Assembly: GCF_900114705.1 (NCBI RefSeq)
Contig: NZ_FOTW01000030.1
Span: forward strand, 1-64,000
Source: Rugamonas rubra
GTDB lineage: Bacteria; Pseudomonadota; Gammaproteobacteria; Burkholderiales; Burkholderiaceae_D
DNA length: 64,000 nt
Direction: 5' to 3'
A program made the position numbers and the translations under genes. A model generated the notes under the pieces. It was not told where the DNA came from and searched no databases. It saw only the letters and a list, made by a program, of their open reading frames with translations. Below are positions 1-64,000 of this stretch, piece by piece (within the stretch, counting starts at the first letter, position 1; each line of letters begins with the position of its first letter).

Positions 1-332
1 TCTTGTCCGACGGGCTGCTGGGTTTCGAAGTGCTCGAAAAGCTGGGCTATACGCATAAGGTGGTGCTGGCGCCGCGCGGTAAGGCGGGCACGGAGATCGA
101 GCCGTTCAAATGGCTCAACGTCTTGTTGGGGAACCTGAAAACGGCCCTGTCCGGGACGCACCACGCGTTTAAATTCCCGAAGTATGCCAGGCGATACCTC
201 GCCGAGGTCCAGTATCGCTTCAACCGCCGCGCCGACATGGCCGCCATGGTGCCGCGACTGGCGGTCGCGCTGGCGCAGACGAGGCCGTGCCCGAAATGGA
301 TGGTGCTGGGAAAGGCTGACGTAAGAACATAA
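1..332 (+). CDS. IS1595/ISXO2-type transposase, C-terminal part (cut by window edge)
   Basis: The reading frame enters from outside the window and its last 110 codons are visible. The stretch around WLNVLLGNLKTALSGTHHAF, followed by KYARRYLAEVQYRFNRR, is the characteristic C-terminal part of ISXO2-like (IS1595 family) DDE transposases, which copy and insert the IS. The conserved TALSGTHHAF...YLAEVQYRFNRR block and the MVPRL tail fit a natural C-terminus, so the 3' end looks complete. The N-terminal zinc ribbon and most of the catalytic domain lie outside. I could not identify the terminal inverted repeat in the roughly 100 bp after the stop. Confidence 0.85.
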   Translation, partial: LSDGLLGFEVLEKLGYTHKVVLAPRGKAGTEIEPFKWLNVLLGNLKTALSGTHHAFKFPKYARRYLAEVQYRFNRRADMAAMVPRLAVALAQTRPCPKWMVLGKADVRT

Positions 333-432
333 TCAGGCATCCCCAAGTGGCGCCCTGCAATCCGCAAGTTCGCCTTTACTCCCGGACCTCAATTCAGCAA
401 GGGCGCCGCCATTCGTTCAGAGTGCATCTAAA

Positions 433-1209
433 TCAGTCTGCTTCTACCACGCCCTCGCCTTTCATCAAGGTGGCTGCGAGATCAACCGCATTGCGTTCCG
501 CAGCACCGAATCTATCCTCCGGTGCATGCCGCTCTTCGTGTTCAGTGCTCATGTGCTCAATGACATTCAATATCAACACTAGGTGCAGAGCAAAGGCGCG
601 GCGCGCCAGATTCTTGTCGAATGCCGGAAAGTAGCGCGCACCAGCCGTAAATTCCGGCAAATCCAAACCGCTGACATCCAGTCTGGTCACACTTCGCACG
701 ACATCGTGCTTCGAGACATGGGCAGCAGCAGACAGATCGCCGTGAATTCTTCTCAACGACGCTTCCAAAACCTTAACGTTCGCGGCTTCGCCGTCCTTGC
801 GTTTGCCTTGCGAAATTAGCGTTAGTTGTGCCACGGTCTCCGATTCCTGCCGAAGGAGTGTCAAGGCCTGCAAATACCGCCCGTCCGCGATGGCGTCCTC
901 ACAAAGACCCATGCCGATCACGAACGACGCGAAGAGCGCAGTACGTTCCTCCCCCACTTGCGACGCTTCCACCATCTTTCCATCCACCCGCAAAATTGCA
1001 TCAGCTAGTACACCCGTCAGCAGCATATGAGCTTCCGTAAGACGCCCGTAGGCCTGCATAGACTGCTCCCGCACGCGCGCTCCGTAAACTTGCTGCACCG
1101 CACGGATGGTAGCGAAGGGTTCAAGCAGCTGCTGTGCGCATGCCGCCAGTCGTTGCTCAAAGTCAGACTGCGCATCAATTGGGTCTGCGGCTCCCTTTGG
1201 TTCCGGCAT
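433..1209 (-). CDS. Hypothetical protein (258 aa)
   Basis: I do not recognise the family. The protein is mostly alpha-helical by composition, lacks a signal peptide or membrane segment, and ends in an acidic tail. The start at MPEPKG is preferred to a longer frame beginning at 1254 because GGAGAG lies directly upstream of that ATG. Base composition is lower in GC than the flanking 1.4-12 kb block. Together with the neighbouring IS1595 transposase end, this suggests acquired or variable DNA. A helical accessory protein is about all that can be said. Confidence 0.7.
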   Translation of the reverse strand: MPEPKGAADPIDAQSDFEQRLAACAQQLLEPFATIRAVQQVYGARVREQSMQAYGRLTEAHMLLTGVLADAILRVDGKMVEASQVGEERTALFASFVIGMGLCEDAIADGRYLQALTLLRQESETVAQLTLISQGKRKDGEAANVKVLEASLRRIHGDLSAAAHVSKHDVVRSVTRLDVSGLDLPEFTAGARYFPAFDKNLARRAFALHLVLILNVIEHMSTEHEERHAPEDRFGAAERNAVDLAATLMKGEGVVEAD

Positions 1210-1371
1210 GGTCTCTCCGATTAGATTAGGGGTAGAACACTCGACAATCAACATACGAAATGGGTTGCTTCAGCGCTGCGCACTCCGGTCATCTCCATAG
1301 CGACGGCATAGTTGACGGCATACCACCGTAACACAACCTACCCGGCCGGCAGCCGCACCTTGCCCCGCCAT

Positions 1372-2730
1372 CTAGGGCAGCTCGACCACCTCGGCGTAGT
1401 CGGGCACGTGGCAGTCCCAGTGCAGCTGTTCCTCGATGCGGTGGCGCAAGGCGTCGGCCGCCGCCGGCTCGCCGTGGGTGATGAAGACGCGCTTGGGCGC
1501 CAGGCCGGCGCCGCCCAGCCATTCGAGCATCTCGTCGGCGTCGGCATGGGCCGACAGGTTGTCGATCTGGCGCACCTCGGCGCGCACCTGCACGTACTCG
1601 CCGTGGATCTTGATCTCGCCGGCGCCGCCTATCATCGCCGCGCCGCGCGTGCCGCCGGCCTGGAAGCCGGCGAACAGGATGGTGTTGCGGTGGTCGCCGG
1701 CGAAGGCCTTCAGGTGGTGCAGCACGCGCCCGCCGGTGGCCATGCCGCTGGCGGCGATGATCACCATCGGCATCTGGCGCCGGTTCAGCGCGATCGACTC
1801 CTCGACGCTGTTGACGATCTTGGCGGCGTGGCACATCGCCTCGCACCCGGCGCGCGACAGGCGGTGGTCGGCGCGGTGCTTCTGGTACAGCGCGGTGGCG
1901 TCGACCGCCATCGGGCTGTTCAGGTAGACCGGCAGCAGGCCGGGGATCTCGCCGCGCCGCTTCAACTGGTCGATCAGGTACAGCAGGGTCTGGGCGCGGC
2001 CGACGGCGAACGAGGGGATCACCGTCACGCCGCCGCGCGCCGCCGTGTCGCGCACCACCTGGCCGAGCAGCACAAGCGGGTCGGCCGGGTCGTGGCGGCG
2101 GTCGCCGTAGGTCGATTCGAGCACCAGGTAGTCGCTCGGCCGCAGCGGGGTCGGCGCCACCATGATCGGATCGCGCAGCCGGCCGACGTCGCCGGAGAAG
2201 CTGATGCTGCTGGTCGGCCCCTGCACGCGCAGCGAGGCGGCGCCGAGGATGTGGCCGGCCAGCGCCAGCTCGCAGCGCAGCTCGCCGATCTCGAACGGCG
2301 CGCCGAAGGGCTGCGGCGCGAAGAAGTCGAGGGCGCGCTCGGCGTCGCGCTCGCCGTACAGCGGCAGCGCCGGCTTGTGCTTCGAGTAGTTGTGGCGGTT
2401 GGCGTACTCGGCCTCCTCCTCGAGCAGGCGGCCGCTGTCGGGCAGCAGGATCTTGCACAGGTCGAAGGTCGCCTCGCTGCAGTAGATCTTGCCACGGAAG
2501 CCGTCGCGCACCAGCAGCGGCAGGTAGCCGCTGTGGTCGAGGTGGGCGTGGGTCAGCACCACGGCGTCGATCTCGGCCGGCGCCACCGGCAGCTCGGCCC
2601 AGTTGCGCAGGCGCAGCTGCTTGTAGCCCTGGAACAGGCCGCAGTCGACCAGGATCTTCACCGCGCCCGAGCGCAGCAGGTATTTGGAGCCGGTCACCGT
2701 GCCGGTGGCGCCGAGGAAGGTCAGGTTCAT
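1372..2730 (-). CDS. Beta-CASP metallo-beta-lactamase-fold nuclease-like protein (452 aa)
   Basis: This is a cytosolic metallo-hydrolase of the RNA-processing (CPSF73/RNase J-like) branch of the MBL superfamily. The metal motif THAHLDHSG gives H61, H63, D65 and H66. Further signatures are GHILGAAS near residue 150, the beta-CASP region with SFAVGRAQTLLYL, and the C-terminal NLSAHADADEML and FITHGEP motifs of the RNA-specificity domain. The 452-aa length is normal for single-chain bacterial members. It probably acts as an RNA endo- or exonuclease; the substrate cannot be read from sequence. It is the last gene of a same-strand run that includes the two-component genes upstream, 164 bp away, so co-transcription is possible but not obvious. 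Confidence 0.88.
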   Translation of the reverse strand: MNLTFLGATGTVTGSKYLLRSGAVKILVDCGLFQGYKQLRLRNWAELPVAPAEIDAVVLTHAHLDHSGYLPLLVRDGFRGKIYCSEATFDLCKILLPDSGRLLEEEAEYANRHNYSKHKPALPLYGERDAERALDFFAPQPFGAPFEIGELRCELALAGHILGAASLRVQGPTSSISFSGDVGRLRDPIMVAPTPLRPSDYLVLESTYGDRRHDPADPLVLLGQVVRDTAARGGVTVIPSFAVGRAQTLLYLIDQLKRRGEIPGLLPVYLNSPMAVDATALYQKHRADHRLSRAGCEAMCHAAKIVNSVEESIALNRRQMPMVIIAASGMATGGRVLHHLKAFAGDHRNTILFAGFQAGGTRGAAMIGGAGEIKIHGEYVQVRAEVRQIDNLSAHADADEMLEWLGGAGLAPKRVFITHGEPAAADALRHRIEEQLHWDCHVPDYAEVVELP

Positions 2731-2894
2731 GGCGGAGTCTTTCGATGCACAGGCGGCCGCGACCCTGCCGGAACGGCGGCGCGCGCCAGCCTGTCCTAGG
2801 CAATATGCGTGTTTTGCCTAATGAAAACTTTGCGCTAGATCAAATTCGCCGCGCGGCGCGGCCCGGGCCGGCTGCCCGGCGCGGCCGGGCCGGC

Positions 2895-3728
2895 TCAGCC
2901 GTCGGCGCGCATGCGCGCGCTGACGTCCATGCCGATGCCGCGATAGCCGACGAAGCGGCTGCTGGCGTCGAACATCGGCTCGCCGCTGACCTGCAGATGG
3001 CGCACGCGGCCGTCGGCGCCGGTGCGGCGGTAGACGAAGTCGAGGAAGGGCCGCCGCTCGGCCAGGTTGGCGGCCAGTTGGGCGCGCTCGGCCGGGTCCC
3101 AGCCGGCCTCGGCCAGCGCGGCGGCGCCGGCGCCGTCGTCCGGGCCGGCCAGGCCGAGCATCTCGGCGGCCGGGCCGGAGCAGCGCGTCAGGCGGCCCTC
3201 GGCGTCCTGCTCCCAGTACCAGTCGGAGGACAGCTCGGTGAAGCGCTGGAAGCGCGCCTCGCTCTCGCGCAGCTCGGCGGTGCGCTCCAGCACCGTGGCC
3301 TCCAACTGCTGGTTGTAGCGCTCCAGCTTCTGGTACAGCAGGCGCACCTCGAGCAGGTTGCGGATGCGCGTCTCGACCTCGACCAGCTCGAAGGGCTTGC
3401 CGACGAAGTCCTTGGCGCCGGCCTGCAGCGCGCGCAGCTTGTGGCCCGGCTGGGCGGTGATCACCAGCACCGGCACGTAGCCGTCCGGCTCGATGTCCTT
3501 CAAGGCGGCCAGCACCTCGAAGCCGTCCATGCCCGGCATTTGCAGGTCGAGCAGGATCAGGTCGTAGTGCTGCTCGCGGTGCAGCCCGGCGACGCTGAAC
3601 GGGTCCATCGTCGTGGTGACGCGGCGGTAGCCGCCGTTGCGCAGCATCTGCTCGAGCAGCATGACGTTGGCCTCCTGGTCGTCGACCACCAGGATGTTGG
3701 CGTTGAGTAGTTCGCTTGCGTTGATCAT
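2895..3728 (-). CDS. Response regulator with C-terminal PAS domain (277 aa)
   Basis: An N-terminal receiver domain (residues about 10-125) has the phosphoacceptor D61 in LLDLQMPGMDG, the acidic pair VVDDQ and K111 in VGKPFE. A coiled coil (about 125-155, LYQKLERYNQQLEATVLERTAE cut short here) leads to a PAS/PAC domain (about 157-275, SDWYWEQDAEGRL). There is no DNA-binding or enzymatic output domain. It therefore probably works as a phosphorelay adaptor or sensor that passes a signal by protein contact. GGAAG precedes the ATG. It lies 67 bp downstream of the hybrid kinase on the same strand, which is its likely phosphodonor. Confidence 0.9.
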   Translation of the reverse strand: MINASELLNANILVVDDQEANVMLLEQMLRNGGYRRVTTTMDPFSVAGLHREQHYDLILLDLQMPGMDGFEVLAALKDIEPDGYVPVLVITAQPGHKLRALQAGAKDFVGKPFELVEVETRIRNLLEVRLLYQKLERYNQQLEATVLERTAELRESEARFQRFTELSSDWYWEQDAEGRLTRCSGPAAEMLGLAGPDDGAGAAALAEAGWDPAERAQLAANLAERRPFLDFVYRRTGADGRVRHLQVSGEPMFDASSRFVGYRGIGMDVSARMRADG

Positions 3729-3795
3729 GGCCGTGCTTCCTAAATTACGTGTGCCGCCGGCGTCGCCGCCGCCGGGTTGGCGCTGTGCGCGCCGT

Positions 3796-6069
<2,274 letters not shown>

Positions 6070-6154
6070 AGATTCTTACCTTGCGCAATCGTACTCAGAG
6101 CGTCAACCTCGGCCCAGACAAGGTGCGGCAGCGCCGCCGTACAAAAATCCGCCG

Positions 6155-6910
6155 TTACAAGGGGCTGCCGGCGCCCAGCGCCGCCGGCCCGCCGCGCTGG
6201 CGCACGTCCGACAGCAGGCGGGCGAACTCCTTGCGCACCACCTGGTAGCATTCGCACACGTCGGCCTCGAGGCCGGCGCGGTCGATCACGCTGATGTGGC
6301 CGCGCCGGTAGCTGATGTAGCCGTAGCCCTGCAGCCGGCCGGCCGCCTCGGTGACGCCCTCGCGGCGCACGCCGAGCATGCTGGCGATCAGTTCCTGGGT
6401 CATGGTCAGCTCGCCGGCCGGCAGCCGGTCCAGCGTCAACAGCAGCCAACGGCACAGCTGCTGCTCGACGCTGTGGTGGCGGTTGCACACGGCGGTCTGC
6501 GCCGTCTGCGTCAACAGCGCCTGGGTGTAGCGCAGCAGCAGGCGCATCACCGGGCCGGCGCGGTTGAACTCCTCGACCAGGATATGCGCCTTCATGCGGT
6601 AGCCGTGGCCGCCGGTCTGCACCACGGCGCGGCTCGGCGTGCTCTCGCCGCCCATGAACAGCGACACGCCCAGCACGCCCTCGTTGCCGACGCCGGCGAT
6701 CTCCGACGAGCTGCCGTTCTCCAGCACATAGTGCAGCGAGACGATGGCGGTGGTGGGGAAGTAGACATGGCTGAGCTTGCCGCCGGACTCGTACAGCACG
6801 TCGCCCAGGCGCATCGCCACCGGCTCCAGATGGGGCGCCAGACGGTCGAAGTCGGCGTCGAGCAGGGCCGAGAGCAGGTGGTTTTGGTTGGGGTCGCTGG
6901 GACTGGCCAT
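6155..6910 (-). CDS. Crp/Fnr-family transcriptional regulator (251 aa)
   Basis: The N-terminal half is a cyclic-nucleotide-binding-like beta-roll (about residues 15-130, with GNEGVLGVSLFMGGES). The C-terminal half is a winged helix-turn-helix (about 150-215): MTQELIASMLGVRREGVTEA is the HTH and YGYISYRRGHISVID the wing. No FNR-type cysteine cluster is seen at the N-terminus, so an oxygen-sensing iron-sulfur centre is unlikely. The ligand is unknown; related short regulators often act without cAMP. AGGAAG lies 9 bp before the ATG. It is 85 bp upstream of the hybrid kinase on the same strand. Confidence 0.9.
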   Translation of the reverse strand: MASPSDPNQNHLLSALLDADFDRLAPHLEPVAMRLGDVLYESGGKLSHVYFPTTAIVSLHYVLENGSSSEIAGVGNEGVLGVSLFMGGESTPSRAVVQTGGHGYRMKAHILVEEFNRAGPVMRLLLRYTQALLTQTAQTAVCNRHHSVEQQLCRWLLLTLDRLPAGELTMTQELIASMLGVRREGVTEAAGRLQGYGYISYRRGHISVIDRAGLEADVCECYQVVRKEFARLLSDVRQRGGPAALGAGSPL

Positions 6911-7047
6911 GGCGGAGCTTCCTGGTTCCAGTCGTCAGCTAGGCGGGTGTCGGGGATGGCCGAACGATGGCCACCCGTACAGGGTAACACAGGCCCACGG
7001 CGCACGCCGCACGCCAGGATGACGCCGCCTGCGCCGCCCTCGCCGCC

Positions 7048-8313
7048 TCAGCCGGCGCCCGGCGGCGGCCCGGGCGGCGGCGGCCGCTGCCGGTGGTGCT
7101 TGCCCGGCCCCACCCGCTGGGCGTGGTAGATGCCGCTATGGCCGGAAAACAGGTAGGCCACCACGCAGGCCAGCGCCGCGAACGGCCCGATCTGCGGCCC
7201 GAACAGCTCGATGGCCATGATGGTCGAGGCCAGCGGCGTGTTGGCGGCGCCGGCGAACACGGCGACAAAGCCCAGCCCGGCCAGCAGCGCGAACGGCAGG
7301 TGCAGCAGCGGCGCCAGCGCGTTGCCCAGGGTGGCGCCGAGGTAGAACAGCGGCGTCACCTCGCCGCCCTTGAAGCCGCTGCCCAGCGAGGCGACGGTGA
7401 AGACGAACTTGCCGGCCCAGTCCCACGGCGCCAGCGGCCGGGCGAAGGCCTCGACGATCACCGGAATGCCCAGGCCGATGTAGCGCGTGCCGAGCAGCCA
7501 GACCGCCAGCGCGATCACACAACCGCCCAGCAGCGGGCGCAGCGGCGCGTAGGCGATGCGCCGCTTCATGAAGGCCGAGGCGGCGTGGGTGCTCCGGGCG
7601 AAGGCCATGCCGGCCAGGCCGAACAGCGCGCCGGCCGCCAGCACCGCCGCCACGTTGAGCAGCGTCAGCGGCGGCGCCGCCTGCAGCGCGTAATGGGTGT
7701 GGCGCACGCCCCAGGCCATGCCGACCTGGTCGGCGGCGATGGCCGCCACCATGCAAGGAAAGATGGCGTCGTAGCGCAGCCGGCCGATGGCCAGCACCTC
7801 CAGGCCGAAGATGGCGCCGGCCAGCGGCGTGCCGAACACCGAGGCGAAGCCGGCGCTGATGCCGGCCATCAGCAGAATGCGGCGGTCCTCGTGGCGAAGG
7901 CCGAACACGTGGGTCAGCTGGTCGGCCAGCGCGCCACCCATCTGCACGGCGGTGCCCTCGCGGCCCACCGAGGCGCCGAACAGGTGCGACACCACGGTGC
8001 CGGCCAGGACCAGCGGCGCCAGGCGCAGCGGCACCACGCGCTTCGGGTCGTGGATCTCGTCGATCAGCAGGTTGTTGCCGGCCTCGACCGAGCGGCCCAG
8101 CTTCAAATACACCCAGCCGACGGCGAAACCGGCCAGCGGCAGCAGCCAGATCAGCCAGGCGTGCGCCTCGCGGTAGCGCGTCGCCTGGTCGAGGGCGAAC
8201 AGGAAGAAGGCCGAGGCGCTGCCGCTGAGCGCGGCGACCAGGCCGGCGATGAGGCACCACTTGCCCACATAGGGCAGCAGGGCGAGCGGTTCGGGCAGTC
8301 GGGGAAGGTTCAT
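7048..8313 (-). CDS. ClC-family anion channel/transporter (about 421 aa)
   Basis: This is a polytopic inner-membrane protein with about ten hydrophobic segments and ClC hallmarks: GREGTAVQMGG (the GREGP motif, carrying the gating-type Glu) and SGFKGGEVTPLFYLGA. The usual selectivity loop GSGIPE is replaced by GNNLLIDEIH, a feature described for fluoride-type ClC proteins rather than chloride ones. The start at MNLPRLPEP is chosen because the protein fold begins here; a 35-codon longer frame to 8418 has no hydrophobic or conserved content. No good ribosome site precedes either. It is divergent from the CDF transporter gene that starts at 8516. Confidence 0.88.
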   Translation of the reverse strand: MNLPRLPEPLALLPYVGKWCLIAGLVAALSGSASAFFLFALDQATRYREAHAWLIWLLPLAGFAVGWVYLKLGRSVEAGNNLLIDEIHDPKRVVPLRLAPLVLAGTVVSHLFGASVGREGTAVQMGGALADQLTHVFGLRHEDRRILLMAGISAGFASVFGTPLAGAIFGLEVLAIGRLRYDAIFPCMVAAIAADQVGMAWGVRHTHYALQAAPPLTLLNVAAVLAAGALFGLAGMAFARSTHAASAFMKRRIAYAPLRPLLGGCVIALAVWLLGTRYIGLGIPVIVEAFARPLAPWDWAGKFVFTVASLGSGFKGGEVTPLFYLGATLGNALAPLLHLPFALLAGLGFVAVFAGAANTPLASTIMAIELFGPQIGPFAALACVVAYLFSGHSGIYHAQRVGPGKHHRQRPPPPGPPPGAG

Positions 8314-8515
8314 GGCGCCGGTGGTGAGCGGGGGTGAGCGTGAAGAGGCCTGCACAACGGGCGATGCGCGCGGACGGACAGTGGCTGCCATGCTAGCAAA
8401 AAAGTGCACCGGCGGCAATTGAGCGGGCGCCGTGGCGCTGTTCAGCGCCGCCGCCGTCCGCTATGCTACGCTGTGGCCAGCGCCCGCCTCCACATCACCA
8501 CGAGAACCAGCACAC

Positions 8516-9553
<1,038 letters not shown>

Positions 9554-9566
9554 CCGGAAGGCTGCC

Positions 9567-12128
9567 ATGCCGCCCGACGCCACCGACCAACAAGGCCTGA
9601 GCCCGGCCGAGGCGGCGCGCCGTTTGGCGGCCGACGGCCCCAACGAACTGCCGCAGTCGCGCCCGCGCAGCGCCCTGCGCCAGCTGCGCGGCGTGCTCGC
9701 CGAGCCGATGTTCCTGCTGCTGGTGGCCTGCGGCGGGATCTACATGGTGCTGGGCGACCGCGCCGAGGCGCTGATGCTGCTCGGCTTCGTCTTCATCGTC
9801 ATGGCCATCAGCTTCGTCCAGCAGCGCCGCAGCGAACGCTCGCTCGACGCGCTGCGCGACCTGTCCAGCCCGCGCGCGCTGGTGCTGCGCGACGGCGTGG
9901 CGCAGCGCATCGCCGGCCGCGAGCTGGTCGAGGGCGACATCGTGCTGCTGGCCGAGGGCGACCGCGTGCCGGCCGACATGGCCCTGCTCGACGCCTCCAA
10001 CCTGACCATCGACGAATCGATGCTGACCGGCGAATCGCTGCCGGTGGCCAAACAACTCCCCCTCGCCGACGACAACACCGCCCTGCCCGCCACGGCCGCC
10101 ATGGTGGCATCGCCCGCCGTCTACGCCTACGCCGGCACGCTGGTCACGCAGGGCATGGCGCGCGGCCGCGTCAGCGCCACCGGCGAGCGCAGCGCGCTGG
10201 GCCAGATCGGCAAGTCGCTGGCCGCGCTGGGCGGCGAGCAAACCCCGACCCAGCTGCAAACGGCGCAGATCGTGCGCCGCGTCGCCGCCATCGGCCTGGC
10301 GCTGGCCGCAGCGCTGGCGCTGGGCTGGTGGGCACTGCTGGGCGACTGGCTCAACGGCCTGCTGGCCGGCCTGACGTTGGCCATGGCCATCCTGCCGGAG
10401 GAGCTGCCGGTGGTGCTGACGCTGTTCCTCGGCCTGGGCGCCTGGCGCCTGTCGCGTGAAAAAGTCCTGGCCCGCAGCATCCCGGCGGTCGAGCTGCTCG
10501 GCGCCACCACCGTGCTGTGCGTCGACAAGACCGGCACGCTGACCGCCAACCGCATGGCGGTGCGCCGCCTGTGCTCCGAGCAGGCCGCCTACGATTGCGC
10601 CGCCGACGCCGCCGCGCCGCTGCAGGAGGAGCTGCACGGCGTGCTGGAATACGCCGTGCTGGCCAGCCACCGCCGCGCCTACGACCCGATGGAGTCGGCC
10701 ATCGGCGACGCCGGCCAACGCCTGCTGGCCAACACCGAACACCTGCACGCCGACTGGACGCTGGTCAACGACTACCCGCTGTCGCGCGAGATGCTGGCCA
10801 TGTCGCGCGTCTGGCAGTCGCCCGACCGGCGCGAGCTGATGATCGCCGCCAAGGGCGCGCCCGAGGCCGTGGTCGACCTGTGCCACATGGACGAGGCCCG
10901 CGCCGCCGCCATCGCCGCCCAGGTGGAGGCGCTGGCGCGCGACGGCCTGCGCGTGCTCGGCGTGGCCTGCGCCACCTTCAGCGCCAGCGAGCTGCCCGGC
11001 AACCAGCACGACTTCGACTTCGACTTCCTCGGCCTGGTCGCGCTGGAGGATCCGATCCGCCCCGATGTGCCGCGCGCCATCGCCGAATGCCGCGCCGCCG
11101 GCATCCGCGTGGTGATGATCACCGGCGACCACCCCGCCACCGCGCTGTCGATCGCCCGCCAGGCCGGCCTGCCGGTCGACGGCGCGGCCATGACCGGCGC
11201 CGAGCTGGCCGGCCTCGACGACGCCACCCTGCGCGCCCGCCTGCCCAACACGCAGGTGTTCTGCCGCGTCCAGCCGGAGCAGAAGTTGCGCCTGGTGCAG
11301 GCCTTCCGCGCCGCCGGCGAGGTGGTGGCGATGACCGGCGACGGCGTCAACGACGCCCCGGCGCTGAAAGCCGCGCATATCGGCGTGGCCATGGGCGCGC
11401 ACGGCACCGACGTGGCGCGCGAGGCCGCCGCGCTGGTGCTGCTCAACGACGACTTCTCCTCGCTGGTGACGGCGGTGCGCTACGGCCGCCGCGTCTTCGC
11501 CAACCTGCGCAAGGCCATCGTCTTCGTGGTGGCGGTGCACGTGCCGATCGTCGGCCTGTCGCTGCTGCCGCTGCTGTTGGGCTGGCCGATGCTGCTGATG
11601 CCGGTGCACATACTGTTCCTGCAGCTGATCATCGACCCGGCCTGCTCGGTGGTGTTCGAGGCCGAGGAGATCGAGGCCGGCGCCATGGCGGCGCCGCCGC
11701 GCCCGCCCGAGGCGCGCCTGTTCGACCGCGCCGTGCTGGTGCGCGGGCTGTGGCAGGGCGGCGGCCTGCTGGCCACCTTGGTCGGGGTGTACGCGCTGGC
11801 GCGCTGGGACAGCGGCAGCGACCAGGTGGCGCGCGCGCTGGCCTTTAGCGTGCTGGTGTTGTCGAACCTTGGACTGATCCAGGCCAACCGCGTGTGGGGA
11901 CGCGGCGCCGGTTGGGGCCGTGGCGGCCAGGCCGGCCGCTACTTCGGCGCCATCGCGCTGGCCACCTGCGCGCTGCTGGCGGCCGCGCTGGGCCTGCCGG
12001 CGCTGGGCCAGTTGTTCGGTTTCGTGCGTCCCGATGCCGCGCTGCTGCTGGCCGGCGCCGCCGTGGTCGGCCTCAACCTGCTGTGGTTCGAGGCCGTCAA
12101 ACGGGTCTTAACACGTGCGGCAACGTAG
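9567..12128 (+). CDS. Cation-translocating P-type ATPase, HAD-IC type (853 aa)
   Basis: An inner-membrane ion pump. The N-terminal cation-ATPase domain is GLSPAEAARRLAADGPNELP; the actuator has TGES; TM4 has PEELP; the phosphorylated D320 sits in CVDKTGTLT; the nucleotide-binding and hinge motifs are KGAPE and MTGDGVNDAPALK. The C-terminal membrane helices include LPLLLGWPMLLMPVHILFLQ, typical of P2-type (Ca2+/Na+-like) pumps. There is no heavy-metal-binding domain or CPC motif, so it is not a Cu/Cd/Zn P1B pump. Transported ion unknown. GGAAG lies 6 bp before the ATG. It follows the CDF gene directly and ends before a REP-like palindrome. Confidence 0.93.
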   Translation: MPPDATDQQGLSPAEAARRLAADGPNELPQSRPRSALRQLRGVLAEPMFLLLVACGGIYMVLGDRAEALMLLGFVFIVMAISFVQQRRSERSLDALRDLSSPRALVLRDGVAQRIAGRELVEGDIVLLAEGDRVPADMALLDASNLTIDESMLTGESLPVAKQLPLADDNTALPATAAMVASPAVYAYAGTLVTQGMARGRVSATGERSALGQIGKSLAALGGEQTPTQLQTAQIVRRVAAIGLALAAALALGWWALLGDWLNGLLAGLTLAMAILPEELPVVLTLFLGLGAWRLSREKVLARSIPAVELLGATTVLCVDKTGTLTANRMAVRRLCSEQAAYDCAADAAAPLQEELHGVLEYAVLASHRRAYDPMESAIGDAGQRLLANTEHLHADWTLVNDYPLSREMLAMSRVWQSPDRRELMIAAKGAPEAVVDLCHMDEARAAAIAAQVEALARDGLRVLGVACATFSASELPGNQHDFDFDFLGLVALEDPIRPDVPRAIAECRAAGIRVVMITGDHPATALSIARQAGLPVDGAAMTGAELAGLDDATLRARLPNTQVFCRVQPEQKLRLVQAFRAAGEVVAMTGDGVNDAPALKAAHIGVAMGAHGTDVAREAAALVLLNDDFSSLVTAVRYGRRVFANLRKAIVFVVAVHVPIVGLSLLPLLLGWPMLLMPVHILFLQLIIDPACSVVFEAEEIEAGAMAAPPRPPEARLFDRAVLVRGLWQGGGLLATLVGVYALARWDSGSDQVARALAFSVLVLSNLGLIQANRVWGRGAGWGRGGQAGRYFGAIALATCALLAAALGLPALGQLFGFVRPDAALLLAGAAVVGLNLLWFEAVKRVLTRAAT

Positions 12129-12284
12129 CGCCCAATGCGTCGACGCAACGAGGAACACGCCGGCGACAACGAGTCGCATGTTTCTTACCCCGCACGTCGA
12201 TACGCCACGGGGTCAGACCCCGTACGGGGTCTGACCCCTTTGCTTGCGGGGTAAGGCCGGCGTCGCAGATAAGCTTGACGAACC
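12129..12284. repeat. REP-like nested palindrome between convergent genes
   Basis: This 156-bp gap separates the P-type ATPase from a small unknown gene read toward it. A perfect 30-bp palindrome at 12209-12238 has half-site GGGGTCAGACCCC and centre GTAC. It is flanked by an 11-bp outer inverted repeat, CTTACCCCGCA at 12184-12194 and TGCGGGGTAAG at 12245-12255. The structure can fold as a long hairpin on either strand, so it may terminate or protect both transcripts. Related palindromes occur at 19393 and 25564. Confidence 0.85.
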
Positions 12285-12512
12285 CTAGTTGATGCGCTTC
12301 AGGCGCTGGCCGTGGATACCCCACAAGCAATCCTCGCCTTCATAGTTGGCGGAGATGGCCCAGCCCGTGCCGACCTTCTGCACGCCGGTCTCGCACTCGA
12401 TTTCCTTGGCCAGTTTCTGGCCCCAGCCCTCGGCGGCGCCGCGGCCTTTGAACAGTTCTTTGTCGTTGAAGATAACGGTGGCGTCGAAGACGGGTACGGC
12501 GAATATGGTCAT
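12285..12512 (-). CDS. Small hypothetical protein (75 aa)
   Basis: I do not recognise this family. The protein begins MTIFAVPVFDATVIF and contains a repeated-looking hydrophobic/charged pattern with two cysteines (ECETG, EDCLWG). It has no signal peptide. The start at MTIFAV is supported by an AGGA ribosome site about 9 bp upstream; an upstream extension to 12623 is GC-rich noise. It lies 117 bp downstream of lplT on the same strand, so it may be transcribed with it. Probably a genuine small cytosolic protein. Confidence 0.65.
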   Translation of the reverse strand: MTIFAVPVFDATVIFNDKELFKGRGAAEGWGQKLAKEIECETGVQKVGTGWAISANYEGEDCLWGIHGQRLKRIN

Positions 12513-12629
12513 GATGCTAATTCCTGATGATTGGTGAAAGCGACGGCCCGGGCCGTCAGCGCCGCATTGTGCCACAAGGCAGGCGAGCGGACGCGGCTCG
12601 GCGCCCCGGACTGGCGGCGCCATCGCGTA

Positions 12630-13880
12630 TTATAAATTGAGCTCGCGGTTGCAGGCAGGCTTGGTGGCGGCGTGGCGCAGCATGATCAGCCCCATGCTGG
12701 CGGCGACAAAGCCGCCGAAGATCAGGATGGTGGTGTTGAGGCCGATGTTCATGCGCAGCATCATCGCGTACAAGGCCATCACCGCCAGGATCGACAGGTT
12801 CTCGTTGAAGTTCTGCACCGCCACCGAGTGGCCGGCGCTCATCAGCTTGTAGCCGCGATGCTGCAACAGCGCGTTCATCGGCACCACGAAGAAGCCGGCC
12901 AGGCCGCCGATGACGATCAACAGCGGCGCCGCCATCCAGGCCGTGTGCACCACCGTCATCAACATCACCACGCCGCCCATCAGCATGCCCAGCCACAGCA
13001 CCGACAGCGAACGGCGCAGCGTGACGTAACGCGCCGCCAGCACCGCGCCGCCGGCCACGCCGAAGGCGAACACGCCCTGCAGCAGCGCCGCCTTGTCCAG
13101 CCCCAGGCCCAGCGTCTCCTGGCCCCAGCGCAGCAGAATGTATTGCAGCGCCGTGCCGGCGCCCCAGAACAAGGTCGTCACCGCCAGCGACAACTGGCCC
13201 AGCTTGTCGCGCCACAGCACGCCGCTGCAACGCCAAAAGTCGGCGATCAACTGGCCGGCGCGGGTCGACTGCTTGGCGTAGCGCACCTCGGTGTCGGCGA
13301 TGCCCAGATTAAACAACGCGGCCAGACAGTAGACACCGACGATCACGCACAGCGCCGCCTCGCCCGGCGTATCGATGCTGGTGGTAATGAAGGGGAAGTC
13401 GAAACTCAGCAGGAAGGACGACACCGCCGCGTTGGCCGACAGCGCGCCGCCCAACACCACGCCGAAAATGGTCGAGCTGATCGTCAGGCCCTCGATCCAG
13501 CCGTTGGCCGCCACCAGTTGCTCGGGCGGCAGCAGCTCGGTCAAAATGCCGTACTTGGCCGGCGAATACGCCGCCGCGCCCAGCCCGACAATGCCGTAGG
13601 CCAGCACCGGATGCAATTGGAAGAAGATGGTGGCGCAACCGCCGATCTTAATCAGGTTGGTCATGAACATGACCTTGCCCTTTGGGAAGGAATCGGCGAA
13701 GGCGCCGACAAAGGCGCCCAGCAACACATAAGACAAGACGAAGGACCACTTCAACATCGGCGTCATCCATTCAGGCGCCTTGAGCAGCGTTAGAAAGCCG
13801 ACACAGGCGATGAACAAGGCGTTGTCGGCCAGCGAGGAAAAGAACTGCGCCGCCATGATGGTGTAAAAGCCTTTTTTCAA
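12630..13880 (-). CDS. lplT: Lysophospholipid transporter LplT, MFS family (416 aa)
   Basis: This inner-membrane flippase moves lysophospholipids inward, where they are re-acylated (in enterobacteria by Aas, not visible here). About twelve hydrophobic segments and the LplT signatures are present: AQFFSSLADNALF, LGAFVGAFADSFPKGKVM and GLGAAAYSPAKYGIL...LVAANGW. The start is taken as a TTG codon at 13880, reading KKGFYTIMAAQ, because GGAG lies 7 bp upstream and the family aligns from here. The longer frame back to 14069 is AT-rich and has no family similarity. It is divergent from the deacetylase gene at 14070, with a 189-bp AT-rich shared promoter region. Confidence 0.9.
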   Translation of the reverse strand: MKKGFYTIMAAQFFSSLADNALFIACVGFLTLLKAPEWMTPMLKWSFVLSYVLLGAFVGAFADSFPKGKVMFMTNLIKIGGCATIFFQLHPVLAYGIVGLGAAAYSPAKYGILTELLPPEQLVAANGWIEGLTISSTIFGVVLGGALSANAAVSSFLLSFDFPFITTSIDTPGEAALCVIVGVYCLAALFNLGIADTEVRYAKQSTRAGQLIADFWRCSGVLWRDKLGQLSLAVTTLFWGAGTALQYILLRWGQETLGLGLDKAALLQGVFAFGVAGGAVLAARYVTLRRSLSVLWLGMLMGGVVMLMTVVHTAWMAAPLLIVIGGLAGFFVVPMNALLQHRGYKLMSAGHSVAVQNFNENLSILAVMALYAMMLRMNIGLNTTILIFGGFVAASMGLIMLRHAATKPACNRELNL

Positions 13881-14069
13881 ACCAGGTCTCCGAATCTCTT
13901 TTGAGATTGCATTTATATCATAAGAGTTGCTCAGAACGATAGAATTTGCCCAGCCGGCGACGGCCAAAGCCTCTGCCGCCGTATAAAATTTTGCCTGAAA
14001 AACAAGACTCGCCGTCGTGGAAATTTTTCCTGTGCAATAATTGGTCTTCCAAAACGAGCAATATTGCAC

Positions 14070-15029
14070 ATGATGAAATCACACGCGCAGCAAACCCTCC
14101 GCCGCCTCCGCGCCGCCGCCCTGGGCATCGGCCTGACCATCGGCCTGGCTGCCGCTCCGCTGGCGCTGGCGCAATCGCTCGCCTTCACCTTCGACGACGG
14201 TCCCAACCTGGCCGACACCCCGCGCCTGACGCCGCAGCAGCGCAACGACGCCATGCTCGCCGCCTTGGCCAAGCACAAGGTGCAGGCCGCACTGTTCGTC
14301 ACCGCCGGTTTCGGCGCCGACAAGCCGGCCGGCTACGCCCTGGCCAAGGCCTGGGGCCAGGCCGGCCACGCCATCGGCAACCACACGATGAGCCATCCGG
14401 ACCTGCACAACGCCAAGCTCAGCCTGGCGCAGTACCAGCAAGAAATCCTCGACTGCGACGCCATCATCAAGACCCTGCCCGGCTACCAGAAATGGTATCG
14501 CTACACCTTCCTGCGCGAGGGCAACACCCCGGAGAAGCGCGACGGCATGCGCGCCTTCCTACAACAGCAAGGCTACCGCAACGCCTACGTCAGCCTGGAC
14601 ACCAGCGACTGGCGCCTCGACGAGAAGCTGCAGGAGGTGCTGACAAAAAATCCGCAAGCCGACCTGGCGCCGATCAAGCAAGCCTACCTGGCCCACGTGC
14701 GCCAGCGCGCCCTCGCCTACCGCGCCCTGTCGCAGCAATTGCAGGGCCGCGACATCGCCCAGGTGATGCTGATGCACCACAACCTGATCAACGCCCTGTG
14801 GCTGGACGACGTGATCGCCCAGTTCAAGCAGATGGGCTGGACCATCACCACCCCGGCGGCGGCCTTCGCCGACCCGGTCTACCAGTTGGTGCCCGAGCGC
14901 ACCGCCCCGGGACAGAGTTTGCTGCTGTCGATGGGCCGCACCCTCGGCCTGGGCAAGTTCCCCGGCGGCGAACGCTTGGTCGATGATGGCGACGCGGAGA
15001 TTGAGGCCCTGAAGGCACAGGGGCTGTGA
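14070..15029 (+). CDS. Secreted polysaccharide deacetylase, NodB homology (319 aa)
   Basis: An N-terminal signal peptide (about residues 1-35, ending LAAAPLALAQS) sends the protein to the periplasm. The NodB/CE4 fold begins at once with FTFDDGPN (motif 1, catalytic Asp and metal Asp). NHTMSHPDLHN is motif 2 with the two metal histidines, and VMLMHHN is a late motif that can supply the catalytic base. It should remove acetyl groups from N-acetylated cell-wall or exopolysaccharide sugars; the substrate is unknown. The ATG at 14070 is used; a TTG two codons earlier is in frame. It is the last gene of the high-GC block before the AT-richer island. Confidence 0.88.
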   Translation: MMKSHAQQTLRRLRAAALGIGLTIGLAAAPLALAQSLAFTFDDGPNLADTPRLTPQQRNDAMLAALAKHKVQAALFVTAGFGADKPAGYALAKAWGQAGHAIGNHTMSHPDLHNAKLSLAQYQQEILDCDAIIKTLPGYQKWYRYTFLREGNTPEKRDGMRAFLQQQGYRNAYVSLDTSDWRLDEKLQEVLTKNPQADLAPIKQAYLAHVRQRALAYRALSQQLQGRDIAQVMLMHHNLINALWLDDVIAQFKQMGWTITTPAAAFADPVYQLVPERTAPGQSLLLSMGRTLGLGKFPGGERLVDDGDAEIEALKAQGL

Positions 15030-15092
15030 ATACAGGGGGGGGGGCGGCAAACCGATGTCTCCCCAATTTACTCAACGGAGAAATGAAAATAC

Positions 15093-15629
15093 ATGAGTAA
15101 ATATTCTAATGTGCGCAGTATTTTTGCGCTCATCCTGCTTTCTTCTTTTTTAACCATTTCATCAGCATCTAACACGCAGGATCTCGAAAAACGGTTATCC
15201 ATTTCCCTTTCATTAAAAAAAGGCACAACCGAAAGAGTTGGAGATTCAAGAGAAACCATTCGATCATACATGAAGGAAGGTTTCGTCAATAGGAAGCCAA
15301 ATCAAAGAGCCGACTATACGGACTATTACATCTTGAAAAAGCCTGCAATGTTCATGGGGCACGAACTGATTGTGATCGAAGAAGAATATATTTCAAGGTA
15401 TATCGGGTGCTGTGTTAGCCCTGGGATGGGTGTGACTGTAAAGATATCTAGCAGCTCGAAAAAATTTGAGAATTTCGCAGCCAGAAATAAATGCACGTTC
15501 ACAAATAACGTAAATATTCAGGCGGAATTGGAAAGCGTCAACATCAAAACCAAATTTCCTCGCGCCCAATATGCATCGTTAAGTTGCCGCGAGCGTGATG
15601 CCAGCCGGCAAGTACAGCTCAGTCGTTAA
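15093..15629 (+). CDS. Hypothetical secreted protein, low GC (178 aa)
   Basis: The first about 26 residues form a signal peptide (SIFALILLSSFLTISSAS). The mature part is polar and lysine-rich, with three cysteines (GCC and RNKC). I do not recognise the family. Base composition and codon use are clearly AT-richer than the neighbouring deacetylase gene, consistent with recent transfer. GGAG lies about 13 bp upstream of the ATG. The last 16 codons overlap a 50-bp segment that recurs upstream of the phosphotransferase gene (16592-16641). The present C-terminus may therefore be a product of recombination rather than the original end. Confidence 0.6.
   Translation: MSKYSNVRSIFALILLSSFLTISSASNTQDLEKRLSISLSLKKGTTERVGDSRETIRSYMKEGFVNRKPNQRADYTDYYILKKPAMFMGHELIVIEEEYISRYIGCCVSPGMGVTVKISSSSKKFENFAARNKCTFTNNVNIQAELESVNIKTKFPRAQYASLSCRERDASRQVQLSR
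15578..15627 (+). repeat. Diverged 50-bp direct repeat, copy 1 (partner at 16592-16641)
   Basis: The segment starting GTTAAGTTGCCGCGAGCG and ending AGCTCAGTCGTT aligns closely with GTTTAGTTGCCGAGAGCG...AGCTCGGTCGTT at 16592-16641. It marks the left boundary of a decayed duplicate. Confidence 0.75.
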
Positions 15630-15651
15630 ATTGGATCGAAAAGGGCCCAAC

Positions 15652-15781
15652 CTAGGGAACGTTGGCAAACATCGCCAGATACACCGCCAAGTCACGTTCG
15701 CTTATCGCCAGCTCTCCCATGTGGGAAAAACCAATGACCGCATAATAGAGAAATCGGGCGAGTGCCGCCGCGTCTGCCAGT
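15652..15781 (-). pseudogene. Remnant of a TetR regulator C-terminus
   Basis: About 43 codons, reading ADAAALARFLYYAVIGFSHM to the stop, closely match the C-terminus of the intact TetR gene at 17567-18103 (DDAAALAQFLYYAVIGYSH). The DNA before the stop (CCTAGGGAAC) is also shared. The N-terminal DNA-binding part is absent; the frame runs directly into the phosphotransferase remnant that follows. Confidence 0.8.
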
Positions 15782-15825
15782 ATGACTGGCCTCAGTTCAG
15801 CAGATTTGCAAACGTTAGGGATACG

Positions 15826-16029
15826 ATGCCCCCACCTGCCACCGGACATTTCGCGCTTCATCGGCGACGCCATCCCGCAACGTCATGCGGCCGCCGAGTT
15901 TCCTTGTTCAGGTCATAGATTTCATCGAGGAAACGAGTATTTCTCCTCAAGACTTCCGCGACGCCCTACTCGTCCACGAGCTATAGCATAACGTGCGAGG
16001 CCGATGTACTGCGCTGGCTTTCGCCGCCG
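15826..16029 (+). pseudogene. Remnant of the APH-like phosphotransferase N-terminus
   Basis: The DNA aligns with the first about 205 bp of the intact phosphotransferase gene at 16718. Shared segments include CACCTGCCACCGGA, CGCTTCATCGGCGACGC and CTCAAGACTTCCGCG. A one-base loss near the start and further small differences break the frame, and similarity ends after GCGCTGGCTTTC. It is non-functional. Confidence 0.8.
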
Positions 16030-16193
16030 ATTTTGACTGACGCGGGAAGCAGAATAAGTTAAAGTTCTACGACCGACCGGGTCCGGGAAGTTGCAACCAG
16101 ACACGCATCATGTCCAAAGCCGGAGTGGGCGTCAAAACCAAGTACCAAAAAATTTTAATTCAACCCAATTTTGAAACGAGGAGCTCGATACCC

Positions 16194-16406
16194 ATGGCCG
16201 ATAGCGAAAAATTAAAAGGACCAGCTTCGTACTTTCCTTCAATTGAAAAAACGTATGGATACGCAGTCACACATTGGCTGAGTCTTCTAGAAACAATGAG
16301 TGGAAAGAAGCACATGGAAATGGTCGCTTGGCTCAAAAACGACCACAAAATTGGGCATGGGCACGCTAACGCACTTGTCGCCTATTACTTGAGTCAACAG
16401 TCATAA
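16194..16406 (+). CDS. DUF4287 domain protein (70 aa)
   Basis: The small protein carries the DUF4287 signature: GPASYFPSIEKTYGYAVTHW, then HMEMVAWLKNDHKIGHGHAN and ALVAYYL. This family is widespread, often next to DUF5655 transport-like proteins, and its function is unknown. The start at MADSEKLKG is chosen because GAGGAG lies 10 bp upstream; a 28-codon extension to 16110 has no family similarity. It sits alone between a decayed duplicate and the intact phosphotransferase gene. Confidence 0.85.
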   Translation: MADSEKLKGPASYFPSIEKTYGYAVTHWLSLLETMSGKKHMEMVAWLKNDHKIGHGHANALVAYYLSQQS

Positions 16407-16717
16407 ATCGATCAGGAACGGCCATTTTATACTCCGTGCATTTTGTGCCAGCATAAATTTTTTACCAAATAAAAAATATAGGCGAACCACAAATTTATTT
16501 GGAAAATATGACTGAGGCGCTCGAGCGTTTAAACGCTGGCGAAGAGTATTTATCCGTCCACCTGGAAGACTTAAATCGATTTGCCCTAGCTGTTTAGTTG
16601 CCGAGAGCGCGACGCCAACCGATAACTATAGCTCGGTCGTTGGTTTTGAGCGGTAGAAACAACAAGATACGTTTGTATTTGATCGAATTAGCAAATCCGC
16701 AATCCATAGGGGACGCG
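16407..16717. other. AT-rich gap before the phosphotransferase gene, with short ORF and repeat copy 2
   Basis: The first 100 bp are AT-rich with no gene. A 29-codon frame at 16508-16597 (MTEALERLNAGEEYLSVHLE onward) looks like the tail of an unrecognised protein. It is followed at once by the second copy of the 50-bp diverged repeat (16592-16641). The phosphotransferase ribosome site AGGGGA is at 16709-16714. Confidence 0.5.
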
Positions 16718-17494
16718 ATGCCATTCCACCTGCCACCGGAGATCTCCCGCTTCATCGGCGACGCGCCCCTACGACGTGATGCGGTCGGCGAATCCCCTTG
16801 TCCGGTCAATAGATTTCAGCGCGGAAACGATGTGTTTTTCCTCAAGACTTCCGCGCCGCAATACGCGCCCACCAGCTACAGCGTGGCGCGCGAGGCCGAC
16901 GTATTGCGCTGGCTTTCCGGGCGGCTGAGAGTGCCGGAGCTCGTCTGCGTCGCGCGGCACGAGGGCTATGAACACATGATTACCCGTACCGTGCCCGGTG
17001 TTCCCCTGTCCTTGCTCGTGGCGAATGACCGCGCTGTGAGCGACCTCTTCCTTGAGGCCGTGCGCCTGGTGCAGTCCGTCCCTGTCGCCGACTGCCCTTT
17101 CGACTCCAGCACGTCGGTGCGCCTGCGCGAGTTGGATTATCTGCTGGGTAAAGACCTCGTCGCGGACGACTACGATCTGCTGCAATGGCCGGGACTGGCC
17201 ACGCCCCCAGACCTCCAGGCGCGCCTGAAGGCCACGGTTCCGCCCGAGGACTTGGTGTTCTCCCATGGCGATCTGGGCGACATCAATGTGTTTGTCGATG
17301 CCCGCGAGGAGCTGTATTTTATCGACCTTGGGCGTGGCGGACGTGCCGACCGCTGGTTGGACATCACTTTCATCCACCGCAACCTTCGCGAGGAAGTATC
17401 GGCAAGCGCCGCTGCGGATTTTCTTGCTAGGCTAGGGCTGCCCGACGCTCCGGCGAAACGCGAGTTCTTTGAGCAGCTGGACGAGTTATTCTAA
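16718..17494 (+). CDS. APH(3')-like phosphotransferase (258 aa)
   Basis: The kinase-fold enzyme has the aminoglycoside-phosphotransferase catalytic loop SHGDLGDIN (H183, catalytic D185, N190) and the metal-binding IDLGR (D203). The segment RADRWLDITFIHRNLRE resembles the C-terminal part of APH(3') enzymes (DLGRLGVADRYQD type). N-terminal FFLKTSAPQ supplies the likely ATP-binding Lys. It probably phosphorylates a small hydroxylated molecule, perhaps an aminoglycoside; the resistance spectrum cannot be predicted. AGGGGA lies 5-6 bp before the ATG. It converges on the TetR gene. A broken copy of its 5' end lies 0.9 kb upstream. Confidence 0.85.
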   Translation: MPFHLPPEISRFIGDAPLRRDAVGESPCPVNRFQRGNDVFFLKTSAPQYAPTSYSVAREADVLRWLSGRLRVPELVCVARHEGYEHMITRTVPGVPLSLLVANDRAVSDLFLEAVRLVQSVPVADCPFDSSTSVRLRELDYLLGKDLVADDYDLLQWPGLATPPDLQARLKATVPPEDLVFSHGDLGDINVFVDAREELYFIDLGRGGRADRWLDITFIHRNLREEVSASAAADFLARLGLPDAPAKREFFEQLDELF

Positions 17495-17566
17495 TCGGGG
17501 TTTCGCGTCGCCTCCCGCAGCCCGGACCATGCGCTACCGGCGCTTGGACGAGCCGGTGAGACCGGC

Positions 17567-18103
17567 CTAGGGAACCTTAAGCAACATCGCCAGATACAGC
17601 GCCACGTCCCGTTCGCTAGTGGCCTGCCGTCCCGTGTGGGAATACCCAATGACCGCATAATATAAAAATTGGGCGAGTGCCGCCGCGTCGTCCACCGGCC
17701 AGCCTATCTCGTGCAGCAGCTCCGTTACATAGGAAAGCCGGCCCTGGTCCACGCGATTCTGCACCTGCGCGACATGCTCGTCAGTCAGCGCCCAAGCCCG
17801 GATCGCACAGCCCAAATCCGATCTCTGCCCAAACGTCGTTCCCAGCAAAAATTGCAATCTCGTCCGCGCATCGGTACCGACGCCGTTCGCCTGCTGCATC
17901 ACGTCGAGCGTGTATTTCCCCTCCCACGCTCGCAGGACCTCCGTTTTATATGCCTGCAAATCTGAAAAATGCCAGTAAAAACTCCCCTTCGTCACACCCA
18001 GGTGCTGCGCTATGCCCATCACTTTGAGAGACTGCGGCCCTTCCTCGGCTAGCTTGCCAAGGCCCGCGTCGATCCATGCTTGTCGGTTCAATCGTTCATC
18101 CAT
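17567..18103 (-). CDS. TetR-family transcriptional repressor (178 aa)
   Basis: The N-terminal helix-turn-helix (about residues 25-45) reads GIAQHLGVTKGSFYWHFSD, a canonical TetR recognition-helix motif. The C-terminal ligand-binding domain is TetR_C-like and ends SERDVALYLAMLLKVP. The ATG at 18103 is used; a TTG six codons earlier is possible. Two operator-like palindromes sit just upstream (18113-18126 and 18159-18178), between this gene and the divergent small membrane protein. It therefore probably represses itself and that neighbour. The ligand is unknown. A remnant of its 3' end lies at 15652-15781. Confidence 0.9.
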   Translation of the reverse strand: MDERLNRQAWIDAGLGKLAEEGPQSLKVMGIAQHLGVTKGSFYWHFSDLQAYKTEVLRAWEGKYTLDVMQQANGVGTDARTRLQFLLGTTFGQRSDLGCAIRAWALTDEHVAQVQNRVDQGRLSYVTELLHEIGWPVDDAAALAQFLYYAVIGYSHTGRQATSERDVALYLAMLLKVP

Positions 18104-18112
18104 GGCACAACC

Positions 18113-18126
18113 ATACCTCAAGGTAT
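18113..18126. promoter_or_regulatory. Operator-like palindrome 1 upstream of tetR
   Basis: ATACCTCAAGGTAT has perfect 6-bp arms around CA, and lies 10 bp upstream of the TetR start codon. It shares CCATAC/GTAT half-site sequence with the palindrome at 18159. Confidence 0.6.
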
Positions 18127-18158
18127 TGACAAAATCAATAGCGCGCGACTACCATAGC

Positions 18159-18178
18159 TCCATACTCTAGGGTATGGA
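18159..18178. promoter_or_regulatory. Operator-like palindrome 2 in tetR / membrane-protein intergenic region
   Basis: TCCATAC and GTATGGA form 7-bp perfect inverted arms around a 6-bp spacer. The centre is about 55 bp from palindrome 1. It is well placed to block a promoter of the divergent gene at 18256. Confidence 0.65.
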
Positions 18179-18255
18179 TAGGTGGGTTCGACAAATCCAG
18201 CACGCCGCACCCTCGGTCCATGCGCTAGTCCGTGTTGCCTACTGTGGAGAATGAA

Positions 18256-18630
18256 ATGGAATGGAATTGGAAAACAATGGTCCCGTGGGGAATAACCATT
18301 CTTGGGATTCTTCATATAGGAATGGGAGTCGTCCGCTTCTGGCAGCCGTTTGCCGCCGCGCTGCAGGACGGTTTTATTGGTGCCTTTTCCACCAATGACA
18401 CACGTCGCGTCGCGGCATGGTTCACCTTGTTCGGACCTGGCATCATCGTATGCGGGCATCTGGCGATACGCGCCGCTGCGGTATCGGATCTCGAGACACT
18501 AAGAATCATCGGTTTTTACTTATCCGCCACCGCCTTGTTTGGCGTGGCGGTCTTTCCCTACTCGCCGATCTGGGCGCTGCTGATATTATCATCCGCACTC
18601 GTTGCGATTGGATATGGTCGGCTCGCATGA
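18256..18630 (+). CDS. Small four-helix membrane protein, DUF6463-like (124 aa)
   Basis: Four hydrophobic segments fill the sequence (about residues 8-25, 48-68, 80-98, 100-120), so it is an inner-membrane protein. WGITILGILHIGMGVVRFWQ and DGFIGAF resemble the DUF6463 family of unknown function. GGAG lies 6 bp before the ATG. It is divergent from the TetR gene, with two operator-like palindromes between them, so it is the probable TetR target. A transport or drug-related role is only a guess from this context. Confidence 0.7.
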   Translation: MEWNWKTMVPWGITILGILHIGMGVVRFWQPFAAALQDGFIGAFSTNDTRRVAAWFTLFGPGIIVCGHLAIRAAAVSDLETLRIIGFYLSATALFGVAVFPYSPIWALLILSSALVAIGYGRLA

Positions 18631-18685
18631 GCATGGCGTAGTCAGGGAATTCATTCCAAACACTACGATGCCAGCTGCGTCAACA

Positions 18686-19057
18686 TCAATCCAACGGGCA
18701 TACGCGGATAACGTGGCCGTCGGGGTCTTCGGCGAGGAAGGTCAGACCGAAGACTTCCGTGTATGGCTCGCGGGTGATGTTAATGTCCGGGTTCTGCCGC
18801 CATACCTCGAAGAGGCTCTGCACGTCTTTTCCGGTTGGCAGCATTATGCCGATCTCGGAAAACCTCGGCGCGTTGACATCGGGGCTTGCGCCGCCAGTCC
18901 AAATGCCAAATAGGGCCTCGCCCCCCGCCGAAAACGCCACGTAGCGGGGGCTGGCGAATATGGGCTCCGCGTCAAAGATGGTCTTGTAAAAGGCTGTCGA
19001 ACGTTCGATATCAGATACGTAGACCAGCTGAAGATTTGGTTTTGGTGACAGTGCCAT
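18686..19057 (-). CDS. VOC-family (glyoxalase/bleomycin-resistance fold) protein (123 aa)
   Basis: One vicinal-oxygen-chelate module pair is visible. It starts LQLVYVSDIERSTAFYKTIF and ends GLTFLAEDPDGHVIRVCPLD, the typical VOC beginning and end. Such proteins bind metals or small molecules and include glyoxalases, dioxygenases and drug-binding resistance proteins; the specific activity is unclear. AGGAG lies 7 bp before the ATG. It lies within the AT-richer island with its own orientation, tail to tail with the membrane-protein gene. Confidence 0.88.
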   Translation of the reverse strand: MALSPKPNLQLVYVSDIERSTAFYKTIFDAEPIFASPRYVAFSAGGEALFGIWTGGASPDVNAPRFSEIGIMLPTGKDVQSLFEVWRQNPDINITREPYTEVFGLTFLAEDPDGHVIRVCPLD

Positions 19058-19186
19058 TGTGCAACTCCTATGTGGTTTTACCGAATATGCGGATCAGCTA
19101 TGCGAAGTATGTGACCCGGCGTATTTTGATAATGCCATATGATTGTATTTTAGTAAATCATGCAATGCTTACAATTTCGATTTTGT

Positions 19187-19393
19187 CAGATCGCCGGCTT
19201 CATCAGCCCCTTTTTGGTTGGCTCGATCAAGGACAAGAACGGCAGCACCGACCTGGCACTGTATATACTCTCCGCTGTGCTGTTCCTCGGCGCCGTGCTG
19301 GTGATGCGCATGCCGGACAAGATCGGCGACCGCCAGCACGCCGCTGGCGTACGCCAGCCGAGTAACCTGGGCAGCCCCCCCCCCAAGACCTAG
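19187..19393 (+). pseudogene. 3' remnant of an MFS transporter gene
   Basis: From about 19187 the frame reads IAGFISPFLVGSIKDKNGST and continues to MRMPDKIGDRQ, the last two membrane segments of an anion:cation symporter (tartrate/glucarate-type) MFS protein. Everything upstream is missing, and the preceding sequence switches sharply to AT-rich DNA with no start or ribosome site. It was probably truncated by arrival of the island on its left. MFS genes of this kind are often neighbours of glycerate kinase genes, which matches the gene that follows. Confidence 0.8.
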
Positions 19394-19422
19394 GGGTCTG
19401 ACCCCATCCGGGGTCAGACCCC
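19393..19422. repeat. REP-like palindrome, copy 2
   Basis: Two GGGGTCTGACCCC-type half sites are arranged as an inverted repeat around ATCC. TGCGGGGTAG follows at 19441, echoing the outer arm of the copy at 12209. Confidence 0.85.
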
Positions 19423-19491
19423 GACCGTGGCGGATCGGCGTGCGGGGTAGTTGGGTAATCGTTTAACCGCAACACGTTGAGAGTCGCAAAC

Positions 19492-20787
19492 ATGTCCACT
19501 CCCCCCCCGCCGCGCCAACTGCTGCAGGCGATGTTCCACGCCGCCATCGAGGCGGCGCAGCCGGCCCATTGCGTGCCGCCCCACCTGCCGGCGCCGCCGC
19601 GCGGCCGCCTGGTCGTCATCGGCGCCGGCAAGGCCTCGGCGGCGATGGCGCGCGCCGTCGAGGACAACTGGCCCGGCCCGCTGTCCGGCCTGGTGGTGAC
19701 CCGCTACGGCTACAAGGTGCCGTGCCAGCGCATCACCATCGTCGAGGCGGCCCATCCGGTGCCGGACGCCGCCGGCATGGACGCGGCGCAGCGCATCCTC
19801 GCCCTGGTCGGCGGCCTGAGCGCCGACGACACCGTGCTCTGCCTGATCTCCGGCGGCGGCTCGGCCCTGCTGGCCCTGCCGCTGCCCGGCGTCACGCTGG
19901 AGGACAAGCAGGCGCTCAACCGCGCGCTGCTCAAGTCCGGCGCCAGCATCGGCGAGATGAACTGCGTGCGGCGCCACCTGTCCGCCGTCAAGGGCGGCCG
20001 GCTGGCCGCCGCCTGCCATCCTGCCAAGGTGGTCACGCTGTTGATTTCCGACGTGCCGGGCGACCGGCCGGGCGACATCGCCTCCGGTCCCACCGTGGGC
20101 GACGCCAGCACCTGCGACGACGCGCTGGCCATCGTGCGGCGCTACGGCATCGCGCTGCCGGAGCGCATCCGCGCCGTGCTCGAGAGCGGACGCGGCGAGT
20201 CCGTCAAGCCGGGCGACGCCCGCCTGGCCAACACCACCACGCAGCTGATCGCCACGCCGCAGATGGCGCTGGAGGCGGCGGCGCAGGTGGCGCGCGCGGC
20301 CGGCGTCACGCCACACATCCTCGGCGACAGCATCGAAGGGGAGGCGCGCGACGTCGGCAAGGTCATGGCCGGCATCGCGCTCCAGGTGGCGCAGCGCGGC
20401 CAGCCGTTCGCGCCGCCGTGCGTGCTGCTGTCCGGCGGCGAGACCACGGTGACGGTGCGCGGCGACGGCCGGGGCGGCCGCAATGTCGAGTTCCTGCTCG
20501 CGCTGGGCGTGGCGCTCGACGGCCAAGCGGCCATCCACGCGCTGGCCGGCGACACCGACGGCGTCGACGGCCTGGAGGAGATCGCCGGCGCCTACCTGGC
20601 GCCGGACACGCTGCAACGCGCCTGGGCGCAGGGACTGCGGCCCAAGGACAGCCTGGACAACAACGACGGCCACGGCTTCTTCCAGGCGCTCGGCGATTCG
20701 ATCGTCACCGGGCCGACGCTGACCAACGTCAACGACTTCCGCGCCATTTTCATTAGCGATACGGCCAGCGGCAGCGCGCCGACATAG
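19492..20787 (+). CDS. Glycerate 2-kinase / hydroxypyruvate reductase-type protein, DUF4147-MOFRL (431 aa)
   Basis: The N-terminal DUF4147 (GK_II) domain has IGAGKASAAMA and LISGGGSALLALP. The C-terminal MOFRL domain has LSGGETTVTVRG and GRGGRNVEFLLA. Enzymes of this family phosphorylate glycerate to 2-phosphoglycerate in glyoxylate/tartrate and serine-cycle routes; older annotations call them hydroxypyruvate reductase (TtuD). The start at MSTPPPPRQ is chosen over a frame five codons longer because the family starts with QLLQAMFHAAIEAA soon after it. The preceding MFS remnant suggests the gene once belonged to a substrate-uptake operon. Confidence 0.9.
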   Translation: MSTPPPPRQLLQAMFHAAIEAAQPAHCVPPHLPAPPRGRLVVIGAGKASAAMARAVEDNWPGPLSGLVVTRYGYKVPCQRITIVEAAHPVPDAAGMDAAQRILALVGGLSADDTVLCLISGGGSALLALPLPGVTLEDKQALNRALLKSGASIGEMNCVRRHLSAVKGGRLAAACHPAKVVTLLISDVPGDRPGDIASGPTVGDASTCDDALAIVRRYGIALPERIRAVLESGRGESVKPGDARLANTTTQLIATPQMALEAAAQVARAAGVTPHILGDSIEGEARDVGKVMAGIALQVAQRGQPFAPPCVLLSGGETTVTVRGDGRGGRNVEFLLALGVALDGQAAIHALAGDTDGVDGLEEIAGAYLAPDTLQRAWAQGLRPKDSLDNNDGHGFFQALGDSIVTGPTLTNVNDFRAIFISDTASGSAPT

Positions 20788-20814
20788 AGCTCGGCGGCGG
20801 CAGCGGCGGCGGCG

Positions 20815-21387
20815 TCAGCCGTTCATCAGTTGCAGCACCACGGCGGCGCACAGCGCCACCCACATCAGCGCACCGCCGGCGAAGACCTCGGCGGCGATCG
20901 CCTGCGCCTCCAGCTCCTCGCCGGTGCGCAGGAAGCTGTCGCAACCACGGAACAGCAGGCAGCCGCCCAGCACCATGCCGAGGCAGAGGATGGCGATACT
21001 CGGCCACAAGCTGGGAATGGCCAAGCCGAAGGCGGACAGCCACATCGGGATCGCCGTCACGGCTGCCAGCAGGAAGGTGTCGCGGAAGCCGACCTTGATC
21101 TGGTGCGCCGACGCCACCTGCTTGATCAGCCATGCCACCAGCGGCACCGTCAACAACTCCATGACGAAGAAGACGATGGCCACCTCCTGCCAGCGCGCCG
21201 CCGACGCGGTGACCGGGTAGATGGCGCCGTGGTGGGCGCCGGCGTAGATCAGCATGGCCGGCGGTATCAATGAAAACGGCATGGTCAGGAAGAAGAAGGT
21301 TTCCAGCACCGAGGGGTGGGATTGGCGCAGGCTGACCCAACCGTCCAAGGAGGAGAACGGTAGCTTGAGGATGTGTAGCGGACTCAT
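20815..21387 (-). CDS. YIP1-family membrane protein (190 aa)
   Basis: Five to six hydrophobic segments are present, for example FFFLTMPFSLIPPAMLIYAG, VAIVFFVMELLTVPLVAWLI and SIAILCLGMVLGGCLLF. The layout and the WxSL...HP..LETFFFL beginning match bacterial YIP1 (DUF1282/YohC-like) proteins of the inner membrane. Their role is not established. It is convergent with the glycerate kinase gene, with 27 bp between them, and stands alone on its strand. Confidence 0.8.
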   Translation of the reverse strand: MSPLHILKLPFSSLDGWVSLRQSHPSVLETFFFLTMPFSLIPPAMLIYAGAHHGAIYPVTASAARWQEVAIVFFVMELLTVPLVAWLIKQVASAHQIKVGFRDTFLLAAVTAIPMWLSAFGLAIPSLWPSIAILCLGMVLGGCLLFRGCDSFLRTGEELEAQAIAAEVFAGGALMWVALCAAVVLQLMNG

Positions 21388-21552
21388 TTGGCTGATCCCT
21401 TATCGAAAGACTGGCTGTCCGATTTCGGCTGGAAAAGCATGCGGCCACACCGGCATATCCGGCCAGTTGCCACCGGGCGCGGGCGGAATGCCCGCTTAAA
21501 GTGGTATTTAAACTATATCATAAAGTTAAGGCAACACCACATCGGCGTTGGC

Positions 21553-22131
21553 TCAAGCGAACGGCCGCACGCCGATCAGCACGCCATGCAACCAGAAGGC
21601 GAACACGACAAAGGCGAGCAGGCCGACGGCGAGCGTCGCCAGGGTGCCGCCCAGCGTGCCGGCCGGATAGGTGGTGCCGGCGGCGCGGTCGCGCTGGCGC
21701 GCGGCGCGGAAGTCCAGCACCGCCCACAACAGGAAGGCGCCGAACAGCACCACGTCGGCCAGCATGCCGTTGGCCAGCAGGTGGCCGAAGGCCCACAGCT
21801 TGGTGCCCAGCACCATCAGATGGTGGACGGCGGCCTTGATGCGGTTGCGCGGCACGTAGGCGGCGGCCAGCAGCACGAAGAAGGCCAGCATGAACAGCGC
21901 GCTCAGGTGGCGCAGGAACACCGGCGGCTGCCACAGCTGCACCGGCTCCTGGCGCGCCAGGCCGAAGCCCCAGATGATCAGGCCGAAGCCGAGCAGCGAC
22001 AGCAGGCTGATCACGCCCTTCCAGGCGGCCTCGCCCTGCCGGGCCAGTTGGCGCTGGCGCCAAGGCTCGGCGACAATGCGCACCGAGTGCGTGCCGAGGA
22101 AAAGAATCAAACCGAGTAGCAATATCGTCAT
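21553..22131 (-). CDS. NnrU-family membrane protein (192 aa)
   Basis: Five to six membrane helices are present with the NnrU pattern: LGLILFLGTHSVRIV at the N-terminus, then LARQEPVQLWQPP and HHLMVLGTKLWAFGHLLANG, which carries the conserved histidines. NnrU was first noted in denitrification gene clusters, but most members, like this one, have no such neighbours; its function is unknown. AAGG precedes the ATG at 22131. The in-frame extension toward 22485 is GC-rich non-coding sequence that overlaps the next gene. Confidence 0.85.
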   Translation of the reverse strand: MTILLLGLILFLGTHSVRIVAEPWRQRQLARQGEAAWKGVISLLSLLGFGLIIWGFGLARQEPVQLWQPPVFLRHLSALFMLAFFVLLAAAYVPRNRIKAAVHHLMVLGTKLWAFGHLLANGMLADVVLFGAFLLWAVLDFRAARQRDRAAGTTYPAGTLGGTLATLAVGLLAFVVFAFWLHGVLIGVRPFA

Positions 22132-22268
22132 CGAGCTGCCTTGCGAAGTGGATGGGGGCTGGGCTTGCGGACCCGGCGCGACGCGGACGCGGCGCCGGGG
22201 GGATGGCGTATGGTGGCACGGAAATGTTGTCAAAGCAATCTCGCGAGGGAAATCGCCCGGGCGGGGGC

Positions 22269-22305
22269 GGCACGGCCGGCCATGCGCGGCCGGGCCGGCC
22301 GTGCC
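22269..22305 (-). terminator. Strong GC hairpin after the 82-aa gene
   Basis: GGCACGGCCGGCC and its exact complement form a 13-bp stem around an 11-nt loop, starting 6 bp beyond the stop codon at 22311. No U-run follows, so it may be a Rho-assisted 3' end or an RNA-stabilising hairpin. Confidence 0.55.
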
Positions 22306-22310
22306 ACGTG

Positions 22311-22559
22311 TCAGGCCAGCCGCACCAGCGGATTGGCGATGATGTTGTCGATCTGGCGGATCGCCTCGTCGCAGGCGGCGGCGACGGCGTCGTCCTCGCT
22401 GTCGCGGATGAACTGCATGGTGGCGCCCTCGAACACGTCGACGCCGTCCGGCCCGGCGCGCTCGATGTCGCAGCTGGCGGTCCATTTGTCACCGCTGGTG
22501 GGCGCGGCGAACGGCACGATTTCCCAGCCCTTGTAGTGAATTTTCGATCCTTGATCCAT
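22311..22559 (-). CDS. Conserved hypothetical protein (82 aa)
   Basis: The small soluble protein begins MDQGSKIHYKGWEIVPFAAP and ends with an amphipathic helix (CDEAIRQIDNIIANPLVRLA). I cannot name a family. AAGGAG lies 6 bp before the ATG and a strong hairpin follows the stop, so it appears to be a real independent gene. It lies between the NnrU and M28 peptidase genes on the same strand. Confidence 0.75.
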   Translation of the reverse strand: MDQGSKIHYKGWEIVPFAAPTSGDKWTASCDIERAGPDGVDVFEGATMQFIRDSEDDAVAAACDEAIRQIDNIIANPLVRLA

Positions 22560-22700
22560 CTGCTTCTCCTTGGCGGTGGCTAGTCAACTGCTGCCTTCGA
22601 TGATACAGGATGCGGCGCCGTTTCCGCGCCCGCCTTGCCCGGGCCGGGTCACGAAAGCGCGGCAACGCCGGCCGAGTGCCGCCGGCCGCCAGGTTCGGCC

Positions 22701-24146
22701 CTAGTCCTGCTTGGGCGCGCGGCCGATCGGCTCGTCCATGTTGGCCAGATACCAGGTCAGCGAGGACAGCACCGCCACGTGCCGCTTCAGGTTCTGCGGG
22801 TCGACCTTGTCGAGCGTGTCGGCGGCCGTGTGGTGGTAGTGGAAGTAGCTGTGGCTGTCGACCAGCGGCTCGAAGCTGGGCACGCCGCCGGTCTCCAGCG
22901 CGTGCAGGTCGCCGGCGCCGAGCACGTCGCGGCGGGTGAAGGCGCTGGCGCCGATCGGCTGCAACGCCGCCTGCAAGGGCGCGAACAGCTTCTCCACGCG
23001 CGGGCCGACGCTGGCCAACACGCCGAACGGGCGGCCGGCGCCGGAGTCGCTCTCGATGGCGGCGAACTGCTTGTCCAGCCTGGCCTGGTGGGCGTCGAAA
23101 TAGGCGGCGCCGCCACGGCCGCCGTTCTCCTCGTTCATCCAGGCGATCATGCGGATGGTGCGGCGCGGCTGCAGCTTGAGTTTTTTCAGCGTCTCGATGA
23201 CGCCCATCGCGCCCATCACGCCGGCGCCGTCGTCGTTGGCGCCGGTGGCCAGGTCCCACGAGTCCAGGTGGCCGGAGACGATCACCACCTCGTCGGCCTT
23301 GTCGCTGCCCGGCAGGTCGGCGATGACGTTGAAGCTGTCGGCGTCGGCCAGGGTCTGCGGCGTCAAGGTCAGGTGCATGCTCAGCGGGCCGCGCGCGGCC
23401 AGTCGGCTCATCAGCATGGCGTCCTCGCTGGTGACGGCGGCGGCCGGGATGCGCGCGCCGTCGACCAAGCCGGTGGCGCCGGTGTGGGGAATGCGGAAGT
23501 CGGCGCCGCCGACCGAGCGCACCAGCGCGGCGGCCGCGCCCATCTGCGCCGCCAGCTTCGGTCCGTTGAAGCGGTAGTTCGAGCCGCGTCCGTAGGCCGG
23601 GCCGGCCAGGCCGCGTTCGGCCATTTCCTGGTCGAAGGCGACGTCGAACAGCACGATGCGGCCCTTGACCTCGGCGGCGCGCGCCTTCAGCTCGTCGAAG
23701 TCGCGCACCACCAGCACCGGCGCGGTCAGGCCGGCGGCCGGCGTGGCACCGGAACCGCCCAGCGCCGTCAGCACGACGCGCTGGCTGACACCGGCCGGAC
23801 GGCCGCTGTAGTCGACCAACTCGGCCGTCTCGGCGCCGCGCACCCAGTGCGGCACCTTGACCGGTTGCAGGGTGACGGTCGCGCCCAGCTTGCGCAACGC
23901 CGCCGCCACCTGCTCGACCGCCGCCGCCGCGCCGGCCGAGCCGGACAGGCGCGGGCCGACCAGGTCGGTCAGGTCGGCCAGGCGCTGGTAGGCCCAGTCG
24001 CTCTGCATCGCCGTGTCGCGGATGCTGCCCAGGGTGGCGGCGTCGTTGGCCGGCGCGGCGGCGTGGGCGCCGGCGTTCAGCAGGCAGGTGATCAGGGCGG
24101 CCAGCACGGGCTGGCGCAACAGCGGCTTGTTCAACACAGGTTTCAT
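22701..24146 (-). CDS. Secreted M28-family metallopeptidase (481 aa)
   Basis: A signal peptide (about residues 1-30, LAALITCLLNAGAHA) directs export. The M28 catalytic domain shows the zinc and catalytic residues in order: SGHLDSWD, GANDDGAG, NEENGG, ESDSG and YHHTAADT. A protease-associated-type insert (about 120-250) precedes it, with GRIVLFDV. It is probably a periplasmic or secreted aminopeptidase/carboxypeptidase-like enzyme. The start at MKPVLNKP has AAGGA upstream; five extra codons to 24161 are possible. Single gene, divergent from the GNAT gene. Confidence 0.9.
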   Translation of the reverse strand: MKPVLNKPLLRQPVLAALITCLLNAGAHAAAPANDAATLGSIRDTAMQSDWAYQRLADLTDLVGPRLSGSAGAAAAVEQVAAALRKLGATVTLQPVKVPHWVRGAETAELVDYSGRPAGVSQRVVLTALGGSGATPAAGLTAPVLVVRDFDELKARAAEVKGRIVLFDVAFDQEMAERGLAGPAYGRGSNYRFNGPKLAAQMGAAAALVRSVGGADFRIPHTGATGLVDGARIPAAAVTSEDAMLMSRLAARGPLSMHLTLTPQTLADADSFNVIADLPGSDKADEVVIVSGHLDSWDLATGANDDGAGVMGAMGVIETLKKLKLQPRRTIRMIAWMNEENGGRGGAAYFDAHQARLDKQFAAIESDSGAGRPFGVLASVGPRVEKLFAPLQAALQPIGASAFTRRDVLGAGDLHALETGGVPSFEPLVDSHSYFHYHHTAADTLDKVDPQNLKRHVAVLSSLTWYLANMDEPIGRAPKQD

Positions 24147-24343
24147 GCGGATCCTTGACAAGAATGCGGGCGGGCGAAGTAGTTCGCCGGCGGTTTTTCC
24201 ACCGACGAGGATGGTGCCGGATTGTTACGATAGCGCATTTGGCTATCTTGTGCAGAAACTTCTAAAAACGCAGGCACCGGCGCGTTTGATTTGTCGCCGC
24301 GACTGCATTACCATGGGTTTCCCTCCGCAGAAAGGAAGCGCAT

Positions 24344-24898
24344 ATGCTCAAGGGACCACTGTGCACCGTCCGCCACTTGCTGACCGCCGACCTGAACACC
24401 TTCATCGCCCTGGTCAACGACCTGCCCTCGCGCGGCGACCACTTCTCCAGCCACTTCAAGTCGCCCGAGCAGATGCGCAAGGAGTTCCTGCAGACCGGCT
24501 TCGTCACCGAGGACAGCGAATTGTTCGTCATCGAGGACCGCGCCCACCACATCGTCGGCGTCATCACCCACTTCAAGAGCCGCACGCCGATCTGCCGCGA
24601 GATCGGCTACCGCCTGTTCGACGCGGCGCTGGCCGGGCGCGGCTACGTCAGCGAGGCGACCCGGCTGCTGGTCGACCACCTGTTCCGCGTCTACCAGTAC
24701 CACCGGCTCGAACTGCTGACCGCGCCGGAGAACATCGCCTCGGTGCGCGTCGCCGAAAAATGCGGCTTCCAGCCCGAGGGCCTGCTGCGCCAGGCCTTCT
24801 TCATCAACGGCCACTATTGCGACGTCAGCGTGCACAGCCTGCTGCGGCCCGAGTGGGAGCGCCTGCACGCACCGCTCAGCATGCTCGCCCGAATGTAA
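24344..24898 (+). CDS. GNAT-family N-acetyltransferase, RimJ/RimL type (184 aa)
   Basis: The GNAT fold is visible from VRHLLTADLNTFIALVNDLP to the C-terminus. The acetyl-CoA loop region reads LAGRGYVSEATRLLVDHLF, and the RimJ/L-type ending is ASVRVAEKCGFQPEGLLRQA. It transfers an acetyl group from acetyl-CoA to an amine, such as a protein N-terminus or small molecule; the acceptor is not evident. GGAAG lies 6 bp before the ATG. It is followed by the glycine-zipper gene 104 bp downstream. Confidence 0.9.
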   Translation: MLKGPLCTVRHLLTADLNTFIALVNDLPSRGDHFSSHFKSPEQMRKEFLQTGFVTEDSELFVIEDRAHHIVGVITHFKSRTPICREIGYRLFDAALAGRGYVSEATRLLVDHLFRVYQYHRLELLTAPENIASVRVAEKCGFQPEGLLRQAFFINGHYCDVSVHSLLRPEWERLHAPLSMLARM

Positions 24899-25002
24899 GA
24901 ATATGTATATGGCGTGGCGATTTCCCGGCCGGGCGATATAGTGACACTCATATCAGGGCCGCGCGGATCATTCCGATCCGGGGCCGAGCAGGAGACAACG
25001 CC

Positions 25003-25473
25003 ATGTTGAACAAAATGAGCAAAAAAATCCTGGCCGTGGTGATGCTGGCCGCAGCCGCCGTGTCGACCAGCGCGCAGGCAAGCGACCGCGACTTCAACAC
25101 CGCCGCCGGCGCCATCGTCGGCGCGGCCATCGGCCATAACAGCGGCGGCCGCGACGGCGCCATCGTCGGCGGCCTGATCGGCGCCGCCGTTGGCAACAGC
25201 ATCAACAGCGACGACCGCTCCTACCGCCGCGACAACCGCCGCGACAGCCGCTATGTCGAAACCCGCGTCTACCAGTCGGCGCCGACCTACTACGAACCGG
25301 CGCCGGTCTACTATGCGCCGCCGCCGCGCTACTACGCGCCGCCACAGGTGGTCTACGTCGAGCCGGCCCGCCCCTACTACCGCGAATACCGCGAGGTGCG
25401 CGAGTACCGTGGCCGCGACAACTACTATTACGAGGGCGGCCGCCACCACCACCATCGCCGCCACGATCGCTAA
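25003..25473 (+). CDS. Glycine-zipper envelope protein (156 aa)
   Basis: A signal peptide (about residues 1-26, ending STSAQAS) is followed by a glycine-zipper segment, AAGAIVGAAIGHNSGGRDGA then IVGGLIGAAVGNSI. Next come a Tyr/Pro-rich stretch (YYEPAPVYYAPPPRYYAPP) and a basic, His-rich tail. Such proteins associate with the outer membrane or periplasm and are often stress-induced. GGAG lies 8 bp before the ATG. A strong intrinsic terminator follows at 25498, so the gene is a separate unit. Confidence 0.85.
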   Translation: MLNKMSKKILAVVMLAAAAVSTSAQASDRDFNTAAGAIVGAAIGHNSGGRDGAIVGGLIGAAVGNSINSDDRSYRRDNRRDSRYVETRVYQSAPTYYEPAPVYYAPPPRYYAPPQVVYVEPARPYYREYREVREYRGRDNYYYEGGRHHHHRRHDR

Positions 25474-25497
25474 GCCCCCGACCGGGAGCGCCAACTA

Positions 25498-25535
25498 AAA
25501 GAGCCTGACGCGTCGCCGCGTCAGGCTCTTTTTCA
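25498..25535 (+). terminator. Rho-independent terminator
   Basis: The stem GAGCCTGACGCG / CGCGTCAGGCTC (12 bp) has loop TCGC and is followed by TTTTT. Upstream AAAA pairs with the T-run, so it can also work on the other strand for the ter operon end. Confidence 0.92.
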
Positions 25536-25563
25536 TTGCCCCCCAACCCGGGACGCCGAAGCC

Positions 25564-25594
25564 GGGGTCTGACCCCGTAAGGGGGTCAGACCCC
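25564..25594. repeat. REP-like palindrome, copy 3
   Basis: GGGGTCTGACCCC and its inverted copy flank GTAAG. It lies 27 bp after the stop of the ter operon's last gene, so it probably contributes to the 3' end of that transcript. Confidence 0.85.
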
Positions 25595-25620
25595 TAAGTT
25601 GTCGGGGTTGAAGCCGCCGC

Positions 25621-26883
25621 CTAGTCCTTGCTGCCGGCTGCCCAGCGCAGGCCGAAGCTGTATTTGCGGTCCATCAGCTCGTGCAGGGTCGTGCGCCCCT
25701 GCGGCACGATGTAGTCGACCAGCTTGGTCACCTGCAGCTTGCCGCCGACGTTCTCCAACATGGCGATGGCGCACATCATCTGGTCGCCGCCCTGGTCCAG
25801 GCGCACCTCGATGGGCGGCTGGTCGGGCACGTTGACGGTGACCACGCCGTCGGTGGCGGCCCAGTTCGCCACGCCCTCGTAGATGAAGGCGAAGATCAGC
25901 GCCCGCTTGATCTCGCCGAAATGGGCGCCGTTGATGCTCAGGTTCTCGCCGTCCACCGAGGCACCGGTGCGGTCGTCGGCGGCCAATTGGATGTAGGGCC
26001 TGCCGGCGAAGTCGCCGAAGCTACCGCCCAGCGCCTGTACCACGCCGGGCGTGCCGTCGGCCATCTCGAACATGCAGCCCAGGTCCAGGTCGATGCCGCG
26101 CGGCGCGCCCGCGCCCGCGCCGGTCAGGCGGGCGAAGAAGCCCGGCTTTTCCGCCGCCACCGGCGCGGCGCCGGCCGCGCGGTTCCAGTTCAGGTTGACG
26201 TGGATGCGGCCGAAGCCGGCCGCCGAGGTCTTCTCCAGCGAGATCTTGTCGCCGCGCTTCTCCAGCGTGACCTTCGACAGCGACACCTTCGGCGCGGCCG
26301 CCGGGGCCGGGGCCGCAGCGGGGGCCGCAGCCGGGGACGCAGCGGGGACGGCGGCCGGCGCCGGCGCGGTGGCGCCGCTCTCGCTGCCGCCGAAATGCGC
26401 CAGCAGCGCCGCCAGGCCGCCGTTGAAGCCCTGCCCCACCGCGCCGAAGCGCCACACGCCGTCCTTGCGGTACACCTCGGCGAGGATGACCGCCTTCTCG
26501 TCCTGGAAGTCGCCGCCGGCCAGGGCGAACTGCGCCACGCCGCCCAGCGTCACGCTGCCGCCGCTGATGGCGCGCATGCTGGCGCCGCCGTCGATGGCGG
26601 CGGTGAACACCAGCTTGCAGATCGACTCGGGCAGCGCCGCCAGATTCACGGCGAAGCTGACCCGCTCGCCGCCGAGGCGCAGCGTGACCGCATCGCCCGG
26701 ACTGGCCAGCTGGTTGTAGAACACCATGTAGCGGTCGTCGGACAGGCGCTCGGCGCTGTCGAGGCCGAAGCAGGACACGTCGGCCAGCGCGCCGCCGATG
26801 CGCAGGTCGACGTCGACGTTGAAGGACAGGCCGCAATCGAGGTCGCTGAGCTTGCTCTTTTGTCCGCGCGAGAATTGTTTCAT
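25621..26883 (-). CDS. terA: TerA-like double TerD-domain protein (420 aa)
   Basis: The first TerD-type domain (about residues 1-175) includes DVSCFGLDSAERLSDDRYMV and VYRKDGVWRFGAVGQGFNGG. It is joined by an Ala/Pro-rich linker (about 185-205) to a second, more divergent TerD-like domain (about 210-415) with IDLDLGCMFEMADG. This is the TerA architecture. TerD-superfamily domains bind Ca2+ through Asp clusters and take part in tellurite, phage and envelope-stress resistance. AGGAA lies 8 bp before the ATG at 26883; the frame upstream of it overlaps another gene. It is the last gene of the minus-strand ter operon. Confidence 0.9.
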   Translation of the reverse strand: MKQFSRGQKSKLSDLDCGLSFNVDVDLRIGGALADVSCFGLDSAERLSDDRYMVFYNQLASPGDAVTLRLGGERVSFAVNLAALPESICKLVFTAAIDGGASMRAISGGSVTLGGVAQFALAGGDFQDEKAVILAEVYRKDGVWRFGAVGQGFNGGLAALLAHFGGSESGATAPAPAAVPAASPAAAPAAAPAPAAAPKVSLSKVTLEKRGDKISLEKTSAAGFGRIHVNLNWNRAAGAAPVAAEKPGFFARLTGAGAGAPRGIDLDLGCMFEMADGTPGVVQALGGSFGDFAGRPYIQLAADDRTGASVDGENLSINGAHFGEIKRALIFAFIYEGVANWAATDGVVTVNVPDQPPIEVRLDQGGDQMMCAIAMLENVGGKLQVTKLVDYIVPQGRTTLHELMDRKYSFGLRWAAGSKD

Positions 26884-26927
26884 ACGAAGGTTCCTATCGA
26901 AGTTGGGGGGACCGTCCGCAGCGCCGC

Positions 26928-27845
26928 TCAGTGCGGGCTGTTCAGGACGGTGGGGGGAAGCTGGTTTTGCTCCGGATGGGAACCGAACAGGCGCGAGCGC
27001 GCCAGCGTGCTCTCGGCCCAGGCGCGGTGGGTCGCCACCTCGCACATCGACTGGTCCATGGCGAACACCGCCGGGCTGTCCGGATGCAGGATGGCGGCGG
27101 CGGCGCGCAGGTCGCCGGCCGAGACGCGGTAGTGGCTCTCGATGGCGGCGATCTGGCTGGGGTGGATGGCGGTCTTGCCGACCATGCCGTAGGCCAGGTC
27201 CTCGGCCACCTCCTCGCTGAGCAGCTCGGGCAGATCCAGATGCTCGAACACCGGCGCCGTCAAGGCGAAGCCGTGCGGCCGGAAGGTGGTCACCAGGCGG
27301 GCGATCACCGGGCCGAGCGGCGTGCGGTACAGCGTCATGTTGCGCGGCCGGCGCAGGCCCAGCAGCGACAGCAGGTCGTTGCCGCCGATACGCAGCGCCA
27401 GCACCCGTTCGCGGATGCCGGGCGCCTCGATCAGCCGGCGCAGCGCGCGCATCTCGTCGTCGTCGAACACCTCGGCCGTCTCCAGCGTCGGCATCAGCAC
27501 GTGGCGGGTGTCGCGCACCAGCTTGCAGTAGGCGGCCAGGTTGTACTGGGTCGCCTTGGGGATGACGAAGCCGGTCAGCTTGTCGGCGCCGGGCATGGCC
27601 AGCACGCGCGCCATCACCTCCTGGTTGCGCACGCGGACGAAGCGCTCGGCCGTGCTGGCCGCCGGCATATGCGCCAGCACCAGCGACAGGTTGAACATGG
27701 CGTAGCTCAGCTCGCGCTCGGCGACGGCGTCCTCGGTGCACATGATGAGCGAACGCACATGGGCCAGCCGGGTGCCGCTGGCCACCTCCATCAAATGCTT
27801 GTGGGTGGCCGGCACGTAGAGCGAGGCCCCGATTGGTTTAACCAT
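26928..27845 (-). CDS. Citrate-lyase-beta/HpcH-type aldolase of the Ter module (305 aa)
   Basis: A TIM-barrel CitE-like protein of the HpcH/HpaI family: SLYVPATHKHLMEVASG at the N-terminus, RVRNQE (substrate Arg), ALRIGGNDLLSLLGL and GKTAIHPSQI. CitE-like proteins cleave or form C-C bonds in CoA esters or related acids. Members of this subfamily are a standing part of Ter operons, where they are predicted to help make a nucleoside-like metabolite. The ATG at 27845 is preferred over one three codons earlier because AGGA lies 9 bp upstream. It overlaps the preceding gene's end by 8 bp, so the two are translationally coupled. Confidence 0.87.
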   Translation of the reverse strand: MVKPIGASLYVPATHKHLMEVASGTRLAHVRSLIMCTEDAVAERELSYAMFNLSLVLAHMPAASTAERFVRVRNQEVMARVLAMPGADKLTGFVIPKATQYNLAAYCKLVRDTRHVLMPTLETAEVFDDDEMRALRRLIEAPGIRERVLALRIGGNDLLSLLGLRRPRNMTLYRTPLGPVIARLVTTFRPHGFALTAPVFEHLDLPELLSEEVAEDLAYGMVGKTAIHPSQIAAIESHYRVSAGDLRAAAAILHPDSPAVFAMDQSMCEVATHRAWAESTLARSRLFGSHPEQNQLPPTVLNSPH

Positions 27846-29016
27846 CTGAGACATTCCTGATGATGGAGACCGCCTGGTAAGGCAGCTCGGGGTCGATATG
27901 CACCGGCACGTTCTTTTCACGTGCCAGCACCAGCAGGTGGGCGACGTCGGCGCTGGCCGCGTCGCGCACGATCAGGCGTTCCGGCGTGCGCCGCAGCAGC
28001 ACGCGGGTGGCCTCGCCCAGGCCGGGCTTGATCAGGTTGCGGTCGGCGATGGCGTGCTCGCGCATGGCCTCGGCCATGTAGCGGCGCGACACCCGCGCCG
28101 CCTCGTCGCGCGCCGCCAAGGTGGCCGCCAGGGCAGCCGCCTCGCCTGCCGCGCCACGGCTCGCGCCGTGGGTCGCGCCAAAAGGCGCGCCAACTGCCGC
28201 AGCGCTTGTCGCCTCGCCCGCCGCCAGCGCCAGCGCACGCTCGACCAGACTGTCGGCGAACGCGCGCGACTGGTCCTGCGGTTCGAACTCGGCGTAGTAG
28301 ACGCAGCCGTGGAAGTCGGCCGGGCCGATGGACTGGTTCAGGATCGAGCGGCTGACCAGGCCCGAGACGGTGGCGTTGAGGATGCTCGAGGGGATCAGGT
28401 AGTCGTCGTGGGCGGCGGCGCAGGCGGCCACCCCGGCCAGGTCGGACAGGACGTACAGGCCGCTGTCGATGGCGCAGCCGTGGCTGGCGTTGAAGTCGGC
28501 CATGCTGGCCTGCAGTTCGCCGCTGATGACGCCCTTGCCGGTCCAGCCGTCGACGAAGACGATGGACTCGGCGGCGTGGCCGCGCGCCAGGATGTACTCC
28601 AGCGCCACCTGGTCGATGCCACGGTCGCGGATGATGGACAGCGAATAGTGCGCCGTCTCGCGGCCGAACACCCCGCCCAGCAAACGCTTGAGCACCACGC
28701 CGACCGGCGTGCCGGCGCGCGCCAGCGACACCAGCGTCACCGGGCCGCTGCGGCGTTGGGCGATCAGGCCGGCCAGCGCCAGGCAGTCGCCGGCCATGCG
28801 CTCCAGGTTGGCGGCGCAGGCGGCGCGGAACACCTCCAGATAGCGCGCCGACGGCAGCGACTCGCGCGACAGCATCTCGCTGTAATGGCGCCGGCCGGAC
28901 TGGATCAGCCGCTCCTTGTCCGGCACGTCGACGAAGGAGGCCAGCGCCAGCGGCTTGAGCAGGAACTGCACGTCGTCGCCGTGGTAGCTGCCGCTGAAGT
29001 TCATCGCGGCGTTCAT
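27838..29016 (-). CDS. StiP-type protein with phosphoribosyltransferase-like and PELOTA domains (392 aa)
   Basis: This is the long Ter-operon protein often labelled cysteine protease StiP. The N-terminal and central part (about residues 40-270) has a PRTase-like core with VTLVSLARAGTPVGVVLKR and SIVFVDGWTGKGVISGEL, the PRPP-loop-like segment. After an Ala-rich insert (about 275-310), the C-terminal about 80 residues match the PELOTA RNA-binding domain (RNLIKPGLGEATRVLLRR...). It probably uses or makes a ribosylated intermediate. GGAG lies 6 bp before the ATG at 29016. It overlaps the HAD gene by 4 bp and the CitE-like gene by 8 bp. Confidence 0.85.
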   Translation of the reverse strand: MNAAMNFSGSYHGDDVQFLLKPLALASFVDVPDKERLIQSGRRHYSEMLSRESLPSARYLEVFRAACAANLERMAGDCLALAGLIAQRRSGPVTLVSLARAGTPVGVVLKRLLGGVFGRETAHYSLSIIRDRGIDQVALEYILARGHAAESIVFVDGWTGKGVISGELQASMADFNASHGCAIDSGLYVLSDLAGVAACAAAHDDYLIPSSILNATVSGLVSRSILNQSIGPADFHGCVYYAEFEPQDQSRAFADSLVERALALAAGEATSAAAVGAPFGATHGASRGAAGEAAALAATLAARDEAARVSRRYMAEAMREHAIADRNLIKPGLGEATRVLLRRTPERLIVRDAASADVAHLLVLAREKNVPVHIDPELPYQAVSIIRNVSDG

Positions 29017-29765
29017 AGCGGCTCCAGGGCCAGCCCGGCCAGCTGGCTGCCGCGCGGCACGATGGCGTAGTCGCAGGCGGCCATGAAGCGGGCGTCGGAG
29101 CGGCTGTCGCCCATGCCGAAGGTGAGCAGCGCGCCGTGCTCGGCGCGCAGGCGCTCGGTTACGTAGGCCACCGCGTGCGACTTGTTGAGCGCGTTGGGCA
29201 GCACCGCCAGGTTGTTGCCGTTGCGGTGGATGAAGTAGTCGTGGCCGCGCGCCTCCAGCCACGGCCGCACCACCTCGCGCTCGATCGGCTCGAGCCGTTC
29301 GGCGATCTTGTCGGCGTCCTTGAACACCAGGTAGAACGGGATGGAGAAGTCCTCGATGACGCGGGCGCGGCCGCGCTGGCCGGCCGCCGCCACGTAGGCG
29401 TCGACCAGGCCGGCCAGCTCGGCCAGGCCCTCCTGCGCCGCCAACATCAGCGGACGCATGCGTTCCAGCCAGTCGCGGTCGGCGCTGCCGTCGGGCAACA
29501 GCACCACGCCGCCGTAGTTGATCACGGCGTAGCTGTGGAAGTCCAGCCGCACGCGGCGGAAGGCGTCCAGGTTGCGCGCCGTGGCCGGGATCACCGTCAT
29601 ACCGTCTTGCATGAAGTCGAACAGGGCGCGCTGGCCGGCCGTGCTGAAGGAGCAGGCGACGCCGTCCTTGAGCACGGCGGCCGTTTGCAGGTCGTCGCGG
29701 TCGACACACTTCTCCAGCGATTGGAACAGCGTGTCGTCGAGATCAGCGAACAGGAATTTCTTCAA
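29013..29765 (-). CDS. HAD-superfamily phosphatase of the Ter module (250 aa)
   Basis: The HAD nucleophile motif FADLDDTLFQS is at the very N-terminus. Motif II is PATARN, and motif IV is FGMGDSRSDARFM near residue 222, as in Cof/trehalose-phosphatase-type phosphatases. It should dephosphorylate a sugar- or nucleotide-like phosphate in the Ter metabolite pathway. The start is taken as TTG at 29765 (reading MKKFLFADLDD) because the HAD motif begins here and GAGG lies 6 bp upstream. It overlaps the PRTase gene by 23 bp and the StiP gene by 4 bp. Confidence 0.85.
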   Translation of the reverse strand: MKKFLFADLDDTLFQSLEKCVDRDDLQTAAVLKDGVACSFSTAGQRALFDFMQDGMTVIPATARNLDAFRRVRLDFHSYAVINYGGVVLLPDGSADRDWLERMRPLMLAAQEGLAELAGLVDAYVAAAGQRGRARVIEDFSIPFYLVFKDADKIAERLEPIEREVVRPWLEARGHDYFIHRNGNNLAVLPNALNKSHAVAYVTERLRAEHGALLTFGMGDSRSDARFMAACDYAIVPRGSQLAGLALEPL

Positions 29766-30945
29766 CCAGGGCCTCACTAATAAAATGGAAAAGACGCGCG
29801 TCGAGCAGCGCGGCAAGCTCGAACAACGCCGCGTTGGGCGGCGTCTCGTGGCAGATGAAAACGTGGTCGTACTGGCCGGGGCTGACGTTGTAGAGGAAGT
29901 TGGGCACGCCCTCGCCGTAGTTGTCGGCGAACTCCAGCACCTGCCCCACCGCGCCCCAGCGCAAAATGGGCGAGCGGGTGGTCGACTGGATCGCCAGGTC
30001 GACGCCGTCGCGCGCCAGCGCGGCGCCCAGCACATAGGCGGCGTGCATGAACTCGCCGGTGCCCAGCACCAGCACACTCTGGCCGGCGCCAATGTCGGCC
30101 GCCAGGCGCTCCACCAGCGCGTCCGGCAGGCGCAGCGGCGCGCTGCGGCCGCGCCGGCCGAAGCTGGCGCTGGCGCCGCGCTCGGCGTCGGCGTCGAAGC
30201 GCTGCGCTGGCGCCGCGCTCGAGGCCACCGCGCCCGGCGCGAACTGGTAGCCGCCGCGCAGGCAGGCGCCCAGGGTGAGCGGCAGGCCGCAGCGCTGCGC
30301 CAGCGCGGCGCCGCCCTGCTCGCCCATGAAATTGGTGATCACCGCCAGATGCAAATGGGCGATGTCCGGCTGCACCTGGCGGCAGGCGTTGAGCAGGTTG
30401 ACGAAGGTGTTGCCGGTGCTGGCCTCGTCGTCGATCAACACCAGCGAGCGCATGCCGGTGAACAGCGCGCGCTGGGCCTCGTCCTCCGGCCAATGCAGGA
30501 ACTGGCGCGGCGCGTGGCTGTGCGCCTCCTCGAACTCGATCAGCGGCGCGGCGCCGACGCGGTAGCGGGTGGTGTGCAGGAACAGCGCCGGCTGGCCCGG
30601 ATGGTCGCGCTGCCAGGCCTCGAACACGCCCTGGCCCAGGCCGATGCCGGTCTCGGCCAGCGAGATGAACACCACCGGACCGGGCAGCTCGGGCACGCCG
30701 GCGGCCAGGCTGGCGTGGATCTGCGCCATGCGCTGCGGCGTCACCGGCCAGTGCTTGCCCAGCACCTTGCTGAGGAAGAGGAAGCCGCGCTTGGCGTTGT
30801 CGCGCGCGGCGTAGCCGAGCAGGCTGTCGGGCGCGAACTCGCTGCTGTCGACGCGCAGTTGCAGCGTGCCGGTCGGCAGCTCCACCTGCCAGCTGCCGGC
30901 GTGCGGCGCGGCAGCGCTCGCGGCGCCGTCCACGGCGCCGCTCAT
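29743..30945 (-). CDS. Phosphoribosyltransferase with C-terminal TRSP domain (400 aa)
   Basis: The N-terminal PRTase fold (about residues 30-250) has the PRPP-binding loop SLVLIDDEASTGNTFVNLL. The C-terminal part (about 260-400) begins VLVLGTGEFMHAAYVLGAAL and contains QSTTRSPI, the motif that names the TRSP domain of Ter-operon PRTases. It probably attaches or removes a ribose-phosphate on a base-like substrate. The ATG overlaps the upstream ATP-grasp stop by 4 bp, indicating tight coupling. All five enzymes from ATP-grasp to CitE-like overlap, which is strong evidence for one pathway. Confidence 0.88.
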   Translation of the reverse strand: MSGAVDGAASAAAPHAGSWQVELPTGTLQLRVDSSEFAPDSLLGYAARDNAKRGFLFLSKVLGKHWPVTPQRMAQIHASLAAGVPELPGPVVFISLAETGIGLGQGVFEAWQRDHPGQPALFLHTTRYRVGAAPLIEFEEAHSHAPRQFLHWPEDEAQRALFTGMRSLVLIDDEASTGNTFVNLLNACRQVQPDIAHLHLAVITNFMGEQGGAALAQRCGLPLTLGACLRGGYQFAPGAVASSAAPAQRFDADAERGASASFGRRGRSAPLRLPDALVERLAADIGAGQSVLVLGTGEFMHAAYVLGAALARDGVDLAIQSTTRSPILRWGAVGQVLEFADNYGEGVPNFLYNVSPGQYDHVFICHETPPNAALFELAALLDARLFHFISEALVEEIPVR

Positions 30946-31970
30946 GCCAGCTCCAGGGCGCAGCCCTGTTCACCGACGCGCATGCCGTCGCGCACCGCCG
31001 CCGGCACCAGCCCGGCGTGGCCGTCGACGAAGCCGCGCAGCGCGATGTAGGGCAGGTTCGGCCCGGCCAGGCAGGCCATGCCGATGCCGCCCGACATGCG
31101 CGGATTGATCTCCAGCAGGCGCAGGCCGTCGCGGCCCTCGCGGAACTGGACGTTGAACATGCCGTTCAGGCCGAAGTCGGCGGCCAGCTTGGCGCAGGCG
31201 GCGACGATGTCGGGCCGCATGTCGATCAGCTGGCCGTGGCCGGGCTGCGGCAGCTTTTTGCGCGCCACCATGCAGGCCAGGCGCCCTTCGTCGCCGACGC
31301 AGTCGACGCTGTATTCGGGACCGTCGAGGTACTCCATCAGCAACATGCTGCGGAACTGGCCCAGTTCGGCCAGGCCGCGGCGCAGGTCGGCCAGGCCGAT
31401 GCGGTAGCTGGCGCCGGCCAGCAGCAGCGCGGCGCTGCTGCGCTGCTCGTCGAGCACGGCAAAGCCCAGGCCGTAGACCGAACGCGAGGGCTTGACACAC
31501 AGCGTGTCGTGGCGGGCGCGCAGCTCGGCGTGGGCGGCGTCGAACTGGGCGATGTCGCTGAACTCGCGGAACTGCGGCGCCGGCGCCTGCGGCAACTCGA
31601 CCGCCGCGTAGAAGGCGGCCTTGTCGTCGATCAGGTCGAGTTGCGCCGGCAGGGCCGCGCTGAGCAGGCGCGTGCCCTGCTCGAGGAAGCGGCCGCGCGC
31701 CGCGCTCAGCACGGCGGCGTGCTTGCTCGGCATGAACACGTCGACCCGCTGCTCGCGGCAGAAGGCCAGGCACCAGTCGACATACTCGGCCGCCGCCAGC
31801 CCGCTCGGCTCGACGTGGAAGGCGTCGGCCGCCCCGGCCGCCGCCGAATGGGCGTGGGGGTGGCTGTAAATGGTATGGAAACGGCCCTCGAGGTCGCCCT
31901 CGCGGATCAACTTGAGTGCCGTCGCCACCGACGAAAAAGCACTATTCAACCAAACTCGCCAAACTTGCAT
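30942..31970 (-). CDS. ATP-grasp ligase of the Ter module (342 aa)
   Basis: An ATP-grasp fold with ATP-binding CVKPSRSVYGLGFAVLD, and the Mg2+-site region LLLMEYLDGPEYSVDCVGDE and LRLLEINPRMSGGIGMA (E and N ligands). It should join an acid to an amine or thiol with ATP hydrolysis. ATP-grasp enzymes stand with PRTase, HAD, PELOTA and CitE-like proteins in Ter operons, where a nucleoside-like metabolite is predicted. AAGGAT precedes the ATG at 31970, and an earlier in-frame Met at 32060 is inside terZ and rejected. It lies 8 bp downstream of terZ. Confidence 0.88.
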   Translation of the reverse strand: MQVWRVWLNSAFSSVATALKLIREGDLEGRFHTIYSHPHAHSAAAGAADAFHVEPSGLAAAEYVDWCLAFCREQRVDVFMPSKHAAVLSAARGRFLEQGTRLLSAALPAQLDLIDDKAAFYAAVELPQAPAPQFREFSDIAQFDAAHAELRARHDTLCVKPSRSVYGLGFAVLDEQRSSAALLLAGASYRIGLADLRRGLAELGQFRSMLLMEYLDGPEYSVDCVGDEGRLACMVARKKLPQPGHGQLIDMRPDIVAACAKLAADFGLNGMFNVQFREGRDGLRLLEINPRMSGGIGMACLAGPNLPYIALRGFVDGHAGLVPAAVRDGMRVGEQGCALELA

Positions 31971-31978
31971 CGATATCC

Positions 31979-32560
31979 TTACAGGTGCGGGGTGATCTGC
32001 GGCAGCAGGTCGTTGAAGGTACGGCCGCTGCCGGCCTCGCCGATGGCGTGCATCTTCCACTCGCCGTTGTGGCGGTAGACCTTGGCCATGATCTGCGCGG
32101 TGTGGCCGCCGGTCATGGTCAGGTTGAAGCGCGCCACCTCCTTGTTGTTGGAGGCGTCGACCAGGCGGCAGGTGGCGTTCTCGATCTGCGAGAAGTCCTG
32201 GCCGGTGAAGCTGTTGACGGTGAACACCAGGCTCTTGACGTTGGCCGGCACGCGCCCCAGGTCGACGGCGATCTGCTCGTCGTCGCCGTCGCCGGCGCCG
32301 GTGCGGTTGTCGCCGGTGTGGACGATCGAGCCGTCGCGCGAGCCGAGCTGGCGGAACCAGACGGTGTCGAGCAGGCTGCCCTGCTCGTCGAACAGCAGGC
32401 AGGAGGCGTCCAGGTCAATCTCCGGCGCCGAGCGGCCGAAGCCAAGGAAACCCTTCGACTTCACGGCGTCCCAGCCGAGGCCCATGATGATCTTGCCCAA
32501 GCCGGTGCCGGCTTCCTTGTCCAACGAGATTTTCTGACCCTTGCTCAAATTAACGCTCAT
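31979..32560 (-). CDS. terZ: TerZ-like TerD-family protein (193 aa)
   Basis: A single TerD domain fills the protein. The Asp-rich Ca2+ sites are IDLDASCLLFDEQG and [14 protein letters not shown]. The TerZ-type variations are VWFRQLGSRDGSIVHTGDN, TFTVNSFTGQDF-like FTVNSFTGQDF and the ending GRTFNDLLPQI. TerZ is a cytosolic Ca2+-binding protein of tellurite/phage-inhibition systems. AGGAGG lies 6 bp before the ATG, the strongest ribosome site in the operon. It separates the TerD/AIM24 genes from the enzyme genes. Confidence 0.92.
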   Translation of the reverse strand: MSVNLSKGQKISLDKEAGTGLGKIIMGLGWDAVKSKGFLGFGRSAPEIDLDASCLLFDEQGSLLDTVWFRQLGSRDGSIVHTGDNRTGAGDGDDEQIAVDLGRVPANVKSLVFTVNSFTGQDFSQIENATCRLVDASNNKEVARFNLTMTGGHTAQIMAKVYRHNGEWKMHAIGEAGSGRTFNDLLPQITPHL

Positions 32561-32644
32561 GCCATCCTCCTGTGATCCAACGTGAAAAATTCTGTCGCGC
32601 CGCGCCCGTCGCCGGGCCGGCGCCCATGATACTCGTGCGCCGGC

Positions 32645-33361
32645 CTAGCCGGCGCCGCCCTTGCCCTTGGCGACCCAGGCCAGGAAGGCGTCGCGGTTGC
32701 GCGAGCAAACATGCACCGAGCCGCTGCCGGTGAAGCGCAGCACGACGCCCTCGCCGCTGGTGACGCTATTGACCAGGTTGCCGATCATGCCGCCCAGGCC
32801 GCCACCGCCGCCCGAGGTCGTCACCGACACCTCGTAGGACAGGCTCTTGTCCCAGCAGACCACGTGCGAATTGTCGATCACCACGTCCTTGCCGGGGCTG
32901 ACGTCGAGCTTGAACATCGAGCCGAAGCCGGACACGGCGATCTGGCCCTGGCCGGTGGTCTCCATGATGAAGAAGCCGCCCGACTGCGCGAACAGGGCGT
33001 TGGAAATGCTTTGCGTGCGCGTCTTCATCTCGACGCCATCGCTGGCGGCGACGAAGGTGCCGTCGTTGAGCAGGTATTGGCGCGCGCCGACGTCGACGAT
33101 CTGCACCGCGCCGGGCAGCGTTGGCGACAGCAGGCAGTCGCCAGCGCCGCGCACGGCGCTGATGTGCTGCTGGAAGAAGGACTCGCCGTTGGCCATGCGG
33201 CGCATGATGGAACCCATCACGCCGCCGGTCATCTTGCCCTTCAGGTCGAGCGTAGACTCCATCATCACCATGGCATCCGACTCGCAATAGATCTTCTCGC
33301 CCTGGCGCAGGCTGACGTGCAGGAAGGGATCGACGTCCCCGGTTACGGTAAATTCAGGCAT
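32645..33361 (-). CDS. AIM24/TIGR00266-family protein (238 aa)
   Basis: The beta-rich AIM24 family is recognised by KIYCESDAMVMMESTLDLKG, the glycine/methionine run MTGGVMGSIMRRMANGESFF and GDCLLSPTLPGAVQIVD, ending GSGSVHVCSRNRDAFLAWV. The function of this family is unknown; members often accompany TerD proteins, consistent with this position. A Gly-rich loop (TTSGGGGGLGGMIG) lies near residue 185. GGGAGG precedes the ATG. It lies 36 bp downstream of the TerF-like gene and 84 bp upstream of terZ. Confidence 0.92.
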   Translation of the reverse strand: MPEFTVTGDVDPFLHVSLRQGEKIYCESDAMVMMESTLDLKGKMTGGVMGSIMRRMANGESFFQQHISAVRGAGDCLLSPTLPGAVQIVDVGARQYLLNDGTFVAASDGVEMKTRTQSISNALFAQSGGFFIMETTGQGQIAVSGFGSMFKLDVSPGKDVVIDNSHVVCWDKSLSYEVSVTTSGGGGGLGGMIGNLVNSVTSGEGVVLRFTGSGSVHVCSRNRDAFLAWVAKGKGGAG

Positions 33362-33397
33362 CGCTGCCCTCCCTCAAAAAGTGTGGTCCAGGCCCGC

Positions 33398-34720
33398 TCA
33401 ATCGAGCAGGCCGTTCTGCCGGGCCAGCTTGAGCCAGCCCGGGTACTCCGTCATCAACAGGTCGTAGAGCTCGTCGTCGGCGTGCTCGTCGGGCGAGGCG
33501 ACGGAAAAATAATTCGCGTTGTCGATCAGGCGCCCGTCCAGCTCGTCGAGCTTTTCCAGGAAGGGAAAATCGGAGTCGGCGAAGGCGGCCAGGCGCTTGC
33601 TGCGCGACTTGCGGCCCTTGCCGATGCCCATGAACTGCCAGAAGATCGGTTCGCGGCTGGCCCAGCGCAGCTGCTTCTCGCTCAGCGCCTGGTCGGAGGT
33701 GCCGCCGTCGGTGACGAACATCACATACACCGGCAACGCCGCCTTTACCGGACGGCTGCGCTCGCCGCCGTCGGCGTCGGGGAAGTAGTGGCGGCGCACC
33801 CCCGCCATCGCCCGGCCGTAGCGCGTGTCGCCCTCCAGCGGATGGGCCGCCAGCACACCCTGCACATAGTTGCTGGCGTTGCCCAGGCCCATCGGCACAG
33901 GCTGGTGCACCTGGGCGCCGAACAGGAAGACGTCAATGGCGCCGTCGTCGTCGAACTGACAGCCGAGCGCCAGGATGCGCTCGGCGAAACGCTGCACCAG
34001 CCCCTGGCGGTACAGGCCGGACATCGAGCCGGAAATGTCCAGCACCAGCGCCACCCGGGCACGGTGCTGCTGCAAACCGACCTTGCGCAAGGAGACGCCG
34101 GCGTGCTTGAGCAAACTGACCAGTTGCGGCGCTTCGCGCGCCACCCGCTTCTCCAGCGACACGGCGGCCGGCGGCGCGGCGGCGGGCACGGCGGCAGGCG
34201 CATCGGCCGCGACGGCGGCGCCAAAGTGCGCCACCAGCGCCGGCAGGCCGCCGGCAAAGCCTTGGCCGATGGCCATCAGCCGCCATGTCCCGTCCTTGCG
34301 ATACAGCCGCGCCAGCATCAGCGCGCGCTCAACGGTAAAATCCGCCCCTTTGAAGGCGAAATTGGCCACCTCGCCGGCCGCGCCGCGCAGGTACAACTCG
34401 CCGCTGTCTAGGCCGGCCATGCCGCCCTCGCCGTCCACGCTGGCGGTCAGGACCAGCTGATCGACGCCGGCCGGCAGGCGCGCTAGGTCGAAGGCGAAGG
34501 CCGCGACGGCGCCCGCCTCCGCACTCAGCCGCACCGCGCCGCAAGGGCTGAGCGGCTGGTTGAAGAAGGTCATGTAGCGCTCGTCACTGAGGACGCCTGC
34601 GCCGTCCAGGCCGAAGCAGGCCACGTCCAGCCTCAGGCCGCACGCGCGCACACCGATGCAAAACGGTCCGTCGAGCAATTGGGCGAGCGGCAGGCGCTGA
34701 CCGCTGGTCAGCTGCATCAT
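33398..34720 (-). CDS. terF: TerF-like protein, TerD domain plus VWA domain (440 aa)
   Basis: The N-terminal TerD domain (about residues 5-165) has DVACFGLDGAGVLSDERYMT and RLYRKDGTWRLMAIGQGFAG. A short Ala/Pro linker leads to a von Willebrand A domain (about 220-430) with an intact MIDAS: D228-I-S-G-S-M (DxSxS) and VTDGG near residue 335. This order is that of TerF. It can bind metal and link TerD-type partners. Two adjacent ATG codons (34720 and 34717) are both possible; no strong ribosome site is present. Two strong hairpins separate it from the upstream terD gene, suggesting controlled read-through. Confidence 0.9.
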   Translation of the reverse strand: MMQLTSGQRLPLAQLLDGPFCIGVRACGLRLDVACFGLDGAGVLSDERYMTFFNQPLSPCGAVRLSAEAGAVAAFAFDLARLPAGVDQLVLTASVDGEGGMAGLDSGELYLRGAAGEVANFAFKGADFTVERALMLARLYRKDGTWRLMAIGQGFAGGLPALVAHFGAAVAADAPAAVPAAAPPAAVSLEKRVAREAPQLVSLLKHAGVSLRKVGLQQHRARVALVLDISGSMSGLYRQGLVQRFAERILALGCQFDDDGAIDVFLFGAQVHQPVPMGLGNASNYVQGVLAAHPLEGDTRYGRAMAGVRRHYFPDADGGERSRPVKAALPVYVMFVTDGGTSDQALSEKQLRWASREPIFWQFMGIGKGRKSRSKRLAAFADSDFPFLEKLDELDGRLIDNANYFSVASPDEHADDELYDLLMTEYPGWLKLARQNGLLD

Positions 34721-34867
34721 GGCCGCACCGCGCGCTTCAGGCCGGTGCTGAGGCCGAGGGCTGAGGCACCGGCAATCGGGATTCTCTTACTGTCCGACAA
34801 TCTCTCGACGGCGGCGCGGCCGCTTGGTGTCTCTGCCATGGTGTGCTTTCATTGGCGGTAAAGTGAG

Positions 34868-34921
34868 AACCGGGAGGCGCAGGCCTCCCGGTTGGTGAAC
34901 CGGCCGCCCTGCGGCGGCCGG
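34868..34921 (-). terminator. Tandem hairpins between terD and terF-like genes
   Basis: Hairpin 1 (34868-34893) has arms AACCGGGAGGC and GCCTCCCGGTT around a 4-nt loop. Hairpin 2 (34900-34921) has arms CCGGCCGCC and GGCGGCCGG around CTGC. Neither has a clear U-run on the minus strand, so they more likely act as attenuator, RNA-stability or processing structures than as a full stop. Confidence 0.65.
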
Positions 34922-34943
34922 CGCGGTGCTGCCGCCGGAACGA

Positions 34944-35519
34944 TCAGGCGTTGACGCCGAAGGAACGGGCCAGGGGGCCGAGGCCGCCCTTGAAGCCCTG
35001 GCCGATGGCCTTGAACTTCCACTCGGCGCCGGCGCGGTACAGCTCGCCGAAGATCATCGCCGTCTCCACCGAGCCGTCCTCGGACAGGTCGTAGCGGGCC
35101 AGCTCGGCGTTGCCGTTGCCGTTCAGGCAGCGGATGAAGGCCTTGGCCACCATGCCGAAGTTTTGCTTGCGCTGCTCGGCCTCGTGGATGGTGACGCAGA
35201 AGGCGATGCGCTCGACCTCGGCCGGCACCAGGGCCAGGTCGATGGTCAGCTGCTCGTCGTCGCCGTCGCCGCCGCCGGTGGTGTTGTCGCCGGCGTGGGT
35301 CAGCGAGCCGTCGCTCGACTTCAGGTTGTTGTAGAAGATGAAGTCGGCGTCGCCGCGCACCTTGCCGTCGGCCTTCAGCATGAAGGCGCTGCCGTCGAGG
35401 TCGAAACCGGCGCCGTCGGTGGCGCGCGGGTCCCAGCCCAGGCCGATCACGACCTTGCTCAGGCCCGGTGCTTCCTTGCTGAGGTTGACGTTGCCGCCTT
35501 TTTGCAAACTAATCGCCAT
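34944..35519 (-). CDS. terD: TerD-family protein (191 aa)
   Basis: A single TerD domain starts [16 protein letters not shown]. Ca2+-site motifs are [10 protein letters not shown] and [15 protein letters not shown], and the protein ends [20 protein letters not shown]. It is a close paralogue of the next gene upstream (35602-36180). Cytosolic TerD proteins bind Ca2+ and are thought to form complexes with TerB/TerC at the membrane; neither of those genes is in this window. GGGAG lies 8 bp before the ATG. Confidence 0.95.
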
Positions 35520-35601
35520 ACTGAACTCCCGTTAAAAGTTTTTAAAAGAATTAATGCTTGCCGGCGGGAATATCACCTTGCCGCATTCCAAAAGCGCGGA
35601 A

Positions 35602-36180
35602 CTAGGCGACGTCCACGCCATATTGGATCGCCAGCGCGGCCAGTCCGCCGGAATAACCCTGGCCGACGGCCTTGAATTTCCACTCGCCATTATGTTGGTA
35701 TACTTCCGCGAAAATCAATGCCGTTTCGGTGGAATAATCTTCCGACAGGTCGAAACGGACGATTTCCACGCCGCTCACACTGTTCACCACGCGCACGAAG
35801 GCCTCGCGCACCATGCCGAAATTCTGTCCACGGGCGGCGGCGTCGTGGATGGTGACGGCCACCACCAGGCGCTGGATCTCGGCCGGCACCATGGCCAGCG
35901 TGACCTGCAGGCTCTCGTCGTCGCCCTCGCCGGCGCCGGTCCGGTTGTCGCCGGTGTGCTGGACGGCGCCGCAGGTCGAACTCAACTGGTTATAAAAAAT
36001 GAAATCGTGGTCGCCGCGCACCTTGCCGCTGGCCTGCACCATGAACAGACTGGCGTCGAGGTCGAAATCGGCACCGTTGGTCGAGCGCGCCTCCCAGCCC
36101 AGGCCGATCTGGATCTTTTCGACCGACGGGTCGGTCTTCGACAAGCTGACGTTGCCACCCTTGCTCAAACTAATTGCCAT
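35602..36180 (-). CDS. TerD/TerE-family protein (192 aa)
   Basis: This paralogue of the downstream terD begins [17 protein letters not shown]. It has [30 protein letters not shown] and [20 protein letters not shown], and could be called terD or terE. GAGGAG lies 6 bp before the ATG. It is the first gene of the minus-strand arm. The 328-bp region upstream is shared with the divergent terY arm and presumably carries both promoters. Confidence 0.94.
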
Positions 36181-36508
36181 ACCATGCTCCTCTTTTTTCC
36201 CGCCCCGGCGCGCACAGGCCGCGGACGGGCGACGACGGAGAATAGCTTAAAATACCAGTGCAATCAAATCCAAAAAAATACTAGCGAAGAACACTTGCAA
36301 AACACAAGTTAATCCCCATGTGGGCGCTCGGAAGCGTGGGCAAAAATATTTTGCAACACGGAAACTTTCCAGTAATATATGTCAATCCCGCTTGCCTGTA
36401 CATAGCCGGCAAGCGAGTAAATGGAACAACCGTCTTGCGCCGATTCTTATAATATGCAGCAGCAATTCAATACCGCTTCATGACAGCGCTTAAACAATTG
36501 GAGAAACG
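36181..36508. promoter_or_regulatory. Divergent promoter region between the two ter arms
   Basis: This 328-bp AT-rich stretch contains no gene. It has a TATAAT at 36448-36453, suitably placed as a -10 box for the plus arm although no good -35 is seen at 17 bp. An inverted repeat, CGCTTGCC...GGCAAGCG (36389-36415, 11-nt loop), could be an operator. GGAG precedes the terY start. Confidence 0.6.
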
Positions 36509-37147
36509 ATGAGAAGGCTACCCGTATACTTACTGCTCGACACGTCCGGCTCGATGAGCGGCGAACCGATCGAGGCAGTGCGCAATGGCATGCAAACGCT
36601 GGTGTCGGCCCTGCGGCAAGACCCGCACGCGCTGGAATCGGCGTTTTTGTCGGTCATCACCTTCAACGAGACGGCCCAGCAAGTGGTGCCGCTGACCGAG
36701 CTGGGCCAGTTCCAGATCCCCGTGCTGGCCGCCAGCGGCACCACCTCGATGGGCGCCGCGCTCGACCTGCTGTGCGTGCGCGCCGCCGCCGAGGTGGCCA
36801 AAACCACCGCCGAGCAAAAAGGCGACTGGAAGCCGATCGTCTTCATGATGACCGACGGCGTCGCCACCGACGAGTTGGACGCCGGCATCGCCGCCCTCAA
36901 GGCGGCCAAGCTGGGCGCCTTTATCGCCTGCGCCGCCGGCCCGGCCGCCAACGTCACCGACCTGCAGCGCATCACTGACTCCGTGGTGCGCCTGGACACG
37001 GCCGACAGCAACACCATCAAGGCCTTCTTCAAGTGGGTCAGCGCCTCGATCGCTACCACCAGCCAAAAGGTCGACCTGGCCAAGAAGGAAGCGGCCGGCC
37101 TGGACGACCTGCCGCCGCCACCGCCGGAAGTGAACGTGGTGCTCTAA
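36509..37147 (+). CDS. terY: TerY-type VWA protein 1 (212 aa)
   Basis: A lone von Willebrand A domain has an intact MIDAS: D11-T-S-G-S (LLLDTSGSM), the conserved Thr in ASGTTSMGAAL and MMTDGVATDE. It ends in a proline tail, LPPPPPEVNVVL, nearly identical to that of the next gene. TerY proteins are cytosolic metal-binding adaptors grouped with a PP2C phosphatase and a kinase (the TerY-P triad), as here. GGAG lies 6 bp before the ATG. First gene of the plus arm. Confidence 0.93.
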   Translation: MRRLPVYLLLDTSGSMSGEPIEAVRNGMQTLVSALRQDPHALESAFLSVITFNETAQQVVPLTELGQFQIPVLAASGTTSMGAALDLLCVRAAAEVAKTTAEQKGDWKPIVFMMTDGVATDELDAGIAALKAAKLGAFIACAAGPAANVTDLQRITDSVVRLDTADSNTIKAFFKWVSASIATTSQKVDLAKKEAAGLDDLPPPPPEVNVVL

Positions 37148-37262
37148 ACCGCTGCCACAGTTGTCGCGGCCGGCGCCAGCGCCGCCGCCATCCGCCCCCG
37201 GCGCCGCCTTGGCGCGCCGGGGCGCAGCTCCATCCCATGCCAGTTTCCATCCAGGGGGCACC

Positions 37263-37904
37263 ATGACCGTACGCCGTTTACCCGTTTATCTCGCGCTCGA
37301 CACCTCGGGTTCCATGCGCGGCGAGCCGATCCAGGCCGTCAACGTGGGCCTGCAAGCCTTTCTCGCCTCTCTGCGGCAAAACCCGTTCGCGCTGGAAAGC
37401 GTGCACCTGTGCATCGTCACCTTCGACGGCAAGGTCAACCAGGTCTTGCCGCTGACCCCGCTCGACGCCGTCAACCTGCCCGAGATCACCTGCCCCGAGT
37501 CCGGCCCCACCTTCCTCGGCGAAGCCCTGCACGCCATCTGCGACATGGTGGCGCGCGACATCCGCGTCACCAGCGCCGAGCAAAAGGGCGACTGGCGGCC
37601 GCTGCTGTTCATCATGACCGACGGCAAGCCGTCCGACACCGAGGCCTACAACCAGGCCATCGGGCGCGTCCAGCAGGCCCGCTTCGGCACCGTGGTGGCC
37701 TGCGCCGCCGGGCCGAAGAGCACGCCCGACCAGCTCAAGCAGCTGACCGAGCACGTGGTCAGCCTGGACCAGATGGACAGCACCGGCTTCTCCAAGTTCT
37801 TCCAGTGGGTCACCGTGGCCGTCACCGCCAGCACCACCAGCGCCGGCACCCAGGCCTCCACCGAGCTGCCGCCGCCGCCGCCGGAAGTGCAGATCGTCCT
37901 ATGA
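37263..37904 (+). CDS. terY: TerY-type VWA protein 2 (213 aa)
   Basis: This paralogue of TerY1 begins MTVRRLPVYLALDTSGSM with MIDAS D13 and IMTDGKPSD, and shares RGEPIQAVNVGLQAFLASLR and EQKGDWRPL with it. It ends LPPPPPEVQIVL; the conserved PPPPPEV-x-x-VL tail in both proteins suggests a docking motif for a common partner. The frame extends upstream to 37161, but the family begins at RRLPVY. It follows TerY1 by 115 bp. Confidence 0.93.
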   Translation: MTVRRLPVYLALDTSGSMRGEPIQAVNVGLQAFLASLRQNPFALESVHLCIVTFDGKVNQVLPLTPLDAVNLPEITCPESGPTFLGEALHAICDMVARDIRVTSAEQKGDWRPLLFIMTDGKPSDTEAYNQAIGRVQQARFGTVVACAAGPKSTPDQLKQLTEHVVSLDQMDSTGFSKFFQWVTVAVTASTTSAGTQASTELPPPPPEVQIVL

Positions 37905-37937
37905 GCCGTCCATCTCACACCGCGCCGGGGAGTTGAT

Positions 37938-38984
37938 ATGCGCCGCCTGCCGATTTACCTCTTGCTCGACGTTTCCGAATCCATGGTCGGCGCCAACCTG
38001 CGCCACCTGCAACAGGGCCTGGCCCGGCTGATCGCCACCCTGCGCACCGACCCGCACGCGCTGGAGAGCGTGTTCCTGTCGACCATCGTGTTCGCCGGCA
38101 AGGCGCGCACGCTGACCCCGCTCACCGAGCTGGCCCTGTTCTACCCGCCGCGCCTGCCGGCCGGCTCGGGCACCTCGCTGGGCGCCGCCCTCGAGCACCT
38201 GATGGACGAGCTGGACCGCAACATCGTCGCCGGCAGCGCCGAGCGCAAGGGCGACTGGCGGCCGGTGGTCTACCTGATGACCGACGGCAAGCCGACCGAC
38301 GACATCGAGCCGGCGCTCAAGCGCTGGCATGCCAAGTACGCGCAACGGGTCACGCTGGTGGCCATCGGCATCGGCGCCCACGCCGCCCTGCCGGTGCTGC
38401 ACCGGCTCACCGAGAACGTGCTGTCGCTCGACGTCAACGGCGAGGAGGACTTCAAGCGCTTCGTCGACTGGGTCTCGCGCTCGGTGGCGGCGCAGAGCCG
38501 CAGCGTGGCGACGGCCGGCGGCGGCGTCAACCTGGCCAAGCTCGACGACGGCATCATGCGCAAGATCGGCGCGCTGGAGAACGCCGGCACGGTCGACGAG
38601 GACCTGGTGGTGCTCACCGGGCGCTGCCAGACCAACGCCCTGCCCTACCTGATGAAGTACGAGCGCAACCTGCACCACCTCGGCCAGGGCGGCCTGGACA
38701 TGAAGGTCGACCTGTACAAGCTGACCGGCGTGTTCGCCATGGAGCAGGACTACGACGAGTTGTCGGACGCGCGCGCGCTGCTGCGCACCGTCAACACCGA
38801 CGCCCTGGTCGGCTCGCCCGGCTGCCCGCACTGCGGCAACCCGATCGGCTTCGCCATGTGCGGCTGCGGCCAGATCATGTGCATCCGTGGCGAGGGGCCG
38901 GCCACCTGCCCCGGCTGCGGCAAGGCCTGCAATTTCACCGCCGGCGACGGCGAGGGTTTCGATGTCGCCCGCTCGCGCGGCTAG
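37938..38984 (+). CDS. terY: TerY-type VWA protein 3 with C-terminal zinc-ribbon domain (348 aa)
   Basis: The N-terminal VWA domain (about residues 1-205) has MIDAS D11-V-S-E-S and LMTDGKPTDD. Instead of a proline tail it carries a TerY-C-type domain (about 215-345) with cysteine pairs CPHCG, MCGCGQ and CPGCG that can bind zinc. VFLSTIVFAGKARTLTPLTE shows it is a paralogue of TerY1 and 2. The gap to TerY2 is 33 bp, and only 12 bp separate it from the PP2C gene, so this is one transcript. AGTTGATATG at the start gives a weak ribosome site. Confidence 0.92.
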   Translation: MRRLPIYLLLDVSESMVGANLRHLQQGLARLIATLRTDPHALESVFLSTIVFAGKARTLTPLTELALFYPPRLPAGSGTSLGAALEHLMDELDRNIVAGSAERKGDWRPVVYLMTDGKPTDDIEPALKRWHAKYAQRVTLVAIGIGAHAALPVLHRLTENVLSLDVNGEEDFKRFVDWVSRSVAAQSRSVATAGGGVNLAKLDDGIMRKIGALENAGTVDEDLVVLTGRCQTNALPYLMKYERNLHHLGQGGLDMKVDLYKLTGVFAMEQDYDELSDARALLRTVNTDALVGSPGCPHCGNPIGFAMCGCGQIMCIRGEGPATCPGCGKACNFTAGDGEGFDVARSRG

Positions 38985-38996
38985 GAGGTGCAATCG

Positions 38997-40901
38997 ATGT
39001 CCGGCAATGAGCAACTGAAACTCGCCGTGCGGCTCCACCTGATTGGCGAAGCCAGGGTGGCCGACGACTTCCACGTGGTCGACGCTTTTTTGCAAAGCGA
39101 CGACTGCATGAATTTGATCCGCGTCTTCGACGACAAGCTGCGCAAGCAACTGGCCAGCTTCCGCCATTCGCGCCCCGCCGCCGCGCCGACGGTGCGGCCG
39201 ATGACGCTGGACGAGCTGAGCCCGGGGATCGCGCCCAAGCCGCCGGCCACGGCGGCAGCGACGGCAGCAGCTGCGCCAACGGCAACGGTAGCGCCTTCGA
39301 CCACGACCGCGCCTCCGCAGCCAGCAATGGCGGCCGCGCCCGCGCCAGCATCCCCAGCTACGGCGACGGCAACGGCGACGGCGCCAGTACCGGCGCCGGC
39401 CCTCCCGCCTGCCGCAATGGCGGCAACGAGCGCCTCGGCAGCATCGGCTAACGTCGATTCGCCGTCGCCGGCCACCACCAGCACAACCACGTCCGCAGCC
39501 ATGACCGCAAACACACCAGCCCAACCACCAGCCCCATCACCGGCGGCAACGCCCGCAGCCGTACCCGTCGACGTATCGGCGCCAGCAGCGACGCCGGCTG
39601 CCACCGCCGCGCCGGCGCCGGCGCCAGTTCAAGCAGCGCCGGCCCAAGCGCTGCCGCCGCCGGCCGCCGAACCGCCCGCCCTCACCTTCCGGCTGCGCAA
39701 CGCGCGCGCCGGCGAGGCCTACGCACACTCGCTGGAAGTCCTGCCCGCCGGCGCCCCGCCGATCCGCTACACCAGGATCACCGTGCCGACCACGCTGGAC
39801 CTGCACGCCGACCTGGCCAGCGGCGCCATCAGCGGCACGCCGGCCCTGCCGGGCGACTACGACATCGAGCTGGCCTACCGCCTGGACGGCCCGCCCGGCG
39901 GCGCCGAGCGGCGCGCCAGCGTCAAGCTGCTGGTCAACGCCGACCCGCGCAGCATGTGGCAGAACCTGCCGTCCAAACGCGACGACGTCTATTGGAAGCC
40001 CGACGAGGACAGCGGTTTCATCGACGCCGGCGCCCTCAAGCTGGTCGCCGCCAGCAAGCGTGGCCGCTCGCACGCCCACGTCGGCAGCTTCCGCGACGAC
40101 GACTTCAGCCTGGCCCACCTGCCGCAATCCGGCTGGCACGTCGCCGTGGTCGCCGACGGCGCCGGCAGCGCCAAGTTCTCCCGCCGTGGCGCCCAACTGA
40201 TCTGCGCCGAGGCGCTGCAGCACCTGCAGCGCACGCTCGACGGCGCCGAGGGCCAGGCCATCGACCAGGCGGCGCAAGCCTACGGCGCCCTGCTGGCGCA
40301 GGCGCCGGACGACGCCACCAAGGAGCTGGCCCGCCAAACCCTGCACGGCAAACTGTTCGTCACGGTCGGCCACGCCGCCTATTACGCCGTCAAGGCCATC
40401 GTGCGAGAAGTGGCGGCGCAGGGCGACCCGCAAACCAGCTACAAGGACTACTCCAGCACGGCGCTGATCGCCGCCTGCAAGCGCTACCCCTTCGGCACGC
40501 TGCACGTCGCCTACTGGGTCGGCGACGGCGCCGTCGGCGTCTACAGCAAGCGCGACGGCGTCACCCTGCTGGGCGAGGTCGACAGCGGCGAATACTCCGG
40601 CCAGACCCGCTTCCTCGACCCGGGCGAGGTCAGCCAGGAGGCGCTGCTGCGCCGCACCCGCTTCGCCCTGACCGACACCGACAGCGCGCTGGTGCTGATG
40701 AGCGACGGCGTCTCCGACCCCAAGTTCGAAACCGACGCCCGCCTGGCCCGGGCCGCCGTGTGGGACGAGCTGTGGCAGGAGCTGGAGCAGACCGGCGCGC
40801 TGGCGGCCGACGCCGCCGCGCCGCAACAACAGCTGCTCGACTGGCTGGACTTTTGGTCAGCCGGCAACCACGACGATCGCACGATCGCCATCATCCATTA
40901 A
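38997..40901 (+). CDS. PP2C-type protein phosphatase with Ala/Pro linker and Ig-like domain (634 aa)
   Basis: Order of parts: a helical N-terminal segment (about residues 1-60, ending LRKQLASFRHS); a very long Ala/Pro/Thr linker (about 60-220); a putative Ig-like domain (about 225-310, with SGAISGTPALPGDYDIELAY, like He_PIG modules); and a PP2C_2 catalytic domain (about 330-634). The last has VVADGAGSAKFSRRGA, MSDGVSDPKFETD and NHDDRTIAII, supplying the Mn/Mg Asp ligands. It should dephosphorylate Ser/Thr residues set by the kinases encoded next. AGGAGG lies 9 bp before the ATG; no signal peptide, so cytosolic. Confidence 0.9.
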   Translation: MSGNEQLKLAVRLHLIGEARVADDFHVVDAFLQSDDCMNLIRVFDDKLRKQLASFRHSRPAAAPTVRPMTLDELSPGIAPKPPATAAATAAAAPTATVAPSTTTAPPQPAMAAAPAPASPATATATATAPVPAPALPPAAMAATSASAASANVDSPSPATTSTTTSAAMTANTPAQPPAPSPAATPAAVPVDVSAPAATPAATAAPAPAPVQAAPAQALPPPAAEPPALTFRLRNARAGEAYAHSLEVLPAGAPPIRYTRITVPTTLDLHADLASGAISGTPALPGDYDIELAYRLDGPPGGAERRASVKLLVNADPRSMWQNLPSKRDDVYWKPDEDSGFIDAGALKLVAASKRGRSHAHVGSFRDDDFSLAHLPQSGWHVAVVADGAGSAKFSRRGAQLICAEALQHLQRTLDGAEGQAIDQAAQAYGALLAQAPDDATKELARQTLHGKLFVTVGHAAYYAVKAIVREVAAQGDPQTSYKDYSSTALIAACKRYPFGTLHVAYWVGDGAVGVYSKRDGVTLLGEVDSGEYSGQTRFLDPGEVSQEALLRRTRFALTDTDSALVLMSDGVSDPKFETDARLARAAVWDELWQELEQTGALAADAAAPQQQLLDWLDFWSAGNHDDRTIAIIH

Positions 40902-40913
40902 GGAGTTACAGGC

Positions 40914-42413
40914 ATGACGAAGATAGTCAGCGTCACGGCGGCCGACGGCTCCACCATCGAGTTCTACGACGAGGTGAAAGCCTCGGGCGGCATGAAGGAC
41001 GTCTACTTCTCCCCCACCGGCAAGTACGTGGTGGCCTTCTTCCGTGGCCCAGCCGATCCCGCGTTGCGCGAGCGCCTAGCCATGATCACCGGCTCCTACC
41101 GCGAGCGCATCCTCAACCAGCCCGGCGGCGAGTACTGGAAAAAGCTGTTCTGCTGGCCCACCACCATGCTCGAACACGAGGGCCGCGTCGGCGTCGTCGC
41201 CCCGTTCTACGAGGACGACTTCTTCTTCAAGCACGGCTCGCGCAACAACGACATGCTCGGCATCAAGGGCCGCGAGAAGGAAGGCAAGTGGTTCGCCTCG
41301 CCGTCCAACCGCAACAAGTTCCTCGACCCGCGCGAGCTGGGCGACTGGATGCGCCAGATCAAGCTGTGCCTGATGATCGCCCGCGCCGTGCGGCGCATGC
41401 ACGCGGCCGGCCTGGCCCACTCCGACCTGAGCTACAAGAACGTGCTGATCGACCCGACCACCGGGCGCGCCTGCCTGATCGACATCGACGGCCTGGTGGT
41501 GCCCGGCAAATTCCCGCCCGAGGTGGTCGGCACGCCCGACTTCATCGCGCCCGAGTGCGTGATGACGGCCCACCTGGAACGCAACGACCCGCAGCGCAAG
41601 CTGCCCTCGATCAGCACCGACCGCCACGCCCTGGCCGTGCTGATCTATATGTACCTGCTGTTCCGCCACCCGCTGCGCGGCGACAAGGTGCACGACGTCA
41701 ACGACCCGCACAAGGACGAGGAGCTGTCGATGGGCGCCAACGCGCTGTTCGTCGAACACCCGACCGACATCTCCAACCGCATCAAGACGGCCAACCTGAA
41801 GGCCTTCGAGCTGCCCTGGAAGGACACCGCGCGGCTGCCCTACCACGTCGTCGGCCCCTACCTGTCGGAGCTGTTCACGCGCGCCTTCACCAGCGGCCTG
41901 GCCGACCCGGCGCAGCGGCCCACCGCCGACGAGTGGGAAAACGCCCTGGTCAAGACGGTCGACCTGCTGCAACCCTGCGCCAACCCCGCCTGCGAGCAGA
42001 AGTGGTTCGTCTTCGACAACAAGACCAAGCCGGTCTGCCCGTTCTGCCAGACCCCGTTCGTCGGCCCGCTGCCGGTGCTCAACCTGTACTCCTCGCGCAA
42101 GGAGGGCGCCTTCCGCCCCGAGGGACACCGGCTGATGGTCTACACCAACCAGTCGCTGTTCCAATGGCATATCGACCGCGACATCGCCCCCAACGAGCGC
42201 CTGAGCGAGGAGCAGAAGCGCCGCGTCGGCTACTTCGTCTTCCACCAGAACGTCTGGTATCTGGTCAACGAGGGCATGCCCGATTTGATCGAGGTGCAGA
42301 CCAAGACGCCGATCCCGGTCGGCGGCAAGGTCGCGCTGACCGACGGCGCCCAGCTGCTGACGTCGAAGAAGCCGAGCGGCCGCCTGTTCGTCGTCCAGCT
42401 GGTCAACCAGTAG
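40914..42413 (+). CDS. Ter-associated protein kinase-like protein with zinc ribbon (499 aa)
   Basis: A kinase-fold domain (about residues 20-345) has catalytic loop H169-S-D171-L-S-Y-K-N, metal motif D190-I-D-G in place of DFG, and an APE-like PDFIAPE. The glycine-rich loop is GGMKDVYFSP; the usual beta-3 Lys is not obvious (VVAFFRG), so activity is uncertain. It is followed by a zinc ribbon (CANPAC...CPFC) and a C-terminal domain of unknown type. This is the kinase member of the TerY-P triad (TerY, PP2C, kinase), directly after its phosphatase with AGGAG 8 bp upstream. Confidence 0.87.
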   Translation: MTKIVSVTAADGSTIEFYDEVKASGGMKDVYFSPTGKYVVAFFRGPADPALRERLAMITGSYRERILNQPGGEYWKKLFCWPTTMLEHEGRVGVVAPFYEDDFFFKHGSRNNDMLGIKGREKEGKWFASPSNRNKFLDPRELGDWMRQIKLCLMIARAVRRMHAAGLAHSDLSYKNVLIDPTTGRACLIDIDGLVVPGKFPPEVVGTPDFIAPECVMTAHLERNDPQRKLPSISTDRHALAVLIYMYLLFRHPLRGDKVHDVNDPHKDEELSMGANALFVEHPTDISNRIKTANLKAFELPWKDTARLPYHVVGPYLSELFTRAFTSGLADPAQRPTADEWENALVKTVDLLQPCANPACEQKWFVFDNKTKPVCPFCQTPFVGPLPVLNLYSSRKEGAFRPEGHRLMVYTNQSLFQWHIDRDIAPNERLSEEQKRRVGYFVFHQNVWYLVNEGMPDLIEVQTKTPIPVGGKVALTDGAQLLTSKKPSGRLFVVQLVNQ

Positions 42414-42447
42414 AGCGGCGGCGCCGGGCCGGCGCCGCCATCGCATA

Positions 42448-42467
42448 GCGCCGGCCGCCGCCGGCGC
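42448..42467 (+). terminator. GC hairpin between the two kinase genes
   Basis: GCGCCGGC and GCCGGCGC form an 8-bp stem around CGCC within a 110-bp gap. A short pyrimidine run (GCTTTCCCC) follows. It could be a weak attenuator; evidence is limited. Confidence 0.4.
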
Positions 42468-42523
42468 GCTTTCCCCATCCCCCCGCTAGCCCGCCGCGAC
42501 AGAACAGCGCCACCGGGGGCCGC

Positions 42524-43570
42524 ATGACGACAGCAGACGCAATCATCACTTTGGAGCTGGGCCATTACCGCCTGCGCGAGCAGATCGCCGGCTCGGCCTA
42601 CGGCGTGATCTGGCGCGCCAGCGGGCCGCGCGCCACGCCAGACGTGGCCATCAAGCTGATCAACCGCGAGCAGATGACGCGCGCCCTGCCGGCCCAGCGC
42701 GCCCGCTGGATCGACAGCGCCAGCAACGAGATCGCCTTCCTGCAGTCGCTCGAACCGTGGGACGAGCGCCACATCGTGCGCCTGCTCGACAGCGGCTGGC
42801 ACGACGGCCTGCCGGTGCTGGCGCTGGAACTGATGGCCACCGACCTGGGCAAACACGTCGCCGCGCTCAAGGCCAGCGGCGCCGGCCTGCCCTTCGGCCG
42901 CGCGCTGGCCTGGATCGGCCAGCTCAACCAGGCGCTGGCCAAGGTGCACCAGTACGGCTGGCGCTACCTCGACCTGAAGCCGGCCAACGTGCTGCTCGAT
43001 CCGCTGCTGGGCAGCGTCAAGCTGGCCGACTTCGGCACCAACCGCGAGTTGGGCGGCGCCACGCTGCACTCCTACGCCGGCACCGCCAACTGGCAGGCGC
43101 CGGAGCAGTTCTTCCCCGGCGCCGACGGCAGCTACGCCAGCGGCGCCGGCAGCGACTACTTCTCGCTCGGCGCGCTGTTCTACTTCCTGGTCACCGGCGG
43201 CGTGCCGCTGCGCTTCTGCGCCGACTGCGGCTCGGCCTACCGCGCCCACCACACGGCCGGCGCCGCCGTGCTGCGCGAGGCCCACGGCGGCGCCATCCCG
43301 GCTGCGCTGCAGCCGGACGAGGAGCGCCACTTCGCCGAGCGCATCGGCCAAACGCATCCGCAGGCGCGCCTGCCGGCGCTGGCCCTGTTGCGCGCCCTGC
43401 TGCAGCCCGACCCGGCGCATCGGCCGCGCCACGCCATCCAGATCAGCCGCATGCTGGCCGCCATCCAGGGCAGCCTGCCGGCGCGCGGCGCCTCGCCGGT
43501 GCAGGAGCTGATCCACGGCATGGGCCGGCCCACCGCCGGCAACGCCTGGCGCAGCATCCAGGGGGCATGA
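42524..43570 (+). CDS. Cytosolic serine/threonine protein kinase (348 aa)
   Basis: A complete Hanks-type kinase domain (about residues 12-320) has VAIK with K44, catalytic loop YLDLKPAN (D150; the HRD Arg is replaced by Leu), and ADFG with D169. A Cys pair (CADCG) lies in the C-lobe near residue 230. There are no membrane segment or PASTA repeats, unlike PknB-type cell-wall kinases. It should phosphorylate proteins such as the FHA, SEDS or TerY partners encoded nearby. Its stop codon overlaps the start of the SEDS gene (ATGA). Confidence 0.92.
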   Translation: MTTADAIITLELGHYRLREQIAGSAYGVIWRASGPRATPDVAIKLINREQMTRALPAQRARWIDSASNEIAFLQSLEPWDERHIVRLLDSGWHDGLPVLALELMATDLGKHVAALKASGAGLPFGRALAWIGQLNQALAKVHQYGWRYLDLKPANVLLDPLLGSVKLADFGTNRELGGATLHSYAGTANWQAPEQFFPGADGSYASGAGSDYFSLGALFYFLVTGGVPLRFCADCGSAYRAHHTAGAAVLREAHGGAIPAALQPDEERHFAERIGQTHPQARLPALALLRALLQPDPAHRPRHAIQISRMLAAIQGSLPARGASPVQELIHGMGRPTAGNAWRSIQGA

Positions 43571-46338
43571 TGGCGGCGCCGATCCGCTCCACGCCGCGCG
43601 CATCCAAACCGACGCGCCACCCGCTCACCTCGCCGGATCGGCTGGCTGCGCTGGGCCGACTGGCCACACAGAGCATTCTGGCCGCATTGGGCCGACTGCT
43701 TGCGCTGGTCCGGCTGCCGCTGCCGGCCGGCGCGCCGGCCCCAGCATCGGCGCGGATCGGCGGACGGCTACCACTATCCTGGCTGTCTGGCGCTTTGGGC
43801 GGCATGGCCACCTTGGCGCGGCGCCACGCCGCCATAGCGGCCACCGTCGCCCTGCTCCTGCTGCTCTGCGCCCTGCAAGGCTTGGCCTTGTGGCGCGCGC
43901 CGCCGGCCTGGCATCCCGCCGCCGTGACGGTGCGCCTGGCGCCGGGCGAATCGATCACGCTGGGCCAGCGCGAACTGGCCGCGCCGCAGGCCGACAAGGC
44001 GCATCTGACCCTGCGGCGCGACCCGCGCGACGGCTGGATGCTGCGCAACCTCAGCGCCGCCAAGCAGGTGGTGCTACAGGGCGAGGCCGGCGAGCAGCGC
44101 ATGGGCAGCGTGGCGCTGCGCGGCGGCCAGCGCTTCCAGGTCGGCCACCACCGCTTCGACGTGCTGTCGGCCAGCGCCGACGAGGTGGCCTTCAGCCGCG
44201 ACGGCGTGCAATGGCGCTACGACGGCGCCGTGCTGTACCGCGACGGCCACGCCCTGCCCGCCTGCGCCGACGCCCACCTGGCCGCGCGCGCGCTGGCGCT
44301 ATGGAACCGTTGGCTGCCACGGCCGCTGAGCATCGCCCGCGCCCTCGCCTTCGGCGGCAACGTCCACTGCGACAACCGGCTCGGGCTGGCCGGCGTCACG
44401 TCCGGCGCCGCCCTGCTGGCGCGCGCCGGCGCGGACGGCCCGCTGCGCGGCCAGCTGCAACTGTCGGCCGGCAGCCCGGACGGCGAGCGCGGCGCCGTGC
44501 TGCTGCTTGACGGCGCGCGGCAAACCGACCTGCGCCAGCAGGAGCTGCCGCTGGCCGGCGTGCACGCCATCATCGCCGGCCACAGCCGCTTGCTGCTCAG
44601 CCAGCAGGAGGAACAACTGAACCTGCAACCGACCCGCCGCGTCACGCTGTTCAACGTGGCCGAGCTCAAGTTGCCGGCACAGGTGGACTGGCAATGGCGC
44701 CCGCGCGCGCTGTGGCACAACCCGGCGTCCAGCGCCTTGTGGGCCGGCTTGGCGCTGTGCTTGGCGCTGCTGGCCGCGACGGCCCTGCTGGCGGCGCGCG
44801 GCGTGTCGACGTCCAAGCTGGCGCCGTCCGTTCGCCTGGCGCCAAGCACAGCGCAAGGCCGGACCGGCGCCGACGACGCCATCCCGCCGGCCAGACAGGC
44901 CAGCGGCCAAGGCCAGATCCACGCCGGCCCCTGGCGCACCCGCCTCACCTGGTTCGGCACCATCGTCCTGCTGCTGTGCGGCCTGGCAGCGCTGTTGCTG
45001 CAACGCGCCGGCAGCACGCCGAGCGCGGCCTGCTCGCTGCTGCTGGCCAGCGGCGCCCTGCTCTGGTGGCTGGCCCTGCCCGGCCGCCTGACGCTGGCCA
45101 GCGCCGCCGCCGTGATCCTGCTGGCGGCCGGCCTGCTGTCCCAACTCGACCTCGGCCTGGGCGCCAACGAGGTCTCCTGGCTGCGCTACTACCAAAAAAG
45201 CTGCGCCCTGCTGGCCATCGGCGCCGGCCTGGGCGGCCTATGGCGCCTGTGGGCGGCGCAGCGCGGCGCCCTGCTGCCGCAGCGCGCCACCGAATGGGCG
45301 CTGGCGGTGTTCGCCGCCGTGGCGCTGGCCGGCCTGGCCGCCGAGGTGCTGTGGGGCGACGAGACCGGCGTGTTCGACCTGCAGCCGGTGGAGCTGGCCA
45401 AGCTGGCCCTGACCTGCCTCACCGCCCACTGCCTGGCGCTGCGGCTGGGCTGGCAGAGCGGCCCGCGCCGGCTGGCCGAACACGGCGCCCGCTGGCTGCG
45501 CCTGATCGCGCCGGCGCTGCTGTTCCTCGCCCTGCTCGGCCTGGCGCTGGTGCAGGTGGACGACTACTCGCCGCTGATCCTGCTCCTGCTGTGGAGCGCG
45601 GCGATGATGCTGGCCTACGGCCTGGCCAGCGGCAACCGCCTGCTGGTGGCGCTGCCGCTGCTGGCGGCGCTGCTGGCGGCGGCCGCCATCGCCTGGCTGC
45701 GCCTGGCCAGCATCGATGTCGACGCCGACTCGGCCGGGCAATGGCCGCAAAACGGCGGCTTCTACGCCGACCGCTTCCAGGTCTGGCTGGCGCCGGCGCG
45801 CCATCCGCACACCGGCCAACAGCTGCTGCTGGGCGCCCGCGCCATCGCCGAGGGCGGCTGGTGGGGCGGCGACGGCCTGCTCGGCCTGCGCTCGCTGGGC
45901 CAGGGCGCCGGCGCCGCGCTGCGCATCCCGGCGGTGCAGGACGACTTCGCGCCGGCCTTCTTCCTCAACCGCCACGGCCTGCTCGGCGCGCTGCTGCTGT
46001 GGACCGCCCAGGCGGCGCTGCTGGCCGGCCTGCTGTGGACCGCCGCGCGCAGCCACGCCGCCGGCGCGGCGCCGCGCGGCTTCCGCCAGGCCTGGGCCGG
46101 CCGCTTCCGCTACTTCACCCTGTGCGGCGGCGCCGCGCTGCTGTTCGGCCACCTGCTGCTGTCCTGGGGCACCAACCTGGCGATCTTCCCCATCATGGGC
46201 CAACCGATGAGCTTCCTCTCGGCCGGCGGCAGCCACCTGCTGTTTTTCCTGCTCCCCCTGCTCTCGTTCGCTGCGATCAGCGCGCAATCTTTAGAGGAGA
46301 ATGAACCATGCCGATCTATGTCCAACACGAAGTGCTAG
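43567..46338 (+). CDS. SEDS (FtsW/RodA-like) membrane protein with N-terminal FHA-like domain (923 aa)
   Basis: Order of parts: cytosolic/basic N-terminus; a membrane helix (about 88-109); an FHA-like beta-domain (about 119-235, VTVRLAPGESITLGQRELA then MLRNLSAAKQVVL); a further helix near 395; then a SEDS core (about 460-915). SEDS signatures are DLQPVELAKLAL, VQDDFAPAFFLNRHGLLG (carries the catalytic Asp) and IMGQPMSFLSAGGSHL. SEDS proteins polymerise glycan strands of peptidoglycan. A fusion with an FHA-like domain is unusual: FHA domains bind phosphothreonine, so the adjacent kinase may control it. It overlaps the upstream kinase by 4 bp and the next gene by 31 bp. Confidence 0.85.
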   Translation: MMAAPIRSTPRASKPTRHPLTSPDRLAALGRLATQSILAALGRLLALVRLPLPAGAPAPASARIGGRLPLSWLSGALGGMATLARRHAAIAATVALLLLLCALQGLALWRAPPAWHPAAVTVRLAPGESITLGQRELAAPQADKAHLTLRRDPRDGWMLRNLSAAKQVVLQGEAGEQRMGSVALRGGQRFQVGHHRFDVLSASADEVAFSRDGVQWRYDGAVLYRDGHALPACADAHLAARALALWNRWLPRPLSIARALAFGGNVHCDNRLGLAGVTSGAALLARAGADGPLRGQLQLSAGSPDGERGAVLLLDGARQTDLRQQELPLAGVHAIIAGHSRLLLSQQEEQLNLQPTRRVTLFNVAELKLPAQVDWQWRPRALWHNPASSALWAGLALCLALLAATALLAARGVSTSKLAPSVRLAPSTAQGRTGADDAIPPARQASGQGQIHAGPWRTRLTWFGTIVLLLCGLAALLLQRAGSTPSAACSLLLASGALLWWLALPGRLTLASAAAVILLAAGLLSQLDLGLGANEVSWLRYYQKSCALLAIGAGLGGLWRLWAAQRGALLPQRATEWALAVFAAVALAGLAAEVLWGDETGVFDLQPVELAKLALTCLTAHCLALRLGWQSGPRRLAEHGARWLRLIAPALLFLALLGLALVQVDDYSPLILLLLWSAAMMLAYGLASGNRLLVALPLLAALLAAAAIAWLRLASIDVDADSAGQWPQNGGFYADRFQVWLAPARHPHTGQQLLLGARAIAEGGWWGGDGLLGLRSLGQGAGAALRIPAVQDDFAPAFFLNRHGLLGALLLWTAQAALLAGLLWTAARSHAAGAAPRGFRQAWAGRFRYFTLCGGAALLFGHLLLSWGTNLAIFPIMGQPMSFLSAGGSHLLFFLLPLLSFAAISAQSLEENEPCRSMSNTKC

Positions 46339-48077
46339 GGCGCATCCCGGACGTCTTCAACGCCGAGGCGATCTGGCAGGCGCCCGGGCTGGCGCTGTTC
46401 TCGCGCCGCCCGCTGCTGCGCGACCTGCTCGAACGCAGCCCGCGCGAGCACAAGGGCCGCGCCGCCACGCGCTGCTTCTCCCACGTCACGCTGATGCTGC
46501 CGCAAGAAGAGGTCGACGACGACTACCACCTGACGCGCGGCGCCCGCGCCCGCGACCTGGCGCAGACCCTGACCGCGCTGCACCAGAAGGACTTCGGCGA
46601 CCTGCTCGGCGCCGACCAGGTGCGCTACGACGTGGTCGGCGCCGAAGCCGTCGAGCCGGGCCAGATCGAGGTCAAGTTCGGCCACGCCGTCTACCTGCCG
46701 GCGGCCGACGAAAAAATCCTCTACAACGTCAGCGTCTCGCGCGACAGCGCGGTGTGGCACCCGGTCTGCCCGATCTACCCCAACCAGCGCCTGGCCCTGA
46801 TCGGCGGCGACGACGGCGAGGCCAGCTTCGCCGCCGCCGGCTGGCCCTTCGGCGCCGACGGTGCAGTCCTCATCATCAACGACGGCCCGGACAGCCCGCC
46901 GGCCGTGCAGATGCGGCCCAAGGACGCCTTCGACTGCCGCTACGACCCGCGCGGCGGCCACTACACCATCAAGTCCAAACACGGCGGCGACGCCCGCCTG
47001 CTGCTCAAGATCGGCCGCGTCGGCACGGCCGCCGACGCCGGCGGCGCCGAACAGTTCCAGTCCATTCCAGCGCTGGCGGCTGGCGCCACCCAGGCCGGCA
47101 CAATGCTTGGCGCATCGCTAGGCACATCAATTGGTGCATCGAGCGGCGCATCGATCAACGCCGCTATCAACGCCGCCTTCCCGGCCTCCACCGGCGCCAA
47201 CGCCAAGCGCGCCACCATCGGCGGCGCTCCCGCAGCGCCGCAGCTCGCGCCGAACGCCGCGATGGTGATGCCGGCGCCGCACGCCGCCAAGGCCGGCGCC
47301 GGCCCCGCCGTGTGGCACAGTCGCAGCGGCGGGCCGGCCCCGTTCGACCAGACCGCCGTGCCGGCCAGCCACCGCCCGCTCAACCAGCCGGGCGAGAGCG
47401 ACGCCACCTACGCCCCGCTGGCGCAGCAGCGCGTCAGCCTGGTGGCGCTGGCGCTGCCGCGCCTGAGCCGTTACCGCGACACCGGCGCCCGCGCGCTGGA
47501 GCTGCCGTTCAACCAGGCGCTGACCCTGGGCGGCGCCGGCGCGCCGGCCATCAGCTTCGTCGTCGACGCCGCCGACCAGCTGCACGCCTGCACCGCCGCC
47601 GGCCGCCAGCGCATCGCCGCGCCGGCCAGCTTCACCCCGGTCGACGGCCGCGCCATCGCCCTGCTGGCCGCCGCCCCCGCCATGGCCGAGCGCTACTGCG
47701 CCCTACTCAGCCTGCCGCAGCCGGTGTGCGCCGCCGTCGCCAGCGGCGCGCGCTTCAACTTCGGCCGCGGCAGCGCCATGCTGGCCGCGCTGCGCGTGCT
47801 CGACTCGCCCCGCTTCCTGCAACGCGAGGACGGCAATGGCGACGCGGCCGGCGCCAGCGCCGACCGCATCGGCCTGTCGCGCAACGCCTTCAGCTTCGAG
47901 GCCTCGGCGCAGGGCTTCAAGATCGGCCGGCTGGCCGCCACCCAGGCGCTGTACCACCTCGACGAGCAGCTGGCCTTCGTCGCCACCATCGGCGAAGCCA
48001 GCGCCGACGCGCCCTACCTGCTGCCGCCCGGCCACCACATGGTCGCCGGCCACTACGTGTTGCGCTTCGATGCCTGA
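46308..48077 (+). CDS. Unknown 589-aa protein, possibly DUF3662/FhaA-like at the N-terminus
   Basis: No family is certain. The N-terminal about 120 residues (FSHVTLMLPQEEVDDDYHL, then ARDLAQTLTALHQKDFGDLL and VEPGQIEVKFG) resemble the DUF3662 domain of actinobacterial FhaA in pattern. The middle (about 260-340) is Ala/Gly-rich and repetitive (LGASLGTSIGASSGASIN), and the C-terminal about 180 residues could be FHA-like (SFVVDAADQLHACTA, FNFGRGSAML). There is no signal peptide or membrane helix. GAGGAG lies 8 bp before the ATG, inside the end of the SEDS gene. It probably works with the SEDS and phosphatase partners. Confidence 0.75.
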   Translation: MPIYVQHEVLGRIPDVFNAEAIWQAPGLALFSRRPLLRDLLERSPREHKGRAATRCFSHVTLMLPQEEVDDDYHLTRGARARDLAQTLTALHQKDFGDLLGADQVRYDVVGAEAVEPGQIEVKFGHAVYLPAADEKILYNVSVSRDSAVWHPVCPIYPNQRLALIGGDDGEASFAAAGWPFGADGAVLIINDGPDSPPAVQMRPKDAFDCRYDPRGGHYTIKSKHGGDARLLLKIGRVGTAADAGGAEQFQSIPALAAGATQAGTMLGASLGTSIGASSGASINAAINAAFPASTGANAKRATIGGAPAAPQLAPNAAMVMPAPHAAKAGAGPAVWHSRSGGPAPFDQTAVPASHRPLNQPGESDATYAPLAQQRVSLVALALPRLSRYRDTGARALELPFNQALTLGGAGAPAISFVVDAADQLHACTAAGRQRIAAPASFTPVDGRAIALLAAAPAMAERYCALLSLPQPVCAAVASGARFNFGRGSAMLAALRVLDSPRFLQREDGNGDAAGASADRIGLSRNAFSFEASAQGFKIGRLAATQALYHLDEQLAFVATIGEASADAPYLLPPGHHMVAGHYVLRFDA

Positions 48078-48091
48078 ACCGGGAACCCACC

Positions 48092-48622
48092 ATGCCCACC
48101 GCCCTGCCCATCGACTGGTCCTACGAACGGCTCTACAGCGCCGGCGCCTTCGCGCTCGGCCTGCTGTTGACGCTGTTCCTGGCGGCCTACCTGACGCCAC
48201 GGCGCTGGTGGCAACGCCCCAACGCGCGCGCCCTGCTGATCCTCGTCGTCGGCGCCTGGGGTTTCGGCAGCCTGATCCTGCTCGCCACGCGCGGCGGCGC
48301 CAGCACGCCGGCGCTTGCCGCCGCGACCAGCACACCGACGCCGTCCCCCTCATCGACGACGCGGGTCGCGGCCACCGCGCCGCCCACTACCACCCCGGCC
48401 GGCGGGCCGATCGCCGGCCGGCCCTTCCAGGTGCACCGCGACCTGAACCTGCGCCAGGCGGCCGGCGTGCAGACGGCGCGCCTGCTGACGGTGCCGGCCG
48501 GCGCCAGCGTCACGCCGACCGGCCGGCGCGACGGCGACTGGTGGCAGGTGCGCGCCCGCGTCGGCGGCGAGGATAGAGTCGGCTGGGCCAACAGCCTGTG
48601 GCTGCGGAGTAGCGGTGAATGA
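48092..48622 (+). CDS. Membrane protein with C-terminal SH3 domain (176 aa)
   Basis: Two membrane helices (about residues 13-32 and 43-65, AFALGLLLTLFLAAYL and ALLILVVGAWGFGSLILLA) precede a Pro/Thr-rich linker. A bacterial SH3 domain (about 110-172) follows, with DLNLRQAAGVQTARLLTVPA and GDWWQVRARVGGEDRVGWAN. Bacterial SH3 domains often bind cell-wall peptides, which fits a partner role for the SEDS protein. Two helices would place N-terminus and SH3 domain on the same side, presumably the periplasm; the topology is uncertain. It starts 14 bp after the 589-aa protein. Confidence 0.85.
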   Translation: MPTALPIDWSYERLYSAGAFALGLLLTLFLAAYLTPRRWWQRPNARALLILVVGAWGFGSLILLATRGGASTPALAAATSTPTPSPSSTTRVAATAPPTTTPAGGPIAGRPFQVHRDLNLRQAAGVQTARLLTVPAGASVTPTGRRDGDWWQVRARVGGEDRVGWANSLWLRSSGE

Positions 48623-49706
48623 AAAAACATACTCCAGCGCGATGGCCGCGCTGCGCGGTTTTTCGGCTAAGCTGTGGCCATCCGCCACGACAGGACGCGC
48701 GCCGCCCACGATGACCTCACTGACCGACACCCTGGCCTTCGGCCCCGGCCTCGACATCGCCGCCCGCAGCGACGCCAGCATCAGCAAGCTGCAGGTGCCC
48801 GAGAACCAGGACAACATCCTGCTGATCGACGGGCGCGGCCGCGCCGTCTTCCTGCGCGACCAGGCCGAGTGCAGCGCGCAGCTGGCCGACTGGCCGGCCG
48901 GCCACGTGCGCCTGGCCGTGATGGACGGCATGGGCGGCCACGGCAACGGCCGCCAGGCCGCCGAGGCGGTGGCCCACGGCCTGCTCGGCGTGCCCGCCTG
49001 CGCCACGCTCGAACAACTGGCCACCCGCCTCGACGCGCTGCACGGCGCGCTGCAAAGCCACTTCCGCAGCGCCACCGACCACGACGACTTCCGCCGCCCC
49101 GGCACCACGCTGACCTTGATCGAGATCCCCCCCGGCCAGGCGCCGCTGCTCTACCACGTCGGCGACTCGCGGCTCTACGAGATCACCCCCGAGGCCGCCG
49201 AGCCGCTGACGGTGGACCACGTGCCGGCCACCGCCTTCGCCCTGCACGGCCTGCTCGGCGCGCAGGAATGGTGGCAGCAGGTGCACGGCGAGCACCGCGC
49301 GCAGATCTCGCAGGCCTTCATCCTCGGCAACGCCTTCGCCAATCCGCAGGTGCTCGACGACGGCCTGTGCGCCTTGACTTCGGCGCGCCTGCCGACCTTC
49401 CTGCGCCACCTGGCCGACCGCCGCGCGCTGGTGCCGCGCCCCGGCGCCGTCTACCTGCTGGCCACCGACGGCTTTTGGGCCTGCGCCAAGCCGCAGGCCT
49501 GGACCGAGCGCTGGCCCGAACTGCTGGCGCGGCGCGGGCAAGACGCCAGCGCCGTGCTCGGCCAATTGTTCGACGAGTTCGCCCAGCGGCCGCCGCCTGG
49601 CTTGCATATCGATAACGTCAGCGCCATCGTCCTGCGTTTCGCCGCGCCGCCGAATGTTGACGAAACGGCACTACCGAACGCCCGTTTCCAGCCACTTTCA
49701 TCATGA
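48615..49706 (+). CDS. PP2C-type protein phosphatase 2 (about 363 aa)
   Basis: The PP2C signatures are complete: ENQDNILLID, VMDGMGGHGNGRQAAE (D104), HVGDSRLYEI, LLATDGFWA and DNVSAIVLRF. It should be a Mn/Mg-dependent Ser/Thr phosphatase opposing the locus kinases. The start is taken as GTG at 48615, overlapping the SH3 gene stop by 8 bp with GGAG 5 bp upstream; an ATG at 48711 closer to the domain has no ribosome site. No signal peptide or membrane helix. It is the second PP2C of the locus, differing in length and detail from the 634-aa protein. Confidence 0.9.
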   Translation: MNEKTYSSAMAALRGFSAKLWPSATTGRAPPTMTSLTDTLAFGPGLDIAARSDASISKLQVPENQDNILLIDGRGRAVFLRDQAECSAQLADWPAGHVRLAVMDGMGGHGNGRQAAEAVAHGLLGVPACATLEQLATRLDALHGALQSHFRSATDHDDFRRPGTTLTLIEIPPGQAPLLYHVGDSRLYEITPEAAEPLTVDHVPATAFALHGLLGAQEWWQQVHGEHRAQISQAFILGNAFANPQVLDDGLCALTSARLPTFLRHLADRRALVPRPGAVYLLATDGFWACAKPQAWTERWPELLARRGQDASAVLGQLFDEFAQRPPPGLHIDNVSAIVLRFAAPPNVDETALPNARFQPLSS

Positions 49707-49830
49707 CAGATGTTGCGCGGGCGGCCGGAATGCTGTCATTGCGAAAATATATGCAGTCCGATTGAGCGGCGGATTGCCAAAGACCGGCAAAAACGCATAA
49801 ACTCTTGTTTATCTCGTCGGTCAGAACGTC

Positions 49831-51396
49831 ATGAAAAAATGCAGTAACCCGGATCACCCGCACTGCACGTACTGGGTCATGCCTGGGGAGCCCGCCTGCG
49901 CGGGCGGCCACGACCAGCCAGCGGCACGCACCGCCCCGGTCACCAGCTACGATCTGCTCAGCGCATTGCGCTCCGCCCGCGCCGGCAACCCGGTCGCGGC
50001 GCGCCCGGCCGTCCCGACCACATTGACCGAAGCAAGCGCCGCCGCTCCCTCCCCCGCCGGCTACGCCCGACCCATGCAGCGCGCCCAGTCCGAGCGCCCG
50101 CAGCTGCACATCAGCGGCTTCGACCCGCGCGCCGCCGGCGGCCGCCAGACCTTGAAAATGGAGTTGCGCGGCATGCCCGAAGGCTGCGCGCCACAACTGA
50201 CGCTGCAACTGCAGTCCGAATTGATCCCCGAAGGCGCCGCCCGCCAGCAGTTCGTCCGCTCCACCAGCGGCGACTGGCGCCCCGTCTTCGTCGAATTCTC
50301 CTCGCGCGGCAAGGAGCACGGCCAGTACCAGATCAGCATGGAGCTGCTCAGCCGCCACGCCGCGCTGGCCGCGCGCACCTGGGTCTGCACCTTCGTCATC
50401 CTGGTGCCCCGGCTTGACGCCACCCTGACCGAAATCCACCGCATCTTCCTCAGCACGCACAAGAACGTGCGCGTGATGGCCGACGACGCCTCGATCGCCC
50501 GCGTCAACGCCCAGGGCGGCGCCAGCATGGACATCGACGTCACCGCCCGCAACGCCGGCATCGCCCACCTCGACCTGGGCGCGCCGCAGGGCAAGGTCGA
50601 CATGGGCTTTTCCACCATCGCCTGGGACGAGGACCTGATCGAGATCGACATGCCGGCCTCGGCCGCGCTACACCCCCACCCCAGCCGCGCCGCCAGCCTG
50701 GTCAACGCCGCGCCGGAGGCCGGCGCGCAGCGCCAGATCCGCCTGTTCGCGCTCGACGAGTGCGTGTTCGGCCGCTTCGAGCTGGTCGACCCAGAGGCCG
50801 ACGTTCTGCTCAGCCACTACGGCGACGCCGGCCAGGACAACAACGGCCTGACGCGCCGCCTGTCCGGCCGCCACGCCGTGATCCGCCGCACCGGCCACGG
50901 CTTCGAGATCGAGGACGTGTCGCGCTACGGCATCTTGTTGGACGGCGTGTGGCCAGGCAAGCACAAGCCGACCGCGCTGCGGCTCGGCATGCGCATCGAA
51001 CTGAGCGCCAGCATCAAGGGCATCGTCGTGCTGTCGGTGTCGGCCATCATGCCGCACGGCGTGGTCCTACACCGCATCGACCAGGGCGCGCAGGCCGAAT
51101 GCTTCTACCTGCTGGCGCCGGAGACCCACCCCGGCTACCCGATGGCGCCCTTCGCCACCACGCCCAATGCCGCCGGCCTGCCGCTGCTGCTGCACCGCGA
51201 CGGCGGCTTCTGGCACCTCGACCAGCTCAGCGGCAAGGAGACCGCGCTGGCGCCCGCCACCGCCCTCACCCAGCTCAGCCGCATGGCCAAGCACAAGCGC
51301 TTCGCCAGCGAGCCGTATCCCGAGCACTGGATCATCCGCACCGGCGCCAGCGATCTCTACAGCACCGTCGGCGCGCACGACCTGTCGACCGCCTAG
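49831..51396 (+). CDS. FHA-domain protein with N-terminal Cys cluster (521 aa)
   Basis: An N-terminal cysteine/histidine cluster (CSNPDHPHC...CAGGH; C4, C12, C24) may bind zinc. A central Ig-like beta-rich part (about residues 90-230) and an FHA domain (about 305-395) follow: VFGRFELVDPEADVLLSHYG, RRLSGRHAVIRR (the phosphothreonine-binding SGRH) and FEIEDVSRYGILLDG. The C-terminal about 130 residues are unassigned. It probably reads phosphothreonines made by the kinase encoded upstream. It lies 124 bp after the PP2C gene, with its own possible promoter, and closes the ter/kinase locus. Confidence 0.9.
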   Translation: MKKCSNPDHPHCTYWVMPGEPACAGGHDQPAARTAPVTSYDLLSALRSARAGNPVAARPAVPTTLTEASAAAPSPAGYARPMQRAQSERPQLHISGFDPRAAGGRQTLKMELRGMPEGCAPQLTLQLQSELIPEGAARQQFVRSTSGDWRPVFVEFSSRGKEHGQYQISMELLSRHAALAARTWVCTFVILVPRLDATLTEIHRIFLSTHKNVRVMADDASIARVNAQGGASMDIDVTARNAGIAHLDLGAPQGKVDMGFSTIAWDEDLIEIDMPASAALHPHPSRAASLVNAAPEAGAQRQIRLFALDECVFGRFELVDPEADVLLSHYGDAGQDNNGLTRRLSGRHAVIRRTGHGFEIEDVSRYGILLDGVWPGKHKPTALRLGMRIELSASIKGIVVLSVSAIMPHGVVLHRIDQGAQAECFYLLAPETHPGYPMAPFATTPNAAGLPLLLHRDGGFWHLDQLSGKETALAPATALTQLSRMAKHKRFASEPYPEHWIIRTGASDLYSTVGAHDLSTA

Positions 51397-51720
51397 CAGG
51401 TCGCGGCATCCCCACTTGACCACGTTCGCCCGCCGTTGCTGGTATGGGTGTGGCAGCGCTTTGCAATCCATCTACCGCAGTGTCGGCCTTCGGCCAAGTG
51501 CCGCCGTTCAGTGTGCGTCAAACGGCTGAACGTATGGGTTGGCGAACATACGCCCGAGGTCTGGGCGGGGGTCTTCTTTCCGGGTAATCGGTCTAATTCG
51601 GTCGAAACCGCTCGACGTCGGTCTAATAGAGTCGAGAATCGCCGAGGCGCCAAATTTTATAGACCGAATTCGCCTTCGCGAAGAAATCTTGGGACCGGAT
51701 TAGACTTTCCGCCTTTCTGA
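51397..51720. other. Left flank of a decayed element with GTCTAAT-type motif array
   Basis: No gene is seen. From about 51588 repeated short motifs appear: CGGTCTAATTCGG, CGGTCTAATAGAG, TATAGACCGAATTCGCC, GGGACCGGATTAGACTT and GAATTAGACCG. The same motifs recur at 52220-52400, so they look like paired end arrays, possibly transposase- or repressor-binding sites. AATTCGCCTTCGCG contains a short TTCGCG-type inverted repeat. Confidence 0.55.
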
Positions 51721-51721
51721 A

Positions 51722-52201
51722 TTAGACCGTTTTGTACATTTCGGGGCTTTTTTTAGACCGCATTCGCAGCTGATCATCAATGCGAGCCCTGCAATTGGCG
51801 GCGCGAACCCAGTAACCGTCGCCAGGAAAACGCAGCCAGACGAAGCGCCACGCGTTGCGCCCGTTCGTGTGGCGGTTGGCGAATAGCGACGGAGTCAACG
51901 CTGTGCCATCGTCGGAAACGATGTGGTCGCCAACCACTTTGGCGAATTCGATGGTATCGCGATAGCTGGTTCATAGGCTGGTTCCGTCGGGCAGGAAGAC
52001 TTTCTTCCATTGAAAGCCGCGCAAAGCCGTGCCATTCTTGCGCAGCGCGAGCCGCTCCATTTCAACCGCCAGCCAGCGTTGCACGAGTTCCGTCACAAAG
52101 GCTTCAGGCTTCACGCCGGGACGTGTATCCATCAAATGGAGTTCCAGCTCAAGGAAATCGCATGTGGGCAGGTAGACAGCTTGCTTCGGTTCGTATTCCA
52201 T
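51722..52201 (-). pseudogene. Unknown protein gene broken by an in-frame TGA
   Basis: The two parts lie in one frame. The 5' part reads MEYEPKQAVYLPTCDFLELE and on to FLPDGTSL, then a TGA (51971-51973), then TSYRDTIEFAKVVGDHIVSD through the 3' part ending at 51722. A single C-to-T change of a CGA codon would explain the stop, so it looks recently inactivated. I do not recognise the family. It is enclosed by the GTCTAAT-type motif arrays. Confidence 0.7.
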
Positions 52202-52614
52202 GATTCAATCCTTCCGATAAGAGTCTAAAAATTAGACTGAGCAATGAAAACTTAGTTCGTTTTAGATTTTCGCCTCGGGGAACGGGACCGTATTAGACTT
52301 GCCTTGTGAATTTATAGACCGTTATCGACAAGCGCCCACGAATTTCAGACTGAATTCGCCTCGGATAGCTTCAAATAGACTGGATTAGACCAATTTCTGA
52401 TTTGAAGTACCCCGCCCAAGGACGAGGCGTGGCCACTCGCGAATTTCTGCTAGGGGTGGCCTCCGTCTAAAGTGAGAATGTGTGAGTTTTGCAGGAAGGC
52501 AAGATGCTATCCTGAACGCCATCGGCCGGCTTCGGCCAACAGCAGTCATCGCCGCAGGCCATCTTTTTCTATTTTTGTCCGCACTAATCATAACAACTCA
52601 TCTACAGCTCCTTA
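52202..52614. other. Right flank of the decayed element with GTCTAAT-type motif array
   Basis: Motifs recur as GAGTCTAAAAATTAGACTGAG, GGGACCGTATTAGACTTGCC, TATAGACCG, CAGACTGAATTCGCC and GGATTAGACC (52220-52392). The rest, up to the TonB/Sel1 start, has no gene; only weak coding potential on the other strand is seen. Confidence 0.5.
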
Positions 52615-53865
52615 ATGAAACCGAATATTTTCAGAAAAAAAGCTGCCACATCAGTATTGGGAATGGCCATATTTTTGTGCGCCAGTGTATCAGTTAGCGC
52701 GGAACCAGACGTGCGCCCAATAGCAAACTTCAATACCTGTCAGAAGCCTGAATGGCCTAAGGAAGCTTTGCGCAAGGAGCAAACCGGCACCGTAATGTTG
52801 TCTTTCCTGATTAGCGAGGACGGGAAAGTTAAGGACTCGGTCATCGTTAAAACTAGCGGCTACCATCTATTAGACGAAGCAGCACAACACGGCATTGAGA
52901 AATGCCAATTTCACCCTGCAACCATTAACGGCATAAAAATTGGTGCTTGGGCTCCCATACAGTACGTGTGGACTATCGAAACGCTTGAACAGCAGCAAAA
53001 AGCCTTAGTCTTGGCAGATGCTTATCGTGCGAATGCGCTTAAAGGAGAAATTACTGCCCTATACAAATTGGGGATGCTCTATCGAGGCCAAGAAGGGTTA
53101 CCTATGGACCTTGAATATGCAACCAAGATGTTTCGTCTTGCAGCTGAACGCGGTCAACCTGATGCCCAATACGAACTGGGAAACAGCCTAACTTATGGGG
53201 CTGGAGTATCTAAAAATCCCGAGCAAGCGTTGGTCTATTATCAAAAGGCAGCAGAACAAGGGAACGTCAATGCCCAGTTGAAGTTAGGGCGCTTCTATGA
53301 AGCAGGCTCAGGCGTTGCTCGCAATCCCATCCTCGCGGCGGAATGGTACGCTAAGGCCGCCAACCAGGGTGACCATGTCGCTGAAGATAAGTTAGGAAGT
53401 TTTTATGAAGGTGGACTTGGTGTTGAGCATAACGATACCAAGGCCGTGACTCTTTACCGCAAGGGTGCGGACGCTGAGATTCCAGCGGCTCAATTGCATC
53501 TGGGCTTAATGTACTTGCGCGGAAAAGGGGTGCCAAAAGACTTGCCGCAGGCGGCACTCTGGATAAGCAAAGCAGCCCAACAGCGCCATCCCGATGCCGA
53601 AGAGACGCTTGGCGAGTTATATATTTCAGGCAAGGGTGTACTTCAAAGCGAGTCGGATGGATGGAACTTCTTACAGCGTGCGGCGGCTGGTGGAAATATC
53701 CACGCGATGGCAGTGATGGGATACATGCTCACGAATGGTATCCATGCGACTCCAGATACCACGCAGGGTCGGATATGGCTGCGCAAAGCATCCGCTCTTG
53801 GTAGCTTGCTAGCAGCTCAATGGCTCGATAACAGTAGCTTGCCGAACTACGTATTCGGCGACTAA
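52615..53865 (+). CDS. Secreted TonB-C plus Sel1-repeat protein (416 aa)
   Basis: A signal peptide (about residues 1-28, VLGMAIFLCASVSVSA) is followed by a TonB C-terminal-like domain (about 38-125), with RKEQTGTVMLSFLISEDGKV and SGYHLLDEAAQHGI. At least six Sel1 repeats follow (about 145-400), for example YKLGMLYRGQEGL, YELGNSLTYGAGV and LKLGRFYEAGSGV. It is probably a periplasmic scaffold for protein-protein contact. Codon use is AT-richer than the core of the window. No strong ribosome site; the ATG at 52615 starts the hydrophobic core. It belongs to the second accessory stretch. Confidence 0.85.
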   Translation: MKPNIFRKKAATSVLGMAIFLCASVSVSAEPDVRPIANFNTCQKPEWPKEALRKEQTGTVMLSFLISEDGKVKDSVIVKTSGYHLLDEAAQHGIEKCQFHPATINGIKIGAWAPIQYVWTIETLEQQQKALVLADAYRANALKGEITALYKLGMLYRGQEGLPMDLEYATKMFRLAAERGQPDAQYELGNSLTYGAGVSKNPEQALVYYQKAAEQGNVNAQLKLGRFYEAGSGVARNPILAAEWYAKAANQGDHVAEDKLGSFYEGGLGVEHNDTKAVTLYRKGADAEIPAAQLHLGLMYLRGKGVPKDLPQAALWISKAAQQRHPDAEETLGELYISGKGVLQSESDGWNFLQRAAAGGNIHAMAVMGYMLTNGIHATPDTTQGRIWLRKASALGSLLAAQWLDNSSLPNYVFGD

Positions 53866-53919
53866 CATTGGCATCTGACGGCCAGTACCAGACCTTCGAT
53901 TAGATATGAGTACGATTTT

Positions 53920-54384
53920 ATGAGTTTTGAAACTGAAATCCAAGGCTGCAAATGGCTGTTTATGAACAGCATAAGCGAACCGTCCGATAATGAATTGCGC
54001 TTGCAAATTTTTGAAGCATTCACGTTACCTGCATCTCCTGATGCATTGCGGTCATTGAGTGAGGCACTGGACTAAAACTTACCTTTAGGCAGTCCAATTG
54101 AACATGTGACTGGCTGCAAGATATTCACCTTACAGTGGCCTAGCTATGTAGCGTATTCGGTTCGGAACGAAAGCTATACAACTGTGGATAATTACGAAAT
54201 TTTCGAAGGAAGAAATTTCGTCAAATATTTGAAGTCAAGATATCTTGATTTTGTCAGAGATGCGACTTTTTCCGATGATAGCTTCCCCGGTCCAATGACA
54301 CACTGGGGAATTTTTTGCCTTAATCATATTATTGACGTTGTTTCTTGCCATCAGCCAGAAGTAAGCATCTCGGTAGAAAAATAA
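53920..54384 (+). pseudogene. Unknown small protein gene broken by an in-frame TAA
   Basis: The 5' part (MSFETEIQGCKWLFMNSISE to LSEALD) ends at TAA (54073-54075). The same frame then continues NLPLGSPIEHVTGCKIFTLQ to a natural end, EVSISVEK. Composition and acidic, W/H/D-rich pattern (HWGIFCLNHIID) resemble small immunity-type proteins, but no family is certain. Low GC suggests acquired DNA. The gene may be inactive, or the 3' part could be read from a GTG inside. Confidence 0.65.
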
Positions 54385-54456
54385 GCATCCCCTGGGAAAT
54401 TCCACTGGCGGCTTTGGGGCGTTTGCCGCCGATCGTTCATGTAGGCGACAATTGGC

Positions 54457-54747
54457 TCAGTCTCCGGCTTCTTTCTGGTGACGCACAGCCAAAACGATGA
54501 CGGCATGGGGCGCAGCGCGGTAGCGCACCACATAGCCGCTGTCGCCAAAGTCGATCTGCCATTCCCGGTAGACCTCCGCCATGTCATCAATGGGGCGGCC
54601 AATCTGCGGCTGATGCCCCAACACCCTCACCCCTTCCCGGACGGCTTGAACGGCACGCTTTGCGGCGCCAGGATTCTTGCCAGCTAAGAAGCGATAGATG
54701 CGCTGCACGTCGCGCAACGCGAGCGGCGACCAGATCAGACGTGGCAT
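54457..54747 (-). CDS. parE: ParE/RelE-family toxin (96 aa)
   Basis: The toxin fold is visible: LIWSPLALRDVQRIYRFLAG at the N-terminus, then GRPIDDMAEVYREWQIDFGD and YVVRYRAAPHAVIVLAVRHQ. ParE toxins poison DNA gyrase; RelE relatives cut mRNA on ribosomes. The residues seen do not settle which. The start at 54747 overlaps the antitoxin stop by 13 bp. Complete length for the family. Confidence 0.9.
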   Translation of the reverse strand: MPRLIWSPLALRDVQRIYRFLAGKNPGAAKRAVQAVREGVRVLGHQPQIGRPIDDMAEVYREWQIDFGDSGYVVRYRAAPHAVIVLAVRHQKEAGD

Positions 54748-55025
54748 TCAGGCGGTTCGATATCGTTGCCTTCCGCAAGCTGCGCAAGCCACGCGTCGGC
54801 CTCGTCAGCCGTGACATGCAGCCCGGTGGTCCGATACTCCTCCCATGCCTTGAGCGTATCGTGGCGGAAAGATTCACGCTTTTCCTCGCGTTCGAGGTAC
54901 TGCGCGACGGCCTCGCGCAGCATCCAGTGCGGGGTTCGGCGGCGGGACTCCGCCAAGTGCTCTAGACGGGTGCGCGTGTCCGGGTCAAGCTTGACCGACA
55001 TGGGGCGGGCAACGGCGGCAGTCAT
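54735..55025 (-). CDS. RHH (CopG/ParD-type) antitoxin (96 aa)
   Basis: The ribbon-helix-helix motif is PMSVKLDPDTRTRLEHLAES followed by RRTPHWMLREAVAQYLE. The C-terminal half (about 55-96) is the toxin-binding part and is partly repeated around WEEYRTTGLHVTADEADAWL. AGGAGA lies 8 bp before the ATG. It is the first gene of the pair and should repress its own promoter through the palindrome at 55047. Confidence 0.9.
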   Translation of the reverse strand: MTAAVARPMSVKLDPDTRTRLEHLAESRRRTPHWMLREAVAQYLEREEKRESFRHDTLKAWEEYRTTGLHVTADEADAWLAQLAEGNDIEPPECHV

Positions 55026-55046
55026 GGTGCTTCTCCTGTCGGTGAA

Positions 55047-55066
55047 TGATAGGTATTACCTTATCA
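55047..55066. promoter_or_regulatory. Probable autoregulatory operator of the antitoxin
   Basis: TGATAGGTATTACCTTATCA is a near-perfect palindrome, with a perfect core AGGTATTACCT. It lies 22 bp before the antitoxin start, where RHH antitoxins usually bind. Confidence 0.6.
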
Positions 55067-55314
55067 TACTTTGCAATGGCAAACCCCTTTGGAGGCGGCC
55101 GTTGCCGTCGAATGGACATAGATCTATATATCGAATGCCGGTGGATGCCAGACCAAAAAGGTCAAGATTGTCCATGTGAATGCGAACCGAGATCACTGGC
55201 AGCAGACGCGACGGCGAAGCATGCCCAGTGAAAGCGCGGCCGGCGCCACCCACGCAGGCGGCGGCCACGTCGACATTTTCCTGCCGATTGCGCCACCCGG
55301 TCCAGTTGCGCTAA

Positions 55315-55335
55315 AATGAGAATAATTCTTATTCC
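55315..55335. promoter_or_regulatory. Fur-box-like palindrome upstream of the sigma factor
   Basis: AATGAGAATAATTCTTATTCC has an AGAATAATTCT palindromic core, closely similar to the Fur consensus (GATAATGATAATCATTATC). It lies 13 bp before the sigma factor start. Confidence 0.7.
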
Positions 55336-55348
55336 CATCTAGATCAAC

Positions 55349-55876
55349 ATGACGATTGCGCAGCATCCGCCCCAGCAAGACATGGCCTCGCTGTACGGCG
55401 AGCACCATGCATGGCTGCTGGGCTGGCTGCGCCGGCGCCTGGGTTGCGCCCACCACGCGGCCGATGTGGCGCAAGACACCTTCCTGCGGCTGCTCGCCGC
55501 CAGCGACAAATTGCCCCAGCTGGCCGAGCCGCGCGCCTTCCTCACCACCACCGCCAAGCGCCTGCTGGTGGACCGCAGCCGCCGCCACGCCATCGAGCAG
55601 GCCTACATGCTGGAGCTGGAGGCGCTGGCCGCGCAACTGCCCTGCTACCCGTCTCCCGAGGAGATCCTGCTGGCCGTGCAGTCGCTCGAGCGCATCGCCG
55701 GCGCGTTGGAACAGCTGTCGACGCGCGCCCGAGACGCCTTCCTCATGCACTACCTGGACGGCGCCAGCCACGCCGCCATCGCCGAACGGCTGGGCGTATC
55801 GACCCGCATGGTGCACAAATATTTGGTGCAGGCGCTGCTGCGCTGCGACACGGCGCTCGGCCAGCCATGCCTTTGA
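55349..55876 (+). CDS. FecI-type ECF sigma factor (175 aa)
   Basis: Sigma region 2 reads HHAWLLGWLRRRLGCAHHAA and VAQDTFLRLLA; region 4 reads FLMHYLDGASHAAIAERLGV with an HTH to RMVHKYLVQALLRC. It is an extracytoplasmic-function sigma factor of the iron-starvation group. It directs RNA polymerase to the receptor promoter when FecR passes a siderophore signal. A Fur-box-like palindrome precedes it. It overlaps fecR by 10 bp. Confidence 0.93.
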   Translation: MTIAQHPPQQDMASLYGEHHAWLLGWLRRRLGCAHHAADVAQDTFLRLLAASDKLPQLAEPRAFLTTTAKRLLVDRSRRHAIEQAYMLELEALAAQLPCYPSPEEILLAVQSLERIAGALEQLSTRARDAFLMHYLDGASHAAIAERLGVSTRMVHKYLVQALLRCDTALGQPCL

Positions 55877-56868
55877 ATACCGAACAAGGCCGCGTCGCCG
55901 AGCAGGCGGCGGCATGGATCATTTCCCTGACCGGCGACGAGGCGGCCGGCCGCGCCGAGGCGCGCGCCGGCTTCGAGGCGTGGCAGCAGGCCGATCCACG
56001 CCATGCCGCCGCCGCGCTGCGCATGCAAGCCCTGCTGGGCCAACTCGACGCCTTCGACGGCCGTCCCGCGCGCGCCGCGCTGGCGGCCTCCCGCCGGCCG
56101 GCCGGCAAAGGATCGACCGCCAGCGCCACATGGACAGCGGCGGCCATCAGCGCGCTCGCCGTCGCCCTGCTGGTCGGCGCCGTCGCGCTGGGCCTGCCTG
56201 CTTGGAAACCCGCCGTCCTGCTCGCCGACGTGCGCACCGGCGTCGGCGAATGGCAGACCCGCGTGCTGGCGGACGGCAGCAGCATCACGCTCAGCGGCGG
56301 CAGCGCCGTCGACCAGCAATTCACCGCCAACCGGCGCGTGCTCAAGCTGTTGCAAGGCGCGGTGCTGGTCGACGTGGCGCGCGACCCCGACCGGCCCTTC
56401 CTGGTGCAAACCGAGGAAGGCAGCATCCGCGCGCTCGGCACCCGCTTCGTGGTGGAGCGCGGCGCCGGCGGCACCGACCTGGCGATGCTGGAATCGAAAA
56501 CCGAGGCGCGCGCGGCCGACAGCCTGGCCCCAGCCACCGTGGTGGCGGCCGGCGAGAAGGTGCGCATCACGGCGGGCGGCGTCGGCCGCATCTCGGCCGT
56601 CGACCCGCACAGCGTGGCCGATGCCTGGCGCGACCATCAATTGGTGGTGCAAAACCGTCCGCTGGCCGAGGTGCTGGACGCGCTGGCGCGCCAGCGCGGT
56701 GGCGTGATCAAGTACGACAAGCGCCAGATCGCCGCCATGCGGGTCAGCGCCGTGCTGCCGCTGGACGACTCCGAGCGGGCCTTGCAGCTGCTGCTCGACA
56801 GCTTCCCGACGCTGCGCATCCGCAGCTACACGCGGTATGTGGTCGTGGTCGACGCGCCGCCGCCCTGA
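55867..56868 (+). CDS. FecR-type anti-sigma regulator (333 aa)
   Basis: The N-terminal cytosolic part (DUF4880-like, AAAWIISLTGDEAAGRAEAR and FEAWQQADPRHAAA) binds the sigma factor. One membrane helix (about residues 93-115, AAAISALAVALLVGAVALGL) precedes the periplasmic FecR domain (about 125-235) with VLADGSSITLSGGSAVDQQF and SIRALGTRFVVE. A STN-like C-terminal part (about 265-330, DHQLVVQNRPLAEVLDALAR) can contact the receptor's signalling domain. Start at 55867 overlaps the sigma gene end. Confidence 0.93.
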   Translation: MPLNTEQGRVAEQAAAWIISLTGDEAAGRAEARAGFEAWQQADPRHAAAALRMQALLGQLDAFDGRPARAALAASRRPAGKGSTASATWTAAAISALAVALLVGAVALGLPAWKPAVLLADVRTGVGEWQTRVLADGSSITLSGGSAVDQQFTANRRVLKLLQGAVLVDVARDPDRPFLVQTEEGSIRALGTRFVVERGAGGTDLAMLESKTEARAADSLAPATVVAAGEKVRITAGGVGRISAVDPHSVADAWRDHQLVVQNRPLAEVLDALARQRGGVIKYDKRQIAAMRVSAVLPLDDSERALQLLLDSFPTLRIRSYTRYVVVVDAPPP

Positions 56869-56961
56869 GAATATTTTGTAGAGGCTGGTTCCGTTTCGCG
56901 GTTTTCGCCCGTCAAGGTCTATGTAAGCAAGTTCATTCAGACCATCAGGAAGCCGAAACCC

Positions 56962-59406
56962 ATGTCCAAGCAACAATCCATGCAACACCACACACCTAGC
57001 CGCCGCGCCGCGCTGGCCCCCTTGACCCTCGCCCTGCGGCTCGCCTTCGGCGGCGCGCTGGTGCTGGGCGCAAGCGGCGGCGCCTTCGCGCAGAGCGCCA
57101 ACGCCCAGTACGACATTCCGGCCGGTCCGCTGGCCGACGCCCTGAACCGTTTTGCCCAACTGGCCGGCGTGGCCGTCGCGCTCGACGCCGACAAGGTGCA
57201 AGGTCTGCGCAGTCCCGGCCTGAAGGGCAGCTACAGCACGGAAGACGGCTTCAACACCCTGCTGCGCGACAGCCCCTACGCAATCGGCAAAACCAGCGCC
57301 GGCTATCTGTTGCAGGGCAGGCCGGCCGTCGCGCCGGCCGCGCAGCGCAAGGAGCAGGCGCTGGCGCAGGTCACCGTGACCTCCACCCTGCTGGCCGACG
57401 AGCTGCCTGGCGTGTACGCCGGCGGCCAGGTGGCGCGCGGCGCCCAGCTCGGCATACTGGGCAGCACCAGCACCATGGACGCGCCCTTCAACCTGAGCGC
57501 CTACACCGCCGGCCTGATCGAGGACCAGCAAGCCTCCACCGTGGCCGCCGTGCTGCAGAACGATCCATCGGTGCGCTTCACCACCTCCGAAGGCCACATC
57601 TACGAGAACTTCAGCATTCGCGGTTTCGAGATCACCGGCGAGGACCTGGCCTTCAACGGCCTGTACGGCCTGTCGCCCTACGGCCACGCGCCGACCGAGT
57701 TCGTCGAACGGGTGGAAGTACTGAAGGGACCGGGCGCGCTGTTGGGCGGCATGTCGCCACAGGGCGGCGTGGGCGGCGTCATCAACCTGGTCCCCAAGCG
57801 CGCCGGCGACAAGCCGCTGCTGCGCCTGAGCACCGACTTCAGCTCCGCCGCGCAATTCGGCGCCCACCTGGACGCCGGCCGGCGCTTCGGCGACAACGGC
57901 CGCTACGGCGTGCGCTTCAACGGCGGCTACCGCGACGGCAAGGTCGGCGTCGACGAGCAGAAGAAGGAGCGCCTGCTGGCGGCCATCGCGCTGGACTATC
58001 GCGGCGCGCAGCTGAACCTGGCGCTGGACGCCTACAGCAACCGTGAGAACATCGACAACGGCAGCTCCTGGATGGCGTCCTTTCCCAGCACCGGCGTGAT
58101 CGCGCCGCCCAAGACCGGCACCAACCTGCTGCGCGGCATCTACGGCAAGCTGGAAAACGACGCCGTGGCCGTGCGCGCCAGCTACGAGTTCAGCGACGCG
58201 CTCAGCGCCTACGCCGCGATCGGCAAGCTGCGCTACCGCTACTCGGGCTACATCAACGGCACCCGCGCGGCGATCCGCAACGCCGCCGGCGACTACCTCG
58301 GCACCACCTTCCACCAACGCGGCTCGACCGACACCACCTCGGCCGAGGTGGGCCTGCGCGCCCGCTTCACCACCGGATCGGTGCGCCACCAGATGGTGCT
58401 CAGCGCCACCTCGCTGGAGTTCGACACCGGCCGCGCCACGCCGGGCTTCAGCGCCGACTACAAGTCGAACATCTACCGGCCGGGCACGCCGGCGCTGGGC
58501 GCCGACCCCGGCCCGGCGCCCAAGGTCGGCGACGCCGCGCTGCGCAGCCTGGCGCTGGCCGACACGCTGGCCTTCGCCGGCGACAAGGTGCTGTTGACCC
58601 TCGGCGCGCGCGAGCAGCAGGTCAAGACCCGCGCGCTGCACCCGGTCAGCGGCGCCGTCACCTCCAACTACGACAAGCGGGCGCTGACGCCGGCGCTCGG
58701 CCTGGTGGTCAAGCCGTGGACGCCGGCGCTGTCGCTGTACGCCAACTACATCGAGGGCCTGAGCCAGGGCGGCAGCGTGACCGACGCCACGGCGAAGAAC
58801 TTCGGCGAGGTGTTCGCGCCCTACCAGAGCAAGCAGGTCGAAGGCGGCGTGAAGTGGGACCAGGGCGAGTACGGCAACACCCTCAGCGTGTTCCAGATCA
58901 AGCGCCCGAGCATGCTCAAGGATACGGCCAGCAACACCTACAACGCCGACGGCCGCCAGCGCAACCGCGGCGTGGAGTGGAATGTGTTCGGCCAGCTCGG
59001 CGGCCAGCTGCGCGTACTGGGCGGCGCCACCTACACCGACGGCAAGATGACGCACGCCTCCAGCGCCGCCCTGACCGGCAAGACCATCTACGGCACGCCG
59101 AAGTGGAAGGCCAACCTCGGCGGCGACTGGAGCGTGCCCGGCGCCAACGGCCTGAGCCTGAACGCCCGCCTGGTCTACACCGGCAGCCAGTACGTCAACA
59201 GCAGCAACACGCAGCAGATCGGCAGCTGGACCCGCGTCGACCTGGGCGCGCGCCACAGCGTGCGCTGGCTGGCGCACACGCTGCAACTGCGCGCCAACGT
59301 CGAGAACGTCGCCAACAGGAGCTACTGGGCCGGCTCCTTCAACGACGGCTATGTGACGCAGGGCGCGGGCCGCATCTATAAACTGTCGGCCTCGGTGGAC
59401 CTGTGA
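56962..59406 (+). CDS. TonB-dependent siderophore receptor with STN signalling domain (814 aa)
   Basis: A long signal peptide (about residues 1-35, ending GGAFAQS) is followed by a STN domain (about 48-98, ALNRFAQLAGVAVALDADKV) that signals to FecR. A TonB-box-like region, the plug (about 145-255, VLKGPGALLGGMSPQGGVGG) and a 22-strand barrel follow, ending in ...SASVDL with the usual final hydrophobic residue. It imports a ferric siderophore across the outer membrane; the ligand is not known. AGGAAG lies 10 bp before the ATG. The esterase gene overlaps its stop. Confidence 0.94.
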   Translation: MSKQQSMQHHTPSRRAALAPLTLALRLAFGGALVLGASGGAFAQSANAQYDIPAGPLADALNRFAQLAGVAVALDADKVQGLRSPGLKGSYSTEDGFNTLLRDSPYAIGKTSAGYLLQGRPAVAPAAQRKEQALAQVTVTSTLLADELPGVYAGGQVARGAQLGILGSTSTMDAPFNLSAYTAGLIEDQQASTVAAVLQNDPSVRFTTSEGHIYENFSIRGFEITGEDLAFNGLYGLSPYGHAPTEFVERVEVLKGPGALLGGMSPQGGVGGVINLVPKRAGDKPLLRLSTDFSSAAQFGAHLDAGRRFGDNGRYGVRFNGGYRDGKVGVDEQKKERLLAAIALDYRGAQLNLALDAYSNRENIDNGSSWMASFPSTGVIAPPKTGTNLLRGIYGKLENDAVAVRASYEFSDALSAYAAIGKLRYRYSGYINGTRAAIRNAAGDYLGTTFHQRGSTDTTSAEVGLRARFTTGSVRHQMVLSATSLEFDTGRATPGFSADYKSNIYRPGTPALGADPGPAPKVGDAALRSLALADTLAFAGDKVLLTLGAREQQVKTRALHPVSGAVTSNYDKRALTPALGLVVKPWTPALSLYANYIEGLSQGGSVTDATAKNFGEVFAPYQSKQVEGGVKWDQGEYGNTLSVFQIKRPSMLKDTASNTYNADGRQRNRGVEWNVFGQLGGQLRVLGGATYTDGKMTHASSAALTGKTIYGTPKWKANLGGDWSVPGANGLSLNARLVYTGSQYVNSSNTQQIGSWTRVDLGARHSVRWLAHTLQLRANVENVANRSYWAGSFNDGYVTQGAGRIYKLSASVDL

Positions 59407-60356
59407 TGCGCCGCCTGGCTCTCGGCGGCGCGGCCGCCCTGCTGGCCTGCGCCTGGCTGCCCGCCTGCGCCACGTCGGCCACGGGCGCGACGGCGACGGT
59501 GGCGACGGCGGCGGCGGTGACGCCCGCCGTCGTCTGGCGGGCGGCCGGCTTGCCGCAGGCGCGGCAGCTGGACCTGACGTCGGCGCGCACCGGCCAGCAC
59601 TACCGCATATTCCTCAGCGTGCCGGACACGGCGCCACCGCCGGCCGGCCATCCGGTCATCTACGTCCTCGACGGCAACGCCGCCTTCCCCAGCGCGGCCC
59701 TGATGGCGCGCACGGTGGCGCGCCGCAGCAAGGTGACCGGACTGCATGCGCCGGTGGTGGTCGGCATCGGCTACGCCGGCGCCGAGGACTACGACGAGCC
59801 CGCCCGCGCCCGCGACTACACGCCGCCGGCGGCCGGCAAGGCCGGCGCGGGTGAGGGTGGCGCCGATCTCTTCCTCGACTTCATCGAACAGGAACTGAAG
59901 CCCTTGATACAGGCCAGCACGCCCATCGATACGCAACGGCAGGCCCTGTTCGGCCATTCGTATGGCGGCCTGTTCACACTGCACACCTTGTTCACCCGGC
60001 CGGCGGCGTTCCAGACCTATGTCGCCGCCAGCCCGTCGATCTGGTTCGCCGAACGCCACGTGCTGAGCGAGGTGCCGGGCCTGGCGGGGTCGCGCCAACA
60101 CCAGCCGCAACTGTTGCTCACCGTGGGCGAGCTGGAGCAAGCGACCGCGCCGCCGTCCGCCAAGGCCGGCGAGCGCGGCACCGTGCTGGCGCAAAAGCGG
60201 ATGGTGGACGAGGCGCGCGATCTAGCCACCCAGCTGGAGGCGCGGAAGCAGGCGCTGGGCCTGGAGCGTGTGCGCTTTATCGAGCTGCCGCGCGAGAACC
60301 ATGGTTCCGCGCTGTTCCCGGCCCTGTCGCGCGGGCTGGAGTTCTTTCTAGATTGA
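59406..60356 (+). CDS. Alpha/beta-hydrolase, siderophore esterase-like, possible lipoprotein (316 aa)
   Basis: The N-terminus has a signal sequence with a lipobox-like LPAC. The hydrolase has nucleophile motif FGHSYGGL with S185, catalytic NHGS with H299, and an oxyanion region VIYVLDGNAAF. It resembles Fes/IroE/esterase-D enzymes that open ferric-siderophore esters to release iron. Its start (ATG) overlaps the receptor's TGA, so it is translated with it. This supports a linear or cyclic ester-type siderophore (for example catecholate) as the ligand, though that is inference. Confidence 0.85.
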   Translation: MRRLALGGAAALLACAWLPACATSATGATATVATAAAVTPAVVWRAAGLPQARQLDLTSARTGQHYRIFLSVPDTAPPPAGHPVIYVLDGNAAFPSAALMARTVARRSKVTGLHAPVVVGIGYAGAEDYDEPARARDYTPPAAGKAGAGEGGADLFLDFIEQELKPLIQASTPIDTQRQALFGHSYGGLFTLHTLFTRPAAFQTYVAASPSIWFAERHVLSEVPGLAGSRQHQPQLLLTVGELEQATAPPSAKAGERGTVLAQKRMVDEARDLATQLEARKQALGLERVRFIELPRENHGSALFPALSRGLEFFLD

Positions 60357-60412
60357 GCATGGACGGGCGGTGGTGAATGATTCGGCGCCAAGTAGCGGAA
60401 TTGGTCTCAGGA

Positions 60413-60427
60413 AGATGTGATACAGTC
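60413..60427 (+). repeat. 15-bp direct repeat, copy 1 (partner 61103-61117)
   Basis: AGATGTGATACAGTC, preceded by GAATTGG, recurs at 61103 with GAATTGG also upstream. The pair flanks the NTF2-like gene. Confidence 0.8.
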
Positions 60428-60506
60428 AAAATTAAGTGTTCGGCATCAAGAAAATGTCACGAATACTCGCCCCGCAGTCACACATTGGTCTACCTGAGGA
60501 CGATTC

Positions 60507-60971
60507 ATGCATCGATTCTTGACTTTTTTCATCGCAGCGCTGCTGCCCTTTTCCGCCTTTGCCGACAGCCCGTCCGACCGCCAAGCGGTGGAACGGGCCG
60601 TGCTCGATTACATTGAATCGCAGCACAAAGCCGATCCGGAAATGATGCGGCGCGGCTTGGACAAGGAACTCGCCAAACGCACCTACTGGCAGGCGGAGGA
60701 CGGCTCGGAATTCATCATGAAGACCGACTACGAGACGATGGTGAAGGTGGCCAGGACGTACAACAAGGACGGCAACAAGTTCCCGCCATCCCCCCGGGTC
60801 GAGATCAAGATCTTGGATATCGACAACCGGGTGGCGTCGGTCAAGTTGACGGCGGACGAGTGGATCGACCATATGCACCTGTACAAGACCGCCGGCAACG
60901 AATGGAAAATCCTCAACGTGCTGTGGCAGTACCATGACGCAAAAAGGCAGGTGAGCAAACCCAAGAAATAA
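60507..60971 (+). CDS. Secreted NTF2-like (lumazine-binding-type) protein (154 aa)
   Basis: A signal peptide (about residues 1-19, ending LPFSAFA) is followed by an NTF2/SnoaL-like fold resembling putative lumazine-binding proteins. VERAVLDYIESQHKADPEMM is at the start, RVEIKILDIDNRVASVKLTA and HLYKTAGNEWKILNVLW at the end. The pocket could bind a small molecule; no catalytic role is evident. GAGG lies 8 bp before the ATG. It stands between the two copies of a 15-bp direct repeat. Confidence 0.8.
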   Translation: MHRFLTFFIAALLPFSAFADSPSDRQAVERAVLDYIESQHKADPEMMRRGLDKELAKRTYWQAEDGSEFIMKTDYETMVKVARTYNKDGNKFPPSPRVEIKILDIDNRVASVKLTADEWIDHMHLYKTAGNEWKILNVLWQYHDAKRQVSKPKK

Positions 60972-61102
60972 GCGGGCGGTCGTTCGTCGAGCGTATCCCC
61001 TGCTCCTGCCGCGTGCAAGGCGGCGGGACCGCAGCTATTTCACCGGCACCAACCGCGAGCAGCAAGTTGGCCCGCATCGTGGAACAAGAATTGGCCGCTG
61101 GG

Positions 61103-61117
61103 AGATGTGATACAGTC
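61103..61117 (+). repeat. 15-bp direct repeat, copy 2 (partner 60413-60427)
   Basis: An identical AGATGTGATACAGTC with matching GAATTGG about 12 bp upstream. It lies 64 bp before the ParA-like gene. Confidence 0.8.
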
Positions 61118-61180
61118 GCCTGGCCGCGACCGAAAAAACGTGATCGACCTGGAGCGCGCAGTAACTAACAGAGAGAAACC

Positions 61181-62212
61181 ATGGCTAAGAGGCTCGTCGT
61201 ATTCAACCATAAGGGGGGCGTAAGCAAGACGACCACCGTTTTCAACCTCGGCTGGATGCTTTCCAAAGGGCACAAAGTTCTGCTGGTCGATGCCGACAGC
61301 CAGTGCAATCTTTCGAGCCTCGTGCTGGGCGACGATTTCGAGAAGTACTATCTCGATGACGGAACCAGGCTCCAAAACATCAAGGACGGGGTCGCTCCGG
61401 CATTCCAAGGGAAGCCGGTACCCATCAGTGCGGTCAACTGCTTCAGCCCGCAGCGGGCACCCTCAATGTACCTCCTCGCCGGCCATGCCAACCTGTCGGA
61501 GTACGACGCCGCGCTCACGTTCGCGCAGACGTCGAACAATGCCATTTCCACGCTACAGAATCTTCCCGGCGCCTTTTCCGAGTTGCTACGTCTGACGGAG
61601 GAAAAGTACTCCATCGACTACACGATTATCGATCTCAATCCGAGCCTGAGCTCGGTGAACCAAAACCTGTTCCTGTCCGCCCACGCGTTCCTTGTCCCCA
61701 CCAACCCCGACCCGTTCTCGATCATGGCGCTGAATACGCTCCAAGTGGCGCTCCCGCGCTGGGTGGACTGGAAGAAAAACGCCGTGTCCCTTTTTGCCGA
61801 TTCCGCTTACCCCTTGCTCGAAGGGGTTCCAAAATTCTGCGGCAGCATTATCCAGCGCTTCAACATCCGCAACGGAAAAGCGGCAAGACCGTATCGCGAC
61901 AACATCGTCGAAATCAAGGAAAAACTCAGCGGCGACTTCTTTTCAGCAATGGCCAAGAGCGGGATGGTCTATACGGCAGAACAATACCGGCCTGATTTTA
62001 TCGCGGCACAATACTGTTTGGCTGAGGTCCCGGATTTCCAGGGGCTGCTGCCAAAGTCGCAGCAGGCAGGCGTGCCGGTGTTCGAACTGACCGACCGTGA
62101 GATAGGAGAAACGGGACCTGTTCTAGCCGACATGCAAGAAAAGAGGCGTCTGTTCGCGGAGCAGTTTCTCGGTATGGCAGAAAAAATTACATCCCTGATG
62201 GAAAATGCGTAA
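61181..62212 (+). CDS. ParA/Soj-like AAA ATPase (343 aa)
   Basis: The deviant Walker A motif KGGVSKTT (residues 11-18, signature Lys11) and the DADSQCNL and DLNPSLS (Walker B) segments define a ParA/MinD-type P-loop ATPase. There is no partner ParB gene. Instead the next gene, overlapping by 8 bp, encodes a HEPN-like protein. ParA-HEPN pairs are known among candidate defence or toxin modules, so a role in phage/plasmid response is possible rather than chromosome segregation. GAGAG lies 8 bp before the ATG. Confidence 0.88.
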   Translation: MAKRLVVFNHKGGVSKTTTVFNLGWMLSKGHKVLLVDADSQCNLSSLVLGDDFEKYYLDDGTRLQNIKDGVAPAFQGKPVPISAVNCFSPQRAPSMYLLAGHANLSEYDAALTFAQTSNNAISTLQNLPGAFSELLRLTEEKYSIDYTIIDLNPSLSSVNQNLFLSAHAFLVPTNPDPFSIMALNTLQVALPRWVDWKKNAVSLFADSAYPLLEGVPKFCGSIIQRFNIRNGKAARPYRDNIVEIKEKLSGDFFSAMAKSGMVYTAEQYRPDFIAAQYCLAEVPDFQGLLPKSQQAGVPVFELTDREIGETGPVLADMQEKRRLFAEQFLGMAEKITSLMENA

Positions 62213-62813
62213 TTCGCTGACCCTATTTAATTCAAACATAGCGCAGGCGCGGGAAATTTCCGTGCTCTACGACTACCTAGTCGCCACAGTCGCGATCCCG
62301 CAGCAATTCGACGACCTGCTACGTTCGCAGCTCGTCTACGCGGTCAGCGCGTTCGACAAGTTGATGCATGATCTCGTGCGGATTGGTATGGTCCAGTCCT
62401 TTATGGGTGTCCGCCCTCGGACAGGAAAATACCTGTCGGAACCCATCTCGATGCAGGTACATACCGAAATGGTCCAGGCCACCATTCCTCCCAAGGAACA
62501 CGTGTTCGAACAGGCCCTTTTTCGAAAGTTCAAGGTCGTTTCCTTTCAGGACCCCGCCAAGATAGCAGACGGCCTCAGCTACATTTGGGACGAATCGCAG
62601 AAATGGCAAAAGATCGCCGCGTCACTTGGCATGCCAGACGCAGCAGTAAGAACGAGGCTGAAACTTATCGCCGACCGCAGAAATGCCATTGTCCACGAAG
62701 CCGACATAGATCCGTCAACCAATACGAAATTCCCGATTGGCAAAGTTGAGTCGGAAGGTAGCCTGGATTTCCTCGGGGCCTGTGGCAACGCAATCGCCAA
62801 TCTAGTTGCCTAA
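62205..62813 (+). CDS. HEPN-like protein, putative ribonuclease partner of the ParA ATPase (202 aa)
   Basis: The helical protein has a HEPN catalytic motif R-x4-H: R159-N-A-I-V-H164 in ADRRNAIVHEADID. This resembles RiboL-PSP/MAE-type HEPN domains that cut RNA. The N-terminal half (LLRSQLVYAVSAFDKLMHDL) is typical of these families. The start overlaps the ParA stop by 8 bp, so the two are translated together. This is compatible with a toxin-type effector regulated by the ATPase. Confidence 0.8.
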   Translation: MRNSLTLFNSNIAQAREISVLYDYLVATVAIPQQFDDLLRSQLVYAVSAFDKLMHDLVRIGMVQSFMGVRPRTGKYLSEPISMQVHTEMVQATIPPKEHVFEQALFRKFKVVSFQDPAKIADGLSYIWDESQKWQKIAASLGMPDAAVRTRLKLIADRRNAIVHEADIDPSTNTKFPIGKVESEGSLDFLGACGNAIANLVA

Positions 62814-62904
62814 TTATCCAGTCTCGTCTACCACACCGTACTAGGCCTTTGTCGCCAGGAATTCACCATTCCCGACCGGGACCAGACTCGTCGAGAAGCT
62901 TGGT

Positions 62905-63783
62905 TTACTTGCCGACCTTCGGCGGCAGCGGTATCCACTCGGTCTCGCCCGGCACGGCGGCGAAGCGCTGCGCGGTCCAGTCCTCGCCGGCCTGCACCAC
63001 GCGCTCCTTGCGCGAGGAGACGAAGTTCCAGAACAGGAAGCGGTGGCCGTCGAGCGGCTCGCCGCCGATCACCATGAACTGCGCGGCGCTGGCGGCGCGC
63101 ACCAGCTGCGCGCTGCGCGTGTCGAGCAGCGCCATGGTGTGCAGCGCCAGCGGCACGCCGTCGATCTCCAGCTCGCCGCTGATCGGGTAGATCGCCGCCT
63201 CCTCGGGCAGGCTGGCCAGGCCCAGCTCCTGGCCGGCCTGCAGCGTCACGTCCAGATACAGGGTCTGGCTGTAGGTGGCCACCGGCGAGGTCTTGCCGAA
63301 GGCGGTGCCGATCAACACCTTGACGCGCGCGCCGTCGACGCTGAAGACGGGGATGTCGGCCGCCGGCGTGTGGACGAAGTTCGGCTCGTCCTCCTCGTGC
63401 GCGGCGGGCAGCGCGGCCCACAGCTGCAGGCCGTGGGTGCGGTGCGGCACGCCGACCAGATCCTTGGGCGTGCGCTCGGAGTGGACGATGCCGCGCCCGG
63501 CGGTCATCCAGTTGATCGCGCCCGGTTCGATGCGCTGCACCGAGCCGATGCTGTCGCGGTGGTCGATCGCGCCTTCGAACAGATAGGTCACGGTAGCCAG
63601 GCCGATGTGCGGGTGCGGCCGCACGTCGTGGTTGGCGTCGGCCGGCACGTCGACCGGGCCGAAGTGGTCGAAGAAGATGAAGGGGCCGACCGCCTGCTTG
63701 AGCGCCGACGGCAAATAGCGCCGCACGACGAAGCCGCCGCCGAGGTCCTTGTCGTGGCCCTTCAACACGCTGGCGATGCTCAT
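62905..63783 (-). CDS. Pirin-family protein (292 aa)
   Basis: The bicupin pirin fold is shown by RRYLPSALKQAVGPFIFFDH, then the metal ligands HPHIGLATVTYLFEG and GIVHSE, and the C-terminal cupin QELGLASLPEEAAIYPISG. Many bacterial pirins act as quercetinases; others are regulators. The start at MSIASVLKG is supported by GGGAG 10 bp upstream; a 22-codon extension lies in the OsmC gene. ATGA overlap with the OsmC gene indicates one operon. Confidence 0.92.
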   Translation of the reverse strand: MSIASVLKGHDKDLGGGFVVRRYLPSALKQAVGPFIFFDHFGPVDVPADANHDVRPHPHIGLATVTYLFEGAIDHRDSIGSVQRIEPGAINWMTAGRGIVHSERTPKDLVGVPHRTHGLQLWAALPAAHEEDEPNFVHTPAADIPVFSVDGARVKVLIGTAFGKTSPVATYSQTLYLDVTLQAGQELGLASLPEEAAIYPISGELEIDGVPLALHTMALLDTRSAQLVRAASAAQFMVIGGEPLDGHRFLFWNFVSSRKERVVQAGEDWTAQRFAAVPGETEWIPLPPKVGK

Positions 63784-64000
63784 TTCGGCTCTCCCAGCAC
63801 GGTGCTCACTTCGGTGGTCACGCTGGTCATCAGTTTGTGGACCGGGCATTTGTCGGCCACGGCCAGCAGCTCCTGGCGCTGGGCGTCGGTCAGCGGGCCG
63901 CCCAGGTGCAGGGTGGCGGCCAGGCGGTAGGTGCCGTGGCGCTCCTCGCTGGCGTCGCGCTCCATGCTCACTTCGACGTCTTCGAGCGGGATGCCTTTGC
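63780..64000 (-). CDS. OsmC-family peroxiredoxin-like protein, C-terminal part (cut by window edge)
   Basis: The last 73 codons are visible. CPVHKLM holds the C-terminal redox cysteine typical of OsmC/Ohr proteins, and DAQRQELLAVADKCPVHK is the typical helix. Such proteins detoxify organic hydroperoxides. The start and the first cysteine lie beyond the window. Its stop overlaps the pirin start (ATGA). Confidence 0.85.
   Translation of the reverse strand, partial: KGIPLEDVEVSMERDASEERHGTYRLAATLHLGGPLTDAQRQELLAVADKCPVHKLMTSVTTEVSTVLGEPK

Follow-up and report, generated by a model that had tools for sequence, protein, structure and literature searches.

A ter/TerY-P island beside a resident kinase/SEDS operon in Rugamonas rubra, with a candidate accessory wall synthase

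Gene content of the locus

The window, i.e., the whole stretch of DNA that was analysed, covers 64,000 nucleotides of Rugamonas rubra contig NZ_FOTW01000030.1 and contains the following features.

22701-24161, minus: M28 peptidase (Pfam PF04389), left-hand flank of the resident locus, conserved in 72 of 80 named loci
24013-25473, plus: glycine-zipper protein (Pfam PF05433/PF13441; start uncertain), the resident gene that borders the ter island on the left
25621-26883, minus: TerD-domain protein (PF02342)
26928-27920, minus: CitE-like C-C bond lyase (PF15617)
27838-29709, minus: StiP-PELOTA protein (PF11202, aa 240-488; PF15608, aa 541-619); ORF over-long, true start near 29016
29013-c. 29780, minus: HAD-like protein (DLDDT motif, frame read directly; start not fixed)
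29743-30945, minus: PRTase-TRSP (PF15609, PF12500)
30942-32060, minus: ATP-grasp (PF15632; start uncertain)
31979-32560, minus: TerD (PF02342)
32645-33361, minus: AIM24 (PF01987)
33398-34720, minus: TerD plus TerF-type vWA (PF10138, PF02342)
34944-35519, minus: TerD (PF02342)
35602-36180, minus: TerD (PF02342)
36509-37147, plus: TerY-like vWA (PF00092)
37161-37904, plus: TerY-like vWA (PF00092), true start probably near 37263
37938-38984, plus: TerY with TerY_C (PF15616)
38988-40901, plus: PP2C of the TerY-P triad (PF13672)
40914-42413, plus: kinase with C-terminal zinc-ribbon-like cysteines (PF00069)
42414-42523, plus: right ter-island junction and resident-operon leader, motif CCCCCCGCTAG at 42480
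42524-43570, plus: Ser/Thr kinase (PF00069)
43567-46338, plus: FHA-fold domain fused to SEDS glycosyltransferase (PF01098)
46308-48077, plus: protein with FHA-like C-terminal domain (no Pfam family; FHA fold by Foldseek)
48083-48622, plus: two-TM protein with SH3 domain (PF08239; hydropathy)
48615-49706, plus: PP2C-like phosphatase (weak PF13672; NF033484)
49831-51396, plus: FHA protein with N-terminal conserved Cys/His (PF00498)
52615-62813, no strand assigned: Sel1/TonB_C, FecR, TonB receptor, esterase, ParA-like and HEPN stretch between FHA and pirin (Pfam)
62905-63849, minus: pirin (PF02678)

The part at 25621-42413 is a ter/TerY-P island of known type. It encodes five TerD-family proteins (PF02342), and its TerY-P triad is formed by adjacent genes for TerY_C (PF15616), PP2C (PF13672) and kinase (PF00069) proteins. 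The enzyme module (ATP-grasp, PRTase, HAD, StiP, PELOTA and CitE) was assigned by Pfam, except for the HAD member, which was assigned by reading only. These minus-arm genes together with AIM24, and the plus-arm set of three vWA/TerY proteins (one with TerY_C), two kinases, a SEDS protein and an SH3 two-TM protein, had been named in an earlier sequence-only reading, and the Pfam assignments agreed with it. The ter kinase carries CxxxxC and CPFC pairs at its C terminus by sequence reading, and a Pfam zinc-ribbon match was absent. TerC and TerB, which are often present in Ter systems and were not treated as strictly defining, were not found by Pfam among the scanned ter-island genes; TerC-family genes are located elsewhere in the genome.

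The TerY-P triad has been described (PMC11090510), and the assignment of triad and enzyme module to known Ter parts by the sequence-only reading was supported by a nearly identical gene order on plasmid 1 of Aromatoleum aromaticum EbN1. The minus arms are alike in TerD, HpcH/CitE, StiP, PRTase, ATP-grasp, TerD, TIGR00266, TerD and TerD, and the plus arms in vWA proteins, TerY_C, PP2C and kinase. EbN1 has in addition PgpA, a TerD among the vWA genes, TerC and TerB, whereas the window island is without TerC/TerB and has its own TerD-TerF-vWA protein (33398-34720), for which no match of its own was present in the map of the sister strain G012. Comparable islands also occur on enterobacterial plasmids, and the ter kinase (40914-42413) showed 60-80% identity in 2314 of the 2341 matching plasmid records.

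The resident operon (42524-51396) comprises genes for a kinase, the FHA-fold/SEDS fusion, an FHA-like protein, an SH3 protein, a PP2C and an FHA protein, in this order. Residues K44, D150 and D169-F-G of the kinase were invariant in all 11 aligned rows, and no TM segment was found by hydropathy. The plus arm was correctly credited with two PP2C-type phosphatases, the second of which is a weak match (PF13672, E 8.8e-4, 19.3 bits and thus below the cut-off of 24; NCBIfam Stp1, NF033484, 45 bits against 230); it is present at the locus in 26/34 congeners and missing in 8/34. Two FHA or FHA-like proteins had also been claimed; these are present, but the count was deduced to be three (the SEDS protein, 46308-48077 and 49831-51396). 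The protein at 46308-48077 matched FHA folds with a Foldseek probability of 1.00 but a best E of only 3.4e-3, and its homologue follows the SEDS gene in 34/34 congener loci. For the FHA protein at 49831-51396, G314-R315 and S345-G-R-H348 were invariant (12/12 rows).

Position of the ter island relative to the resident operon

Comparison of related loci indicates that the stretch is almost certainly a juxtaposition of two unrelated units, the ter/TerY-P island and the resident kinase/SEDS operon, and not a single system. Among the 34 congener loci, a single one carried the island, and among 80 named loci ter genes again adjoined the SEDS operon just once; the carrier in both cases was the same sister strain. 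The island separates the glycine-zipper gene from kinase 42524; the identical site is used in the sister strain, and in 23 of the 32 scorable congener loci these two genes are ≤300 bp apart. TerY_C was detected in 2/60 same-genus genomes compared with 35/36 for the SEDS protein, and the SEDS operon of congeners is complete without ter genes. On this comparative evidence, the island of ~17 kb is assigned to one insertion event in the ancestor of the window strain and one sister, and the resident operon is judged to be older, widely conserved and kept in Oxalobacteraceae. The proposed coupling of ter and SEDS genes is contradicted by these data. The sequence-only reading had stated that the linkage would be accidental if homologous loci separated the SEDS/FHA genes from ter genes, and they do so with the sister strain as the sole exception.

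The suggestion that both arms share one promoter region was likewise not upheld, since the divergent region at 36181-36508 is part of the ter island and the operon starting with kinase 42524 retains a leader common to congeners. The leader motif CCCCCCGCTAG was present in 82 of 94 distinct leaders, including the window copy at 42480. From this conservation we infer that the operon has its own promoter; a promoter scan gave no sigma-70-like site at the leader. Because the terminator scan listed none between the ter kinase (ending at 42413) and kinase 42524, the insertion may affect regulation of the resident operon in the two carrier strains.

The SEDS protein and its class B PBP partner

The SEDS protein scored 70.8 bits against Pfam FTSW_RODA_SPOVE (PF01098; cut-off 26.4) and carries QPxE(L/A) and DF motifs. 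Fold comparison gave Z scores of 16.7-17.9 for RodA/FtsW (RodA 17.9) versus 11.7 for WaaL. Residue D793, invariant in 26/26 rows, aligns with D297 of E. coli FtsW, for which a catalytic role has been proposed (PMC8765783). Against the curated NCBIfam models, the scores were 62.7 of 337.5 (FtsW) and 58.8 of 336.7 (RodA), placing the protein under equivalog status.

Residues 114-349 have an FHA fold with Z scores of 7.4-8.4 (best 8.4), where values below 8 may reflect a common arrangement. The phosphothreonine-reader motif of FHA domains consists of conserved GR and SxxH residues. In this domain the Arg of GR was present in 4/15 Oxalobacteraceae rows and 10/11 distant rows, and the Ser of SxxH was replaced, mostly by D, leaving the reader residues incomplete. 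The domain sits between two TM segments, and the net charge per 100 aa was +15 and +18 in the outside segments versus +2 in the domain, while K+R counts in the 15 residues beside the TM ends did not separate the sides. The domain is probably periplasmic, which makes a docking role more likely than phosphothreonine reading.

The locus had been described as lacking a transpeptidase, which holds within the window but not for the locus as a whole, as a class B PBP is encoded outside the window on the same contig (74718-78191), ~28 kb from the SEDS gene. This PBP type is ~1,100-1,150 aa in length with one N-terminal TM segment and a very long region ahead of the transpeptidase domain. In the PBP of the window strain's genome, STFK, SLN and KTG are all intact; the motifs were intact in 4/6 aligned PBPs, and 2/6 had lost SxxK and SxN. 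The score against the NCBIfam PBP2 model was 42.9 of 455, and the genome has nine transpeptidase matches. The gene lies in a conserved opposite-strand operon past pirin (contig 65246-78191), convergent with the SEDS operon; this second operon also carries a kinase-FGE-sulfatase gene. The order of pirin followed by the PBP operon was kept in 12/12 sampled congeners. The stretch at 52615-62813 was not seen in the typical congener, where pirin is close to FHA.

Of 36 same-genus genomes (counts uncorrected for relatedness), 35 have both the PBP and the SEDS gene, separated by 13.4-28.5 kb in all 33 genomes with both on one contig. The exception, G009, is rated 100% complete yet is without both. 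It is without kinB-SEDS-FHA-like-SH3-PP2C and the PBP-side genes and keeps those between the arms (FHA, pirin, kinase-FGE and zinc-ribbon), so that the missing genes fall at two separate places. In a distant family (f94), SEDS was present in 26/39 genomes and a PBP-like gene in 24/39, all 24 among the 26 (some drafts incomplete; uncorrected for relatedness), and the two genes were adjacent on one contig in 22/24. The PBP-like gene was reduced to a segment without the transpeptidase part in 13 of these 24 genomes. Because of these stubs and the two aligned PBPs without SxxK and SxN, cross-linking is deduced not to be essential to the SEDS-PBP unit in every lineage.

Proposed function and alternatives

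The interpretation preferred here, to which we assign a probability of roughly 0.6, is that two unrelated units are juxtaposed and that the resident operon and the convergent PBP operon encode an accessory SEDS-bPBP wall synthase under a phospho-switch. The SEDS and bPBP arms probably form one functional unit, and peptidoglycan is fairly likely to be its product. The SEDS domain would polymerise glycan from a lipid-linked precursor, and the bPBP would cross-link it. Control of the pair by phosphorylation is fairly likely because kinase, PP2C and FHA share an operon and their catalytic or binding residues are conserved. A reversible switch built from the soluble kinase, the phosphatase and the FHA proteins of the cytosol would recruit or activate the pair.

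A single stress system through which peptidoglycan control responds to metal or phage stress would account for the adjacency and common direction of 36509-51396, the lack of a listed terminator between 42413 and 42524 and the preservation of the ter/resident junction in two strains. It is nevertheless very unlikely, as 33/34 congener loci and 79/80 named loci are without ter genes, congeners have a complete SEDS operon in their absence, and the ter kinase is common on plasmids, yet no SEDS homologue of this kind was found on 72,556 plasmids. The pair is even less likely, indeed scarcely credible, as the organism's ordinary FtsW/FtsI or RodA/PBP2: membership in the SEDS and class B PBP families would fit, but the scores far under the curated FtsW, RodA and PBP2 models, the nine transpeptidase matches and the complete genome without either gene do not.

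A role of the SEDS-like enzyme in polymerising or ligating some envelope glycan other than peptidoglycan, such as O-antigen or capsule, is also unlikely, though less so. The WaaL ligase 7tpg was the next Foldseek match after FtsW (E 4.2e-3), the NCBIfam scores were low, and some lineages have only a transpeptidase-less stub, but the Pfam score, the Z scores, the QPxE(L/A) and DF motifs and a PBP partner with intact STFK, SLN and KTG in the genome of the window strain all speak against such a role. A conflict or anti-phage system with wall enzymes as effectors was deemed improbable. The kinases matched the PADLOC models PD-T4-6 and mad6, but these matches are to kinase models in general, and the SEDS, FHA-like, FHA, zinc-ribbon and PBP proteins had no PADLOC match. 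Although the second operon carries a kinase-FGE-sulfatase gene and one locus (G599) is flanked by caspase-FGE proteins, the locus occupies one conserved chromosomal place rather than variable islands.

The accessory wall synthase was compared with known systems. The actinobacterial gene set is pknA/pknB-pstP-rodA-pbpA-fhaA/fhaB, and the resemblance noted in the sequence-only reading was confirmed in that SEDS, class B PBP, Ser/Thr kinase, PP2C and FHA share one chromosomal neighbourhood. In contrast to that locus, there are two convergent operons instead of one, the kinase is without the TM or PASTA regions of PknB (NF033483 matched over the kinase part alone, at 67 of 450 bits), the SEDS protein has a fused FHA-fold domain that sits between TM segments, and FHA-like, SH3, zinc-ribbon and kinase-FGE proteins are added. 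The SEDS fold, the Asp at the catalytic position and the class B PBP motifs are shared with RodA-PBP2 and FtsW-FtsI, whereas this pair falls under the equivalog cut-offs, has a longer PBP and is accessory, being absent from a complete congener.

No description of an accessory, phosphorylation-gated SEDS-bPBP wall synthase was found in the literature. We tentatively raise the possibility of a separate beta-/gamma-proteobacterial class, defined by a SEDS protein whose FHA-fold domain would serve for docking in the periplasm, by a class B PBP of giant size and by a kinase/PP2C/FHA switch in the cytosol. In one distant family of this class, the partner is a transpeptidase-less stub, with the SEDS active site kept. 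If this is true, the unit in that family would polymerise glycan without cross-linking. The stubs raise the question of whether a SEDS enzyme requires the transpeptidase part or can make do with what else its partner offers. The ter linkage is a cautionary case, as what looks striking in a single genome is due to recent insertion. Most work on Ser/Thr-kinase control of SEDS-bPBP synthases concerns Gram-positive bacteria and actinobacteria. In the Gram-negative Oxalobacteraceae, the conserved locus combines a dedicated, dispensable SEDS-bPBP pair with kinase, phosphatase and FHA genes, so that such control could be dissected where the pair is non-essential.

Gene content of the window and the ter island

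The gene inventory of the sequence-only reading held when checked by Pfam and direct frame reading, with three corrections. The CitE-like gene (26928-27920) and the TerD gene (25621-26883) are two distinct genes; the StiP open reading frame had been drawn too long, with a HAD-like frame situated upstream of it; and the SEDS gene carries a fused FHA-fold domain, a third FHA-like domain being found in the protein of 46308-48077. The main features, in contig coordinates, were as follows.

22701..24161, M28 peptidase gene
24013..25473, glycine-zipper gene
25621-42413, ter island
42524-51396, resident operon: kinase 42524, SEDS, FHA-like, SH3, PP2C and FHA (49831-51396) genes
43567-46338, SEDS gene, 923 aa, its start overlapping the kinase 42524 stop
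62905..63849, pirin gene
65246-67582 (L202:4447-6783), Ser/Thr kinase with a fused FGE-sulfatase domain
L202:6807-9125, zinc-ribbon coiled-coil protein, beside the kinase-FGE-sulfatase gene
74718-78191, minus strand, class B penicillin-binding protein (PBP), beyond the window's right end

The proposed co-function of the ter and SEDS genes was not borne out by genome-neighbourhood comparison. The SEDS protein was found in 35 of 36 same-genus genomes, and its neighbourhoods were fetched from 34 others of the genus, one of which ends at a contig boundary. When the window's proteins were searched by tblastn, ter genes were present at 1/34 loci, that of the sister strain G012; the SEDS, FHA-like, SH3 and FHA proteins were each present at all 34, kinase 42524 at 33 and PP2C at 26, the G012 PP2C being only partly matched by tblastn and intact when the sequence was read. 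The gap from the glycine-zipper gene to kinase 42524 was ≤300 bp in 23 of the 32 scorable loci, 301-1000 bp in 5 and larger in 4. In a second set, the best 80 of 114 relatives found with two short patterns and biased toward close relatives, ter genes occurred at one locus, again that of the sister strain, here named Rugamonas sp. CCM 8940; the two sets share genomes, and their counts are not additive. TerY_C was found in 2/60 same-genus genomes (and in 2/369 drawn from the class) versus 35/36 for the SEDS protein. Co-function was rejected on the locus counts together with the TerY_C survey.

The island of G012, which is without the TerD-TerF gene, lies at the same site as that of the window, between the same two flanking genes. 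Since the one congener locus with ter genes, of 34, has them at this same site, the ter part is deduced from these sequences to be one insertion, carried by two sister strains. Its gene order closely resembles that on plasmid 1 of Aromatoleum EbN1. The island's kinase has matches in 2341 plasmid records, with an identity of 60-80% in 2314. None of the island genes scanned was recognisable as an integrase or transposase gene. A palindromic repeat, GGGGTCTGACCCC...GGGGTCAGACCCC, was observed at 25565-25600, the left edge of the island, and a similar GGGGTCAGACCCC precedes the kinase gene in locus L046; such a repeat may have aided insertion.

Range and structure of the resident operon

Among the best 80 of 114 relatives, some of whose loci are interrupted by contig ends, SEDS and FHA-like genes were present at 80 loci each, kinase at 79, SH3 at 77, FHA at 73, M28 and glycine-zipper at 72 each, and PP2C at 70. 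These loci were from Duganella, Massilia, Rugamonas (placed in Oxalobacteraceae), Pseudoduganella, Janthinobacterium, Telluria, Herbaspirillum and unplaced Oxalobacteraceae, two being metagenome-assembled genomes labelled merely Pseudomonadota or Burkholderiaceae. The SEDS protein was matched in 3/250 genomes of the order (G000, G517 and G599) and in 5/369 of the class, with most of its length covered only in G000 and G151; the matches in G108, G136 and G366 were set aside as weak, covering about 160 positions, as expected of any SEDS protein. On these surveys the operon is rare outside Oxalobacteraceae. It is common in f94, the distant family of G151, with SEDS in 26/39 genomes. Derivation of the SEDS gene from a plasmid or phage was rejected: 72,556 plasmid records and 50,697 phage records contained no match. 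PADLOC returned kinase models only, and a PDB sequence search with the FHA profile gave no match. The listed open-access papers on the SEDS-FHA-kinase theme concerned actinobacteria, mycobacteria and Gram-positives, and none of those listed was on such a locus in Proteobacteria, subscription papers and preprints being largely outside this coverage.

Of 94 distinct leaders (window 42470-42523 and congeners), 82 carry a TTTYC...CCCYCCGCTAG stretch 35-55 bp upstream of the kinase 42524 start. A conserved RNA hairpin was rejected, and because RNAalifold gave no pair over the 94 leaders, the conserved CCCCCCGCTAG stretch was treated as a DNA motif only; it looks like a promoter or operator. It was not retained as a motif common to both operons, since besides kinase 42524 it recurs mostly within the coding region of p502, an ORF on the PBP side. 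Isolated promoter-like placements were seen in L235, L237 and L241.

The SEDS model (mean pLDDT 72.1) matched RodA/FtsW at Z 16.7-17.9, and residues 114-349 matched FHA domains at Z up to 8.4. D793 was aligned with D297 of Escherichia coli FtsW (profile alignment, hhalign probability 97.6), and this Asp was present in 26/26 aligned SEDS rows, including those of f94. The FHA-fold part lies between the transmembrane segments 88-109 and 386-415. Net charges per 100 aa were +15, +2 and +18 (FHA-fold part, +2), charges adjoining the segment ends not being discriminating; from these net charges and the segment count back from the SEDS core, the FHA-fold part is predicted to be periplasmic. The GR/SxxH residues of this part lack conservation within Oxalobacteraceae, whereas in the FHA protein (49831-51396) they are conserved in 12/12 rows.

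The proposed PBP partner

At loci of G599 and f94, a transpeptidase-domain (PF00905) protein of ~1,050-1,120 aa is encoded next to the SEDS gene (f94) or the kinase gene (G599). In the G599 locus (L183), two caspase-FGE-sulfatase proteins (2264-4417 and 16663-18726) flank the kinase-SEDS-PBP genes. A profile built from six such proteins matched the full-length PBP at 74718-78191, in which STFK, SLN and KTG are present. Thus, the earlier statement that a transpeptidase is lacking is correct within the window but not for the locus. The PBP was found in 35 of 60 relatives, all of the same genus (35/36) and precisely the SEDS-bearing genomes. Where one contig carries both (33 genomes), the distance between them is 13.4-28.5 kb (median 17.0); G017 and G019 have them on separate contigs. 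The window's distance is the largest of the 33 because of ~11 kb of unrelated genes between FHA and pirin. The insertion-like stretch 52615-62813 encodes a Sel1/TonB_C protein, FecR, a TonB-dependent receptor, an esterase, a ParA-like ATPase and a HEPN-domain gene.

The order pirin, kinase-FGE-sulfatase, zinc-ribbon, p403, p245, p502, PBP, on the strand opposite the SEDS operon, was seen in 12/12 sampled congeners (of 35). The kinase-FGE-sulfatase gene is conserved beside the zinc-ribbon gene and is retained even where SEDS and PBP are missing. The zinc-ribbon protein had no match in a PDB sequence search, and p502, p245, p403 and p423 had none in Pfam; p423 may not be a gene. The ORF p490 is out of frame, the actual product beginning MTHQPSTPAD...

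In f94, PBP-like matches occurred in 24/39 genomes, all within the 26 with SEDS (Fisher p 1.3e-8, uncorrected for relatedness), and directly beside SEDS on the same contig in 22 of the 24. The transpeptidase region was matched in 11/24; in the other 13, what remains is confined to a segment within profile positions 287-567. Among six aligned full-length rows, SxxK, SxN and KTG were present in four; SxxK and SxN were lost in two. In some f94 genomes (e.g., L184 and L191) PBP-like genes are reduced to open frames of 166-393 aa beside SEDS, without the transpeptidase part.

A congener without both arms

The congener G009 retains, in order, the M28, glycine-zipper, FHA, pirin, kinase-FGE and zinc-ribbon genes. 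Within the 39.8 kb fetched (L247 and L248; G009:C20:80000-119800), kinase 42524, SEDS, FHA-like, SH3 and PP2C were unmatched, as were p403, p245, p502 and PBP; SEDS and PBP were absent across the whole genome. As 35/36 same-genus genomes have both, this absence was taken as loss. Judged from gene content, the joint absence at two places is as would be expected of one functional unit. G009 thus represents a natural deletion pair, in which the SEDS-side and PBP-side genes are absent and the genes between them are retained.
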